DNA of 64,000 bases, from assembly GCA_963575745.1 (NCBI GenBank), contig CAUYUJ010017830.1:105001-169000 (forward strand), given 5' to 3'. A program made the translations under genes and the position numbers. The notes beneath the pieces were generated by a model, which saw only the letters and a list, made by a program, of their open reading frames with translations, had not been told where the DNA came from and ran no database searches. The DNA comes from Prorocentrum cordatum (taxonomy: Eukaryota; Sar; Dinophyceae; Prorocentrales; Prorocentraceae). Below, piece after piece: positions 1 to 64,000 of this stretch; position 1 is the stretch's first letter; the number at the start of each line of letters is the position of its first letter.

Positions 1-640
1 CGACCACCCCGCGACCCGCCCCACGACCCACCCGGCGACCCACCCGCGCCGCGACCCACCCGCGACCCACCCGCGACCCACCCGCGACCCACCCGCGACC
101 CACCCGCGACTCATCGCGACCCACCCCGCGACCCATCTGCGACCCACCTTCGACCCAAACCACGTTCAAGGGACAAACCACCATTTTCGGGGCCTGCGGC
201 GGGTTTTTTTTTCATTGCTTCCAGGTGGAGAGCCCGCGACCCACCCCGCGACCAACTCGCGACCAACCCGCGACTCAAACCACGTTCAGGGTACAAACCA
301 TAGTTTTCGGCGCCTGCGGCGGGCATCCTTTGCATTCGTTTCAGGTGGAGAGCCCGCGGCCCACCCGCGACCACGTTCAGGGTACAAACCCAATTTTTCG
401 GCGCCTGCGGCGGTCATCTTTTGCACTCGTTCCCGGTGGAGAACCCGCGGCCCACCCGCGACCCAAACCACGTTCAGTGTACAAACCAAATTTTACGGCG
501 CCCGCGGCGGGCTGCTTTTGCATGCGCTCCAGGTGGAGGTGGAGAGCCCGCGACCCACGCGCGACCCAAACCACGTTCACTGAACAAACCAATGCCGCAC
601 AAGCGCGGCGGCGGATTTTTGCATGCCGTCTGAGCCCGCA
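1..640. repeat. GC-rich minisatellite (GACCCACCCGC and about 100-bp units)
   Basis: The first 170 bases are short GACCCACCCGC-type repeats. Five longer units follow, each containing a CACGTTCAGGGTACAAACC-like string and a GCGCCTGCGGCGGGC-like string. The CACGTTC anchors lie at about 171, 281, 372, 470 and 572. A related GACCCACC plus CCTGCGGCGGGC block lies at 19100-19400. The overlapping open frames on both strands are products of the repeat. Confidence 0.85.
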
Positions 641-837
641 ACGACCTCTTCAAGCCCCGCGCATTCACACCAGCCCGTCGAGCAACTTTGCCCTGGCGGG
701 TTGCCTTGATCAGAGAAGTCGGGGAGCATAACGTGGAAAAAAGGATTGCGTTGCCGACGTTGGGAAAGGAGGGTGAGGCAGGAGGAGTACACAGGGTACG
801 AGGAGGACGCGGAAGAAGAGAGGATGTAAGGAGAATG

Positions 838-925
838 TGGAGAAAGAGGCGGAGGAGGAGCAGGAGGACGAGGAGGGGGAGGAGGGGGAGGAGGGGGATG
901 ATGATGATGATGATGATGATGATGC

Positions 926-962
<37 letters not shown>

Positions 963-1196
963 CGACACTGGGAGGACGATGATGGAGGCCGATGAGGGGG
1001 AGGACGACAATGGGAGGACGATGATGGAAGGACGAGGGGGGGAGAGAGAGGACGAGAAAGAAGAGGAGGAGGAGGACGAGGTGGAGGAGGAGGATGACGA
1101 TGACGATGACGATGACGACGAGGACGAGGAAGAGGAGGAGGAGGAGGAGGAGGAGGAGGAGGAGGAGGAGGAGGAAGAGGAGGAGGACGAGGAGAG
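838..1196. repeat. GAG/GAT microsatellite
   Basis: Purine-rich low-complexity DNA with a (GAT)n run near 898-960 and a (GAG)n run near 1070-1196. Poly-Met, poly-Glu and poly-Ser frames here are not believable proteins. Confidence 0.9.
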
Positions 1197-2267
1197 CGCC
1201 ATCGACAAGGAAGGTGGGGGCCACGAGGTCCGCCGGCTCGACCACGCCCGCGTCGCCCGCGCCCGCCCCTTCACTCTTATCCGCAATTTCGGGGTGCTAC
1301 GTAATGCTTCCGACAGCGGGGCCAAACCAAAAACGATGTCCCTCGCACAGGCTCGCGAAGGATTCCGTCAACGGGCGCTCAGAACTGGAGATCACCTTCG
1401 ACGGATGGAGGGAGAGTTACGCCAGCTGTGTATGCAGGGGGCGTTTTCAACCATTGGCGAAGCTGTCTTCAACCACTGGCGACGCTGTCTCCAGCCACGT
1501 CTCCATGTCTGCGCGCCAGCTCGGGCCCAAAGAGATCCCGTGGGGTCCCCAAACTGGGGACCTCAAAGCTTTCCCGCCGAGCTTCCCTCTAGGATTCCTC
1601 CGAGCTTCCCCTGGCGATCCGTCCGAACACCCAGCAGGCCCCCTTCGGGACCCGCTTCAGGTCCCCGTGGCTGTCGGACAGTCTTGCCTTCGCTGAGCTC
1701 TCAAAAACTGCTCCGCGCGCCAGACCGCCACGGCGACACCCGTGCGCAGCATACCGCGCGGGAGGGCGGGGGGGTCACGGAAGGCTCCTGCGACGTCCCT
1801 CCGCGGGCTCGCCTGCTGGATCCCCATGGGGAGTCAATTTCCGCATGGGGTTGGCCATTTGGGACTGCCTATGTCCACGCGGACCCGCGTCTTCGCGTGC
1901 TTCTGTGCCCAACTGCGAATGCTCTTCCGTCGCTTCGGCTTCCTGACGAGCTCCTGCGGCTTCGTATTGATCTTACGGGCTATGATTTCCCCTTGTCTAT
2001 GTGTTCATTGTCACTGGGCGATGGGCAAGGTGGCGGCATTCTTGTCATTCTGTTCGACGATTCCCTGTCGGCAAAGTCTCAGGGCTATTTTTCTGTCATG
2101 ACTACTATCTCAGGTGCTAGCGATATTGCCAGGAGGCGCCACCCGAAATCATTAGCTCTTTTTCTTGTTGTGCTAGCGCCGTCGCTGGTGGGTTGCGTGT
2201 GTACCGCTTGCGTCCAAAAGTTAACCTCGTTGGTCACCTCGTCGGTGAATGGGGCTCCCCCGCAATT
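1197..2267. other. No gene seen
   Basis: Unique-looking GC-rich sequence. Frames are open only because stops are rare; no domain, motif or exon-like segment was recognised on either strand. Confidence 0.5.
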
Positions 2268-2498
2268 GAGCAGGGACCGACCGTCCCAGCATTCCTATAG
2301 GCCTACCACGAAATGTCCTAGAACCCCAACATGTTCTAGAAACAAACAGACTGTTCTTAGAACATCAGCCCAGTGTGCTTAACCAAGACGATCTCGGCCA
2401 GAAATGTTCAAAAACATTTCTTTCAAACCAGAAAAATTCTTAGAACATTCGTTGGTGGGCTTTTGAGCCAACCGGGACGCCTCGCCACTGCTTGACGC
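2268..2498 (+). repeat. Dispersed repeat family D, copy 1
   Basis: About 230 bp that match 28716-29140. Both begin GAGCAGGGACCGACCGTCCC, carry several GTTCTTAGAAC-like short palindromes and end near CCACTGCTTG. This copy lacks the B element inserted in copy 2, so it serves as the empty site. Confidence 0.75.
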
Positions 2499-2567
2499 AG
2501 GCCGACGAGGCGACCTGGCGGGGTCAAGAGTACGCGCGCCGGGACGTCCGCCCTGCTCCAAGTGGCA

Positions 2568-2755
2568 ACGGAAGGAATTCCGAGTCCGTCCGCCAAGTGA
2601 CCCAGAGGAGTGGAACACAGCGGGACATACGACTTTGGAGTCCCGAAACGGTGCGGTGACATACCGCGCGGTGACCTGGAAATCCTCAAATATTGGCAAC
2701 GGAGAGGGCTCTGAGTCAGTCCGCTAAGTGACCCAGAGGATTGGAACACACCAGG
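2568..2755. repeat. Imperfect direct duplication around a foldback fragment
   Basis: A segment ending AAGTGACCCAGAGGA.TGGAACAC occurs at about 2568-2625 and again at 2698-2753. Between them is a GTGCGGTGAC-containing stretch related to the foldback elements at 13260-13475. Confidence 0.55.
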
Positions 2756-2756
2756 T

Positions 2757-2912
2757 TAGGTCGGGCATGTCCCTCTACAGGCGGATTTTGGATGACAAAT
2801 AAAAACCGACCCCAAATACTCCAAAGATGCTCAAAAGTAATCAACAAATCGTCCCCAGACTTTCCTTGACTATCTTTGAATATTCCCCCTGTAGAGGGAC
2901 AGGCCCGACTTA
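2757..2912 (+). mobile_element. Family A miniature inverted-repeat element, copy 1
   Basis: 156 bp bounded by TA on both sides. The left end reads GGTCGGGCATGTCCCTCTAC, the right end GTAGAGGGACAGGCCCGACT, giving inverted ends of about 23 bp. The interior is AT-rich and non-coding. The TA flanks and lack of coding fit a non-autonomous Tc1/mariner-like element; the superfamily is inferred. Confidence 0.8.
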
Positions 2913-5388
2913 ACACAATGAGAAGTAAGACGGACCAGGATTGGGTTTTCCCCGCCATGCCTGGCACTGCGCTCTCACTGAACCTCGGGGAGGCGGAGGG
3001 GAAGGAGGAGGTGGTGGGTGACAAGAGCGGTCGCAAAGGCACCTCGAAAGAATCCAGTAGGACAAACTTGGTGACGGAGGGTGAGTTCATAAACGCGGCC
3101 GTGACACTATTTTCGCAGACGCTTGCGGATCACGTTAGCGTGGGCGCAGCCTCATGCAATAGCAACTTCAACATCCGAGCATCCGACCTCTTTGGGTGGG
3201 ACATTGCACCCATCGGTGCGACATAATGGTCACGCTGCGCGAACCAGACGTGATGTAGACACGAGATGCACTGACGTGGCGAGGCGAGAGAGCAACAACG
3301 AATCATCCACCGCCTTCCGTTGCCATGGGGGTATGCCATCTATCCGTATCCAAGCCCTCGCGGACTGGATTTCCAGAGCCCGACCCCGTGCATAAGTGGT
3401 CGCATGGATATTTGGCGCGCAGGGCATACGCGAAAGAACGCACTGTATCCACGGGGTCGCGGCCCAAGGGCCCGGCCCACGAGACCGTGCATACGGATAT
3501 GTTGCCCGCCAGCGGACCCGCCGCCGCCGTCCTTCAAGAGGAGCACGAAGTCATGATGCTGAAGCGTTCCAGGATTTTGTCTCTGCTGTCCTGCTGCCCC
3601 GCGCAAGCTCCAGAGCCGAGAGGGCCTTCATATGCCCATGAGCTCCTGGAGCGGCCCTGTTTGGCTGTTCTCCCCCATCCACTATGTCCCCCACCCGCAA
3701 GGCTAGCTTTACGCGGCAGTGATGGATGTAATACTGCGCCACCTAATTCAGCAGGGGCGTCGGCCAAGCTTATCACACGAAAGATACCCAACCGAACGTG
3801 AGCACTTTTTTTTACCAGCGGAAGAAGCCCTGCGGCAGGGGGGGGGAGGAAGGGGAGGAGGGGGAAGCGCGGCGGCCCGACGCGCCGCCGCGCACCAGCG
3901 GAAGGGGAGAGGCCATCTCGTGATTCTACTTTGGTGTCGACGGGTTAGCGCGGTCCTCTCTAGAACTAGCGAGGGATGGAGAAGGTGCGAGGTGAAGATG
4001 GTGCGAGGTGAAGATGGCGACGGGGCACTGACGGAACGGGGCGAATCTGAAGCCTGCGCCTCCTCCATCTCCTCCTCATCCACATTCGCCTGCACTGCGT
4101 CAACATCGATGGGATTACCAAGGCTGCATATCCTTGCCGCGCTGTGTACAATACTGGGGGTGCGGGTGACAACTAGATCACAGGATGCAGTAACATCATG
4201 GGGGTGTTGAGCAAGAGCAACGGTGCTGTGCCTTAGCACATTATATCTCGCAGGCATGCTCACAGAAACGTAGGCCGTGCATTAACACATCCTAGCGGGA
4301 GCCGCTGCAGGACCATGTTACAGTCTGCGATGCATAAGCGACGTGGCGTGAAACATATGCCACCAAGCACACAGGGAACAGTGCATTCAGCGACGCTACA
4401 GGCATCGCGCCTTACGCGGCGGCACCAATGAGCCCAAACCGCAATGTACGTACTGGGTTCTGCCTGGAGGAGGAAGAGGAGGAGGAGAGCGACGGAGAAG
4501 CGGGGAAGGGTCAGATCATATTGAGTGGCCGTGCGCCCAATGGAGCGCAAACGATACACTGCGAATGAATTCGCGTGTTTCCGACATCCATCCTCCTTCA
4601 CCCAGCTTCGACAAGAACAAAAGAAATATCCACGAAGTGCGAGGGAGCGACGAGCGACCTAGGAGGACGACCGGGGAAACGCGAGCGCGGGATCCGGGGC
4701 GGCTGCTTCCAACACCGCTTCGTCGCGCCAGGAACAACGATCTCTGACAGGGGAGGCAGCGGAGGAAAGGGAGGAAGGGGACGAGACCGGCATCAACTCA
4801 GGACTGGATGTGCTAGGCTCTGCACAATGCTCACGCAATGGATATCCTGCCTCCAGATGAGCTCTGCACGGAGTGACCAGGTGAAACCAGGAGTAGGATC
4901 ACGCTGTACTAAAATGTTTCGCGCAAAGAAGACGCCGCCTTGCAGCCTAATAATTCGTTCTCCAGCAGCGGTAGAAGAGGACTGGACGATCCCTGATTGC
5001 ACGCCGACTCTATACATCTTAATCTTTTTGACCGAACTGCCTATCCACCGTTCGCACTGCGTGCACTTCTGCAGTACCTCTCCGTGCCACCCTCCCCATT
5101 CCCGATCAAATCCTGAAATTGGAAGGGAGGTAGGGGTGGAGGAGGCCAAGGAGGACGCTTGGGCGATGGCAGGGAGCATCACAACACCACCTAAAAAAAT
5201 TGAAGGCGTACTGGGGACACACAAAAAAGATTGCGCAAATCGGCCCCAATGTTAACCGGATCGATACGTCCCGTACAGTGCCAGAGTTTGAGGGCAGCCC
5301 AGGGAAAAGGGTACCTGGCACAACCTACTGACAGCTAGGGTTGTGGATGCCATGACAATGGACCCTCTAACAATCCTGCCATCGAAGA
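2913..5388. other. No gene seen
   Basis: Unique sequence with a G-rich purine run near 3836-3870. No frame shows a recognisable domain, and no exon-like segment with convincing splice borders was found. Confidence 0.45.
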
Positions 5389-5468
5389 AAACATGTGTTT
5401 AAGATGTGTAAAACATGTTCTAAACATGTTTCAAACATGTTTTACATGTTTTAAACATGTTTGACACA
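5389..5468. repeat. AAACATGTTT palindrome cluster
   Basis: Tandem imperfect copies of AAACATGTTT/TTACATGTTT over about 80 bp. Each is self-complementary, so the block can form a series of short hairpins. Confidence 0.8.
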
Positions 5469-5789
5469 TTATAAAAATATCTGGCAATGATTCGGCAGCG
5501 CGCCTCCTCTCCATTAATCGACTTCCACAACTGGCCATCGCTCGGACGTCCATTCCCTGTGTTTTTTTCGGTTTCGTGCGTGGTTTTTCGCCAAATGACC
5601 AAGGATGCTCCTCGATGGTCCTCGCCGAAAGAAAAATGCACACGTCCGAGCGATGCCAAGACAAAGCTAGGGAGGGTGGATCGAGGCACGCAGGTGACTC
5701 CGCCGCCATGCCCCGAGGCACGCAGCCTTCGGGCCCTCGGCATTCCACGGTGCAAACTCTTCTGGGGGCCCACAGCCCCGAATCCTGGG

Positions 5790-6195
5790 TGCCGTCGGGC
5801 CCGGTGCTCCTGGAGTTTCCCGCGCGCTGCCGCGCCACTTTTCTGGGGGCAAGAGGGCCCCAAGACGGGCCAAGAGCGTCCCAAAGAGGCCTCCAAAATG
5901 GTCCAGGAGTCCCGAGACGGCCCCGAGGGGCTCGAAGACGGCGCAAGAAGCCCCCAAAGACGCCCCCAGAGGACCCCGGAGATGGGCCCAAAATGCACAC
6001 CTCATCTCGACGGATTTGAGCGTTCTCGCCTCTTTGGGTTTCCGACGCTCCGAGACGGCAGGGCCCCCCAAATCACCCCAAGGGGCCCGAAAGAGGGCAC
6101 CCAGACGGCCCAAGGGGACCCCCAGACGGCCCAAGAGGGCCACGAGGCGGCCCCACGAGGGCCCGAGTTGAGGAACTCGAGGTGCCCTCCGAGTG
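5790..6195 (+). repeat. CCCAAGA(C/G)GGCC-rich repeat, family H
   Basis: Dense GGCCCCAAGACGGCCCAAGAGG-like units in register with similar blocks at 9930-10400, 10912-11643, 35600-36320, 37200-37400 and 55856-56510. Open frames through it are low complexity (G, R, P, K). Confidence 0.7.
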
Positions 6196-6219
6196 GGGCC
6201 GTCGGTGGAGCTCTTCATG

Positions 6220-7115
6220 GGGCCGCGAGACATGTGAGGGGTGTGCCGAAATGGTTGCGGTGGGCGCATGCGAACGCAGCCACTGGCGCCTTCGTTTGAG
6301 CTCCCTAGGGGGCCACGAAAAGCGTGAGGGGTGTGCCTGAATGGGTGTGGGTGACGCATGCGGGCGGTGCACCAGGGCCTTTGGTAGAGCTCCCTTTGGG
6401 GCCACGAATCGTGTGAGGGGTGTGCCGAAATGGGTGGGTGACGCATGCGTGCGGTGGCACTGCTCCCTACGGGGCCAAGAAGCGTGTGAGGGGTGTGCCG
6501 AACTGGGTGCGAATGACGCATGCGGGCGGTGGCACTGGGGCCTTCGGAGGAGCTCCTTATGGGGCCACGAAGCGTGTGAGGAGTGTGCCGACATGTGTGT
6601 GGGTGACGCATGCGGGCGGTGGCACTGGGGCCTTCGGTGGATGTCCTTCTGGGGCCACGAGACGCGTGAGGGGTGTGCCGAATTGGGTGTGGGTGACGCA
6701 TGCGGGCGGTGGCACTGGGGCCTTCGGGGAAGCTCCCTATGGGGCCACGAAACGTGTGAGGGGTGTGCCGACATGGGTGTGGGTGACGCATGCGGGCGGT
6801 GCCACTGAGGCCTTCGGTGAAGCTCCCTCTGGGGGGCCACGAAACGTGTGAGGGGTGTGCCGACATGGGTGTGGGTGACGCATGCGGGCGGTGGCACTGG
6901 GGCCTTCGGTGGATGTCCTTCTGGGGCCACGAGACGCGTGAGGGGTGTGCCGAAATGGGTGTGGGTGACGCATGCGGGCGGTGCCACTGGGGCCTTCGGT
7001 GGAGCTCCCTATGGGACCACGAAACGTGAGGGGTGTGCCGAATTGGGTGCGGGTGACGCATGCGGGCGGTGCCACTGGGGCCTTCGGTGGAGCTCCCTAT
7101 GGGGCCACGAAGCGC
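6220..7115. repeat. 90-bp minisatellite, about 10 copies
   Basis: The anchor GACGCATGCGGGCGG occurs at 6353, 6440, 6515, 6605, 6695, 6785, 6877, 6967 and 7055, mostly 90 bp apart, with a diverged copy near 6263. Because 90 is a multiple of three, stop-free frames persist on both strands and give 30-residue repeats. This is a property of the array, not evidence for a gene. Confidence 0.9.
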
Positions 7116-7478
7116 TGTACTGGGTGGGTGAAACGCAGGGAGGAGGGATGAGGGGGAGGAGGAGTGAGTGAATGACGCGAGGCGCTGTCTCTTCACAACG
7201 AGGGCCCGACACCACAGGATGGTTAGGAAAAACAATATACTCCCCAATTCCCCCTGCGACATCATTCAAGCCTGGGTCCACGCCGCGTCCCCGCTTCTGC
7301 GACATTACTCGTATACTGTTTCTACATGTTGCCGTGGGAAGGGCACATGCCACAGACTGAGGTTGCGCATCCATCTGTGAGATGACCATGGCGTTCGCCG
7401 CGCTTTGGAATCACCGGTGACTCGGGTAGGGTGCCGGCAACGCGCGGCATGTGTGGCGCCTGAGCTTCCGTGTGCACA

Positions 7479-7658
7479 TATAGTCGGGGCCCTGAAGAAG
7501 GAACCCTCTTCGTTGGGGAGGGGCTCCGTGTTCCTTGATTGCTGCACAGTTTGCCTCGGGTTTTCCTCCGGTTTTCGATGGGAAATCGAAGTTCAACTTG
7601 TGGATAGAAGGGGCCTCGTTCCTTGTTTAGGGTTCCTTGGGTCAAGGGCCCGACTGTA
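7479..7658 (-). mobile_element. Family B miniature inverted-repeat element, copy 1
   Basis: 180 bp flanked by TA, with ends TAGTCGGGGCCCTGAAG and GGGCCCGACTG. It is in reverse orientation to the other copies, and the body matches 17717-17896 and 26423-26601. Confidence 0.8.
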
Positions 7659-7817
7659 GAGCGGTGGCTCTCGTCGCGCTGCTTCTTGACGGCGCTGGTG
7701 CCGTGCGCTCGTGCGGAGCACAGCTTCTTCAGCGCGTGGCTTCACGCTCGAAAAATGGACACGGAATGCAACACGAGGGCGCGCTTCCTGCGCGGAAATG
7801 CCCAGCTTGAATCGAAA

Positions 7818-7960
7818 TACAGTCGGGGCGTTGACTTAAAAACGGAAAATAAGGAACGAGGCCCCTTCTTCCCATACATTAAACTCCGATTTTCCATGGA
7901 AAACCTCAGGCAAACCCAAAGAACACTGTAAAGCAACTAAGGGACACGGAGCGCTTTGCC
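7818..7960 (+). mobile_element. Family B element, copy 2, right end lost
   Basis: Starts TACAGTCGGGGCGTTGACTT and follows the family B body to about GGGACACGGAGCGC. It then diverges, so no right inverted end is present. It lies 160 bp from copy 1 in opposite orientation. Confidence 0.7.
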
Positions 7961-8823
7961 ACTTTGATTCGATGGGAAGCCCCACGCTTCAAAGGCCCGT
8001 GCTCTCTCGCGAGCGATGTGTGTGCCGCGTCCTGGACAGCGCCGACGGCAGAACGACGGCTACGACAACGGGGGCGCAGATTTCGGGAATTCGTGGGTCC
8101 CGACTGTTCGAATGTGACGTTCCGCACCGTGTCGTTTTCGGAGCGCTAGGGAGGGGAATGTGGCTACGCAGGCGCAGGGGAAAGAACACGCGGAAGAGGA
8201 GGATAGAGAAAGATTATGACGAAAAGGGAATGGGGCGAAATATAAGGCATATAATGAGGAGGGGATCGACGCTTTGACGAGACGAGATCGCCAACGGCAG
8301 CTGGCACCTTTGCGCCGTTCGCATGAGCATCAATGGGCCAGATTTCAAAACAATTGTGGCATCGCCTCCATTGAGCGCAATGCGCTATCGAGCGCCCTGC
8401 TCATGCAACTGTGATGCAACGCGACTGGTACTAGACAGGCCCGCAAGCGGAGACTAAGGAGAGGGACCAGGGAGGAAGGGCCGGGGAAACGGGGAGGATG
8501 TGGGGGAGGGATGAGGAGGGGGAATGGCGGGGATGAGAAGCGAGGCTGGGATGTGGCGGATCCTTCTTCAGGTCCAGACCTGGGAGGTCCTCCGCCCGCG
8601 AGGGCCTGCCAACAGAATTCTGCACGTGGCAATCCATATCCTGGGTGTGGCGTAAAATACTGCGATGTCCGGCAGCCGTGCGAGCACGACGGCTGCGTTT
8701 ACGGCGCGCGACGTGCTTCTGCACGGGGAGCGCCACGCGAACGTGCCTGCATGTCGGCGTACGCGCCCTTGCATGCGCCACCGTGGAGGTCACCGCTGCG
8801 ACAGCTCGGACCTGTACGCCCCG

Positions 8824-9016
8824 TTAAATGGGATCTGGCTCGTCGTCGCGGGGGATACTATATGGCTGGTCCAAACGCTCCGATGGCATCGAGAAATAGC
8901 CTTTCTTGCTGTCCACCGGGCACTTGGCTGCGAACGCAGCCTGAGAGGACTCCGAGAGCAGATTGCGTTCTACCGCGACTATCCGCCTGTTCACGCGTTT
9001 AAACTCGTGCGCCATA
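8824..9016 (-). CDS. Terminal exon of the EF-hand voltage-gated cation channel
   Basis: Last recognised exon of the minus-strand channel gene. A TA..AAAG acceptor ends at 9017. The exon opens with one base that completes a codon, then reads MAHEFKRVNRRIVAVERNLL and continues through a lysine/serine-rich stretch to SIPRDDEPDPI and a TAA at 8826-8824. The basic, heptad-like helix after the EF-hands is the usual cytosolic end of dinoflagellate EF-hand channels; I know of no enzymatic role for it. Phase fits the upstream exon (two bases plus T). A GC donor after CAG at 8941 could end the exon earlier, but the frame stays protein-like to the stop, so a terminal exon is preferred. Confidence 0.68.
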
Positions 9017-9277
9017 CTTTTCCTTGGCAAGACTTGTCCGATCGGCCTGGCAGCAGTCCTCCTCTCTCCCCGACTCCTCGCTGGCCCTCCGCATCGTGCT
9101 CGTCGTCGCCCCCCTCCTCGTCCTCGTCCCCTGATTGCGGTACAGATCGCAGGGTGATCGCCGCACGCAAAGACACCAACATTCAATTCCCGAATATTGC
9201 GGCCAACGTTGTGCCGCCACTCTCTGGCGAACGGTGCCCGTTGGGCGACCGGCCTACCGATTTCAGATCAGGCCCAC

Positions 9278-9355
9278 AGCTGAGGACGCTTCTCGATGTA
9301 CTTGAGGTCCAACATCACGGCCTGAAGGTCGAAGCTGGTCGCGGAGCCCTTCAGC
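9278..9355 (-). CDS. Channel exon: helix following EF-hand 2
   Basis: The acceptor is CTCGAG ending at 9356. The exon reads (R)LKGSATSFDLQAVMLDLKYI, the segment that follows an EF-hand of the FVxGCMRL+G.A...D type in dinoflagellate voltage-gated channels. Its first base joins the AG left by the exon at 12556-12599 to make an arginine codon, giving the run G-C-M-R-L-K-G-S-A. The donor is either GT after 9278, or GA after 9293; both keep phase 2 with the terminal exon, 260-280 bp away. Confidence 0.75.
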
Positions 9356-9474
9356 CTCGAGGTTTTGGAACTTCCGCACACCCGCGCGCTGTATCTCGTC
9401 TCAGCTCCCATGATGCCCCCAGATGAGGGAGGATAGAGGCCGAAGCGAGGAGGGTCGATGAGAAGAGATACGGA

Positions 9475-9540
9475 GAGAGAGAGAGAGAGAGAGAGAAAGC
9501 GATTGAAAAAAAGGGAGAGAGAGAGAGAGAGAGAGAGATG
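9475..9540. repeat. (GA)n microsatellite
   Basis: Two GA-dinucleotide runs separated by a short A-rich spacer, within the intron upstream of the 9278-9355 exon. Confidence 0.9.
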
Positions 9541-9849
9541 GAGATATGGGAGGTGACGTGTGACTACGAAAAGGGCACCTCCCTCCCCTGCTCAATAATG
9601 CTTATCCTTCTCACCTTGTTCCCTGCTTCTCGACCTCCTTGCCTATACCTATACGCCCGCACGTGAGCCGATGACGAGGTCGGGAGGGATGGGGGTCGAA
9701 CCAATGACGGGACATCCATCGGGACGACCGACTCCATCCATCGAACAACCTCTCTCGGTCTCACGATCTATCCATCTCACTAACTGTCTACTGATCTCAC
9801 TACCATTACTCGCCGCCTTGCCGCTGGGCGCAGAGCGGGCGTGCCCTGC

Positions 9850-10405
9850 GGCCCTTTGCCTCGGCCCTGAAGCCTCAGTCCTCACGCCCGAAGGGCTTTA
9901 GCGGACACCGACGTCTCAAATCTTCTCGGGCTCGGCGCGGTTCCCCTGAGCTCCGAGGCACCTTCTCGTATGACCTGCTGGGGCCCAAGAGGGTTCTAGA
10001 ACGGACCAGCAGGGCCGCAAGAGGCCCCCAACACAGTCCGAGAGGGCCACGAGACGCCCAATGATGGTTCCAAGATGCCCCAGATGGCCCCCAGATGGCC
10101 CAAGAAGCGTCCAAGACGCACCAAGAGAGCCCCAAGAGCCTTCCCAAGCGGGTCCCGAGAGTCCAGAATCATTGATTTTCCTACTAAGAAGGTTGTTCAA
10201 TGATTTTGGGATCCTCGACTTCTCGAGATCCCGACGCTCAAAGACTGCCCAAAAGCCTCCACGCCCAAGACTGCCCAAGAGGCCACCCAGAAGTGCCCCA
10301 ACCTGGCCCAAAAGGCGCCCACGACGGCCTAAAGCTAGCCCCAAGGGCCCATAAAGGGGGACCGCGAACGGAACATCCGAGCCTTCCGCCCCAAGAGGCC
10401 CCCAG
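9850..10405 (+). repeat. Family H-related repeat
   Basis: Resembles 35600-36320. Both begin near a GCCTCAGTCCTCA string, contain many GGCCCAAGA units and end with GAACGGAACATCC.A followed by CCCAAGAGG. Open frames here are low complexity. Confidence 0.65.
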
Positions 10406-10412
10406 GAGCCCC

Positions 10413-10911
10413 AGTTGATATACTGACTCTGGCCGAGAGAACGTCCATCGCGCGACTCTTCGAGTCTTAGCGCGCTTCCCGTCATGCGCCAGCCCCCCCA
10501 GACCCCCCCAGTTGATACACTGCCTCTGGCCGAGAGAACGTCCATCGCGCGACTCTTCGAATCTTAGCGCGCTTCCCGTCAATACGTCTGAAGATGCGAC
10601 CCCCAACTTCACGATTTTGTGAGGATGTCTCGAGCGAAACGCTCATTTTGGGAATCCGCCAGGTCCCCGATCACGAGGCGATCCCGCGCGTTCCCCCCCC
10701 GGACCCCCCCCCCTTACAAAGAGTCCCTCTGGGCACACAGACGTCCATCGCGCGACTCTTCGAGTCTAAGCGCGTTTCCCGTCATCCGCCACGTCCCCGA
10801 CCACGAGTGCCTCCCCGCGTTCCCCCCCCAGACCCCCCTCAGTTGATACTGCCTCTGGCCGAGAGAACGTCCATCGCGCGACTCTTCGAGTCTCAGCGCG
10901 CTTCCAGTCCT
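10413..10911. repeat. Four copies of a hairpin core ACGTCCATCGCGCGACTC
   Basis: Cores start at about 10441, 10538, 10741 and 10867. Each contains CGCGACTCTTCGAGTC followed by a TAGCGCG-like arm: GACTC pairs with GAGTC around TTC, and GCGCG can pair with CGCGC outside. The spacers carry C-rich runs and a CAGTTGATA..CTGCCTCTGG string. Confidence 0.75.
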
Positions 10912-11643
10912 CCGCCGACCCCTTGGACGGCGTGTGAGATGCTCCCCCCTCCCCAAACCCCTCCCCCGGGAGCCCGGTCCGGCCGGTTTGGATGGGGGTG
11001 GGGGTGGGCGGGGGGGCAAAGGTGCAGCCGCACTCCGGGAGCCTCCAGGGGCCCCAAAACGGGCCCAGAGGGCCCCAAAAGGCCCTCCCCCCGGGACGGT
11101 CCAAGGGGGCCACGAGTCGCCGAGAGATCGCTCGAAGACGCCCAAGATCGCCTCCAGACGGTCCCAGAGGCCCCCAAGACGCCCCAAGAAGCCACCAAGA
11201 GGCGTCCCCAGAGCACATTCGCCTCTTGGGCTTTCACGAGGCCCACAACGGCCCAAGAAGCCCTTAAGATCGACCCAAGATAGCCCAAGAGGCCCCCAAG
11301 AGGGCTCCAAGACGGCCCAAGAGGGCCCCAAGACAGCCCCAGAAGCTTCCAAAACGACCCAGGAGGGCCCCAGGACGGCCCCAAGAGGAGGCCCAGAGGG
11401 GGAACCCGAATGAACATTTCGAGCACTCGGCCCCCAAAAAATCGGCTCCCAAGAGGCTCCCACGAGGCCCCCGAGAGGCCCAACAGAGGCATCAAAACGG
11501 CTCCCAAGAGGCCTCAAAAGTGCTGCCAGGAGAGCCCAGAGAAGCCCAAGAGCAGAGCGGCGATCCGCCAACCGCCCCCGACGAAATCGCAAGAAACTGA
11601 AACTCCGAGATTCCCCCGAAATCGTTCCGCAAGGGGTCGGCGG
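10912..11643 (+). mobile_element. 732-bp inverted-repeat element of family H
   Basis: A perfect 13-bp inverted repeat, CCGCCGACCCCTT at 10912-10924 and AAGGGGTCGGCGG at 11631-11643, bounds GGCCCAAGA-rich sequence with no coding potential. The same left end lies at 55856 and the same right end at 62232-62244. Homology with the second copy runs about 20 bp past the right repeat (to CCAATGAAT), so the exact right border is uncertain. Confidence 0.7.
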
Positions 11644-11727
11644 TGCGGCGTCAACCAATGAATAAAAAACGTTCGCGGGCCGGGTTGCCCCCTTCCCTTG
11701 GGTCGCCGCCGCCCCGTTGTACCCCCT

Positions 11728-12040
11728 CCGTTGTATTGCAATTGCGTTTCGTTGCAATCGCACTGCATTTCAGTCGCATCGAATTTCATTGCGTCGCATT
11801 GCTTTGCAGTCACATCGCATTGCAATCGCACTGCGTTGCAATCGCATTGCGTTGCATTCATTTGCATTGCTTTGCAGTGTCTTGCATTAACCTGCATCGC
11901 TATATCTTTGTACCTGTTGCATAACTTTACATCGCTGTGCATTGATTGGCGCTTCTTCTCTTTGCTGTGCTTGGTATTGCGTTGCGCTGCTTTGCGTTGC
12001 TTTGCGCGGCGTTGCATGGCTTTGCATTGCTTTACACCGC
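11728..12040. repeat. (ATTGC)n-like degenerate repeat
   Basis: Some 300 bp of degenerate GCATTGCGTTGCATT units, cysteine- and leucine-rich in any frame. Confidence 0.8.
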
Positions 12041-12335
12041 CTAGATTGCACCACATACCTAGATTGCACCACATGTATTGCACCGCCTTGATTGCAAGGA
12101 ACCGTTGATTGTGGCCCACGCTGGCTAACATTGCATTGCTTTTGGCAGGGATGCTTGGGGTGTCGCCTTACGCGCGGCTGGAGCACGTGGCACTATTGGC
12201 GCAAGTGGAAGACTTGGTGCTTCTGGCGCACCAGGCGCTTGTCATGCTTCGGACGCTTGGGCACTTGCCGCAGCTGGTGCGAGTGCACACCTGGCGTCTG
12301 TCTCCAAATTCCTACTCCTCTACTCTTCCTACTCT
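12041..12335. repeat. GATTGCACCACAT dispersed repeat plus unassigned sequence
   Basis: 12041-12135 carries GATTGCACCACAT units and ends at a GGCCCACGCTGGCTAACATT string. It is paralogous to 23240-23395 (and partly 21660-21760), which ends GGTCCACGCTGGCTGACAT. From 12136 to 12335 nothing convincing was seen; a plus-strand frame rich in Leu/Ala/Val was noted and rejected. Confidence 0.55.
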
Positions 12336-12485
12336 TAGGTCGGGCATGTCCCCCTGCAGGCGGACTTTGGACGAAAAATAAAACATACCCCTAAAATGCT
12401 CACAAATAGCTGAAACATGCGAAAAGAAGCGTCCCCAGGCTAACTATTTTGAATCTTTATCCTGTAGAGGGACAGGCCCGACTTA
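12336..12485 (+). mobile_element. Family A element, copy 2
   Basis: 150 bp between TA dinucleotides. The left end is GGTCGGGCATGTCCCCCTGC and the right end GTAGAGGGACAGGCCCGACT. It lies 70 bp downstream, in gene sense, of the donor of the channel exon at 12556-12599, so it is intronic. Confidence 0.85.
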
Positions 12486-12555
12486 CTCCTGCTCATCCAC
12501 CTCTTCCCCGTCGTCCTCGACATAATTTTGGGACGTGGTTCCTCCCTGAGAAAGC

Positions 12556-12599
12556 CTCATGCACCCACGGACGAAGCTCTTGATGTCGACTTGGCTGTC
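12556..12599 (-). CDS. Channel exon: C-terminal half of EF-hand 2
   Basis: 44 bp after a GAAGAG acceptor, reading DSQVDIKSFVRGCM plus AG. The pattern (V)DI..FV.GC.RL is the distal half of the second EF-hand in dinoflagellate EF-hand channels, where an acidic loop start is followed by a short strand and the exiting helix. The donor is GC (AG|GCTTTC). Splicing AG to the G of the 9355 exon gives Arg. The proximal half of the loop (F+LLD.D) was not located; an alternative acceptor two bases upstream is possible. Confidence 0.72.
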
Positions 12600-12769
12600 C
12601 TCTTCCGTGCCAGGCGGCGCCAAGGGAGAGTCAAGGATGGATGAGTAGGACGATGATGATCGCGAGGCGAGACGAGCTGCCAAACAAATGAGCCACATCC
12701 AGACGGCGAGGATCAAGCACGGCTTCGAACCGAGCCCCCCCGGGCCTCCGAGGGTCTTCATGGGGGTGG

Positions 12770-12830
12770 GGAGGAGGAGGAGGAGGAGGAGGAGGAGGAG
12801 GAGGAGGTGGAGGAGGAGGAGGGGTGGAGA
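12770..12830. repeat. (GAG)n microsatellite
   Basis: Short GAG/GGA run; the poly-Leu minus frame across it is spurious. Confidence 0.85.
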
Positions 12831-13259
12831 TGGGAACATCTCGGGGTGCTTCCGGTGGGAGCGTAGCGTACCAGGATTGTTCTTGCTCCCTCTTGGCGTG
12901 AGGGGCGACGCTGATGCTGCTGCTGCTGCTGCTGCGCTTCGGCATGACATGTCCAGGACTTGTATTGTCACATGTGGTTTGGCACATCCGACTCGCTCTG
13001 CCACGGCCGAGGCAGCGTGGCTTCGCACTCGGAGCTGGCAGCGCGTCATACAACATGCAAACAGGTTCACGCCGCTGCAAGCCATCATGCATCAATAGAT
13101 GATTGCGGTAATTAGTGGGTGGAGGAAGAAGACGAGGACGATGATAATCAGGGGGGGAAAAGGGGTCGAGGAGGGAGCGAAGACTGGCGGAGGCGGGGGG
13201 TGGCGAATAATGAGAATAATCAGACGGATGAAGATGAGGAGGATGAGGGGCAATAATTG

Positions 13260-13475
13260 GGGATCCCAAGACCGTGCGGTGACAGACCGTGCGGTGACCT
13301 CGGAACCCCAAGAGACCTCACCGCACGGTCCGTCACCACACGGTTTTGGGACCCTGGAGGCTCCAGTCGCCCGAGACATCCTCGGAGAACGACCCAAGTC
13401 CCAAAACCGCGTGGTGACCCCGAATCCCCACCGACTCACCACACGGTGTGGTCACCACCCCGTTTGGGGGCCCCC
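13260..13475. repeat. Two small foldback elements (GTGCGGTGAC type)
   Basis: 13260-13358 has GATCCCAAGACCGTGCGGTGAC at one end and GTCACCACACGGTTTTGGGA at the other, near-perfect inverted arms. 13397-13475 is a second such pair (GTCCCAAAACCGCGTGGTGA and TCACCACCCCGTTTGGGG). A fragment of the same family is at about 2628-2690. Confidence 0.7.
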
Positions 13476-14403
13476 GAAATAAGAAGAGCGGGATGGGGAT
13501 TGGAGAGGACGATGCGGAAGGTGGTGCGCACCGGAGGAGCAAATACATCGAATTATGAAATGCCGCGCCGGAACCATTCTCTTTGCCATCGGCCTCGGGC
13601 AACCAATATTCACGCAGGACGCTGATCCGTGTCAAGCGATAGCGGCACCCAGCAAAACCAAACTTCTGAGCCGACTCCGCAAAGCAGGCGACGAGGCCGA
13701 GGCGTGAGGAAGTGTCTCCGGGCACGCGCCATCTGAACACCGATAAGGCCAGGGGTTGTTAAGGCGCCTGGTTATCATCTGCAAGATCGTCTACCCTTGG
13801 CCACGTTTGTACTCACGCAGAGCCTTGAATAAATGATGATAATGAAGAGCAGAGCGACGGATGAGCGAGGAAGAAGGATAGGCAGAGTCGCAATCCGACG
13901 AGGATGAGGATAATGAGAAAGAGCATGAGGAGACGATAGAGAGAGAGAGAGAGAGATAGAGAGAGATCGAGAGAGAGGGAAAGAGCGAGAGAGAGAGAGA
14001 GAGAGAACGAGATATATGAGATGGGTGCCCATACGGCCATGAAGCTGCTGCGGAGACAGAAGCGCTGATGGGGTGGTGGGCAGGCCTGGTCGCAGGGGCC
14101 GTGCGACCAATGTGCGAGGCAGCTCGTGGTCATTCGGGGACGCGACAGCTTGCATCGCCGATCTGCTCTGCGTGCGGGCGGGATGGGGAGGGGGTGCGCC
14201 CACATCGCTGCCTGAGTGTAGCCCTTCGCAGGGATGCTGCAACTCGTGCCAACCACCTCCTGATTCGTGGCTAACTTCCCATTTGGCCTTGCACATTCAG
14301 CATGTCTGCTACACATGTCTTGAAATAAGACCAGCTCGAACTAATCGCACTGGAACTGGGACACACCATCGGAGGTACATCGAAACAGAGCGCGCAAGCC
14401 CAC
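13476..14403. other. Intronic sequence with a (GA)n run
   Basis: The stretch 13926-14012 is a GA/GATA microsatellite. The rest is unique sequence without a recognised domain. Confidence 0.5.
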
Positions 14404-14451
14404 CCAATCCGGGGTCGCGTCACAGAGAGTATCGAAGAAATTCTGCACGTT
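14404..14451 (-). CDS. Possible exon, function unknown
   Basis: Between a CCAGCAG acceptor and a TGG|GTGGGC donor the minus strand reads NVQNFFDTLCDATPDW, 16 residues of protein-like composition. It falls between channel EF-hand exons and could be a channel exon, but I cannot align it to a specific part of the family. Confidence 0.3.
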
Positions 14452-15126
14452 CTGCTGGTTGAGACCTCACTTGCTGGCAACCCTCTGCAGCACACCCTGT
14501 GACAACACCCCGCTGGCAAATTCTGAGCTGACCATGCGCTCACCGGCGTAGCCCACTAGAGACAATGTAAACAAACATTGGGCATCGGCCTTGACCCCAT
14601 GCCCCATGGCTGCACACGTCTGTCACCATTATCCCCCTCCTGGTGTTCTTCCTCCCCCCTATCCCTGCTCCTCGTGCGCTTCCTCTCCTGCTGCTCCTCC
14701 TCCTGCCCCTCCTCTGGTCCTCAAGGAGCATCCATAAGATCAGCAGGAGAGCGCGAGGGCACGAGGAGGGACACGACGAGGGAGACACTGACGGTGAGGG
14801 CGAGGGAGACGGAGACATGGGAAATGACTCGTACATACTTGCAAGTGTGAGGACGACGCGGAGAATGGCGAGTTCTTCCTCTCCGCACGCAGAAAACAAA
14901 TCTCGTGGCAACACTTCTTAGAATAGGACGCCGGGAAAGCGCTCTCCACAGATGGCTTCGCGAAATCCTCACCCTCGAAGCGCCAGCTCCCAACATCTGC
15001 TGCGGGTGGGCCGCTGCAGGTGGGCCGCCGGCCTCCGTGGGTGCGAGAGCCCAGTTCTCGCAGTCCTTCGCCCGCCGGCGAGCCGACGCCCGCCGGCCCC
15101 CGTGGGTCGACAGGGGCCGACTTGTC

Positions 15127-15154
15127 AGAGCGTCCAGGCATCGAGATCGGCCAG
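15127..15154 (-). CDS. Possible channel exon fragment (between EF-hands)
   Basis: The minus strand reads LADLDAWTL followed by T and a GA donor. In dinoflagellate EF-hand channels the linker between EF-hands commonly reads like L...DAWTLF.LLD, and the leftover T would start the expected Phe codon. No AG acceptor lies directly upstream (C-runs only), so the 5' border is unknown and the match may be chance. Confidence 0.3.
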
Positions 15155-15529
15155 TAGGGGGGCGTCCAAGAGGGGGGGGGGGCGCAAATCATGGCCAGCG
15201 GCACGTGCGCGGCCCAGGGGGGGGGGGCCAGGGACGCGACGAAAAAAAAGGAGAGGCGCCGTGAAATCTGGGGAAATATCATGCCCCCCGCCAGTGATCC
15301 CCCCCCTCCCCTCCTAGTCATCACCCCCCTCTTTGCCACCCCCGAACGAGACGTGCATGGCAGATCGGGGCCAGACCGCACCAGAACACGAGAGGGATCC
15401 CGTCTTCGCTCCCCTGCCAGCGTTCCCTCCGCCCGCCCGCGCGGCGGAGCGCCCGGGTGGCCTCCCGCGCCGAGCACGGTGGCCTGAGCAGGCCCGTATC
15501 ACCTCCTGATCCTGTGAACGGACTGGCAG

Positions 15530-15700
15530 TGATGGGCGTGTTCTCCACCACAACCACCATACGTTGGAGGGGGAGGGGGTCCTCCTCCTCCTCCTTCTCC
15601 TCCTCCTCCTCCTCTTCATCGTCGTCCTCCTCCTCCTTCCCCCCCATCCAACTTATGGTGGCTGTGGTGGTGGTGAACAGGCCCATCAGGCAGAACGCAC
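15530..15700. repeat. Large inverted repeat around a CCT run
   Basis: GGGCGTGTTCTCCACCAC..CCACCATACGTTGG at about 15534-15570 is matched in reverse by CCAACTTATGGTGG..GGTGAACAGGCCC at about 15648-15685, with (CCT)n between. It can fold into a stem of about 40 bp. Confidence 0.6.
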
Positions 15701-16237
15701 ACATCCACTTCCGATGACACCGGATCACGCAAGGCGGGCTGCCGAGGAACGCTGAGCAAACTCGTAGAGTGGGCAAGCTTCAGCCGGGTGGTTCAACCGG
15801 TTTGTCGCGCGCCATCCGTGCAGCATCGAACCCGCGCCTCTCGATCGAGATGGCTCGTGTCTGTGCTGCTCGAGTGATGTGCTGCTCGTGTGATGGAGTG
15901 TCTCTCGATCGAGATGGCTCGTGCCCGAGCCGAAGCAGTGTCTGTGCTGCTCGTGTGATGGAACAGCGGGCTGCTCTTGCGATGAGGCCGACCCTTCGGC
16001 TGTGCTCACGCTGGGCAGGTCGCGCCGTCAGAAAACTCTGGCCACGTGGGCGAGTGCCACAACGCTGAAGCGAGCAGCAAACACAGACAGAGAGACAAAG
16101 ACGCCGCGTCACGAGACCACGCATCGGACCATGCCCCGGAAGACAGCTCACACGCTCCGGGACCGCTCCTCGGGGAGCCGCTGCAGGGAGAGACACAACA
16201 CGCGCAACATCTGGACAGATTCCACGCCACACTTGGG
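15701..16237. other. No gene seen
   Basis: Contains near-duplicate CTCGATCGAGATGGCTCGTG strings at about 15840 and 15905 and otherwise unassigned GC-rich sequence. Confidence 0.45.
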
Positions 16238-16463
16238 CGCCCGAGCTATCCGGGGTAACTCGGGTCCGGGGTAACTCGGGTTTGGATTCCCGAAAAAGGA
16301 ACCCGAGTTAGCCCTGACCCGAGTTACCCCTGATGATGTGGGGCTCTGGACGCCCGAATTATCCGGGGTAACTCGGGTCCGGGGTAACTCGGGTTTGGAT
16401 TCCCGAAAAACGAACCCGAGTTATCCCTGACCCGAGTTACCCCTGATGATTCGGGGCTCTGAC
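16238..16463. repeat. Two tandem 113-bp foldback units
   Basis: Units at 16238-16350 and 16351-16463. Each has GGGGTAACTCGGG on the left and CCCGAGTTACCCC on the right, with an internal ACTCGGGTTTGG and AACCCGAGTTA pair, so each unit is itself an inverted repeat. Confidence 0.85.
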
Positions 16464-17124
16464 ACACCTCTGCCCGCGGAGGCTGCCGCCCGGAGGCCTC
16501 CACGCCGAGGAGGCGCCGCGCACGCGGGGCGAGGGGCACCTCGAGGCTCTGCTCTTCTGGGAGGTCGCCGCCCGCAAGGCCGCCACACGGAGCAAGCAGC
16601 AAGAAACGCAAGCAGGACGCGCTGCGCCTCAACAGCACGTTGCCGAAGGCTGCCGGCAGGAAGCCGCCAAGCGGGGGTAGAAACCGAGCGAGCAAGACAA
16701 GCCGCACATCAGAATTCCACTCTCGGAGGCTGCCGCCCAGAAGCCGCCACACGGACGGAGGCACTGCGCCAGAGCGACTCACGCTGTCCGAAGAGAGCTA
16801 CCGTCGTAAGAGCAACCCGCCGTTCTCATACGAACGGCCCTCCCACATCACAAGAACGAATCATCCTTGCCACACGATCGACCCAAAGGGCCGGAAGAAC
16901 ATATGTTTCTTGCTGCAGCGGGCTGGTGCAACCCCACTCACCAAGTGTCCGGCAACGGGAGCCGTCCAGAGCGAGCGCCCAGACATCCGCGCGGCTTCCC
17001 CCATAGATCACGACTTGCTCGCGGCGAAGCCCTTTCCTCCCGATCCTTCTGCTCCTGCCGTTTCCGCTCATAATGCCGCTGCTGGTCCCTCCCTTCTTCT
17101 CCCCGCCCAGGGGGGGGGCGGGAC
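16464..17124. other. GC-rich intronic sequence
   Basis: Contains partly repeated GGCTGCCGCC..GAAGCC(G/T)CCA strings near 16485, 16560, 16650 and 16728. No exon was recognised on either strand. Confidence 0.4.
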
Positions 17125-17239
17125 CCAACAAGTGCAAGAGCAGAGGGATGCGGCCCTTTTCGATCCCGTCGTTGAACTGCTCCTTAGTGAGGCATCCGCT
17201 CTTGTCGGCATCCACGTCGATGCAGAGCCTCTCCAGTTC
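17125..17239 (-). CDS. Channel exon: EF-hand 1
   Basis: 115 bp after a TTTGCACAG acceptor, with a GT donor (TTGG|GTCCCG). It reads ELERLC, then IDVDADKSGCLTKEQF, then NDGIEKGRIPLLLHLL. The 12-residue loop DADKSGCLTKEQ has D, D, S, G and hydrophobic L at the canonical positions 1, 3, 5, 6 and 8. Position 12, normally Glu, is Gln, which would weaken calcium binding. The trailing IEKGRIPLLLHLLG matches the helix that follows the first EF-hand in dinoflagellate voltage-gated channels. It starts in phase 0 and ends in phase 1. Confidence 0.75.
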
Positions 17240-17383
17240 CTGTGCAAATTTTATGCCCCGCGCCACTCTGACAAGTGGAGTGAGCTGCGCGCTTCGTGGG
17301 GGGTGCAGCTGTGGTGGCGACGGAGTCACTGCAGAAACATCTACCGAACCAAGTGCGACAGGATCATGGGGGGGCGCGGAAAT

Positions 17384-17604
17384 ATTGCAAGGTCCTTGGG
17401 GACCCAGGAGAATGAAGGGGCACCAGGACACACAAATAAATACACACAAATAAAAGGATCCCCCATATTTTCTTTTATTTTCTGGGTTTTCGTCTTCCCC
17501 CCCACTTCCCATATGTTCCCATATTTACTTGGGGATCGACGATTAATTGTGCCTGTGTGTGTGTTTTCCTTGCTGGATATTGCAAAGTCCTTGGGGACCC
17601 AGGA
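17384..17604. repeat. Family C insertion between 29-bp direct repeats
   Basis: The string ATATTGCAA(G/A)GTCCTTGGGG plus ACCCAGGAG occurs at about 17384-17412 and 17576-17604. Between them is a sequence with ACACACAAATAAA and GATCGACGATTAATTG shared with 28048-28205. The direct repeats look like a target duplication or a slippage product. Confidence 0.65.
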
Positions 17605-17716
17605 GGAGCATTTTACGGGGGGCTGCCCAGCGAGGATGTCCAGGGGTGGGCCGCAGAAGCAGGGATTGCAGTGGTAACCTCAGCACGTCAAGCCTCCTTC
17701 TGCGGCGGTTTGCCTG

Positions 17717-17896
17717 TACAGTCGGGGGCTTGACCTAAGGAGCCCAAAATAAGGAACGAGGCCCCTTTTCTCCATGAGTTAAACTTCGATTTCCGATCGA
17801 AAACATAAGGAAAACCTGAGGCAAGCTGCGAAACACTTAAGGAACGCGGAGCCCCTCCCCAACGAAAAGGGTTCCTTCTTCAGGGCACCGACTGTA
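17717..17896 (+). mobile_element. Family B element, copy 3
   Basis: 180 bp with TA at both ends, left CAGTCGGGGGCTTGACC and right CAGGGCACCGACTG. The body is nearly identical to 26423-26601. Confidence 0.88.
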
Positions 17897-18595
17897 TCTG
17901 GGGGCGCAAACAACAATGAACAGTTCCACCTCCTGAACCTTTGCCGTCGCCGCGCGGTCCTTTGCGTATCCCCTCTCCTCTGCGTCTAAATTCATCGCCT
18001 GCTGCTCTTTGTTCGGGGTCAAGCTCTGCATCGCGTTGTCGACGAAGATTCCTGGCAGCTTCAAACTGCCTGACGCTACTGTATCGCAATCTCCCCTGGC
18101 CGCTGCCATTTGAGATATGCACTGCCTGGTGCAACGCCTGTGTCCAATAACGGCTTGGAATCGAAGGGGGATGAGTGGAGTCCAAGTGGAGTGAGAAACG
18201 ACTCGCGCCCTGGTGAGCAGCATGGGCAATGACCACAATGAACGGATTGGAACACAGATGGGCTGGGAAACCGTCTGCTTCCAGACAAAAAACAATACAC
18301 ATTTGCATAGGTGATGCACTGCTACCCTCAGGCACGTGATGAAAACAATACCCCCCATATTATAGGACCCCCGCCGCGCATCACCTTTCCTTGAGGATCA
18401 CGGCGCCCATGTGGCGAACGGAGTCCATGCCCACAGGGCCGCGAATGGTATTCCCAAGTTGTGAAATTGGAAAGCTGCTCACATGGGCGAACGGGGGCGG
18501 GTTGCCGAATCGATTCGTGATTGACATTTTGTGCATCTTCCCCACTGTCCCAACACAATGCAAGCACTTAGGGGCTCTCCCTTCTCCTCTAAGGA
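17897..18595. other. No gene seen
   Basis: Unique sequence; frames on both strands lack domains. Confidence 0.45.
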
Positions 18596-18976
18596 ACTGG
18601 GCATGGCTGGCGGCCTGGCGGCTCCGTGCTCGCCGTCGCCGCCCCGACGCCGCCTCGTCGCCGCCCATCGTCTGGGCATGGTTGGCGGTCCAGCGGCTCC
18701 GTGCTCGCCGTCGCCGCCCCGACGCCTCCTCGTCGCCGCCTCGTCGCCGCCTCGTCGTCTGGGCCCACGTGGCGGTCTGGCGGCTCCGTGCTCGCCGTCG
18801 CCGCCCCGTCGCCGCCTCGTCGCCGCCCGTCGTCGGGGCCCAGGTGGCGATCTGGCGTTTCCGTGGTCACCGTCGCCGCCTCGTCGCCGCCAATTCGCCG
18901 CCTAGATTGTACTATATATATATATATGTATATGTATATATATACACATATATTATACATATATATATATATATGT
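18596..18976. repeat. Short GCCGTCGCCGCC tandem array and (AT)n tract
   Basis: Four copies of about 75 bp built on GGCTCCGTGCTCGCCGTCGC up to 18905. A TATATATA/TATACACATA tract follows at 18914-18976. Confidence 0.8.
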
Positions 18977-18990
18977 ATACATCTCAAGGT

Positions 18991-19650
18991 GAGGGGGCCG
19001 AACGGTCATTCATTGTCCCTGGGTGCGCGGCTGAAATGGGGATCCGTGGTGGGGATTCTGTTTGTTGCGTTGTTGTTGTTTGTTGTCGTCGTCGCATCCA
19101 CGACACACCCGCGACCCACCCCGCGACCCACCCCGCAAACCACCCCGCGACTTACCCGCGACTTACCCGTGACCCACCCCGCGAACCACCTGCGACCCAC
19201 CCCGCGACCCACCCGCGACCCACCCGCGACCCACCCGCGACCCACCCCGCGACCCAGCCGCGACCCAGCTGCGACCCAACCACGACCCAACAGCGACCCA
19301 CCCGCGACCGACCCACCTTGGTTTAACCTAAAAAATCGAAGCCTGCGGCGGGCTGGTTGTAAACGTTGTGAAACTTTGGCGCCTGCGGCGGGCTTCTCCG
19401 GAGTTTCGCAGACTGCCGACGTCCCCACCGCCCCCTCATTCTTATGCGCATTTGCGGGGTGCTATGGCATTTATAAGCGCTAGAACCACGCGCGCGCTTC
19501 GCGCGCAGTAAGGTTCTAGCAAGCTCTAGTTGTAGTCTCAAATGATCGGCATAGGAGGACATATCAGAATGAGGGGGCCGAACGGTCAATCATTGTCCCT
19601 GGGTGCGTGGCTGACAAGGGAATCCGTGGTGAGGATTCTGCATGTTGTTG
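18991..19650. repeat. Direct repeat pair 580 bp apart flanking a GACCCACC block
   Basis: GAGGGGGCCGAACGGTCA.TCATTGTCCCTGGGTGCG... occurs at 18991-19070 and 19571-19650. Between them are (GCGACCCACCC)n at 19100-19315, two GCCTGCGGCGGGCT strings and the hairpin at 19479-19520. Confidence 0.75.
19479..19520. other. GC-rich hairpin
   Basis: GCTAGAACC and GGTTCTAGC form a 9-bp stem. The loop contains CGCGCGCGCTTCGCGCGC, which pairs with itself, so a two-stem cruciform is possible. Confidence 0.7.
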
Positions 19651-19807
19651 TTGAACTCTCACTTCTGAAGAATAATTATTGTTGATCCCCCCCGTCCGGT
19701 GCACATGGTTTTTTCTATTGAAGTGTCCTTCCCGGGGCTCGCACCCTGTTTTTACAAGAGAAAATCTTCAAGGTCAAACTATGTCGTTGGCCCTCGGTTT
19801 ACAACAA

Positions 19808-20040
19808 CAGCGGCTCCCGCCTGATACTTCCTCACAATTGATTGAAGAATCGCGTTCTCGCTTGGGACTTCCTTGCAATTTACCACTGGCTCGCGGCTCC
19901 CGCTTGATACTTCCTCACAAGTTATTGAAGAATCGCGCTCTCGCTTGGGACTTCCTCGCGACTTACCACCGAATCGCGGCTCCCGTTTGATACTTCCCCA
20001 CAATTTATGTAGATGCCGTTCCTCGCCACTCAAGAATCGC
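19808..20040. repeat. Three copies of an 84-bp unit
   Basis: CGGCTCCCGC(C/T)TGATACTTCC anchors lie at about 19811, 19894 and 19978; each unit contains GAAGAATCGCG(T/C)TCTCGCTTGG. Confidence 0.8.
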
Positions 20041-20194
20041 GCCCCCGCTACAAATTGCCTGGCGGTTCAAACAAAATTTACGTTTCAACGACCCGCCCGC
20101 TCGACCCGCCCGTTTGGGCCTGCCCGCCCGACCAGCCCGTTAGGGACTGCAGTCGCCGCTCGCTGCTCTTCGCCCGCCTTCGATGCCCTTCGCT

Positions 20195-21375
20195 GCCCGT
20201 GCTGGATCGCGGTCGCCTTCGCTCGCTGCCCTTCGTGGCCCCGTTGCTGCCCTCAGTGGCCCGTCGCTGCCCATTGTGGCCCCGCATTATATGCCCTTCG
20301 TGGTCCCCGCTCGCAGTCGCCCGTCGTGGCCCCATACGCATGCCCTTCGTCGCCCCGCTGTCGCCCTTCGTGGCCCTCTCGCTGCCCTTCGAAGCCCGCT
20401 TTCTGCCCTCAGTGGCCCCGCTGTCGCCCTCTGTGGCCCCACTTGCCCATGCCCTTCGTGGCCCCCGCTCGCAGTCGCCCGTCGTGGCCCCGTATGCATG
20501 CCCTTCGTGGCCCCGCTGTCGCCCTTCGTGGCCCCCTCTCTGCCCTTCGTGGCCCCGTTTCTGCCCTCAGCGGTCCCGTCGCTGCCCTCAGTGGCCCCGG
20601 ATTAATTGCCCTTCGTGGCCCCCGCTCGTTCGCGCCCGTCGTGGTCCCATACGCATGCGTTTCGTCGCCCCGCTGTCGCCCTTCGTGGCCCCCTCGCTGC
20701 CCTTGGTGGCCCACTTTCTGCGTTCAGTGGCCCCGCTGTCGCCTTTTCTGGCCCCATTTACGAATGCCCTTCGTGGCCCCCGCTCGTTCGCGCCCGTCGC
20801 GGCCCCATATGCATACCCTTCGTGGCCCCGCTGTCGCCCTTCGTGGCCCCCTCTCAGCCCTTCGTGGCCCCGTTTCTGCCCTCAGCGGCTCCGTCGCTGC
20901 CCTCTGCGGCCTCCTATACGTATGCCCTTCGTGGCCCCCGCTCGCAGTCGCCCGTCGTGGCCCCATACGCATGTCCTTCGTCGCCCCGCTGTCGCCATTC
21001 GTGGCCCTCTCGCTGCCCTTCGTGGCTCATTTTCTGCGCTCAGTGGCCCCGCTATCGCCCTTTCTGGCCCCATATATGTATGCCCTTCGTGGCCCCCGCT
21101 CGTTCGCGCCTGTCGTGGCCCTATATGCATGCCCTTCGTGGCCCCGCTGTCGCTCTTCGTGGCCCCCTCTCTGCCCTTCGTGGCCTCGTTTCTGCCCTCA
21201 GCGGCCCCGTCGCTGCCCTCTGCGGCCCCCTATGCGTATGCCCTTCGTGGCCCCCGCTCGCAGTCGCCCGTCGTGGCCCCATACGCATGCCCTTCGTAGC
21301 CCCGCTGTCGCCCTTCGTGGCCCTCTCGCTGCCCTTCGTGGCCCCTTTGCTGCCCTCAGTGGCCCCGCTGTCGAC
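20195..21375. repeat. 158-bp higher-order minisatellite, about 7 units
   Basis: The anchor GCTCG(CAG/TTC)CG.CCGTCG lies at 20309, 20467, 20624, 20782, 20940, 21099 and 21256. Each unit is made of GCCCTTCGTGGCCCC subrepeats. The long frames of P, F, V, A and L across it are repeat products. Confidence 0.9.
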
Positions 21376-21974
21376 GTTGCAATGATACCGCGCCCGCCCA
21401 AGTCACTCGCACTGAAGTGCCGACCGGGGAGTCCCCAGCGGTCAGCGCCACCGAGGCCGCGTCGGTCGCGCCAAATTAGCTGGCCGGTGCGCGCGTGTGT
21501 ATGCGCGGGCTGGCGCGGCCGCAGAGGTGCACCAACCAACGCCAAACACTCATCGCAATCGCCGCCGCATGATGGGTTTTGGAAACCAAGTTGCGGGTGG
21601 GTGGGTGGGATGTTCGCAAGAGCATGGGCTGTGTCAGCTCGTTTGTAAAACCAACAGCGCCACATCGATTGCACCACGTCGGTTGCACAGCACTGCGCAC
21701 CACATATATTGCACCACGCAGATTGCCCCTCATGTGTTGCACAACGCAGTCTGCACCTATGTATTCTCCTTTCTAAAAGACTAATAAATTCTACCCCCCC
21801 CCCGGACTTCTTGGTTACCCCGCGCGTGCTGTAAATTACATATGATTCTGACCACATGTCCATCCTAAATATGAATCCATACCATCCCAGCCAAGCCGGG
21901 TTCCCCCCCCCTGCGGTTCCCTTGTAAAAAAACACTATGCGGTGACATTTTTTGTTCCAACATAGCACTTTTTC
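21376..21974. other. Dispersed repeat fragment and unassigned sequence
   Basis: 21590-21760 contains GTTGCGGGTGGG..GGGATGTT and GATTGCACCAC strings also found in order at 23170-23330. The remainder is unassigned. Confidence 0.5.
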
Positions 21975-22440
21975 GCTAATCCCTTGCAAACAATAGGACG
22001 AAGTGCACACGCGCGCGTCGTGGCGCGCGCATGCCGGAATCCTTCAAAAACCTTCGGTTCCGGAGAGATTTCAAAATTGAATTTCCAAAAAACATAAAAA
22101 AACACATGGTTTCGCAACACTGATTCAAAGAAAAACTTACGCGCGAGCTCTTGCGAAATCTTAAGAAAACCATAGGTTTTCCAAGATTTTCACAAAATGC
22201 TACCAAACGGGCTTCGCGCGCGCGCATGTCGAAATCTGTCGAACGCTCTTGCGCGTGTGCCGTCGCGAGAATCCTCTGCAAAAAATGGGACGAAGTGCAG
22301 ACGCGCGCGTCGTCGCGGGCGTATGCCGAAATCCTTCAAAAACCTTCGGTTTCGGAAGCATTTCGAAATCGTGCGTCCAAAAAACCTACAAAAACAAAAG
22401 GTTTCGCAACACGGGTTTTCAACAAAATTGTGCGCGCGCG
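21975..22440. repeat. 291-bp tandem duplication
   Basis: The block around GGACGAAGTGCACACGCGCG (about 21997) recurs at about 22288 (GGACGAAGTGCAGACGCGCG). Both are followed by AATCCTTCAAAAACCTTCGG and later GGTTTCGCAACAC. Confidence 0.8.
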
Positions 22441-22480
22441 CTCTTGCGTCGTCGTCGTCGTCGTCGTCCTCCCTCCTCCC

Positions 22481-22512
<32 letters not shown>

Positions 22513-23105
22513 TTCTGTCTTTCCTCGTCGTCTTTGGCGTCGTCGTCGTTTCCGTCGTCGTTGTCGCCGTGGTCGTCCTTCCTCCCTCGTTGTCTTCGTC
22601 GGCGTCTCGTCGTTGTCCCTCCTATTTCGTCGCCGTCGTCGTCGTCGTCGTCGTCGTGGTCTTCACTCCTCCCTCGTCGTTATCCTCCTCCCTCGTCGTC
22701 GTCGTCCGTCGTCGGCGTCTCGTCGTCGTCCCTCCTATTTCGTCGCCGTCGTCGTCGTCTTCGTCGTCGTTGTCATCGTCGTCGTCTTCCCTCCTCCCTC
22801 GTCGTTGTCGTCGTCGGCGTCGCCGTCCTTCCTCCTTCTTCGTCGTTGGCGTCGTCGCCGTCTTCCCTCCTCCATCGTCGTTGTCGTCGTTGTCGCCGTC
22901 GTCGTTTTTTCTCCTCCCTCGTCGTCGTCTCCGTTGGCGACGTCGTCGTCGTCTTCGTCGTCGTCGTCGGCGTCGTTGTCGTCGTCGTCGGTGTCGTCGT
23001 CGTCGTTGTCGTCGTCGAAAACATTGGAGACGTCGTCGGTGTCGTCGCAGTCGCTGTCGGCGGCGCCGTCGTCGTCGATGTCGCTGTCGTCGTCGGCATC
23101 AGTGT
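22441..23105. repeat. (GTC)n microsatellite, about 660 bp
   Basis: Imperfect GTC repeats broken by CCTCCCTC strings. Poly-Ser, poly-Val, poly-Arg and poly-Asp frames are spurious. Confidence 0.9.
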
Positions 23106-23159
23106 CGTGGCCAAGTGCCACGCAGTACCTACCGTGACGGTCTTGTCTGAAGATGTCTT

Positions 23160-23400
23160 GCGACCAAGTTGCGGGTGGGAGGGTGGGATGTTTGCACGAG
23201 CAGTGGAGAGGACAGCTTCAAGACAGTCGAAGTGGATTGCACCACATAGGTTGCTCCTGAAATATTGCACACAAGCTAGTGCACAACATATACCACACCA
23301 CGTAGATTGCACTACCAAGATTGCCCCACCTAGGTTACATAACGTATACGGATAGAAACACCGATTGAGGTCCACGCTGGCTGACATGGACTTTACCCTC
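23160..23400 (+). repeat. GATTGCACCACAT dispersed repeat, longer copy
   Basis: Starts CCAAGTTGCGGGTGGGAGGG, runs through GATTGCACCACAT-type units and ends at GGTCCACGCTGGCTGACAT. Related to 12041-12135 and 21590-21760. Confidence 0.65.
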
Positions 23401-24600
23401 CAACAAGCAAGCGGTGATACTCCATGTGGGAAAACAGTACTCAGTGGATACGAACAGAAGCGAGTGTGCAGTTTGGTGAAGTCCAGGAATCTTTCCCACT
23501 TGGCTCCAATCAAATGGGACGTTCTGTATCTCAAGGAATAATGGATAACCAAAAAAAGAACAAACATATTTATGCCGGCGCGGATCCCAAACCGTGGGGT
23601 AACGCAGCGTGGACGTGCACACTGCAGGGTGTGAACCATGTGGTGCAAGTTTCGGCGGTGGACAGACCTCCCTTTCGTAGACCTCCCGTTAGTGAAAGCG
23701 GCTCAGGACCGAAACCGACGGACCTGGACCCGCAGAAATGACGGCCGCGACGCCCCCTCGCGAGCCGAAAACGGCCAATTCGCCAATCGACGTGCCAGGG
23801 TAGGAGGTCGATCCGCCCCCGAAAGTTTGGCGCGCCCACGAAGCGAGCAACACCACGCACAGCCAGGCGCCGAGCGAGCCTCGACATAAGACCACGCACA
23901 GCCAGGCAACCAAGCGAACCTCAAAACGACAGAACGACAGACCCTTCCGACGCACGGGCCGCACCCAGCAACAAAACCCACGCCGCGCACGGAGAGCCGC
24001 GCCCCCGCGAGGCGTCCACGGACCGTCGCTAGGGCGGCAGCGTGGCGGACCCTCGGCAGACACCCGTCCTGCACAACGGGGCGCCCGCGAGCCGCTCAGC
24101 ACGCGGCGCACGGCGGCAGTGTGGCGAAGCCTCGGCACGCCCACGAGGCGCCCACCGGCGACAGCGTGGCGAGACCTCGACCGACCCATCCGAGTCCCAA
24201 GTGACCGAAGTAAGAACCCCCTGGAACACAACCGCTGCTTGGGGAACCGCCAAAGTCGACTCTCGCAACACGGAGACCCAACGCGTCGAATCTCACACTT
24301 CAAACAAGCTGCGCCGAGGCGAGCCCATGCTCGGGTCGCGGTCAGCTTCGCACTCGCCTCGCTGATCTCAGCCGCCGTGGAGCCGCCATCGGCCGCCCGC
24401 TGTCACGCCCTCTCGTGCACGACCGCTCACGCCACGCTTCCTCCTGCTCCTGGGTCGCCGCTTTCACCTACTCGGTGGAACCGCACAGAGGCAGCTGGTT
24501 CAGCGTGCTGCTGCGATAGCTCTGCGGTGGTCCACCGCTTTGGCAGCCCTCGGCTGCGCCGCGTCCACGACCCTGCTGGGCCCTGAGACGAGGCCGCCTG
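23401..24600. other. GC-rich unassigned sequence
   Basis: Between about 24040 and 24190 several GGCG(A/G)CAGTGTGGCGA..CCTCG strings recur. No exon with a known motif was seen. Confidence 0.4.
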
Positions 24601-24639
24601 GACGCCACTGTTGAGTGGGACCGCGCTCTCCCTCTTCTC

Positions 24640-24960
24640 AGTCCTCCTTCTCCTCCTCTGCCTCCGCCTTCTGCATCCTCCCCCTCCTCATCCCCCTCGA
24701 GTCCTCCTTCGTCTTCCTCTTCTTCCTCTTCTTGTCCTCCTCCTCCTCCTCCGCCTCCTCCTCCCATCACTCCTGTCCTTCCTCACTCTCCTCTCTTTCC
24801 CGTCTCCCTTTCCCCCCTTCTTTCCGCTCCCACTTCCTCCCTCCTTCCCTCACCGCCTCTCTTCCTCCACAGCTTCCTCCTCCTCCCTCTTTCCTCCCAC
24901 GATTTCTCCCCCTCCTCCTCCTCCTCATCCCCCTCGTCGTCCTCCTCCTCCCCATCCATC
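24640..24960. repeat. (CCT)n-rich microsatellite
   Basis: Pyrimidine-rich run on the plus strand. Poly-Leu and poly-Ser frames are spurious. Confidence 0.85.
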
Positions 24961-25442
24961 CATTGAGAGGTCGGCCCGGGCCTGTAATGATATTGATGAG
25001 CGCGATCCGCCACCGTGCCCTCGGCGTGTTGGGGCGCATCGGAACTCCCTTAGCTGCCTGGAAGGGGCTCCTGTAGTTTCCCACCCGCGACCCCCCCTCA
25101 TCGCGTGGGTCTACCGTAGCGAGAGGGAGCTCTAACCAGTAAGACTCGGGACCTGAGCAAACTGCATCAACACCAGCCCGCACACGAGCCCAATCTGAAA
25201 TCTGACGCGAGCTCCCGCTGCAGGCGTCCCCGACAGGTGGGCCGTCAACATCCAGGACGCGCTCTTCGAAAAAGTTGATACAAACCCGACTTCTGGCCTA
25301 CTCGAGTCTTACGTTTCCCCACAAGGAGGTCGATGCGGAGGGAGGACGGCGTGCAACGTTGCGATGCCCAATGACCGCACGGACCGCGCACCACACCTGT
25401 CCAGAGCGGGCGACCGGGCGACAACTCTCGAACGACGTACGC
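24961..25442. other. No gene seen
   Basis: Unique GC-rich sequence; short protein-like minus frames near 24960-25080 have no recognised motif. Confidence 0.4.
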
Positions 25443-25587
25443 TTGAGTCGTGCGTCCCCCTGCAGGCGGATGTGGGAGGACAAATAAAACAATACCCCCA
25501 ACATATTCAAAGGTCAAAAAATCGTTCCCAAACTACTTTTTGACTATTTGTTGAACGTTCCCCCTGTAGAGGGACACGCCCCACTTA
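25443..25587 (+). mobile_element. Family A element, copy 3 (diverged)
   Basis: Left end AGTCGTGCGTCCCCCTGCAGG, right end CCTGTAGAGGGACACGCCCC followed by ACT. The flanks are TG on the left and TA on the right, so the duplication is imperfect. The AT-rich interior is shared with the other A copies. Confidence 0.75.
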
Positions 25588-26422
25588 AGCGTACGCCTCC
25601 ACCCCTGAGACACCCACGGCCCGCCGCCAGCGCGCTTGGCGCGGGCAGGCAGACGCCGCGCTCACCCCCGCTCACGGCTGGGAACAACACTCGCGGACCA
25701 GCTCGACATCACCACCAACGGCTCCATTCACGACGCCCATCTCGGCCCTGCTACCACGAAGGCGCGACCTGGAATCGACTCTGCGCCATGTCACGCACGT
25801 GGGCGCGCTCGCCTTGCATGGCGCCAGTGCGCTCAAGGCCGCGGCAACGGGGGTGTTGGTCTCCCTTGTCCTCGCCGTCTGGGCCCTAGCCGTGTCTGGC
25901 GCGGTCTCGTCCGTCTGCTCCTTGCAATAGCTGCACGGCGTCGCCAGATGCACCGCAATCGCGATCAAGTCCGTCATCTCTCTCGAGCTCAACACCACCG
26001 ATCGCGGGATCTGGCGGGCTTGTCGCACGCGACCTCTGCGCGCACGTCGGCCGCCGAACCCCGCGCCACACTCAGCGCAAACATCCGCGTCCTCATGGCG
26101 CAACGTGTCCAAACGCCCGTACCTGAGCGTCGCCCCCGCACTCTGCCAGCCGTGATGGCCAAGCATGGTACCCCTCTAAGCCGGCAGTTCACCCTCGGGG
26201 CCACGAAACGACCTGACAGGTGAGCCTCGGCGCCGAGATCGCCCGTTTTCTTCCCGTCGTCGACCTTCCTGGCCCGCAAGCCGCTGCAGGGGCTCCGGCG
26301 ACGCCCAGGAGATCCTCGCGCCCAAGTGGTCCACGCAGCTCGGGCCGTCGCGCATCGGCATATCATTGACCGCGGCGCTGTGACTCCATGTCGCAGGTGA
26401 CCTCGCAGCCCAGCTGCTCGAA
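25588..26422. other. GC-rich unassigned sequence
   Basis: Several overlapping frames are open on both strands. A minus-strand REMTDLIAIAVHLATPCSYC stretch (about 25921-25985) was considered and rejected as a confident call. Confidence 0.4.
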
Positions 26423-26601
26423 TACAGTCGGGGCGTTGACCTAAGGAACCCTAAATAAGGAACGAGCCCCTATTTTCCATAAGTTAAACCTCGATTTCAT
26501 AGCGAAAACATAAGGAAAACCTGAGGCAAGCTGCGAAACACTTAAGGAACGCGGAGCCCCTCCCCAACGAAAAGGGTTCCTTCTTCAGGGCCCCGACTGT
26601 A
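26423..26601 (+). mobile_element. Family B element, copy 4
   Basis: 179 bp between TA dinucleotides. Ends CAGTCGGGGCGTTGACC and TTCAGGGCCCCGACTG are close to perfect inverted repeats over the outer 10 bp. Confidence 0.9.
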
Positions 26602-27200
26602 GGTGCCGCGCGACCTCGCTGTCCACAGCCGCCGAGGCCGCCCCGCACGGCCCCGCCGCCCCTGCAGAGGGGGGCTGCGCGGGCCCCTGGCGAACGAGGG
26701 AAGCACGCGGCGCCTCGTCCGCGAAGGCAGCGCCATGCGGTGCGGCCACTTTCCGCGGGTGGTCGGACAATCTGCGTGCAGTCCCCCGATCGAAAGGACT
26801 ATCAAGCCTGCTCGGATGCTGATGTGTTTTGTGTGCCAAGCGCAGGTAGCTTTCGCCCTCCAGGGGCTCTTCAGCCGAAATGGCACTGCACAGAAGCATC
26901 GGATGAAAGGTCGCATCATCTGCGAGGTGGGCCTTGCTCTCCTGCGAGCTCGCGGCCCCTCTTGCGCCGACGCTCAGGATGCTCGAGAGCGCCCGCGCGG
27001 CTCTCCTCGCGCCGATCTCCGTCGGCGACTTGAGCGTGCGCGCCAGGAGCTCCGCGCCCACCTTGGCGTCCCAGCGGCCCGCTGCCGCGCAGCGCAGGGT
27101 CCCCGCCCATCTGCGGAAGTTCGCCACCTCGACGCGCTTCGCCGACCTCGGGCCGCTATCGGAGCTCGATCGGCCTCCACGTGCATCGGGCTCCCTCCAG
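26602..27200 (-). CDS. Possible exon(s), function unknown
   Basis: The minus strand at about 26920-27160 has a protein-like frame (for example VANFRRWAGTLRCAAAGRWD, later ELLARTLKSPTEIGARRAAR) with GC-rich third positions. No family was recognised, splice borders are not fixed and the other frames are also open, so this is a weak call. Confidence 0.22.
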
Positions 27201-27334
27201 CGCGGGTGACGCTCCCCTGGCGCAGCCTGCCCCGCTCGCTGGCGGTGGCTGTAGCGCCCCTCGCGGAGTACCTCCGCCGCCCTCAGGTGGAATACCTCCC
27301 TCGGGTGCTCCGCGACGACCAGGGCAGGAGAGCC

Positions 27335-27560
27335 CAGACTCGAATCGACAAATCAGACCGTCGATCGAAATTCATCGGATCGGCGGAGATCGGCAGCCGA
27401 ATCGGGAACGATCGAACCGGCGGAACTCGGCAGGCTGGTCTGCCTCCAATGAGACATCGGAGCCCGAGTCGGAAGCCCGAGCCGAATCGGATCGGAATCG
27501 GAGGCCCTCGGGAACGAGTCGACTCGAAGCGGAGGAGTCGCAGCGAGCCCTGCCAGGGCG
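27335..27560 (+). repeat. GATCGGAATCG-rich repeat family P, copy 1
   Basis: Paralogous to 38190-38395. Both contain GGATCGGCGGA(G/A)AT(C/T)GG, GCAGCCGAATCGGGAA and end GCGAGCCCTGC or ACGAGCCCTGC. Runs of GAATCG/GATCGG make it look like a degenerate hexamer array. Confidence 0.75.
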
Positions 27561-27675
27561 GCCACGCGCTCACCTCAGCCGCGCACGTCGCCCGCGGGAC
27601 CCTCGACCAGCGCCCCTGTCCAAAAGATCCCAGCCCGGTCCTGCACGGTTTCCCCCGGGGCCGTAGGCGACCCGA

Positions 27676-27813
27676 GGAGGGGGAGGAGGAGGAGGAGGAG
27701 GATGAGGCGGAGGAGGAGGAGGAGGAGGAGGAGGAGGAGGAGGAGGAGGAGGAGGGGGAAGAGAAGGAGGGCGAGGAGGGGAGGAGGAGGGCGAGGAGGG
27801 CCAAGAGGAGGAG
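27676..27813. repeat. (GAG)n microsatellite abutting the gap
   Basis: GAG/GGA repeats run directly into the N block. Confidence 0.9.
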
Positions 27814-27913
27814 NNNNNNNNNNNNNNNNNNNNNNNNNNNNNNNNNNNNNNNNNNNNNNNNNNNNNNNNNNNNNNNNNNNNNNNNNNNNNNNNNNNNNNN
27901 NNNNNNNNNNNNN
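27814..27913. other. Assembly gap (100 N)
   Basis: Exactly 100 Ns, the usual placeholder for a gap of unknown size. It lies between purine-rich repeats on both sides. Confidence 0.98.
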
Positions 27914-28024
27914 GGGGAGGGGGGGGTCGCCGCGGGGCGCCTCGCAGGCGTCTCGGGGGCTCGACGTGCCGGACCCCGGCCCGCACGCCAGGGCCCGCGA
28001 GGCCCTTCAGGGCCCTGCCAGATT

Positions 28025-28546
28025 GAAGTCGGGCGTGTCCCCATGCAGGGGCCTTGGGACACACAAAGAAGTACACACACAAATAACAGGATTCCCCACA
28101 TTTTTTCATATTCTCTGAGTTTTTGTCTCCCCCCACTTCATATTTTCCCATACTTTCCTGGGGGTCGACGATTAATTGTTTCTGTGTTTTTTCCTCTCTT
28201 GAATTATGTTGTTCCCATCCTACTTAAGGACCGCATCCCAGAAATGATTTGGAGCACCCGGAAACGTGTCAAAAGAGTGTCGAAGACAGTGTCGAAACAG
28301 TGTCGGGCGAGTGTGTCCCAGGGCCCGGCACGTGAAAACCCTTGAGTTTCGGTACTTTTTCTGGCGCTCGAAATTCTTTCTGGCGGTCAAAGCTAAAGTA
28401 GGTTGGAGCATCATACGACGGAAACAAAATAAACAAGTACTCTAAACATACCCCCAAAATATGCAAAAAGTGTCCAAACATAATCCCCCGACTATTTTTG
28501 GACTAGTTTTGGATATTCCCCATGTAGAGGGACAGGCCCGACTGAA
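28025..28546 (+). mobile_element. Family A element, copy 4, with a nested family C insertion
   Basis: Left end AGTCGGGCGTGTCCCCATGC at about 28027 and right end GTAGAGGGACAGGCCCGACT ending at about 28543 are the two A ends, about 515 bp apart instead of 150. The extra sequence includes 28048-28205, which shares ACACACAAATAACAGG and GTCGACGATTAATTGT with family C at 17384-17604. Confidence 0.75.
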
Positions 28547-28715
28547 TGCCAGACGCTGCCGGATCCTGCGCGCTGGCCCGGGTCAGTGCGCCCCTGGCTT
28601 CCCAGACCCCCCCCCGGGCAATGCAGACATCACGACGGGAGGTTTTTCGCCATGTTCGGCCTCCCAAGGCCCTTGCGGGGCCTCGGGACCGTCAAAAAAC
28701 GACTCAGGATGAACT

Positions 28716-29140
28716 GAGCAGGGACCGACCGTCCCGGCAGTCCGATAGTCATACCACGAAATGTTCTTAGAACCCCAAAATGTTCCAAGAGCGAAAACAA
28801 TGCTCTTAGAACATAAATCCGATGTGTTAAAACGAGAAGACAGTCCCAGCCAGAAATGTTCTAAGAACATTTCGTGGGAGCCACAAAAGGTTCTTAGAAC
28901 ATTGTTTGGTGGGGCTATACAGTCGTCGGTCTGACCTAAGGAGCGATCAATAAGGAACGAAGCCCAATTTTTACCCCAAGGAATAACGCATAAGGAGCGA
29001 TCAATAACAAATAACGCATAAGGAACTGTAGATAACGCATGCAAGCCTAAGGAACGACCGAGCCCCTTTTGAAAAGTAAGTGTTCCTTATTCAAGCCGCT
29101 CACTGTAGGCGAGCCGGGACGCTGCGCCACTGCTTGGACG
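28716..29140 (+). repeat. Family D repeat, copy 2, split by a B element
   Basis: 28716-28917 and 29108-29140 together match 2268-2498. The interruption is the B element at 28918-29107. Confidence 0.8.
28918..29107 (+). mobile_element. Family B element, copy 5, nested in family D
   Basis: TA-flanked, with left CAGTCGTCGGTCTGACC and right GCCGCTCACTG. The interior has several AAGGA(A/G)CGA(T/C)CAATAA repeats. Comparison with the uninterrupted copy at 2268-2498 shows the insertion point after GGTGGGGCTA. Confidence 0.8.
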
Positions 29141-29281
29141 AAGCACCGGCCCCGGGGAAGAGGGGCCAACACCACGGGAACAAAAAAAACACCGCGCCGG
29201 GCGCCTGGGTTTTTGCAGGGCCCCGGGAGGTCCGGCTCTCTGGCCGACCCCCGTCTGCCTCGACTCCCGTCACGCGAGCCT

Positions 29282-29436
29282 TAGGTCGGGCATGTCCTCC
29301 TACAGGCGGGACTTGGAGGAACAGTTGACAATGGCCAACACAGATTCCAGACATGGCGTACAATAGTAATCAACAAACATCGTCCCCAGACCATGTTTGT
29401 GGACTGTTTTTGGAGAGGCCTCCTGTATCGTCGGGC
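29282..29436 (+). mobile_element. Family A element, copy 5, right end decayed
   Basis: Left end TAGGTCGGGCATGTCCTCCT is intact; the right end is only recognisable as CCTGTATCGTCGGGCT. Confidence 0.65.
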
Positions 29437-29814
29437 TGCTGAAAGGAAGGAACGCCACATAAGGCACGAAGTCCCTCTGTGGCTTCCAACAAGCCCGGGT
29501 GCACGAGAAGGGCCAGAGGCACGACCACGGAGGGATGCAAGGAACCTCCAAGCTCCCTCTTCACAGGCCCCTGCAACGGTTCATTTCCATTGAGGGAACT
29601 GCCTCGTTGGAAGACAACCGTTTGAAGACCTTCAATCATGCCAAAACAATGTTCTCGGGATGTCCACGCCACGGATCAACCTTGCTGCTGCGTCCTGACG
29701 ATCTGGAATCGTGCCAACCCGCCATCAACATCGCGAATCAACATAACTGGTGCAACCGCGTAATCCATAATCCTTCCAAAGCACAATTTCTGGTGCGTTG
29801 ATCATGGGAATTCG
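29437..29814. other. No gene seen
   Basis: Unique sequence with no recognisable domain in either strand. Confidence 0.45.
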
Positions 29815-30285
29815 TGGAATTCTTGCAACTTTTTACAACGAGTGTGCGCGGCGCTAAAGCGAGAATCGCATTTTGAGAAGGAACCGCCCTCAATCCGTGA
29901 AGCTCCTGTGTAATGTTACAACGAATGTGCGCGTGGCGCTAAGGCGAGAGCCACATGTTGAAAACCACCCGCCCTCAATCCGTGAAGCTCTTGCAATGTT
30001 TTACAACGAGTGTGCGCGGCGCTAACGCGAGAGCCACAGTTTGAAAAGGAGCCGCCCTCAATTCGTGAAGCCCTTGCAACATTTTACGACGACCCGCCCT
30101 CAATGCGTGAATCTCTTGCATTTGTGCAACGAATGTGCGCGGCGCTAAAACGAGAGCCACATAAAAACAACAACCCGCGCTTAATCCGTGAAACTCTTGC
30201 AAAGTTTGATAACGAATGTGCGCGGCGCTGAGGCGAGAGCCACATTTTGAAAACGACCCACCCTCCATCTGTGAAGCTGTTTTCA
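29815..30285. repeat. 84-bp tandem array, 5-6 copies
   Basis: The anchor GTGCGCG lies at 29844, 29928, 30012, 30135 and 30218. Units contain TACAACGA(G/A)TGTGCGCGGC and CCGCCCTCAATCCGTGAAGC. Reverse-complement relatives lie at 44520-44735 and near 45828-45880. Confidence 0.85.
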
Positions 30286-30398
30286 TTTTTCAGCTTCAGA
30301 ATCACAAATTGTAAGGAAGTCTCAGGCGAATCGCCCGGCCCGCCCTACAAACTGGCCTCGGGCTGCGACAGGGAACAAATATTTCTAAGGAGAAGGAA

Positions 30399-30476
30399 TG
30401 AGGAGGAGGAGGAGGAGGAGGAGGAGGAGGAGGAGGAGGAGGAGGAGGAGGAGGAGGAGGAGGAGGAGGAGGAAGA
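30399..30476. repeat. (GAG)n microsatellite
   Basis: Uninterrupted GAG run of about 26 units. Confidence 0.95.
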
Positions 30477-30559
30477 GGGGGCGGGGGATGGGCAAGCTCC
30501 GTCGGGAGGTTAGTCGCCCACCCCCCGCTGAATGTCCCACCTCGCCGCCCGCCTGATCC

Positions 30560-31260
30560 GTGACGAACCCGCCGCCGTGTGCCTTGCAGCCCCCGCTCTT
30601 CCCTCGCGTGGTGGACTCGCCCCCCCGCCCCCCGCGATGCCGCGCGCCCTCTCGCTGCCCCCGTGGGGCCCCCGGCGGCGGCCCTGCCCGGTGGCCCCTC
30701 CGCGGGGGCCGCGGGGCTATGCTGCCGTCGGGCCCTCGCGAAGCTCGGGCTCCCGCGGCGCCGCGCCTGTCGCCCCGACCGCCGCCGTCGAACGGCGTCT
30801 GGTGCTGTCGCGCGTGAGTGGGCCGTCCAACGATCCTCTGGCCGCCTTCTCGCTCGCGAGGCTCCCGAGGCGGCCGCCGAGGTCGTCGAGAGTCGCTCGC
30901 GCCCGGGCTCCCCCCGCGGTGCAGGAGGTGCCCATGCCCGGCGGATTGTGGCCCCAGAGCTCGCGCCCGATGTCGTCGGGGACGGCGCTGAATCAAACCG
31001 TGAACTTCAACGCAGAGCCTCGGTCGAAGACGCCGAGGTTTACCTGATCTGGCGCATTCTCTGGCCTTGCCAATCGGCACCGAGGGGTATCGCTCATGGC
31101 GGCAAGGGCCCCGAGGATATACCGTGCTCGGCGGGCCGTCCGGCCCCGAGGGCATCGCACTCGGCGACCCGTCGTCCAGGGCGATAGCCGTGCAGCAGAC
31201 ATCCTCGTCGCCGCTCGCTTCCGCTGCCATCTCGAACGCCGCTGCGGGGCCGTGCTGCCC
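30560..31260 (-). CDS. Possible exons, function unknown
   Basis: Two protein-like minus-strand stretches in GC-rich sequence. One near 31044-31233 contains EMAAEASGDEDVCCTAIALD and ends at a CAG|GTAAAC-like donor (31043). The other, near 30740-31000, contains DDIGRELWGHNPPG and LDDLGGRLGSLASEKAA. No family was recognised. They could belong to the channel gene or to another gene; frames on the other strand are open too. Confidence 0.25.
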
Positions 31261-32756
31261 AGATTGTCCGCCAGGCGTGCCCCCCAACCTTGCCTCCGCC
31301 GTCCTCTTCCAGGGCACGCCGACTTGTGGGGGGGGGGGTACTTGTTCCACACGTGTTTTTGTTCCGACGTTTCCCGACCCCTGCCGCCCCGCTGGAAATC
31401 GAGGGTAAGTTTGGGCCTTTGGGTTGGGTTGGGGTAGTTTGCTGGGTGGTGGGTATCTATCCAGGGCAGTTGCCGCCACGCTGTCACCCCAGTCCCCCAG
31501 GCAGGCGCAAGCCCCGAACATTAGAACCGACTGCTCGACTCCAGCACGATCGATCGGGGAGTCCGAAGAACTCGCCCCCTCTCTGGTGCCCACCGGCTGC
31601 CTCTTCGGCGTTGCGGGCACCGACCCCATCAGCGCATCAAGCATCTAATATCGATATCGCTCGGGAAGACGCCACGACCGCGAGGAGCGTCGCCGAGCGG
31701 CTCGTCCCGCCACATGCGAGGCTACATCTGGCGCGCCCCAGCCGACTGGAATCAGCTCACAAAAGCTACCATCATGCAATCATGTCGATGCAAGGAGGGT
31801 GTCGAGAGAAGATCGGGTGCCAACCTTTTGAAACTGTGAGTCCACAGGGGGGCCCACTAAGGCCTTCGAAGCCCCCAAGACGCCTCAAGGAGGCCTCCAG
31901 CAAAGCCAATAACACAGACATGTATATTGGGTCTATGTGTGTTGTTGCATCCGAGAGCTTCCGGCCTCAATGCGATCTCGGGAAAGGCTTCAACTCCCAA
32001 GAACTTGGACATTCCAACACGCCCGCAAGAAAACACTGAGATGGCGGCCCGATAAAGCCCACAACACCACAGCCCAAGCATTTGCCAAAATGGCCCCGAT
32101 ATGGTTCAACCAACCGCTTTCGGGATAGCTCAACAATAACAATCACGTCCAAGAGCTTTTGAGAAAACCTCAAGATCCCCTCCGAGATAGCCCCTGAGAG
32201 GTCTCCTATCATGTGCCCCAAGAAAGTGCCCGAGAAGCAATGCAACGTCGCGGCTGCGCCACGCTGCAACATCGTAGCAATGCTCACTAAACGATCCCAA
32301 AATGGTACGGAGCTTGTAGGGAGCAACCGGTATAGCCAACATGCATGCGTTTGAATGCTACGATGGCGCAGTGGCGGGGTTAGCCGCAGGCAGTTAGATC
32401 TGCGAGAAGGCGACGAACAACATGTAGAAGAAGGCGGCCGTGAAACCTTGGGGAGACCAGGATACAATGGCGGACACGAGACTTTAGAGAGTTCCGACAT
32501 GAAACGTGGGCATGTCCCCCAAGACCCTGTGCACTTGCCCCCCAGTGTTGCTGCACGCTTCGGGCTTCTCGCTCAGTGGGGCTGGCGTGATGCACGCAGT
32601 CTGGGCTGCCGCAAACCAGCGCCATATCGCACCTGGAGACGGCCGTCCGAAGAGCTCGAAGGGCCAAACAGAGCAGCAAACCTGCACTGGCCAATCTCGT
32701 CATGGGGGTGCTGCGCCCAGACTCCGACGTCCGGATTTTTTCCTCAACGTCGACGT
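31261..32756. other. No gene seen
   Basis: Includes a family-H-like CCCAAGA-rich stretch near 31855-32300. No domain or convincing exon. Confidence 0.4.
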
Positions 32757-32847
32757 TCCCTTCGGGTTTCGAGGGGTGCATCCCCAACTGGGGGGTACTT
32801 TAGTGGGGGTCTCGAAGGGGATGGGGATGGGGGTCGGTTAAGCGATA
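32757..32847 (+). mobile_element. Family E element, left end missing
   Basis: CCCTTCGGGTTTCGAG ... GTCTCGAAGGGGATGGGGAT ... TTAAGCGATA matches the right half of the complete element at 48683-48860. No left inverted end was found upstream. Confidence 0.6.
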
Positions 32848-33103
32848 CTGAACATAGCGGAAAAGAAAACCCGTCGAATTTTCTTCCCTTTGCGAGGGGC
32901 TCTGGCAATGCAGCAGGCCTCTCGCCTGCCCAGGTCCTCGAACCGCTGACCCCACGAATCCTTGCACTGGCCTTGCAGAAGCGCTGCAGCGGATTTCTCC
33001 GTGGATTTTTGCCCGAATCGGCGAGCGGACAACGAAATGAAACTCGCGTGGATTCTTTTTGGTGTTCATTCCTGGCAAACAAAAAAATCACCGCGACATT
33101 CAC

Positions 33104-33173
33104 CTCGGAATCCGGGACGGATTTCTCCAGGACCCTCTGGGCCCGTCCTATCGTTTTCCGGATGACATCCGCT
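33104..33173 (-). CDS. Possible exon with good splice borders
   Basis: GTCGCAG acceptor, then (A)DVIRKTIGRAQRVLEKSVPD-SE, then GAG|GTGAAT donor. It is an amphipathic basic helix of the sort that could follow S6 in the channel (between pore at 38.5 kb and EF-hand at 17.2 kb), but without S6 the assignment is only positional. Confidence 0.35.
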
Positions 33174-33311
33174 CTGCGACGTTGGCGCCGTGGCACGAGC
33201 AGTCCGACCCCCCACCCCGAGAGCAGGCACCGCGTCAGCTCCTTGGGCGGCCCCCCGTGGCCTGAGGCAGTGCGCCTGGGCGCCTCCCCCGGCCCCTCCA
33301 TGATGTATCCT

Positions 33312-33479
33312 TAGGTCGGGCATGCCCCCCTGCAGGCGGATGGTGGACGAAAATGCACATATTCAAAAAATGCTCAGCAATGAGCAACAATGGTCAACCA
33401 ATCGTCACCAGATTTTGTTGTCAGAATACCTAGTTTTGACTAGTGGATATTTTTCTTGTGGAGGGGCACGCCCGACTCA
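33312..33479 (+). mobile_element. Family A element, copy 6
   Basis: Left end TAGGTCGGGCATGCCCCCCT, right end TGTGGAGGGGCACGCCCGAC followed by TCA. The right flank is CA instead of TA. Confidence 0.75.
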
Positions 33480-33602
33480 CATGTATCCCTCCTCGTTCCC
33501 CTCTCCCGTGTCCGAAGCTGGCCTTCCATCGGAGCATCGGGGCATCCTTGGTCGCCTCCATTGCCAGAGACGCCACATGAAGAACAGTCGTCGGTAACGG
33601 AA

Positions 33603-33782
33603 TACAGTCGAGGCGTTGACCTAAGGAACCCTAAATAAGGAACGAGGCCCCTTTCTCCCACAAGTTCAACCTCGATTTCCGATGGAAAACCTCAGGAACA
33701 CCCGAGGCAAACTTTGAAACAGTCAAGGAACACCGAGCCTCTCCCCAGCGAGACAGGTTTTTTCTTCAGCGCCCCGACTGTA
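33603..33782 (+). mobile_element. Family B element, copy 6
   Basis: 180 bp, TA-flanked, ends CAGTCGAGGCGTTGACC and TTCAGCGCCCCGACTG. It lies 123 bp from A copy 6. Confidence 0.87.
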
Positions 33783-34273
33783 ACCCGTGTTGGTGATTGC
33801 TCTCGTGGCATTCAACATGGGACCCGGGGGGGGGGGCAGAGGGGCAGAGAACAGTTTTATGCACACCGTATCGTTGATCCGAAGACGCTCCCAGATACAT
33901 GCCAGGAGCTTCCCAAGAGGCCCCCAAGGCGGCCCAAGAGGTCCCAATGCGACCTCGTGACGGCCCAAGCCCAAAATCGCGTCGATGAGGACTCGAGAAA
34001 GACGCATCATGTTCATGGTGGGGTTGTGGCTCTGTGTCCTGCTCCCCCGACTCTTCTTCGTTGACTCTAGCCTTCTCTCCTCTTTTACCAAGCCAGACCA
34101 GGCCACGCAAGATCCGAGCAGATCAGGCCAGACCACTCAAGAGCCGACCAGACCAGACGAGATCACAGAGGACTAGACCAGTCAAGGCCATCGCACACCA
34201 GACCGCATGAAAGGCAGAAGGAACGATACATAAGCGCACTTCGATTGGCAACATCTTCTTCACTTCCCTCCCC

Positions 34274-34277
<4 letters not shown>
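33783..34277. other. Family-H-like fragment, no gene seen
   Basis: A GGCCCCCAAGGCGGCCCAAG-type stretch near 33900-33970; otherwise unassigned. Short CCAGACCAG/GAGCAGATC-like strings occur at 34090-34190. Confidence 0.4.
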
Positions 34278-34336
<59 letters not shown>

Positions 34337-34364
34337 GCATCAGCAGCAGCAGCAGCATCATCAG

Positions 34365-34414
<50 letters not shown>

Positions 34415-34415
34415 G

Positions 34416-34448
<33 letters not shown>

Positions 34449-34449
34449 A
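34278..34449. repeat. (ATC)n microsatellite
   Basis: About 170 bp of CAT/ATC repeats with two CAGCAGCAG-like interruptions. Confidence 0.95.
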
Positions 34450-35599
34450 AGTTTCACCTCACGTTCCCTCCTGCCGCCCCTTCACACTTGAAGCCATTAG
34501 GTAGGTCAGTTGGCCTAAACAAACTCCTCGTCGCCACCGCCCATGCGACCAAGCCATACTGTACCATATCAAGTGTACACAAGGCCGACTAGGCTTGACC
34601 AGACGGCACAATCTCTTGCCAGACCAGACTATGTCGGACCATCGTGAACTATGCCAAGTGAGAAAGGACCTTTGGGAAGATGAGGGAGAGGATGAGGAAA
34701 CGTCTGCACACCTTTTGCGCCGCAACAGCCTCCTGGTCCTCCTCGTTGCCCTGTCCCCTCCTCCCTATCCTGCTCCCCTTCCTCCTCCTCGTCCTTCCTG
34801 TCGTGCGAAATGTGCAAGGGATTTGGCTCATCCCATATACATCCTCTTGCTCCTCTGTCCTCCTCCGCCCTACCTCAGCCTGCACGTGTGTAACGACATC
34901 GGTGTTGTGATCTTCCTCCTCTCCGTGACATACAAACATTTCGGCCTGTTGCCGAGCCGTCTCGCAAGAGCGGTGAAGAACAGAGGATAAGAAGGAACAC
35001 GACAATGTGTTTCCCACAGAAACGATGGACGAACCAAAGCCCCGACACCCCTCCGCAGAGACCCAAGGGCGACCTTTCGAGACCTCCTGAGCCATGCACA
35101 ACAATTAATAGCCCCTTGATTTTCTATGGGGGCGCGCGTGCCGTAAACACATTCTTGCGGATGCGCCGCGGTGTGGGTTCTAGAAACGTGGGAATCAAGT
35201 CATACTCCCGGTAGTGGGATCCAAAGGCCCCTCCGACCCAGAAGCACGTGACACATAACAGATTTGTGCGCAACCTGCGAATCTGCTATGCCATATGTAC
35301 GCCGTGAGAAAGCAGCGTCAACAAAACAATGCTATGTAATGGAGAAAGTGAACAAGCTATACATGCCGCGAATCTGCGGGCCAACAGTGCACCCTGCCTC
35401 CGCGGCGGAGTCGCCGAAATAGGCGGACGCCCCGTCGGGGCGGCCACGGGATCGTTTTGAGCGTGGCCTATACCGTGTGGCGTATATCGCGGCGGCCCAA
35501 GGCGGCCTGACAACTCCTCCAAACACACACACACACATATATATATATGTCTGTGTATCCGCCACCGTGCCCTCGAGGCACGAGTTGGAGTGTCCGCAG
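34450..35599. other. No gene seen
   Basis: Pyrimidine-rich patches, a short CACACA/TATATA tract near 35523-35550 and unique sequence. Confidence 0.4.
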
Positions 35600-36316
35600 G
35601 TCCTCGGAGCCTCAGTCCTCAATCCCGAGGATTCTTCGGGTGGCCAGACTAACAAAATTGCGACATATCTCGGGGCGCGTCGCGGCTTGTCGCGTGACTT
35701 GTTCGGGCCGGCCCCGAGAGACCGCCCAGACGGTCCAAGGGAGCCCCGAATCAACGCACGATCGGTCCAAGGCGCCTGGGATGGGCCCACGCCGGCCCAA
35801 GAAGCATTCGAGGCGCCCCAAGAGAGCCCCCAGAGCCCTCCCAGTAGGGCCCGGGGAGGCCAAAGTCATGGATGGCCCCCTGCTGTTTCAATATTTCTAG
35901 GGTCCTCGTCTTTTCGAACTCCCGACGCTCGCAGACGGCCCCCAAAGCCCCAAGACCGCCCCGAGACGGCCCAAGAGGCAGCCCAGAGGGCCCCCAGATG
36001 GCCCAGCAAAGCTCCAAGACGGCCTCACAGGCGCCCAGGACGGCCCGAAGACAGCCCCAAAAATGGCCCAAGAGGGAGAACACGAACGGAACATCCAAGT
36101 CTTCTCACCCAAGAGGTTCCCAGGAAGCCCAATGGAAGCGCCAAGACGCCCCCATGAGAACCCCAACGACCCCCTAAGATGCGCCCAAGACGCCCCAGGA
36201 GGCCCCAACACGGCTGCCTCAAAACGCCCCAAAGGCCCCCGAGAGACCCCCCGCGACATCCCAACGATCATCTTAGAGGCTTCCGACCCGCATCCCGCGC
36301 ACGGTGACGGACCATT
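35600..36316 (+). repeat. Family H-related repeat
   Basis: Matches 9850-10405 in order (CCTCAGTCCTCA, CCCGACGCTC.., GAACGGAACATCC). Rich in GGCCCAAGA units. Confidence 0.7.
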
Positions 36317-37165
36317 GTAGGTATGTGTATGTATGCATGCTTGCATGCATGCGTGCATGCATGATCTTACGCATATATGTATGGATGTGTGCCTGTATGT
36401 ATTCATGTATGCATGCAGCATTGTATGCAGGTATGTATGCATACATGTAGGTGTGAATGTATGTGTGTAGCCATGTGTGCACGAATGCGTATGTATGTAT
36501 GTGTACACATGCATATGTATGAAGGTCCGTATATGTGTATGCATACCTACATGTATGCCTCTATGTACGTTTGTCTGCATGTCTGTCCATGTATATATAT
36601 GTATGCGTATGTATGTATACATGCATGGCTGGCTGCATGTTTGTGTATGTGTATGTGTGTATGTAGAGATGAGTGCAAACATGCATGTGTGAATGTGCGT
36701 GTGAATACGTATGGGTATACGAATGTATGCATGCATGCCTGCATATATGTATGTAGGTGTGCACATATGTATGCATGTATACATGCATGTACCAATGTAG
36801 GTATGCATAGATGCATGCATGCGGTTATGTGTACATGTTGGTAGGTATACGTGTGTATGTATGTTTGTTTGTTTACATATGTGTATATATGAATGTCTAC
36901 TTGCAGATATGCATGCATGTGTGCATGTATACATGTATGTGTGTATGCATGCGTGTGTGCGTTCATGTATGTATGTATGCAACCATGTATGTATGTCTAC
37001 ATGCATACAAGTCTATGTGTATACATATGTGTACACATGTGTGTATGCATGCATGCATGCATGTGTGTATGTTTGCATCGAGGTATATGTGTACGGGTGC
37101 TTGCATGGATGTATGGTGTGTGTATTCAATGTATAGGTATATGTATGTACGTGTGTGAATATATC
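36317..37165. repeat. (TGTA/TGCA)n microsatellite, about 850 bp
   Basis: Alternating purine-pyrimidine DNA made of GTATGTATGCATGCATG-like units with few interruptions. His/Tyr/Cys-rich frames on both strands are spurious. Confidence 0.93.
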
Positions 37166-37199
37166 TACCTATAAAAAAGATTGTCGGTCTGTCCGTCAC

Positions 37200-37470
37200 C
37201 GCACTAATCCAGTGGCCCCAAGAGGCTTGCAGGGTGCTCTTCGGAAGCAGTGTTGACACCTCTTTGGGGCTGTCTTGGCGTCAGCCTCTGTGGGGGTCCT
37301 TTGTGCCTCTCGGGGGACGTTTTGGGGCTCCCTTGGGCCGTCTTGGGCACCTCTTGGGCCGTCTTGGGGTCCTCTTGGGTCTCAAGACAGCCCAAGAGGC
37401 GCCTCCTCCTCCTCCTCCTCTTCCTCCTCGTCCTCCTCCTCCTCCTCCTCCTCCCCCTTCTGGTCCTCCT
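37200..37470. repeat. Family H fragment and (CCT)n run
   Basis: GGGCCGTCTTGGG units in reverse sense to other H blocks, then CCT repeats from 37404. Confidence 0.7.
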
Positions 37471-37631
37471 TCTCCTCCTCCTCCTCCCCTCCTTCCTGAT
37501 CCTCCTCCCACTCCTGATTATCTGCGTCATGCTCCTTCAAGTGCTCCTCGAAAGGTTTCAACAGCGGCTCGGGGAACACCTGGTCCGATAACTCATCCAA
37601 GCTCTGGACCCGAATTTTGGCCACGGAGACG
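37471..37631 (-). CDS. Possible exon, acidic cytosolic segment
   Basis: After a TTGAACAG acceptor the minus strand reads VSVAKIRVQSLDELSDQVF, then EPLLKPFEEHLKEHDADNQ, and runs into a glutamate-rich stretch coded by GAG repeats. Composition is strongly protein-like, and codons are mixed before the repeat. No family was recognised. It lies between the channel pore and EF-hand exons on the same strand and might be part of that gene. The 3' border is lost in the repeat. Confidence 0.38.
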
Positions 37632-38189
37632 CTGTTCAAAAAGCAGGGAGCGGCGGTGATTCGCCGTAGGCGTCTTCAATATATACATGTATATATACAC
37701 ATACATACATACACAGGTGTACACTAACAATCACATTATTGAATACGTCGAGCGACAAATATACGGCTCCCGAGACGACCCAGGACGGTGCAGTCCCCTC
37801 TCCTGGCTCCTAAATGGCTGCAAGACACCCCGAGGCGGCCCCGGGAGCTACAACGGGCCCGCAGAGAAGGCCCCCCACAGGCCGCGGCCCGGCATGAGGA
37901 TTTCGTGGGCGGCCAGGTTGGGCAGGCACAGGCGCCCCGCCAGCAGCAGCGCCCACCCGAATGTGAAGTGTGCTCCGCCGCCCCGAGCTGTAGTACGGTG
38001 TCTAATGTGCAGATCGGAGATGAATGTTTAGTGTGAAATGTCTTGTTAACATGTGGGCCGACGCGTGGGGCCAGCACGCAGCGCGTTGACACGGACGTCC
38101 TGATCACGGTAAGTGCTGCGTTTCAGAAACGGGCGTATGAGGACAGCCAAGGGAACCAGATGAAGAGGCAGCCGACGTCCAACACAAAG
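37632..38189. other. Unassigned; hydrophobic minus-strand stretch
   Basis: At about 37860-38005 the minus strand, after a CTACAG acceptor, reads FTFGWALLLAGRLCLPNLAA in a frame that would continue the pore exon in phase. It might be a decayed or unusual S6, but the internal Arg and lack of a family match keep this as a note only. Confidence 0.25.
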
Positions 38190-38395
38190 GAGACCCCATA
38201 ATCGAATCGATAAGTCGGATCGGCGATCGAAATGGATCGGATCGGCGGAAATTGGCAGCCGAATCGGGAAAAGGAACTCCAATGAAGAAATCAGAGCCCG
38301 AATCGGAATCCCAACTCGAATCGAACCGGAATCAGAAACCATCGAGGTCGAATCGAGCCGAATCGGAGGAATCGAAACGAGCCCTGCACATGCCT
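38190..38395 (+). repeat. GATCGGAATCG-rich repeat family P, copy 2
   Basis: Paralogous to 27335-27560 over its length, with the same order of GGATCGGCGGA, GCAGCCGAATCGGGAA and CGAGCCCTGC strings. Confidence 0.75.
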
Positions 38396-38514
38396 GCAAC
38401 ATTACAGCGCCAGGAGAGGCCTGCGCGCAGCGAGGACACGTGGTCACCATGGGCAGACGCAGCCAGCGACGGACGGGGAGGGGGCGGCCCGCTTCTGCAG
38501 CCCCCGGCGGCCGC

Positions 38515-38570
38515 ACTGCGAGATGATGTCAAGGCCGACGCCCCAGTCCTCCCCGCCGAAGGACGCCTCG
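38515..38570 (-). CDS. Channel exon: pore loop and selectivity filter
   Basis: After a CCCCCGCAG acceptor the minus strand reads EASFGGEDWGVGLDIISQ plus one base, with a GC donor (CAGT|GCGGCC). A glycine-rich turn followed by E-D-W is the signature of a P-loop filter: calcium-channel domain II has T-G-E-D-W, and many dinoflagellate channels have (S/T)GG.DW. The glutamate suggests a calcium-permeable or non-selective pore; this is inference. The pore helix should be in an upstream exon that was not found. An alternative acceptor (GCAGCGAG) would start the exon at 38566. The retrotransposon lies in the intron just upstream. Confidence 0.65.
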
Positions 38571-38589
38571 CTGCGGGGGAGCACTCTGT

Positions 38590-38745
38590 CCCTCTTGCCC
38601 CCCCCCTCCTTCTCCTCCTCGTCCTCCTCATCCTCCTCGTCGTCCTTCTCCTCCTCCTCCTCCTCCTCTTCCTCCTCCTCCTCCTCCTCCTCCACCTCAT
38701 CCTTTTCCTCTCCCTCCTCCTTCTCCTCCTCTCAGCTGCTCCTGG
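38590..38745. repeat. (CCT)n microsatellite
   Basis: CCT/CTC repeats between the pore exon and the 5' side of the retrotransposon. Confidence 0.9.
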
Positions 38746-38806
38746 CACAACCCTCCCATCATGCAGCATCCATTAGCGTACCGCACACCCTTCCTTTACA
38801 CATTCT

Positions 38807-39953
38807 TTGTGGCCTCGCCGCTCACGATCTCGGGGCGGGAACGCCACGGGACGCACGCGCCCTTGTGGGCCCATGGGTTCTTTTCTCAGATTGGCACTTT
38901 ACAATCCTCTCTCTTTGGTGGAAATGGACAGACCTTCTCAGATATGGAGAGAAATACATGCAGATATAATCGGCTTGGCAGGCACCAGGCTCCGAGCACC
39001 ACCAGGCTATCCCGTTCAAGAGTGGCAGCTCGAACACGGAGGCTTCGGACCCTCAGCGGGCTGGACATCGGCCCCCTTTTCGAATCGACCTGCTGGTTGT
39101 ATGTTGATGATGACACAGAAGATGCGCAGGGGGATACGGACGATTGCGACCCCACCACCGTCGGCGCAGGGCCGCGGCCTCGCCGTGAGGATCGTCCGAG
39201 GCTCCCTCGACCTCACCATTGTATTGCTGTACTTACCCCCGCCGAAGGACGACAGTGCTCGCAAGCGACGGGCGCTGGAGAAAGGATCTCGAGAGCTGGT
39301 TCATTGGGCGACACAACAGATCAAAGCCACGCCAACCCGATCGACACCGATTGTGATGGGCGGCCTGAACACGGGCATAGGCTTGAGGAATGGCTCGCTG
39401 TTGTCCCATCCACAGTTCGAGATCGAGGCGAGGGGCCCCCTGGACATCATCGGCGGCCACAACCTGGGCAATCATACCGTCATTGGCGATCAGATTTGGG
39501 AAGATCTTATTCTACCTCATAACATGATGAATGTTGGCAGTTTGTATGACGCAGCTGGGCCCACATATTATCACTATGATGGATCGACGAGTACTGTTGA
39601 CCATATTTTGATGCCACTATCGATTCATGATCAGATTAGACGCAGCTTTATCCCATGGAGCTCGGCTCGGCGACTGCAGTTGATACCGAGCGCGATGCCG
39701 AGGGGCCACGTACCAATCGTCGTCGAGTTCACGGCCTACCAGCACCGCAACCATGCTCCAGACACTTTCCGCTGGGATCGTGATAAGCTGGCGGCGGCTC
39801 TGCAGGAAGGCACCAACCGACTGGAGTTCCAGGAAGCCCTGGAGACCGCGTTTACCGAGTGCACGGAGCTGACACAGTACGGCGACGACGGGGACATCGA
39901 CAAATACTGGCAGACTTGGGTCACGTTAGTGAGGACGTGCGCACAACGTTTTT
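38807..39953 (+). pseudogene. Retrotransposon endonuclease/exonuclease/phosphatase-like domain
   Basis: The EEP fold cuts target DNA to prime reverse transcription. The order of family motifs is visible: LALYNPLSL at the start, DIIGLAGTRL, then VMGGLNTGIG, then STVDHILM and GHVPIVVEF. In active enzymes the corresponding positions are an E in the second motif (L-Q-E-T-like), D in G-D-x-N and D in S-D-H. Here all three read Gly, while Asn, the S..DH.I motif and the last His are kept. Either this copy is inactive or this lineage has a diverged site. The frame runs into a 7-T stretch at about 39949-39955, after which the protein continues in another frame. A start at the later Met (MGSFLRLALYN) is equally likely. 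Confidence 0.78.
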
Positions 39954-40250
39954 TTCGGCCAGACTCAGCGCACGGAACATCCCGAGGCCGTCCGTCTTCG
40001 GGAGCGACGTCGCGAGCTGGTACGACTCCGTGCTGCGGCTCGGGAGCGGCTGGGGGACCAGGGCGAGGAGTACGCAGGCATCCTGAAGCACTAGCCCATT
40101 CTCTTCCCAGAGTACCAGGAGCTGCAGGACATTCGCACCACCCTTCGTCAGCTGCGACGACGGGAACAGGCGGAGCGACGGCGGCGATTCGAGCATGACA
40201 TTCATGAGGCCCACCGCCTTCGGCGTTTTGCGGAGGTGTATCGTATTTTT
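39954..40250 (+). pseudogene. Retrotransposon linker, frameshifted and with a stop
   Basis: After skipping one T the protein continues FGQTQRTEHPEAVRLRERRR, an Arg/Glu-rich helix. It meets TAG at 40092 and resumes as EYQELQDIRTTLRQLRRREQ toward VYRIF. A second 7-T run at about 40246-40252 returns the frame to that of the endonuclease. This basic coiled segment joins the endonuclease to the reverse transcriptase. Confidence 0.7.
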
Positions 40251-40252
40251 TT

Positions 40253-42238
40253 CCGCTGGCAGCTCGCTGCGGACCCCGCAAGAGGAAGTGCCGTGTGCCC
40301 ACGCCCCAGTCGTCGAAGGAGGAGTGGAGGAGTTACCTTGCGGGGTCGCCGTACGAGGGAGGCATGCGCGCCCAGGAGATCGATTGCGCGAGCGAGCTCG
40401 AGATTAGGCCAGAGTTTTTCGACGCGACCGAGATGCCTGCCGAAACTAACGAGGAGCATCGGTTTTGGGTCGAGAGAGATCTTCGAGCTACTCTCAGGTC
40501 CTAAAAAAAGCGCCCCAAAAGACGAGCTGCCCCTGCCTGGAGTGCACCGACAGAAGTTTTCTTGATGGCAGCCGAGTCTAGTTATGTTTCACGTGCTGAT
40601 GAGCCCAGACTGGGACTGGGAGCTGAGCGAGTAGGCGAGCTACCGCCCTCTCAGGCGTATACCCACCTGGAGCAACTACACTGGTGGATTCGAGTTTTGA
40701 AGCGAGTACCGAAGCTGGCCCACCTCTCCTGGGGATGCCCGATCTTGAAGCCGAACGGAAAGCATGGTCCTGGGGGAAAACGCCTCATACACGTATTCTG
40801 CCCCTACTGGAAGGGCTTCTATGGGGCCGCTATACGACGAGGTCTGCAGTCACAAACCCAGGACTGGCCGGCCAATTTCCACGGCTTTCTGCCCGCACGG
40901 CGTCGTGACGACGCCCTTGCAGTTCAGCTCTGCGTAGGACATCGACTACGGAAGCGAAAGCAGGCTCATCTGAATAATCTTCACGATATGTCAAACGCTT
41001 TCGCTTCCACCGCGCCCGAAGCTCGTCGTCGAGCGATCCGTGATCTCGTCCTCCCCCGAGATCAAGAGCTGTTTGAACATCGAGCGGAGCATGCGGCTAT
41101 CTTCTTGGGCTTTGTCGAAGGGGGGGATGAGCCATGGAGGGATGCACGGAATCTTGTCATACGACACGGATGTGGGGGCTTGATGGGATCTAGTGAGGGG
41201 CCCGTTTATCTTTGCTAAGATTATGCAACGACATTTTCACGCCTGGCGCCCGACACGACCAGCGGAGCTGGCCATCACCTTGCAGTGCGGTATATTTCCC
41301 CGCCAGATCGACGGCGGCACGAGTGTCTTCGCTGATGATATCTTTGATAAGATCCTTGTACGCAGTGGCGAGGCTGGTGAGGCCCATCTTCTCACGCAAC
41401 AGAGTGATGCGACCCTGGGCGAGGAGCTGCATCTGGTAGGCCCCCTCCAGAATAAGGGGAAACGCGAAATCGTACCCAGCTTTCATCGGTCCCAGGAGAC
41501 TAAGAGGTTTAAGGAGCTTACTCAGGAGGGGAAGATCTTACCTCGGGCACGGTATCTTGGAGGCAGATACGCTTGGAACTTAGCGACGATGGAGGAGCTG
41601 CAGTTTAGGTGTTCAGCTATGAGAGTGGGTTGGGCAAAAATGGGAAGTCTGTGGGGAAGCCGTATATCAAGCAAGCTGAAACTTCTGGCGTTCCAGGGAC
41701 ACGTTATTGAAGCTGGTTTATCGGCAAACGAGGCCTACGTTTTCTCTGAGAAAATGACAAACCAGATGGACACTATCGTAGCCAAGTGCTTAAGAGTTTT
41801 GGAGAGGGGCAAGGCTACTGACTGGGGTGGCAGCCATCTTCAGAGCCTCCCTCACGCAGTACTTCGACGTAGATGGAAGGTGATTCCTACTAGGTGCGCA
41901 CAAGCCTCAAGACGCTTTGCCTGGACCCAGAAGATGGCCCGAGACCCCGGGGCCCACGCCCAAGTTATTGCTGCTCTCTGGGGAACCCTCAATGATGGAC
42001 CTCCCGCTTTGGACCCACAAGGACGCCTCGCACGGGATGCCCCACCTCTTGCGCACCAAGTTGAGACCGACTTGTGGATGTACGCTAGCATCAGCGGCAC
42101 CGAGGACTTTTTCGAGCGATGGAGTGATCACGGCTACTCGTACATCGCACTGTTTGGTGACGACGAGGTGCGAGATGCTTGGCTTCGCATCGGCCCGTCG
42201 ATCCTTAAGGCAGCGATCTTGACCGAGGGCGAGACTTT
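40253..42238 (+). pseudogene. Retrotransposon reverse transcriptase
   Basis: Copies the element RNA into DNA at the nick. Fingers: TPQSSKEEWRSYLAG near 40297, a TAA at 40502-40504, then KPNGKHGPGGKRLIHVF near 40750. Motif A is HDMSNAF, with the catalytic Asp at about 40985. A motif-B-like region is GCGGLMGSS (about 41170-41193). There the first frame ends at a TAA at 41216, and the protein continues in the next frame as RGPFIFAKIMQRH, overlapping by about 25 bases. Motif C is VFADDIFDKIL with FADD at 41328-41339, so both catalytic Asp pairs remain. A thumb region follows (ARYLGGRYAW, KLKLLAFQGHVIEAG). FADD rather than YADD is typical of LINE-type enzymes. Confidence 0.85.
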
Positions 42239-42700
42239 TTTTTCCAGAACTTGCGAAGACCTGCTCGCGCTGTGGCGCCCCCGACGGAAGAAGGACAGTC
42301 GGCATTCGCGTGTACGCTTCGCGACGAGAACGGGGCCCTCTGTTGCCAGACCTTCGAGACCCACGGGGCCCTTACTGCTCATATGTTTCAATCTCGGGGT
42401 GGTGAACATGGAAAACGAAACCCGCTGTTCACGTGCGTGGTCTGCAATCAGTGCCCTTGGTGCCGTTCGACGTTTTCGACGCGTGATAGTGCCCGCCAAC
42501 ACGTTCGATCGTCTTGGGAGAGCTTCAAATGTTGCCTCGGTCGGTCTCGTTTCCCGTGGCCCCTGAGTTGCCCCAACACCATCAAGTGCACCTGTTGCGA
42601 AACCTTCGATACCATGGACGAATACAACACACATGCCGTGCAGCAACACCTTCCTCACCCTTCGCCCGTGGCAGTTTCTTCCCAGACACCTCATCGCTCT
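42239..42700 (+). pseudogene. Retrotransposon C2H2/CCHC-like zinc-finger region
   Basis: After an 8-T run at about 42236-42243 the frame changes and reads FACTLRDENGALCCQTFETH, then HGALTAHMF, then FTCVVCNQCPWCRSTFSTRD with SARQHV, then CTCCETFDTMDEYNTHAVQQ. Spacing of Cys and His pairs fits two or three nucleic-acid-binding fingers after the reverse transcriptase, as in R2-like and several protist LINEs. The frame changes again in the G-rich stretch near 42700-42740. Confidence 0.7.
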
Positions 42701-42740
42701 CCGACGCCAGCCGACAACCAGCCGCGTGGGGGCCACCGAC

Positions 42741-43406
42741 CCAGACCAGACTGTGATGTTCGGACCTCCTGGCGGCGGCGCGGCGGCGGCGGCAAGCGAG
42801 GGCGGCAGGGGCGGAGGATCCCGACGTGTCCGACAGCGCGGAGAGGGCGAAAAGAAGACCGACCTCGGCTTCAAGGGCCAGCAGAAGACGATGCAGGTGC
42901 TGATGCTCAAGTTCTTGCTGCAGCTCGGGCAGTCGAAGAGGAACGTGGAGGGGGTCGTCTTCGACTGCGCCCTGATCGACACGAACAGCCACGGAGCGAC
43001 ACGGATGAGCGAGATGGGCACGAAGTACTCGGACGCGGTCGCGGCTCAGTGCCGCGGCCACAGCCTCGGGCCGCCCCACCTCTGGGTCTTCGGTGGCCTC
43101 TTGATGGGCCTGATGGAGTGCAAGGAGGCAGTGGGCGCACAGAACGCGAAGAAGCTAACCGAGCTGAGGACCGAGCTCGAGAAGATGGAGGCCATCGCCA
43201 AGGCCGACAATATCCGATTCTGCAGGATGGACAAATGCTACGATCAGAACAAAAAGAAGGTGCTGTTGAACCTCGACCCCGCGATCCGCCCGATCATCCT
43301 CGACTGCCTGGCCCAGACGGGCGCGGAACTGAAGCAGGGCCGTGCACCGCCCACCCACATGGAGAGCGAGCTCCAGGAGTGGCTCGAGGCGTTCACGGAC
43401 GCGTGA
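42741..43406 (+). CDS. Retrotransposon C-terminal conserved domain
   Basis: A clean frame with mixed codons: glycine/alanine-rich linker, then FKGQQKTMQVLMLKFLLQLG, later RGHSLGPPHLWVFGGLLMGL, a charged coiled coil (KLTELRTELEKMEAIAKADN) and MESELQEWLEAFTDA before TGA at 43404. The helical, Lys/Glu-rich make-up suggests RNA binding or self-association, but I do not recognise the family. The TGA may itself be a mutation, because the next codons stay open and protein-like. Confidence 0.6.
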   Translation, partial: PDQTVMFGPPGGGAAAAASEGGRGGGSRRVRQRGEGEKKTDLGFKGQQKTMQVLMLKFLLQLGQSKRNVEGVVFDCALIDTNSHGATRMSEMGTKYSDAVAAQCRGHSLGPPHLWVFGGLLMGLMECKEAVGAQNAKKLTELRTELEKMEAIAKADNIRFCRMDKCYDQNKKKVLLNLDPAIRPIILDCLAQTGAELKQGRAPPTHMESELQEWLEAFTDA

Positions 43407-44012
43407 GGGCTGAAAGGGGATCGAGGCGTTCCTGATGTTGTGAGTGCCGAGAGTGGGGCTCGAGGCGATCACGATGTTGTGAGTGCTGATAGAGAGAATC
43501 GAGGCGGCCCAAATTGTGTGAGTGCTAATAGTGTTTTGTGTGGTTCCGCTCATGATGCTGATGTGGTGCTACCTCCTGACAATGGGCGGGCTCAACGATC
43601 ATTGTCTTCCCCACCTCGTGCTGCGGCGGGACCCTCGGCCTCGACTGCTGCGCCCGCTTCTTCCTCGGCCAGAGCCGCACGACCTCCGACGCCGCCCCCG
43701 ACTTCTGAGCCGCGCCCCCCTTGTGCCACTACGACTCCCAGGGCGACTACGCGCCCCAGCGGACCGAATACGGCCACCCCCTCCTCTTCCGCGGCGCGAC
43801 GGCCCCGCACGTGCAGCCCTAGGCACGGCCCGTCCTCGTCCTCGGCTGAGTTCTGGGAAGCTAGGAAACGTGAGGCCCCTGATTCAGCATGTGTAAATAC
43901 GCATCTCGAACGTAGGGGGATCCATAAGAGGCACCCCAAATATCAAGTCATGTTTAGGAGCCAGCAGATTTTGACACTAGCTAGAAGAGAATTCGAGCAG
44001 GTGCAGATCTAA
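43407..44012 (+). CDS. Retrotransposon tail, low-complexity frame
   Basis: Same frame as the preceding domain after its TGA. It opens with three imperfect repeats around DVVSAES, DVVSADR and NCVSANS, passes through a Ser/Ala/Pro/Thr-rich stretch and ends KRHPKYQVMFRSQQILTLAR plus REFEQVQI before TAA. It may be the true C-terminus of the polyprotein or a separate short frame. Confidence 0.45.
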   Translation, partial: GLKGDRGVPDVVSAESGARGDHDVVSADRENRGGPNCVSANSVLCGSAHDADVVLPPDNGRAQRSLSSPPRAAAGPSASTAAPASSSARAARPPTPPPTSEPRPPCATTTPRATTRPSGPNTATPSSSAARRPRTCSPRHGPSSSSAEFWEARKREAPDSACVNTHLERRGIHKRHPKYQVMFRSQQILTLARREFEQVQI

Positions 44013-44284
44013 CCCCCCTCTCGGGCCCCTGGGCCCTCGTGTCGTCGTCGTTCGTTGCCGCCGTCCGTCCGTCGTGTCGTCCCTCTCTTGCTCCTGTTGG
44101 GCCCCGTTTTGGGTAATGCGTTCCCGAGGCGGTCTCTGGGGCTCAGGACGCTAGCCTTCGGCGTAAGCGTCGGAGGCACTCCCGCCCTGAGCCTGATCCC
44201 ACTATTTGGGGTTTTCCTCCGAGCCTGGTTTCAATCCGTAGTTGACCAAGACAAGAGGTTCTCTGGAGCTCTGATCCTGATCCT

Positions 44285-44400
44285 GATCTCCTACTTATCC
44301 TCCTCCTCTTCCTCCTCCTCCTCCTCTCTCTCCTCCTTCTCCTCCTCCCTCTCCGCCTCCGCCTCCTCCTCCTCCTCCTCCTTCTCCTCTTTGCCCCTCC
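44285..44400. repeat. (CCT)n microsatellite
   Basis: CCT/CTC repeats at the 3' side of the retrotransposon. Confidence 0.9.
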
Positions 44401-44519
44401 TGTTACTGCTCCCCCCCAGTCGCCCCACCACACGTGTCCGCAGGCCAGGCGGGGCGTTTCGCACAAGGCGTCCGCGCAAAGTTCTTTCCTCAAAGCAGCC
44501 CTCCTCCAACACTTAAACG

Positions 44520-44735
44520 GATGGGGCACAAATGGTTTTGCAAATGTGGTTCTCGCCTCGGCGGCGCGCGCATCCGTCTAAGTACTTCCAATATCTACAA
44601 GGGTGGTGGGCCAGTGGTTTTCAAAACATGGTTCTGGCCTTAACGCTGCGGGTATTCGATGTACATTAACCCGACATATACAAGGGTGGAGGGCCGGTCG
44701 TTTTCATATTAGGGATTTCCCCTCAGAGCCTCACA
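44520..44735 (-). repeat. Diverged relatives of the 84-bp array
   Basis: GG(T/A)TTTGCAAATGTGGTTCTC and GTGGTTTTCAAAACATGGTT are the reverse complement of the AACCACATTTTGAAAACCAC-like core of 29815-30285. A further fragment is at 45828-45880. Confidence 0.6.
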
Positions 44736-44875
44736 TTGATCAACTTCCAGCAATGATGCGGTCTGCTAACTATGATTCTCGCTTTACCGCCGCGCACATT
44801 TGCGGAACAGTAACCTCAGGAGATCTTTCGTTTCCCACCCCTCAGTTTCTCTCGGCAGGGAACAAGCTCGCTCTT

Positions 44876-45010
44876 CCTCCCCCTCCTCCTCCTCCTGCTG
44901 CTGCTGCTCCTCCTCCTCCGCCTCCTCCTCCACCTGCTGCTCCTCCTCCTTCCCCCCTCCTCCTCCTCCTGCTCCTCCTCCTCCTCGTCCTCCTCCTGCT
45001 CCTCCTCGTG
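44876..45010. repeat. (CCT/CTG)n microsatellite
   Basis: CCT repeats with CTGCTG interruptions. Confidence 0.9.
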
Positions 45011-45149
45011 GCCGATATCGTAGTCGTCGTCGTTGTCGTCGTCGCGGCGGAGATGATTTTCCCTCTATTGCTGGGCGGGCTGGATCATTTGGGGGTACCC
45101 TACACGCGAGAGGATTTGTGTGCATCTTACCAGGAGGGTTGCAATAGGA

Positions 45150-45700
45150 ATCAATGCCTGTGATTGTAGTTGTGATTGTAATCGTGGTTGCAAGCATGAT
45201 TGTAGTCGCGACGGTAGTCGCATTCGTAGTCGTGTCTGTATACGTAGTGAAAGTTGCAATCGTAGTCGTCGTCGTCGCCGTCGCGGCGGAGACTATTGCT
45301 CCTCTGTTGATGGGCTGGTTGGACAATGTTCGGGGGTTCGTTCTCCCAGGGAACATTCCATTGCGTGCTACCCTGCAGGCGAAAGGATGCGTGAGCATCT
45401 CTTCATGAGTGTTGCAATGGGAATCCGAGGCTGTGGTTGTAGTCGTGATTATAGTCGTGGCTGCACTCGTGACTACAATCGTGATTTCGGCCGCGATTGT
45501 AGTCGTAATCGTAGTCGCGGTTGTAATCGCAATCGTAGTCGTACTCGTCGTTGTCTTCGTTTTCGTAGTCGCAACCGTCGTCGTAGTCGTAGTCGTCATA
45601 GTAGTCGTGATCGCTAAATTATCGTAGTCGTAGTCGTAGCTGTAATCGTAACGTGGTCGAACTCGTAATCGTAATCGTGGTCGTCGTTGTTGTGCGGCGG
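45150..45700. repeat. GTAGTCGT(G/A)ATCGTAGTC repeat
   Basis: Degenerate GTAGTC/GTAATC hexamers in two blocks (45165-45300 and 45425-45690). Between them is a segment near 45285-45360 that resembles 45040-45120 (GGCGGAGA..TTGCT..GGCTGG..GGGT). Confidence 0.8.
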
Positions 45701-46444
45701 GTGCCGCGGAGAAAAAACATGCTCCACGATTGGTGGGGCCCCAGTCCGTCAACAAGGTTGCCGAACAGATAACGAATTTCTAAAGGTTTGGGGGGTTCTC
45801 GCGTTCATCCAACGATGACAAGAATGGACGCCGGCTCGTTTTCAAAATGTGGCTTTCACTTGATACTGTCTCCAACTCTATGACCAAACGTTCCAACATG
45901 TGCAACATGTGCACGGGTGGATATCAGCTGCGTTTAAACATGGGGCTCTTGGTTCAGTCGCAAATTCGTGGCCAGAGCCCTGACAGCTTGCAACCCTTAG
46001 AGGGAAGGGGAACACACCCATTTCCTCACGGGGTTATTGCCGGGACGCGCCCCTCAATCATGATCATTGTTATCATTCCTACTACTATTATGATGATTCC
46101 TGTTGTAATTAATATTACCACTCTCTCTCTCTCTCTGTCTCTTCATTACTATTCATACTCTCTCTCTCTCTCTTTATAGGTATCTGTTTATCTATGTGTA
46201 TATATTACCCGTGTAATATCATACTTCCTTGCCCTTCGCTCAGCTGGGGGGATGAAGGGTGGATCCTCTAAAAAGAAAACGGCCTCGCCCGAGCGGCAGG
46301 CCCACCCGGCGCCTCTCGCCATGCTCCCATGGGGGGGGCCTTCCCCCGCAGCGGGGCGCCGCACCTGCAGGGAGTCGCGAGGAGGGGGCTTGGCACGGGA
46401 GGGCGCAGTGGCCACATCGTGGACACATCCTGGGCGTGTTCCCC
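45701..46444. other. No secure gene; GC-rich island
   Basis: A (CT)n tract near 46120-46180. The island at 46245-46440 has open minus-strand frames between a CTGCAG acceptor and a GGCC|GTTTTC donor but no recognisable motif. Confidence 0.35.
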
Positions 46445-47010
46445 CTATCCTCCTCCTCCTCCTCCTCCTCGTCCCCCTCCCCCTCCTCCTCCTCCTCCTC
46501 CTCCTCGTCCGTCCTCCTCCTCCTCCCCGCTTCCCCGCTGCTCCACCACCCTGTCTCCTCCTCCTTCCTTCTCCTCCTCTCCTCGTCCCCCTCCTCCTCC
46601 TCTCCTCCTCCCTCTCCTCTCCTCCTCCCCCTCCTCCCCCTCCCACTTCCTCCTCACTCCTCCTCCCCTCATCCTCCTCCTCCTTGTCCTCCTCCTCGTC
46701 GTCCTCCTCCTCCGCCTCCTCCCCCCCCTCCTCCCCCTCCTCCTCCTCCTCTCCTCCTCCTCCTCCTCCCCCTCCTCCTACCTCTCATCCTCCTCCTCTC
46801 CTCTCCTCTCCCTTCCCCGCTTCTCCACCACCCTGTCCCTCGCCTCCGCCCCCCCCCCCCCCCCCGCCTGCCCTCCCTCTCCTCCCGCCCTCGTTCCTTT
46901 CACTTCTCTCCGTCCTCACCATTCTCATTGCTTCCTGAGCCCTGGTCCTCGGCTTCCTCCTCGTCGCCTCCCTCCTCCTCCTCGTCCTCCCTGCCACTCC
47001 GCGTAGCCCC
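46445..47010. repeat. (CCT)n microsatellite, about 560 bp
   Basis: Long CCT/CCCCT tract. Long poly-Pro, poly-Ser and poly-Leu frames are spurious. Confidence 0.93.
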
Positions 47011-47364
47011 TCCTCCATCTACTATGCCTCATCGTCCGCTCCTCCTCCTGCTTTTCCCCTCCTTCTCCTCGCCCCACTTCTCCCCTCCCCGTTGTCACTG
47101 TTATCCCCCCCTCCCCTCGGACCCTGCTTGTGTTCCGAAGTCGAACGAGGCTCCTAACACTTCGCCGCTTCTGACATCCCCTCTGCCTTCCCAAGCGTCA
47201 GCATCGCCATCTGCACGCTGGCGAAGTTATCGAGAAGAGATTGGGCAGCAGGATGGCTTGTGTCGCCTATCTCCTGGCATGTGGAGGGGAATGGGGGGAG
47301 ACACGAAGAGTGGGGGTGGCCGCAATAGGGGATGTGTACATGGGGAGCAGGAGAGAGCCAGAGA

Positions 47365-47460
47365 GAGAGGGAGAGAGAGAGAGAGAGATAGACAACGAGA
47401 GATTGGTCGGGAGAGGGAGGTTGAGAGAGAGAGGGGAAAGGAGATAAAGAGAGGACACGG
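47365..47460. repeat. (GA)n microsatellite
   Basis: GA-rich run with short interruptions. Confidence 0.85.
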
Positions 47461-48337
47461 AGGGTGAACACTGCTGGTGCCACCGTAGAGTGATACGCAA
47501 CCACCGGGTGCACCGACGCATGGCATTAGCGACGCCATACAACCCTACGACGCGGGTGCTTTGAGAACTGTAACGCGCGTTAGTTCTGAAACCACCAGCG
47601 TCGCTGTTCGGCAAGGATGTGCAACACACTTGAACTAGGCACTGACACAACACATACACACCATCTGGTGCAGCACTGCTGCACATCTCGCGCACTCTAT
47701 GGCATCATTCTTCGGACCCCCCCCGCGCCTGTCGCAATCTACTGCAAGTTGTGGTGTTCACCCCCTTCTTCTTGTCATCTCTCCGTTCCATGCTGCGAGA
47801 CCAGGGTCGGGACCGTGCCATCTCGAGCATGGTCTTTACTCTGGCCTCCTAGCTTACGGGCTCCTTTCTCCAGGATCTTGCTGACGGATGGCCCCATTCA
47901 CGCACTCATGCGGCATGGCTATCCAGTTCCTTTACGTAGATGTGTGGGGGTGACGAACTGCATAATGAGACGTGCGCGCTGAGTGAGAGGCGCGCGCGCG
48001 CGCGCCCTTCTCCCTCCAAGACGCTTCGCGTCCCAATCTCGCAACTGTCGCTTGGAGCCAGGCGCGCGGACACGCGCGCGCATGCTTGCGCAAACGGCAG
48101 ACAGGGGGAGCGACAGTAACGACTCCTCCTCTTCCCCTTCCTCCCCTTCGTTATGCTCCTCCTTTTTCTTTTCGCCTGTCCCTCGCGTATTCTTCGTCAC
48201 CGACCTGTAGATGCCTGTTGGCAACGGATCCTGCCGCCAGCGAAAGCGTCGACCCGAGCGCCAGCACACTGTCCACTGTCCTCCTTTTCCTTATCCTCCT
48301 CGCCCCAGGGCCCAGGCTCGCGCAACTCCTGTGGAAC
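47461..48337. other. Intronic sequence, no secure exon
   Basis: Includes a CG-repeat patch near 47990-48005. Short minus-strand frames near 47850-47950 have possible splice borders but no recognised motif. The missing pore helix must lie somewhere between here and 38571. Confidence 0.35.
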
Positions 48338-48443
48338 CCCTTTCCGTGAGAAGGGAGGCCAGCTAGCCGCTTCTCGCTCCTCAATCTGCGAGGCGGCCTG
48401 CTGAACGAAGATCAGCGAGAAGATGTAGAAGACGATGCAAAGC
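48338..48443 (-). CDS. Channel exon: S5 (C-terminal part) and turret
   Basis: After a GCGCGGAG acceptor the minus strand reads LCIVFYIFSLIFVQQAAS, a transmembrane helix ending in the F.QQA motif typical of S5 in dinoflagellate channels, then the charged loop QIEEREAASWPPFSRKG. Its first base completes a Met codon with the AT of the upstream exon. The joined helix then has 18 residues from the conserved Trp to the Gln, the usual spacing. The donor is probably GGG|GTTCCA at 48337, but the frame stays open and charged (GVPQELREPGPWGEEDKEKE), so the exon could be longer. Confidence 0.75.
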
Positions 48444-48682
48444 CTCCGCGCACGGCCGTCGTGGAGTCTGTTTTCTCATCGTTTCGGGCCCCCCAGGACC
48501 CTCATAGATCGACCCAACTTGAAGGTCCACCCATATTTGGGGTTGGCCGCTTTGGTTCAATATTCTCGTCACGACCGCGTGATTTGTTTCGAGACGTCGG
48601 GTGTTGGGGGAGGCAGGAGTGGAGGAGACTGAAGTAAAACAACAGAAGGGGCAAGCATATTGGCAGATCTACCGAAAATGAA

Positions 48683-48860
48683 TATCGTTTAACGGATCCC
48701 CATCCCCAGCGGCGTGGCCTGGGCCCCCCTGGCCGATTTACCCCCTAGATGGGGATATAAGTCGTTCCCTTCGGGTTTCGAGTGTATGCTCAACTGGAGT
48801 GGTAACTTGGTGGGGGTCCCGAAGGGGATGGAGATAAGGATGGGGATCAGTTAAACGATA
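48683..48860 (+). mobile_element. Family E miniature inverted-repeat element
   Basis: 178 bp flanked by TA. The left end reads TCGTTTAACGGATCCCCATC and the right end GATGGGGATCAGTTAAACGA, inverted repeats of about 22 bp with one mismatch. A truncated copy lies at 32757-32847. Confidence 0.82.
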
Positions 48861-49419
48861 GGATGACGGCGGGCACCACCAAGGTGTTGAGCCCCTCCGG
48901 GGACCCAGCTCTGGGCGAACCCCTCGCGTTTCCCGAAACGACGACCGCAATATTCCAGCATAGTGCCAGACAACCGAACGAATCCGAACGAAAGCTCTGC
49001 TGGTGCCCACATCATCACGAGGAGGAGGCGGAGGATAGGGAGGGGGAAATAGCAATGTCCATCCTTCGTCTTAGAACTTCAGCCTGGCGCCCACAGGCGC
49101 ACTCACGTCTGGGAACGACCACCTCCTCCTTGCCTCCGTGCTCCGCTCCTCTCCGTCATCCCCTCCTCCCGCACTCTCCTCCGAAGCCCCTCCCCCCCCG
49201 CAACAGCAGCTCCTGCTCCAACTCCTCCTGCTTCTCCCTCTCAGTCTTAAAACAGGGCTAGGATCGGGATACATCGCTCCAGAGCGTTCTGGAGCGCTCT
49301 CAGAGCGTTCCGGAACGCTCTGGAGCGGCCGCGGCGCCCAATACATCCTCCAAACCCGCCGATCCTCAGAGATTTCGAGTTATCCCGATCCGATTCTGTC
49401 CCGATCTTCGCGTCGTTTT
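48861..49419. other. Intronic sequence with a perfect palindrome
   Basis: CGCTCCAGAGCGTTC at 49275-49289 pairs with GGAACGCTCTGGAGCG at 49312-49327, and CAGAGCGTTCCGGAACGCTC at 49301-49322 is part of a 22-bp perfect palindrome. No exon seen. Confidence 0.6.
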
Positions 49420-50230
49420 ACGTCTTCTCCTCCCGCTCCTCCTCGCCCCTGCCCCGGCCTCCGTTCCTCGACCTCCTCCTCCTCCCCGCCCCACGCCTGC
49501 TCCGTTGCCCCTCCCTGCCCATGCTCCCACCACCTCTCCTCGCCCGCTCTTTCCCCCATCCTCCTCCTTCAGCTCCCCTCCTTCTCCTGCTTCTCCACGC
49601 CCATCCCCTTCTCCTTCTCCCCCTCTTCCTCCTCCTCCTCCTCGTCCTGCTGACCTCCTTCTCCTCCTCGTCCCTCCTCCTCCACCTCGTTTTTCTCGAC
49701 CCCCTGTCTTTCTCCCCGAATTCCGCCTCGCCCCCCTTCTCCCACGCTTCCTCCCACTCATCATCATCACCATCACCACCATCACCACTGTAATCAGTAT
49801 CATCAGCAGTCATCGCTTTGTCCTCCTCCTCGTCCCTAGCCCCCGTCCACATTTCCATGCCCCCAGCTTTTCCTCTTCCTGTTTTCCTCCTCCTGTCCCT
49901 CCTCCTCCTGTCCTTTCCTCTCCGTTCCACTCACTCAACCCCTTCCAGCCTTCTCGCTTCTGCCTCTCACAGTCCGCCTCCTCCCCCATCCCCACCCTCC
50001 CCACTTTCTTGCCTCCCCTCTTCCCCTCCCACCCTTTCCCTCCCATCCTCATTCCTCGCCCCTCCCCTCCCCTCTTCCCTCTTCCCCCCTCTTCCACTCC
50101 TCCCCATCCCCTCCCTTCCTCATTCCTCTCCCCTCTCCCCTCCTCTCCCCTCTCCCTCCCCTCCCCTCCCCTCCCCTCACTCCTCCCCCTTCCCCTCACC
50201 TCCTCATTCCTCGCCCCTTCCTCATGTCCC
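49420..50230. repeat. (CCT/CCCCT)n microsatellite, about 800 bp
   Basis: Pyrimidine-rich tract with CCCCTCCCCT minisatellite-like stretches near 50040-50200. Confidence 0.93.
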
Positions 50231-51337
50231 TCCTCCTCTTGCCCCCCTGCGGGGCCCCTTCGTGTGCACCACGGCCGCCCGCCACGCGCACGATGGCCGA
50301 CACCGCCGGGGCCAGTGTTGCACCAGGCGTTGCCGCGACCCCGCGGCGCACGGGAGTGCAGCGCAGCGCACGGGGCGCCGCGTGATGGGGGGGAGTTCCC
50401 GAAGCAGGCGTCGCCCAGCTCGGTGGCGGGTGTGTGTGCAAACACATGGGGCCTCCTTGCAACTACGGCGAGGGCGTTGGTCAAGGAACCATTGGATGAG
50501 GAGTCCAGGGTCTGGCCGCCCGTGGGACTCCCATCGTGGAAAGGTCATGGGTATCGTCACGGCCCTCATCAGATGAGGACTCCTCCAGGGTCCGCAGCCT
50601 CCTGGGCACAATCCTTAACGAATGCCCTCACCGTAGCATGGTCTACACCACCACGCCATATGTTGTTTTTGTCTGTTTGAACCCTGTCCAGGCCCTCGGG
50701 CGAGTGGGGGGTGGCCCTGTCTTCGTTGGCAGTGAGGCTGCGACAGGGCGTGCGACAGCGCGTTCCCCGCAAGAGCCTCGCTGCACCAGGGCGAATCGAG
50801 CGCGCGTTTCACGATCTTGATGGTGGTCATTTACCGCGCTCGGATCTCTGTCCTTCCCCTTCACCCTGCTCTTCATTATCACTCTCCCACCCGCCTCCTC
50901 CGACCCACCCTCCTCTGCCCTTCTCGCGCTCTCCGCAATACTCGTCGCCATCGGCTTCCCAATCCTCCACGTAACAACCCGGGGGCTGGGCAGCTTAGAT
51001 AGCACCTTCCACAACGCCCCCAAACCACGACACCAAATGCCCCGCCGCGAACTATCCCTGCATGCTGGTCCCTGTGACCGGTCCTCCGCCCTCCCATGCA
51101 AGCGGTTCTGAGGTGGATGGGGGCGGGGACACCTGCGACCTAGAGGAATGGGGGAGGAGACGGAGGGGCAGGGGGAGGGGGGGAGAGGCTGGGGAAAAGG
51201 ACGCCTGCGACCTCAATAATCGGGACCGGCCTAGGACGGACAATAACGAAACCGACCCGAGCAAACGCAGTGGACTGTGACCCTCTTCCGCCTCCCGGCA
51301 GTGACTTGCTCTCACGCTGACGTGCTGAGCGCAGAAC
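50231..51337. other. GC-rich intronic sequence
   Basis: Contains paired strings GGACTCCTCCAGGGTCCG and GGAGTCCAGGGTCTGG near 50500-50600. Open minus-strand frames (for example IVKRALDSPWCSEALAGNAL near 50740-50815) have no recognised family. Confidence 0.35.
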
Positions 51338-51409
51338 ATGAGCACGCTCCACAGGAGGGTGACAAACGACCCCTGAATGCAGACAAGGATCGCCCGCAGT
51401 GTCCGGAAC
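51338..51409 (-). CDS. Channel exon: S4-S5 linker and start of S5
   Basis: 72 bp between a GCCCCAG acceptor and a GT donor (CTCAT|GTTCTG). It reads FRTLRAILVCIQGSFVTLLW then SVL plus AT. F-R-x-L-R followed by an amphipathic linker and L-W is the standard S4-S5 connection of voltage-gated channels. Its first base completes a Gly codon with GG from the S3-S4 exon, and its last two bases complete Met with the S5 exon. The intron to S5 is about 2.9 kb and holds E element 48683-48860 and the 800-bp CCT tract. Confidence 0.78.
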
Positions 51410-51511
51410 CTGGGGCGCGGCGGGGCAGCTCCCCCGAGTCACTGCCACCGTGCGGGTCCTCCCTCCTCCGCCATCCTGCACGCGCTCTCGGAAGGAGTGC
51501 GCGTACAGGGC

Positions 51512-51513
<2 letters not shown>

Positions 51514-51608
<95 letters not shown>
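51514..51608. repeat. T(83)A(12) homopolymer tract
   Basis: 83 consecutive T followed by 12 A. It may be a poly(A) tail of a minus-strand retroposed sequence whose body would lie at 51609 and beyond; no such body was identified. Confidence 0.9.
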
Positions 51609-51985
51609 TTACATGGGGTTTTCATGCATATCGGATTTTTATTACATGATTGATTTATAAGTTTACGCATGAACTCATCGTTGCTTTAATGCTAAATCCC
51701 TGCATGTTGAATACATGATCCGCACGCGGAGCATGCATCAAAACCGGCGCTGTACGGGGGTACAGTTCCCACTCCCAAGACGATGGGGAGGGGGGACGCA
51801 CATCTGCCCTGACCCCGAAGTCGATCGCGGGTCAGACGACAGAAATCATGACGGGGTCCATCCTCACCTTCCTCCTCTCACTCACCGGGCCGCCAGGAAA
51901 TCTTAGGAGTGCACGCGCACGCAGTGGTGGGTGCCGCAGGAGGCAACGCTGGGTGCTGAGGCAACCCCAGACCCCTGGGCCTGAG
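51609..51985. other. No gene seen
   Basis: AT-rich start, then unique sequence without domains. Confidence 0.45.
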
Positions 51986-52165
51986 TACAATCGAAACGCT
52001 GTTGTAAGGGACCCTGAATAGGGAACGAGGCCCCTCTCTGTCATAAGTTAAACTTCGACTGCCCATGGAAGCCCTAAGGAACACCGGAGAACAACTGCAA
52101 AACAATTAAGGAGCACTGAGCCCCTCCTCATCGAAAAGGGTCCCTCCTTCAGCGGCCCGCCGGTA
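51986..52165 (+). mobile_element. Family B element, copy 7 (old)
   Basis: 180 bp, TA at both ends. The body follows family B (AGGAACGAGGCCCCTCTCTG-like, AGCCCCTCCTCATCGAAAAG) but with many substitutions, and the right end reads GCGGCCCGCCGG. Confidence 0.75.
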
Positions 52166-52250
52166 GGGAAGCCCGTGGGGGCTGTCCATGAGCAGCCCTG
52201 ACAATCTTCACCCGCGGCCTTTCCCACCGCGTGCTGGTCTGCCCTCCAGG

Positions 52251-52426
52251 TACAATCGAACCTATGTCAAAAGACCATCCCTTAAGAACATGTAACCCTC
52301 CGTCGGCCAAAGCAAACAGAACGGCTAGGGATGCCCTTCCCAGGGTGCACAAGAACATCTAGCAAATACGAACAACACTAGGGTACCCTCCCCGAACCGA
52401 CCTCGCTATACCTCGGTCCGACTGTA
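52251..52426 (+). mobile_element. TA-flanked inverted-repeat element related to B
   Basis: 176 bp with TA flanks. The left end CAATCGAACCTATGTC and right end GACCTCGC..CGGTCCGACTG are imperfect inverted repeats in the CAGTCG style, but the interior differs from family B, so this may be a separate family. Confidence 0.55.
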
Positions 52427-53229
52427 TGTGGACCATTCTGCCGGATCTTCAACGACTACTCCTCTACGAGCCCGTAGAATTGAAGGTATGGGCAAACGGG
52501 TCATGATGATCATGATGAGGAGGATGAGGAGGGTGATGAGGACGAACAGCTGCAGGGTGGATCAATTAAGAGGAGAAGACGTGACAGGACCGAAAACACT
52601 GAGAGAAGGATGCGCAAGCGGTACCCACTCGACAATGAAGAGGATGAGATGGAACAGGGTGAGGATGATAATACACAGGAGTAAGCGTAGGGTAACACAC
52701 CTATCAATCATTCAGACACGCCAAGTACGTGGTCTCTGAGAGGATGGGTTGGCAGACCAAGAAAACACCTTGCCGCATGCGACAATGCCGACGTCGTCGC
52801 CGCCCCCGTCGTCGTGCATTTCCTCGCGTTCCACCCCCCTCATTCTGCCTCCTCCTCCTCCTGCCCTCTCCTCTGCCTCTTCGCCGTCCGTCTCCTCCTC
52901 CCCCTCTTCCGCTTCCCTCATCGTCTCGCCTTCCTCCTCCGTCCTGCCTCCTCCTTCTCCTCCTCTCCTCCATCAGCCTATTCCTCCCTTGTGCTCCTCC
53001 ACCCAAGGTTCCCCGCGTGCTCCTTCCACGTCCTCGTCCTGTTCCTCCCTCCTCATCCTCATCCTCGTCCTCCTCCCTGATCCTCCTCCCCCCGTTGACA
53101 CGATGATGGGCACGGGCAGCTCTGGCCCAGTCGATCGGGTCGCCCGCGCAAGGGGCATTCCGCCGGCGCCCCCGGCGTGAGCGTGGCGCTCGACGAGGAT
53201 GAGGGTTTGGGGGAGAGGACGAGGGCGGA
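52427..53229. other. No gene seen
   Basis: A GATGAGGA-rich patch near 52500-52550 and CCT-rich DNA from 52800 to 53080. Confidence 0.45.
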
Positions 53230-53480
53230 GGGACGCCGACGACGGAGGAGGAGGAGGAGGAGGAGGAGGAGGAGGAGGAGGAGGAGGGAGGAGGAGGAGG
53301 AGGAGGAGGAGGAGGATGAGGATGGAGGAGGAGGACGAGGGAGGAGGAGGAGGAGGAGGATAGGAGGAGGAGGAGGAGAGAGGAGGAGGAGGAGAGAGGA
53401 GGAGGAGGAGGAGAGGAGGAGGAGGAGGAGGAGTAGAGGAGGAGGAGGAGGAGGAGGAGGAGTAATGAGGAGGAGGCGAG
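53230..53480. repeat. (GAG)n microsatellite
   Basis: Long GAG/GGA run. GGGGCAGGG-type 60-bp repeats follow near 53580-53670. Confidence 0.93.
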
Positions 53481-54264
53481 TGCAAAGGGAGAGGGAGCGA
53501 GTGCGAGTCCGGGGAAAGGCTCGCAGGCGTCGCCCGACTGCTCCTTCCCCGCCCGCGTCCAGTGCGGAGGGCAGGCGCAAGGCTGCGCGGGAGGGGGCAG
53601 GGGGAGGAGCGGAGGGGGCAGGGGGCAAGGCTGCGCGGGAGGGGGCAGGGGGAGGAGCGGAGGGGGGGGGAAGATGGGCAGGAATGCGGCGAGGGACGAG
53701 ACTCACAGGTGTGCGGAGGGCTTCCTCTGCTTTCGGGAAGGCCTCCAGGTACAGATGCTTCGGGGGAGGGGCGTGGGAAGTGGGAGGAGGACGGAGTAGG
53801 ACGGAGGAGGCTTGGGAACTCCGTCGCCGTCGTGACGTTTGTCGTGGTCGTCGTCGAGAGCGGCGTCGTCTTCGTCAGCCCACTTCCTCCCCTCCTCAGC
53901 AGCATCGACACCAGGAACCTCCAGTGCTCCTCCTCCTCCTCCTCCTCCTCCTCCTCCTCCCCCTCCTCCCCTCACTCCCCCTTCGCGTCCTCCCCCTCCT
54001 TTCCCTGCCCGACTTCCTCCTCCTGCACCTCCCCCTTATCCTTCCTCCCCTCCCCTCTGGAACTCCCAAGGCCCCTTCTGCTTCTCTTCGCCCTCCTCGC
54101 CTCCTCCTCGCCTCCTCCTCCTCCTCCTTCTCCCTCCTCCTCTCTCCTCCTCCTCCTCCTCCTCCTCCTCTCTCCTCCCCCTCCCCCTCCTCCTCCTCCT
54201 CCTCCTCCTCCTCCTCCTCCTCCTCCTCCTCCTCCCTCGCGTCACCTTCGGGCCTCCCGAGAAC
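53481..54264. repeat. G-rich duplication and (CCT)n tract inside a channel intron
   Basis: CTGCGCGGGAGGGGGCAGGG occurs twice (about 53584 and 53631). 53925-54240 is CCT repeats ending just 3' (in gene sense) of the S4 exon donor. Confidence 0.75.
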
Positions 54265-54416
54265 CCTGCGATCACCTTCAGCGCGCGCAGAGCCTTGCCG
54301 AGCTTGAGGATGCGCACGGTGCGCAGGGCGGTAGATCCGCCGCCCCCGTCGGAGAACCAGAAATCCACGTATCCGCTGATCACCAAGAAGAAATCGAACG
54401 AGTTGAAACCGGCATC
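54265..54416 (-). CDS. Channel exon: S3 and the S4 voltage sensor
   Basis: 152 bp after a TTGAG acceptor. It reads (DAG)FNSFDFFLVISGYVDFWF, an S3 helix with the conserved N-x-F-D entry, a short SDGGGGS loop, then LRTVRILKLGKALRALKVI with basic residues every third position, the defining S4 pattern. The donor is most simply GT at 54264 (GCAGG|GTTCTC), leaving GG; a shorter exon ending AAGGT with a GA donor also keeps phase. The loop between S3 and S4 is short, as in single-domain and plant-type sensors. Confidence 0.85.
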
Positions 54417-55120
54417 CTCAAGGACGAGGCATACGGAGATGAGGGGTGAGGCGGGGGATACATATGAGGAAAACGCGGGGAAGGCGGAGTTGGAGCAGGA
54501 GGACGAGGAATATGCTTGCGCTGTACAGATTATCTCCGATTCCTCCGAACAATCGAGTTTCGTGGGGCCTCTCTCAGACCAAGCCTGTCTACATCTCTGG
54601 CAAAGGAGGCTGGCTCGAAATTGATTGGCAATCAAACACAATCTAAACGTTCACCTGGCGAGGTCGATTGCTCAGTATCTCCCCAGTCCGTGCTTGTCCT
54701 TACAGTGAGCGCCTCGGCGCTCAGTTCACCAAGCGATGACGAGGAGGATGCAGGAGGAGCGTGGAGGCAATCTGGAGGAACGAGGGCGATGAACGCAGAA
54801 TGAAGCAACACTTCACCCCAACAACGCTGAGGAACGCTAAACTTATACCAACAAAACAGTTGACATGCGTCTGGGCAGTCTGAAGCTCGTACCACATAAC
54901 ACAGCGCGGCACGACGGGGACACAAAGTGTGTATCTGGGACGCAGCTGGAGCAACGAACGCTGGTTCAGTGACAACAGAGATCTGCGCGTGGTAACCAAC
55001 GTATGGCAATGAACTAATAATGTCATTCTCAACTTACTCCGGAATCTAATTATCACCGTTGGTCGATATCAGCAGCCTGCTACACTGAACGCTGAACGCT
55101 ACGGCTTCGACATTGCTTGC

Positions 55121-55201
55121 TCTGTGCCCGCGTTCCTCGTTCCAAAAGAAGAACTGGCGGTGCAGGGCCAACTTCAGACACAACTCCACAGTGTAGATAA
55201 T
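55121..55201 (-). CDS. Channel exon: S2
   Basis: After a CCATGCAG acceptor the minus strand reads IIYTVELCLKLALHRQFFF then WNE. (I/F)(Y/F)T(V/L)E..LK is the classic S2 motif of voltage-gated cation channels, with the Glu that serves as a counter-charge for S4. The exon can end at GAG (55136, GA donor) or at AGA (55121, GC donor GCAAGC); both are phase 0 and join GAT-GCC of the S3 exon. The shorter version gives FFFWNE-DAGFNSFDFF, closer to the usual S2-S3 spacing. The intron to S3 is about 0.7 kb. Confidence 0.82.
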
Positions 55202-55259
55202 CTGCATGGGGCGGCGGCGGCGCGACTCTGCTCTGCACCCGACCAATCATGGGGCCCCC

Positions 55260-55680
55260 ATCCGTCTCCCCCTACTCAACTCAGCATCCATCCCCTCCTC
55301 ATCTCGACCTTCATCCTCCTCCCCCTCCGCGTGCCAGACTAATTACGGACTTCCTTTCCTCCTCTTCCTCCCTAAACCCGTCACCACCATCTGTATTTGT
55401 ATCCACCACCACCATCCCCGTCCTCGTCCTCATCTGTCCTCCATCCTGCCCCTTCTCTTTGTCCTCCATCCCCTCCTTCTGGTCCCCCCTCCCTCCTTTC
55501 TTCTCGCTCCTCTTTTCTCATCCGTTTCCTCGTTGTCGCCCGCCTGCTTCAAGTCCTGCTCCCTCGCCGCTCTCCTCCTCCTCCTCCTCCTCCTCCTCCT
55601 CCTCCTCCTTCAAGTCCTGATCCTGCATCCACCTCCTCCTCCTCCTCCTCCTCCTCCTCCTCCTCTTCCTTATCCAGCAC
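55260..55680. repeat. (CCT)n microsatellite
   Basis: Pyrimidine-rich tract upstream (in gene sense) of the S2 exon. Confidence 0.9.
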
Positions 55681-56512
55681 TCTAGGAGAACCACGTAGGG
55701 GAGCAGGAGGGGGAGTGCGAGGGAGGAGGATCGGCGAGGGGTGAGGGGAAAAGAGAAATGGGTAGAGGAGGGGGAAGATGATGAGGAGAAGGGAAGGGAG
55801 AAGACAAAAAAGGACGCGGACGATGAGGAACAAACCGGTTCAAGAATGACGGAATCCGCCGACCCCTTGGGGGCACGGCGATTGAGATGCTTCCCTCTCC
55901 CCAAACCCCTCTCCAGGGAGCTTGGTCCGACCGGTTTGGAGGGGGGTCTGGGGGCTGGGGGTCAAAAGTGCCGGCCGCATCCTTGGAGCCTCAGATGGCC
56001 CCAAAACAAGCCAATAGGGCCCCAAAAGGCCCCCTGGACGGTCCACGAGGGCTACGAGTCGCCGAAAGATTGCTCCAAGGCGCCCGAGATTGCCTCCAGA
56101 CAGCTCCAGAGGCCCCTAAGGCGCCCCAAGAAGCCACCAAGAGGCGTCCGCAAAAATCGTCCCATTCCCGAGGGAAGACGAGGACTTTTAGCACATTCGC
56201 CTCTTGGGTTCTCACGAGGCCCACAACGGCCCAAGAAGCCTTCAAGATCGACCCAAGATAGCCCAAGAGGCCCCCCAGAGGGCTCCAAGACGGCCCAAAA
56301 GGGCACCAAGACGGCCCGAGAAGCCTCCAAAACGGCCCCAGAGGGCCCCAGGACGGTCCCAAGAGAAGGCCCAGAGGAGGAATCCGAATGAACATTTCGA
56401 GCACTCGGCCCCCAAAAACCTGAGGAGGCGTCAAGGGGCCCCCAAGAAGAGGCTCCCACGAGACCCCCCGAGAGGCCCAACTCAGAAGACGGCTCGCCGC
56501 TTGGACCCCACC

Positions 56513-56640
56513 GCCAGCCCAAATGGCGAGCATACATCGGGCGTGGCCCCGCACGCATTTGGATGCACACGCTTCGTCCTCGCGGGCCCCCAGCACGGTG
56601 AGTGCGTTGACGGCGTCCTGGTCGTACCAGGGGCACGCAT
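56513..56640 (-). CDS. Possible exon with a DQDAVN motif
   Basis: A 128-bp unique GC-rich patch whose minus strand reads ATYACPWYDQDAVNALTVLG then AREDEACASKCVRGHARCML. D-Q-D-x-x-N is found near the end of several nucleotide-sugar glycosyltransferase families, but six residues are not enough to assign one. It lies inside the 5.6-kb insert of the expanded element. Confidence 0.25.
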
Positions 56641-57690
56641 AGGTTGCGCCCTTGGCGGCCGAGAGTAAAACCGTCTCCTGTTGGTTGCGCCATAGGTTGC
56701 GCCCTCGGCCGCCGAGAATGAAAGCGTCTCTTACTGCTTGCGCCGTAAGTTGGGACCTCTGCGGCCGACCATCAAACCGTCTCCTATCGGTTGCGCCATA
56801 AAGTGAGCCCTCTGGGGCCGAGAACCAATCCGCCCCCAACAAGTTGCGCCATAAATTTCGCCCTCGGCCGCCGAGAATAAAACCGTGTCCTATTGGTTGC
56901 GCCATAAGTTGCGCTCTAAACCGTCTCCAATTGGTTGCGCCATGGGTTGCGCCCTCGGCCGCAGAGAATAAACCGTCTCTTAGCGGTTGCGCCATAAGCT
57001 GCGCCCTCGGCGGCCGAGAATATAACAGTTTCCTGTAGGTTGCGCCATCGGTTGCGCCCTCGGAGGCCGAGAATGACACCGTCTCGTAGCCGTTGCGCCA
57101 TACATTGCGCCCTCGTCGGCCGAGGATAATACAGTGTCGTAGCGGTTGCGCCATAAGATAGGACCCCTGCGGCCGAGAATCAAACCATCCCCTATCGTTT
57201 GCGCCATAGATTGCGCCCTCTGCCGCCGATAAAAAACCGTCTCCTGTCGATTGCGCCATAGGTTGCGCCCTCTCGGGCCGAGAATGAAACCGCTTCCTAT
57301 CGGTTGCACCAACAGGTTGCGCCTTCAACCACCGAGAATAAAACCGTCTCCTATTGGGTGCGTCTTAGGTTGCGCCCTCAGCGGCCGAGAGTAAAACCGT
57401 CTCCTGTTGGGTGCGCCATAAAAGGCGCCCTCGGCCGCCGATAATAAAACCGTCTCCTATTTGTTGCGGCGGCCGAGAATAAAACCGTCTCCTATCGATT
57501 GCGCAATAGGTTTCGCCCCCGGCCGCCGACAATAAAACTATCTCCTATCGGTTGCGCCATGAATTGCGCCCTCTGCGGCCGAGAATAAAACCATCTCCTA
57601 TCCGTTGCGCCATAAATTGCTCCCTCGGCGACCGAGAATAAAACCGTCTCCTATTGGTTGCGCCATGGGTTGCGCCATCTGCCGCCGAGA
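56641..57690. repeat. 53-bp tandem array, about 20 copies
   Basis: Units of the form CCGTCTCCTATCGGTTGCGC + CATAGGTTGCGCCCTCGG + CCGCCGAGAATAAAA. More copies are at 57810-57870 and 61885-62000. Confidence 0.92.
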
Positions 57691-57694
57691 ATGA

Positions 57695-57810
57695 AACCAT
57701 CGCATCGTGCTACGAGTGCGACCAGCCAGCTCAGTTCAGTTCAGTTTACTCCAGTCCAGTCCAGTCCAATCCAGCTTACCTCGCGAGAATCAAAATCGGG
57801 CTACGCCCGA
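57695..57810. repeat. CAGTTCAGTCC block, copy 1
   Basis: GTGCTACGAGTGCGACC followed by CAGTTCAGTT/CAGTCCAGTC repeats, then CCTCGCGA and GGGCTACGCCCGA. Copy 2 is at 61985-62108 in the same context. Confidence 0.8.
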
Positions 57811-59030
57811 AATAAAATAAAGCCGTCCCCTAGCGGTTGCGCTATAAATTGCTCCCTCAGCGGCCGAGAACAAGTGGCACGCGTGCCCTGGCTCTTGCAC
57901 TAAGGAGCCGCGAGAGACAGGAGGCTTTCGCCTCCTTCCTCCAGGAGTTTATTTCTGTGGCCGCCGGGGGGAGGATGAACGACGAACGAACGACGACGAC
58001 AAGCGAAAATAAAGAGGTCCGAGCTCTAGAACACAGCTGCGCAAGATAACAAAGGGTCCAGGGCGAGGGGGACTGAGGCCAGGGCCAGGGGGGGGGGAGG
58101 CTGGGTCCAGGGCCAGGGCCAGCGGGGCAAGGGGGGCGGGGGGCCAGGGCCAGGGGAGGAGGCAGGGTCCAGGGCCAGGACCAGAGGGACGACGACAAAC
58201 GAAAATAAAGGGTCCAGGGCGAGGGGAACTGGGGACAGGGCCGGCGGGGGGGAGGCTGGGTCCAGGCCCTGGGCCAGCGGGGCAAGGGGAGCTGGGGCCA
58301 GGACCAAGGGGGGAGGTTGGGTCCAGGGTCAGGACCGGGCCAGGGACCCAGCGGGGCGAGGGGGGCTCCACGGGGCCAGGACCAGGTGGGGAGGTTGGGT
58401 TCAGGGCCAGAGTCGGACCAGGCACGACGAACGAAAACAAAGGGTCCAGCAAGGGGGGGAGTTGGGTCCAGGGCCAGGACCGGACCAGCTGCCAGGGACG
58501 ACGACGAGCGAAAATAAAGGGTTGCCAGGGCGAGGTGGGCTGGGGCCAGGGCCGGGGGGGAGGCTGGGTCCAGGGCCAGGGTCAGCGGGGCGACGGAGGC
58601 TGGGGCCAGGGCCAGGTGAGGAGGTTGGGTCCAGGGCCAGGACCAGAGGGACAACGACAAACGAAAATAAAAGGTCCAGGGCGAGGGGGACTGGGGACAG
58701 GGCCGGCGGGGGGGAGGCTGGGTCCAGGCCCTGGGCCAGCGGGGCGAGGGGAGCTGGGGCCAGGACCAGGGGGGAGGTTAGGCCAGGACCGGACCAGGGA
58801 CGACGACGAGCGAAAATAAAGGGTCCAGGGCGAGGGAGACTGGGGCCAGGGCCGGGTGGGGGGGAGGCTCGGTCCAGGGCCAGGGCCAGCGGGGCAAGGG
58901 GGGCTGAGGCCAGGACGGGGTGGGGAGGTTGGGTCCAGGGTCGGGACCGGACCACGGGCCAGGGACGACGACGAACGAACGAAAATAAAGAGGTCCGAGC
59001 TCTAGAGCACAGCTGTGCAAGAAAATAAAA
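57811..59030. repeat. GGTCCAGGGCCAGG tandem array
   Basis: Irregular repeats of GGGTCCAGGGCCAGGACCAG with recurring GACGACGA(C/A)(G/A)A(A/G)CGAAAATAAA. The array begins and ends with AGGTCCGAGCTCTAGA.CACAGCTG, at about 58014 and 58994. Confidence 0.88.
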
Positions 59031-61620
59031 TGGTCGGGGCGAAGGGGGCGGCGCGCTGGGCTGCTGGGGAGAGGGGGATGGGGGGGGGGGGGGCGACGAC
59101 AACGCCGAAATAAAGTGGTCGGGGCGGAGAGGGCGGTGCGCTGGGCTGCTGGGAAAAGGGCAGGGGGGGGGCGACGACGACGCCGAAATAAAATGGTCGG
59201 GGCGGAGGGGCAGCGCGCTGGGCTGCTGAGGAGAAGGAGAGGGGGGGGGGGGCGACGACGACGCCGAAATAAAGTCGTCGGGGCGGAGGGGGCGGTGCGC
59301 TGGGGTGCTGGGGAGCGACACATAGCGACACATGTCGACACAACGCTGAAATAGGGCGACGACGACGCCGAAATAAAGTCGTCGGGGCAGAGGGGGCGGT
59401 GCGCTGGGCTGCTGGGGAAAGCGACACATGTCGACAAAACGCCGAAATAGAGCGACGACGACGCCGAAATAAAGTGGTCGGGGCGGAGAGGGCGGCGCGC
59501 TGGGCTGCTGGGGAAAAGGACCGGGGGGGCGATGAGGAGAGGGAGAGGGGGGGGGGGCGACGACGACGCCGAAATAAAGTGGTCGGGGCGGAGGGGGTGG
59601 AAGATCTTGGTTTCCTCCCTCACTCAAGGGAGTGAGCGCGGTGCGTAGTGCACCCCCGCAGCTGGCATGCTCGGCGCCACACGGAGGAGCACAAAAACCT
59701 CCCCCCCTCTCTTTGGAGGCTTCTTGGGCCATCTTGGAGCCGTCCTGGGCCTTCTTGGGGCTCTCTTGGAGGCCATCCGGGCCACCGTGGAGGCGTGGGG
59801 GAGCAGCGCGGGGGGGGCGACAACGCCGAAAGAAAGCGGTCGGAGCGGAGGCGGCGGTGCGACGCCGAAGCGCACTGGGCAGCTGGGGAAGCGGAGGGAG
59901 CCGTGGAGGCGGGGGGGGAGCCGTGGAGGCGGGGGGGGGGGGGGCGGGGGGGGGGGGGGGGCGACGACGACGCCGAAATAAGTGGTCGGGGCGGAGGGGG
60001 CGGTGCGCTGGGCTGGGCTGCTGGGGAGAAGGGGAGGGGGGGGGGCGACGACGACGCCGAAATAAAGTGGTCGGGGCGAAGGGGGCGGCGCGCTGGGCTG
60101 CTGGGGAGAGGGGGATGGGGGGGGGGCGACGACGACGCCGAAATAAAGTCGTCGGGGCGGAGGGGGCGGTGCGCTGGGGTGCTGGGGAGCGACACATAGC
60201 GACACATGTCGACACAACGCCGAAATAAAGTGGTCGGGGCGGAGGGGGCAGCGCGCTGGGCTGCTGAGGAGAGGGAGAAGGGGGGGGGGGGGGCGACGAC
60301 GACGCCGAAATAAAGTCGTCGGGGGGAGGGGGCGGTGCGCTGGGCTGGGCTGCCTGGGAGAAGGGGAGGGGGGGGGGCGAGGACGGACGCCGAAATAAGT
60401 GGTGGGCGAAGGGGGCGGCGCGCTGGGCCTGCTGGGGAGAGGGGGGTGGGGGGGGGGGGGCGACGACGACGCGAAATAAAGTGGTCGGGCGCTGACACCC
60501 TGGGCCTGGGCTGCTGAGGAGAGGGAGAGGGGGGGGGGGCGACGACGACGCCGAAATAAAGTGTCGGGGCGGACGGCGGTGCGCTGGGGTGCTGGGGAGC
60601 GACACATAGCGACAATGTCGACACAACGCCGAAGTAAATGGTCGGGGCGGAGGGGGCGGCGCGCTGGGCTGCTGGGGAGAAAGGAGGGGGGGGCGACGAC
60701 GACGCCGAAATGAAAGGTCGTGGAGGCGACAGGCGACGACGATGCGTCGGGGCGGACGGGCGGTGCGCTGGGGTGCTGGGGAGCGACACATAGCGACAAA
60801 TGTCGACACAACGCCGAAATAAAGTGGTCGGGGCGGAGGGGGCAGCGCGCTGGGCTGCTGAGGAGAAGGAGAGGGGGGGGGCGACGACGACGCCGAAATA
60901 AAGTCGTCGGGGCGGAGGGGGCGGTGCGCTGGGGTGCTGGGGAGCGACACATAGCGACACATGTCGACACAACGCCGAAATAAAGTGGTCGGGGCGGAGG
61001 GGGCAGCGCGCTGGGCTGCTGAGGAGAGGGAGGGGGGGGGGGGGGGGGGGCGACGACGACGCCGAAATAAAGTCGTCGGGGCGGAGGGGGCGGTGCGCTG
61101 AGGAGAGGGAGAGGGGGGTGGGGGCGACGACGACGCCGAAATAAAGTCGTCGGGGCGGAGGGGGCGGTGCGCTGGGCTGGGCTGCTGAGAAAAAGGGATG
61201 GGGGGGGGGGGCGACGACGACGCTGATATAATGTGGTCGGGGCGAAGTGGGCGGCGCTTTGGGCTGCTGGGGAGAGGGGGAGGGGGGGGTGGTGGAGCGA
61301 CGAAGACGCCGAAAGAAAGTCGTCGGGGCGGAGGGGGCAGCGCGCTGGGCTGCTGAGGGGAGGGAGGGGGGGGGCGACGACGACGCCGAAACAAAGTCGT
61401 CGGGGCGGAGGGGGCGGTGCGCTGGGGTGCTGGGGAGCGACACATAGTGACACATGTCGACACAACGCCGAAATAAAGTGGTCGGGGCGGAGGGGGCAGC
61501 GCGCTGGGCTGCTGAGGAGAAGGAGAGGGGGGGGGGGGGAGCGACGACGACGCCGAAATAAAGTCGTCGGGGCGGAGGGGGCGGTGCGCTGGGGTGCTGG
61601 GGAGCGACACATAGCGACAC
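59031..61620. repeat. GCGACGACGACGCCGAAATAAA tandem array, about 2.6 kb
   Basis: Roughly 25 units of 70-110 bp. Each has CGACGACGACGCCGAAATAA, then GTGGTCGGGGCGGAGGGGGC, then a GCGCTGGGCTGCTG(G/A)GGAG, then a variable G-run. Some units carry GCGACACATAGCGACACATG. A 1188-residue minus-strand frame across it is spurious. Confidence 0.92.
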
Positions 61621-61984
61621 ATATCGACGTACAGAAACATGTATCGACACACACACACACATATCGACGCATAGCGACACACAGCGACACATAGCGACGC
61701 ACACATGGAGACGCATAGCGACACACAGCGACACAGACACATATAGCGACACATATAGCGGCACATGACGGGCACAAGGCGCACAGCGACACATATAGCG
61801 ACACATGAAGGGCACAAGGCAGTTGGGGGGGAGCGACGACGACGCCGAAATAAAGTGGTCGGAGCTCTAGACACCCTGTGCAAGAATATAAAACCGTCTC
61901 CTATCGGTTGCGCCATAGGTTGTGCCCTCAACGGCCGAGAAAAACCGTCTCCTATTGGTTGCGCCATAGGTTGTGCCCGCTGCC
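61621..61984. repeat. GCGACACATA short repeats and array edge
   Basis: GCGACACA(C/T)A units to about 61805, then another GGTCGGAGCTCTAGACACCC boundary and two 53-bp units. Confidence 0.8.
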
Positions 61985-62108
61985 GCCGAGAATAACATCG
62001 TCGCGTAGCGAGTGCGACCGCTCAGTTCAGTGCAGCGCAGTGCAGTTCAGTTCACTTCAATCCAGTCCAGTTAACCTCGCGATAAACAGATTCGTGCTAC
62101 GCCCGGAG
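61985..62108. repeat. CAGTTCAGTCC block, copy 2
   Basis: CGTAGCGAGTGCGACC, CAGTTCAGTGCAG repeats and CGTGCTACGCCCGGAGG; paralogous to 57695-57810. Confidence 0.78.
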
Positions 62109-62244
62109 GTCACGACACGGCTCCCAAGAGACCTCAAAAGTGCTGCCAAGAGAGCCAAGGGAAGTCCAAGAGCAGAGCCGCGATCCGCCAGCCGACCCCG
62201 AGATCACTCAGAAATTGTGCGCGTTCGCCCCAAGGGGTCGGCGG

Positions 62245-62529
62245 TGCGGCGTCAGCCAATGAATCATACATCAGATCAGATATGTGGCCTCCGCTGCGGC
62301 GCGAGCACGTTTGAAAGGGTGCGTTGTCCCTTCTGCGGGCTACACGATAACCGATGCATTGGGCACTACACGAAAGCTATATGCAGCGACACCGGCCGAA
62401 CGTTGCTTGACGCTGTAAGGTGTTGCTCTGATGGACCTCGCGGGAACTGACGACACTGAAGACATTTACACTGTTGGCAAGGCCAACTGGAAGAATCCAT
62501 AATTCGCCTGTATCCGCTTGGAGGGCTTA
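62245..62529. other. Unassigned; cysteine-rich plus-strand frame
   Basis: A plus frame (about 62266-62450) reads SDQICGLRCGASTFERVRC then PFCGLHDNRCIGHYTKAICS and ends in TGA. CxxxC and CxxC-like spacing could be a metal-binding fragment, but nothing upstream supports a gene. Confidence 0.2.
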
Positions 62530-63130
62530 CGACAGTGGCGTCAGTTGCGCAGGTGGCATCGCCCATGGGGGGTGATGTATCATGTCGATCAGCCTAAGAC
62601 ACCACCTCGCTGGACCTCCCATGAGCCCACAAAGGTGGCGACACTGACGGAGTTGGCATCGCTCAGGGAGGCAGGGTCTCACTCGTATCTGCGCGAGACC
62701 ATCTCGATGGAACTCCTAGGAGCCGACGGGTGTGACGAAAACTGAGCAGGTGGGAGGGCTTCATGGAAGCGAGGTCCGATTTCGATCTGCGTATCACAGC
62801 ACCCCGCTGGACTCCCAAGGGGCCCAGGAAGGTGGCGCCAGTTGCGCAGCTAGCAACGCCAATGGAGGCGAGGCCTGATTTGGACCTGCGTAGAACACCA
62901 TCCCGCTGGACCTCCCACGAACCCACGAACACACGAACGTGGCGACCATTGCGCATCGCGCAGCGAAGCGAAATCTCATTTGGGTACGGGTCTTCCTCTG
63001 GGCTGGACATTCCAGAATCCCAGGACCTTGACGACAGCCGAGCAGCTGGAAGCGCCCATGCCCAATGCCCAATGCACACCGCCCCACTGGACCGACCAAG
63101 AACCCCGAAGGGCTTCCACGTACACGAACG
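62530..63130. repeat. 98-bp tandem array, about 6 diverged copies
   Basis: The anchor CCGCTGGACCTCCCA or variants lies at about 62608, 62703, 62805, 62903, 63001 and 63088. Units contain GTGGCG.CA.TTGCGCAG.TGGC and GATTT.GA.CTGCGTA. Confidence 0.8.
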
Positions 63131-63740
63131 ATGCGCGAAGATCCTCACTCTTGATTCTTGCCCTCCACGCCCCCGTCAACGTCGTTGTCATCGCCCGCGT
63201 CTCCCTCCATCCTGCTCCTCCTGCGCTTGGGCCCGTTCCTCCGATCCTCACTCCTCATCGGTATACATGCGCGCGCTCTGCCCCTGCGCCGTCCGGTCGG
63301 GGCCACATCCGGGGGAACCCGTCCCACTTGCCAGATGCACAGCACAACATCAAGGCTCGTCGTCTCAAGATGGACGTTCGGCCGTCCACATTGCAAGCTG
63401 CGCGGCAGGACTCCGCGCGCGAGCGCCTTCGGCCTGCGAGGCGGGAGCACGCTCGACTCCCGATAGCAAGTGCTGCGACGATCTGTCCTTACGTGTGTTG
63501 CGGGGGGGAGGGTGTTTAGGAGGCAGGGCCCTCTGGCTCGCTCGGCCTGGGCCACTCGCCCTCCGCTTCCTGGTCCTCTTCCTCCCCGCCTCCCCACTTC
63601 CCCCCCCCTGTCCCCCTTCCCCTTCCCCGGTTCTCCACTTCCGCACCCACCGCCTCCTCCTTCTTCGAGGGCAGGCTCTACAAGTCAACTCCCAGATGCG
63701 CTCAGGCTGGCTCCCAGATTTGGCCGGACGGCTGACTCAC
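63131..63740. other. GC-rich sequence, no secure exon
   Basis: Minus-strand frames near 63370-63440 look mildly protein-like, but no S1-like or other motif is visible. Confidence 0.35.
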
Positions 63741-63989
63741 CTGTCCAATCCACCAGATCATCCCACAGCTCCCTGATCATCCAAACAACTTGTCTCTTCA
63801 CCCTCTCCTCCTCCTCCTCCTCCTCCTCCTCCTCCTCCTCCTCCTCCTCCTCCTCCTCCTCCTCCTCCTCCTCCCCCACCTCCTCCTCGGCCTCCTCCTC
63901 CTCCTCCTCCTCCTCCTCCTCCTCCTCCTCCTCCTCCTCCTCCTCGATCATCGACAGCTCCCTCAGTGCTGCTTCCTGCGTCCGCTCCC
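63741..63989 (-). CDS. Probable exon with a long poly-Glu tract
   Basis: After a CCCCGCAG acceptor the minus strand reads ERTQEAALRELSMIE, then a run of about 55 glutamates coded mainly by GAG with a few Ala, Val and Gly, then RVKRQVVWMIRELWDDLVDW and a CAG|GTGAGT donor (63740), which matches the eukaryotic consensus exactly. Both flanks of the GAG run are in the same frame, which favours one exon. It is on the channel strand and upstream of S2, so it could be the cytosolic N-terminal region of the channel, or an exon of a neighbouring gene. It begins in phase 2 and ends in phase 1. Confidence 0.5.
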
Positions 63990-64000
63990 CTGCGGGGCCA

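Follow-up and report, generated by a model that had tools for sequence, protein, structure and literature searches.

Organization of the locus

The window analysed here, a stretch of 64,000 nucleotides from the genome of Prorocentrum cordatum, carries on its minus strand 13 short exons of roughly 32–199 bases, spread over 46 kb. On sequence evidence these very probably belong to one gene, whose product would be a voltage-gated cation channel of the Nav/Cav/EukCat kind, built from one domain with six transmembrane segments and ending in a pair of EF-hands. The features are listed below in the order of transcription, where L052 denotes a compact paralog in the same assembly.

55136..55201, minus strand: S2 exon, IIYTVELCLKLALHRQFFFWNE; GA donor; found by animal/bacterial profiles and the L052 alignment
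54265..54416, minus strand: S3-S4 exon with a basic residue at every third position, six in all, RTVRILKLGKALRALK; profiles, L052 alignment and paralogs
51338..51409, minus strand: exon for the S4-S5 linker and start of S5, FRTLRAILVCIQGSFVTLLWSVL; L052 alignment, near-identical in L052
48380..48443, minus strand: S5 exon, LCIVFYIFSLIFVQQAASQIE; profiles and L052 alignment
47187..47273, minus strand: exon for the S5-P loop and pore helix, EIGDTSHPAAQSLLDNFASVQMAMLTLGK; from paralog L052
38512..38566, minus strand: selectivity filter exon, ASFGGEDWGVGLDIISQC; FGGEDWG identical in L052
32401..32446, minus strand: exon for the first part of S6, GFTAAFFYMLFVAFSQ; L052 alignment stops at 32415, 3' boundary uncertain
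27814..27913, no strand: assembly gap of 100 N, lying between the exons for S6 and post-S6
17960..18051, minus strand: exon for the end of S6 and the post-S6 helix, GIFVDNAMQSLTPNKEQQAMNLDAEERGYAK; 5' boundary 18051 or 18058; L052 alignment
17125..17239, minus strand: EF-hand 1 exon, loop DADKSGCLTKEQ with Q at position 12; EF ranking, EF query and L052 alignment
14410..14465, minus strand: exon for the start of EF-hand 2, LNQQNVQNFFDTLCDATP; L052 alignment
12556..12599, minus strand: exon completing EF-hand 2, DSQVDIKSFVRGCM; loop after joining DATPDSQVDIKS, with S at position 12; GC donor; EF ranking and L052 alignment
9293..9355, minus strand: post-EF helix exon, LKGSATSFDLQAVMLDLKYI; EF query and L052 alignment
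8824..9022, minus strand: terminal exon with stop, KSMAHEFKRVNRRIVAVER...EPDPI*; L052 alignment to 8965, remainder read through to the stop codon

No stop or frameshift interrupts the 13 exons. Among the 11 donors assigned, three are GT, three GC and five GA, so the majority are non-GT. None of ten large plus-strand ORFs matches a Pfam family above cut-off, and a Pfam scan of two minus-strand frames between 8.8 and 23.8 kb returned only a sub-cut-off mucin match.

A compact paralog supports the gene model

When the minus strand of the window was aligned to L052 with splicing allowed, 13 exons together scored 454.6 bits, compared with 25.2 for the plus strand, 24.4 for the reversed sequence and 34.1 for the best of 60 shuffles. 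In L052 one open frame covers S2 to S6 and a second runs from post-S6 to the stop, with identities of 128/176 and 113/157 residues, respectively. All nine exon types that the first-pass annotation had placed in order on this strand are found by this alignment, which adds the pore helix, the first part of S6, the post-S6 exon and the first half of EF-hand 2. The proposal that these scattered exons form one gene is supported by a paralog with the identical series at 72–73% identity. Five of the joins had been put forward as in phase, which alone is weak evidence because possible donors and acceptors are dense; as L052 holds the joined peptides in its two open frames, the junctions themselves are confirmed.

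The two proposed ends, the only coordinates put forward, proved correct: the stop codon ends at base 8824 and the S2 exon begins at base 55201. The extent of about 46 kb holds for S2 to stop, but the gene continues further: alignment of the upstream sequence to the paralog (69.9 bits; controls 22.6 and 26.6) places S1 beyond the window, around 20 kb upstream of S2 at a window coordinate of about 75 kb. The complete series thus reads S1, S2, S3-S4, linker, S5, pore helix, FGGEDW, partial S6, post-S6, EF1, EF2, C-terminal helix and stop.

Profile searches independent of the paralog

Channel profiles were built without sequence from the window, with a mild circularity in that the animal rows were chosen via PDB matches to the hand-joined peptide; a second profile adds bacterial channels. 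Simple repeats, 3811 bases in all, were masked before alignment, because the unmasked alignment picked poly-Met repeats. The profiles re-find three exons on the minus strand, in the right order and with joins compatible with splicing: S2 (55201-55136), S3-S4 (from 54416) and S5 (from 48443). At an intron cost of -10 the animal profile reached 44.0 bits with S3-S4 and S5 (plus strand 24.5, reversed 23.6 and 17.7, 120 shuffles at most 24.0). At a cost of -8 it added S2, for 49.1 bits against 30.5, 25.8 and 26.7. For the profile with bacterial channels the score was 53.8, against 31.5 on the plus strand, 23.8 reversed and no more than 33.4 in 60 shuffles.

S2 ranked only 15th with the animal profile, the animal and bacterial profiles put the linker at 49.3 or 52.7 kb, and neither found a pore exon in the window. 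A bacterial pore-S6 profile run from S5 to EF1 gave no signal (16.7 and 15.3 bits against 35.1 and 28.9 on the plus strand and 22.7 and 17.5 reversed). The doubts left by the animal and bacterial profiles are settled by the L052 alignment, which sets the linker at 51.4 kb; the linker at 49.3 kb (Ion_trans 41.8 bits, against 44.4 for 51.4 kb) was dropped. Hand-written motifs had suggested pores at 33.4 kb (KSGDDW), 35.4 kb (IRGMYSLFTFSIT) and 32.9 kb (SGSRTW), with Ion_trans scores of 38.8–43.3 against 44.4 bits, and these were overruled since the L052 alignment places the pore elsewhere. An S6 candidate at 32.4 kb from such motifs was borne out. A portion of the 33.4 kb stretch is similar to repeats at 28.5 and 12.5 kb.

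For the C-terminal half, EF-like segments were ranked over both strands and two reversed controls, and EF-hand 1 (17242-17156) and the end of EF-hand 2 (12608-12555) took ranks 1 and 2. An EF profile with introns stayed near chance, at 27.5 against 27.1 for the best of 100 shuffles.

Voltage sensor, pore and channel class

The full model used for Pfam, which includes S1 from beyond the window and joins S6 minus its missing piece, matches Ion_trans (PF00520) at 72.3 bits (E 4.6e-20, cut-off 25) over profile positions 9-216 of 241. The S2 and S3-S4 exons alone score 25.9 bits, also against a cut-off of 25, and the first 49 residues of the S3-S4 exon by themselves give an E of 5.5e-4. Basic residues R, R, K, K, R, K occupy every third position of S4 in ALRTVRILKLGKALRALK (54416-54265). 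A scan of the window's minus strand for the K+ filter (TxG[YF]G/GYGD) gave no match; where a K+ channel would carry TxGYG this gene has FGGEDW, from which no firm selectivity can be read.

A PDB search yielded 56 matches at E <= 0.001, comprising Nav, Cav and bacterial Nav-type chains, 'ion transport protein' entries and one two-pore channel; none of the 56 bears a K+ channel name. The voltage sensor and pore are thus shared with animal Cav/Nav channels and are not of the K+ type, but those channels have four domains per chain and other filters, whereas the present gene has one domain and FGGEDW. That these matches are mostly four-domain chains would suit a reading of the exons as domain IV of such a channel, which likewise ends in an EF-hand-like region. 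This we consider scarcely tenable: four 6TM repeats were not found, the S2-S5 query matching only the window's own exons on the contig, and the paralog L052/L053 has a single S1-S6 after a stretch without obvious membrane segments, a stretch that the upstream exons of the present gene match. In two-pore channels (6TM-EF-EF-6TM) the EF-hands also follow a 6TM unit; here, however, a stop codon comes after them and a second 6TM is unmatched on the contig.

The single-domain reading agrees with the EukCats, reported from dinoflagellates, among which EukCatB is a single-domain voltage-gated channel with a C-terminal EF-hand (PMC8002053, PMC11085791; here and below, as excerpted descriptions of these channels have it). 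Compared by description, a single 6TM, a positively charged S4, kinship to bacterial Nav and a C-terminal EF-hand region recur in the present gene: one voltage sensor is matched on the contig, L052/L053 is single-domain, and the EF-hand pair, though below the Pfam cut-off, holds ranks 1-2 of the EF-like segments and is collinear with paralogs. The filters differ, TGESWSE in EhEUKCATB1 and TLDAWAD in OsEUKCATA1 against FGGEDW, and the present EF loops, unlike those described for EukCats, are without the position-12 Glu.

S6, the assembly gap and selective constraint

S1 lies beyond the window and the pore and filter are in place, but S6 is short by about 7-8 residues. A micro-exon scan for these residues, which include a conserved Asn, gave 0 matches in the window and L052, including the paralog's intron. 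The 100-N gap may conceal the missing piece, and L052 may itself have lost this portion.

The unfound second part of S6, together with an exon G+C below the species mean, could point to a pseudogene, an intact-looking relic whose translation has been lost. We regard this as improbable, as all 13 exons are free of stops and frameshifts and dN/dS against L052 is 0.211 (bootstrap 0.152–0.289), at 0.21 in both the membrane and the C-terminal parts, although this constraint could partly fall on the paralog branch alone.

The gap also separates the two halves of the gene, and the family has a great many members: with 150 candidates scored per search, there were 149 matches to S2-S5 and 97 to the EF half. 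Two separate genes or fragments of this family, one with the voltage sensor and pore and the other with the EF-hand tail, might therefore have been wrongly scaffolded across it. Yet the exons on either side are complementary and without overlap, and both halves have the same closest relatives at similar identity: the joined S2-S5 query finds contigs C15811 (78%) and C18304 (76%), and the joined EF query, one residue short at each of the EF2 start/EF2 end and helix/terminal junctions, finds single open frames on the same two contigs (74% and 69%). A chance join would hardly be expected to share these relatives, and we judge a wrong join very improbable.

Relatives in the genome

A single gene with both halves accords with the wider family. 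In L051 on C13941 a single open frame gives matches to the two halves, at 68.8 and 44.7 bits. Outside this locus the EF half has 93 matches in the genome. For 61 of these, a match to the voltage-sensor half lies 5' on their strand and no more than 100 kb away; for 32 there is none within that distance, and in no case is the only such match in the wrong order or on the wrong strand. The domain series and motifs of the present gene are shared with L052/L053 (on C15811), with C18304 and with L051, and no relatives or motif matches appeared in viral and prokaryote collections. A large family of such channels is known in the P. cordatum genome, of which the present gene is a well-supported yet fairly ordinary member. 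It stands out by the wide scatter of its exons and by the degenerate state of its loops for calcium binding.

The paralogs differ in intron number. Between S1 and the stop, L052/L053 is interrupted by two introns, placed at or close to intron positions of the present gene, and L051 has none in the matched region, whereas the present gene has at least 12 from S2 to stop. Introns of P. cordatum average 4.7 kb, and a 46-kb spread is therefore long yet not anomalous; other family members have up to 45.5 kb between their halves. The wide spacing probably reflects long, repeat-rich introns. The exons as first drawn have a G+C of 56.9%, against 59.9% for the window, and lie below the P. cordatum coding mean of 65.9%.

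A degenerate EF-hand pair

The EF-hands of the first-pass annotation are present as a pair, but both loops are degenerate. A calcium-binding loop would carry Glu or Asp at position 12 and a full ligand set; EF1 has Q there and EF2 has S. EF-hand_1 scores 13.6 bits in the full model and 17.1 for the EF1 piece alone, both under the cut-off of 25.4, and against the PDB the EF half reaches a best E of only 0.24. Because both loops are without the position-12 glutamate, the pair probably binds Ca2+ weakly or not at all, and calcium sensing by it is doubtful as judged from these residues. In ten inspected family members position 12 of EF1 is Q in eight, K in one and E in one, and in EF2 it is E in none.

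Proposed mechanism and significance

By analogy with the family, four subunits would assemble into one pore. On depolarisation the six basic S4 residues would move, and the S4-S5 linker would pass this movement on to open the pore. The E-D-W filter would conduct Na+ and/or Ca2+, and the EF-hand pair would sit beneath S6, with a structural or modulatory role. We tentatively propose, with somewhat less than even confidence, a dinoflagellate channel subfamily in which the position-12 Glu was lost from both loops and the module became a calcium-independent structural or partner-binding one, the present copy having 11 introns absent from its closest paralog, consistent with introner-driven gain.

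Annotation readily overlooks or splits genes of this kind, in which 13 short exons stretch over 46 kb, most donors are not GT, the introns are rich in repeats and a scaffold gap intervenes. Here a compact paralog from the same genome proved the gene model, which offers a cheap and general route to recovering scattered genes. The many-intron and two-intron copies, at 72–73% identity, form a clean pair in which to study intron gain or loss. The combination of an E-D-W filter with degenerate EF-hands makes a testable case of the way in which excitability may be separated from calcium feedback in a dinoflagellate whose channel family is very large.

Paralogs of the channel gene

Searches of the assembly (8 + 36) yielded 44 channel loci, 43/44 of which showed a channel frame on screening. 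One of these, L051, aligned with both halves of the window gene, the membrane/pore half and the EF half, within a single frame (68.8 and 44.7 bits). An EF query joined from five exons, two of its junctions lacking one residue each, hit single open frames on contigs C15811 and C18304 (74% and 69% identity), and the joined S2-S5 query found the same contigs (78% and 76%, respectively). The fetched piece of C15811, a compact paralog (L052), has a first open frame that runs from S2 through S6, DNFKSVQTSMVTLAKAAFGGEDW included, and, past an intron, a second one that runs from post-S6 to stop. Spliced back onto the window, L052 aligned over 13 exons with 454.6 bits, while the controls gave 25.2 (plus strand), 24.4 (reversed) and at most 34.1 (60 shuffles). 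The first-pass annotation had read nine minus-strand exons, from S2 to the stop, as one gene; this alignment bears out its exon types and places the S4-S5 linker at 51.4 kb.

Alignment with L053, which covers the N-terminus of the compact paralog, and with the upstream contig included, raised the total to 515.9 bits, and the upstream portion by itself gave 69.9 (22.6 on the plus strand, 26.6 reversed). Further-upstream exons, for example 93392-93318, are less certain and are lost at higher intron cost. The gene extends over 75.8 kb between its pre-S1 exon and the stop. A run of 5000 N, either a gap or withheld sequence, occupies window coordinates 75414-80413 (C16981), just upstream of the S1 exons.

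Exons placed by alignment with the paralog (window coordinates)
84676-84621, minus, pre-S1 exon (L053)
75265-75232 and 74964-74860, minus, S1 exons (L053)
47.2 kb, minus, pore helix (L052)
38.5 kb, minus, filter (L052)
32.4 kb, minus, S6 (L052)
18.0 kb, minus, post-S6 (L052)
14.4 kb, minus, EF-hand 2 start (L052)

The order of the two halves was also followed across the genome, with counts drawn from the EF-half and S2-S5 match lists, 150 candidates scored per search and C16981 excluded. Among the matches listed, 61 of 93 EF-half places are preceded within 100 kb by an S2-S5 match on their own strand, 0/93 have such a match solely in a discordant order or orientation, and 32/93 have none in that range. 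In 10 of these 61 pairs the halves lie more than 10 kb apart, with a maximum of 45.5 kb.

Family-independent profiles

Profiles were aligned to the simple-repeat-masked window by dynamic programming that allows for introns, with GT, GC or GA as donor and AG as acceptor. At an intron cost of -10 the animal profile, which is mildly circular as its channel segments come from PDB matches to the hand-joined window peptide, reached 44.0 bits on the minus strand with S3-S4 and S5 chosen (plus 24.5; reversed 23.6/17.7; 120 shuffles at most 24.0); at -8 it reached 49.1 bits and S2 joined (plus 30.5; reversed 25.8/26.7). A second profile, of bacterial channel sequences, again chose S2, S3-S4 and S5 (53.8 bits, against 31.5 on the plus strand, 23.8 reversed and no more than 33.4 in 60 shuffles). 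Counting against the first-pass annotation, both profiles passed over the 51.4 kb linker, taking 49.3 or 52.7 kb instead, and neither found the pore in the window.

Ungapped segments were ranked with both strands and two reversed controls pooled. The bacterial profile put S3-S4 first (38.2 bits), S2 third and S5 fourth, a valine-rich plus-strand stretch outranking the latter two; the animal profile put S3 first, S4 second, S5 sixth and S2 fifteenth. With the EF profile, EF-hand 1 came first (21.9) and the end of EF-hand 2 second (19.8), the next segment scoring 15.6. The intron-allowing EF profile was only just above chance (27.5 at cost -8, against 27.1 for the best of 100 shuffles), which also counts against the first-pass annotation.

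Constraint, S6 and the assembly gap

The gene and L052 are identical at 128/176 and 113/157 residues, with dN 0.175, dS 0.829 and dN/dS 0.211 (bootstrap 2.5-97.5%: 0.152-0.289); the ratio is 0.21 in each of the two parts separately, and the exons contain no stops and no frameshifts. Two observations count against a working gene. S6 reads ...IIFVNFALMNIITGIFV and ...IAFVNLNLLNIILGIFV in the paralogs L062 and L063, whereas the window S6 reads ...FVAFSQ and then GIFV, so that about 7-8 residues including a conserved Asn are absent; and the G+C content of the exons in their initial delimitation, 56.9%, lies below the coding mean of 65.9% given for the species (PMC10666404). A micro-exon scan for the absent piece found none in the window and none in the L052 intron; the piece may lie inside the 100-N gap at 27814-27913, between the S6 and post-S6 exons.

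The assembly searched holds 4,128,499,153 bases in 21,875 contigs, and the window (C16981:105001-169000) has 59.9% G+C. The genome report on Prorocentrum cordatum gives 4.15 Gb in 22,724 scaffolds, 59.7% G+C, mean intron and gene lengths of 4709 bp and 24,462 bp, and GT/GC/GA splice donors at 24.7/51.4/23.8%, and describes the use of transcripts in scaffolding (PMC10666404). If made in that step, the 100-N join may be transcript-supported.

Introns and repeats

Eleven window introns of 270 to 8620 bases interrupt stretches that are continuous in L052, and the two introns of L052/L053 fall at or near intron positions of the window gene (L052 boundaries by eye). The 11 donors assigned are GT 3, GC 3 and GA 5. 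Identical runs shared by a donor flank and an acceptor flank are longer when both belong to one intron than in mismatched pairs (sum 44 vs 34.1; p 0.003, 20,000 permutations). Introner insertion with target-site duplication has been reported (PMC11453091, PMC10666404), and the flank identity, though modest, would fit an introner-like insertion of this kind.

Between the pore-helix and filter exons, plus-strand frames at 38777-42563 and 42209-43432 resemble a decayed non-LTR retrotransposon. These carry what we take to be an endonuclease-like motif (DHIL) and a FADD motif. Pfam gave no match for the first frames (38777-42563) and, for 42209-43432, zf-C2H2_4 below the cut-off (22.1 bits vs 27). 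Several copies of a repeat about 140-190 bases long are interspersed in the window:

7475-7961, 17714-17900, 26422-26606, 33603-33782, 51986-52165, both orientations, interspersed repeat

Upstream of the S2 exon, long tandem arrays of 53-base and ~82-base units (56600-62020) lie in a region whose open frames reach 1206 aa. A TGELW motif at 62497-62511 (minus), also upstream of S2, is wrongly positioned for a filter and is probably due to chance.

Channel function and relation to known channels

An Ion_trans match (72.3 bits) assigns the gene to the channel fold class, and its PDB matches are Nav, Cav and bacterial Nav-type channels along with a single two-pore channel. S4 carries basic charges and the selectivity filter is FGGEDW. 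The product would form a homotetramer opened upon depolarisation, with a pore predicted to pass Na+ and/or Ca2+. TLEDWTD is the filter of one Na+-selective bacterial channel, LEDWAS and LEDWAD are those of non-selective NaChBac mutants, and the same source cautions that charged filter residues alone do not predict selectivity (PMC8002053); on this comparison the E-D-W filter is compatible with a Na+-selective as well as a non-selective pore.

EukCatB channels are described as dependent on intracellular Ca2+, potentially via the EF-hand domain (PMC8002053). The EF1 and EF2 loops of the window gene are DADKSGCLTKEQ and DATPDSQVDIKS. Position 12, located by eye as the residue before the Phe of position 13, was inspected in ten members: the window gene, L052 and the eight loci L054-L061, which represent eight of the nine next-best EF-query contigs. 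In EF1 it is Q in 8/10, K in L061 and E in L055; in EF2 it is E in 0/10. Both loops retain E in two more distant paralogs, L030 and L007. Given these position-12 residues, Ca2+ binding is expected to be weak or absent in the subfamily of the window gene.

Among the other paralogs, L002, L004, L005 and L006 have the seven-residue filter TGESWSE, as reported for EhEUKCATB1, and by eye the C-terminal EF-hand is absent from their open frame. L001 (C8247:339688-343560) has one 556-aa frame with a K+-type domain (TTVGYGD), after which a second similar domain begins.

EukCats are described as single-domain channels from diatoms, haptophytes and dinoflagellates (PMC8002053, PMC11085791), and the voltage-gated channel superfamily is reported in the top 20 of every dinoflagellate taxon studied (PMC6249206). 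Among the papers listed by our literature searches, none deals with this particular gene. Taken together, it is a real gene, and a further member of an already known kind of channel.
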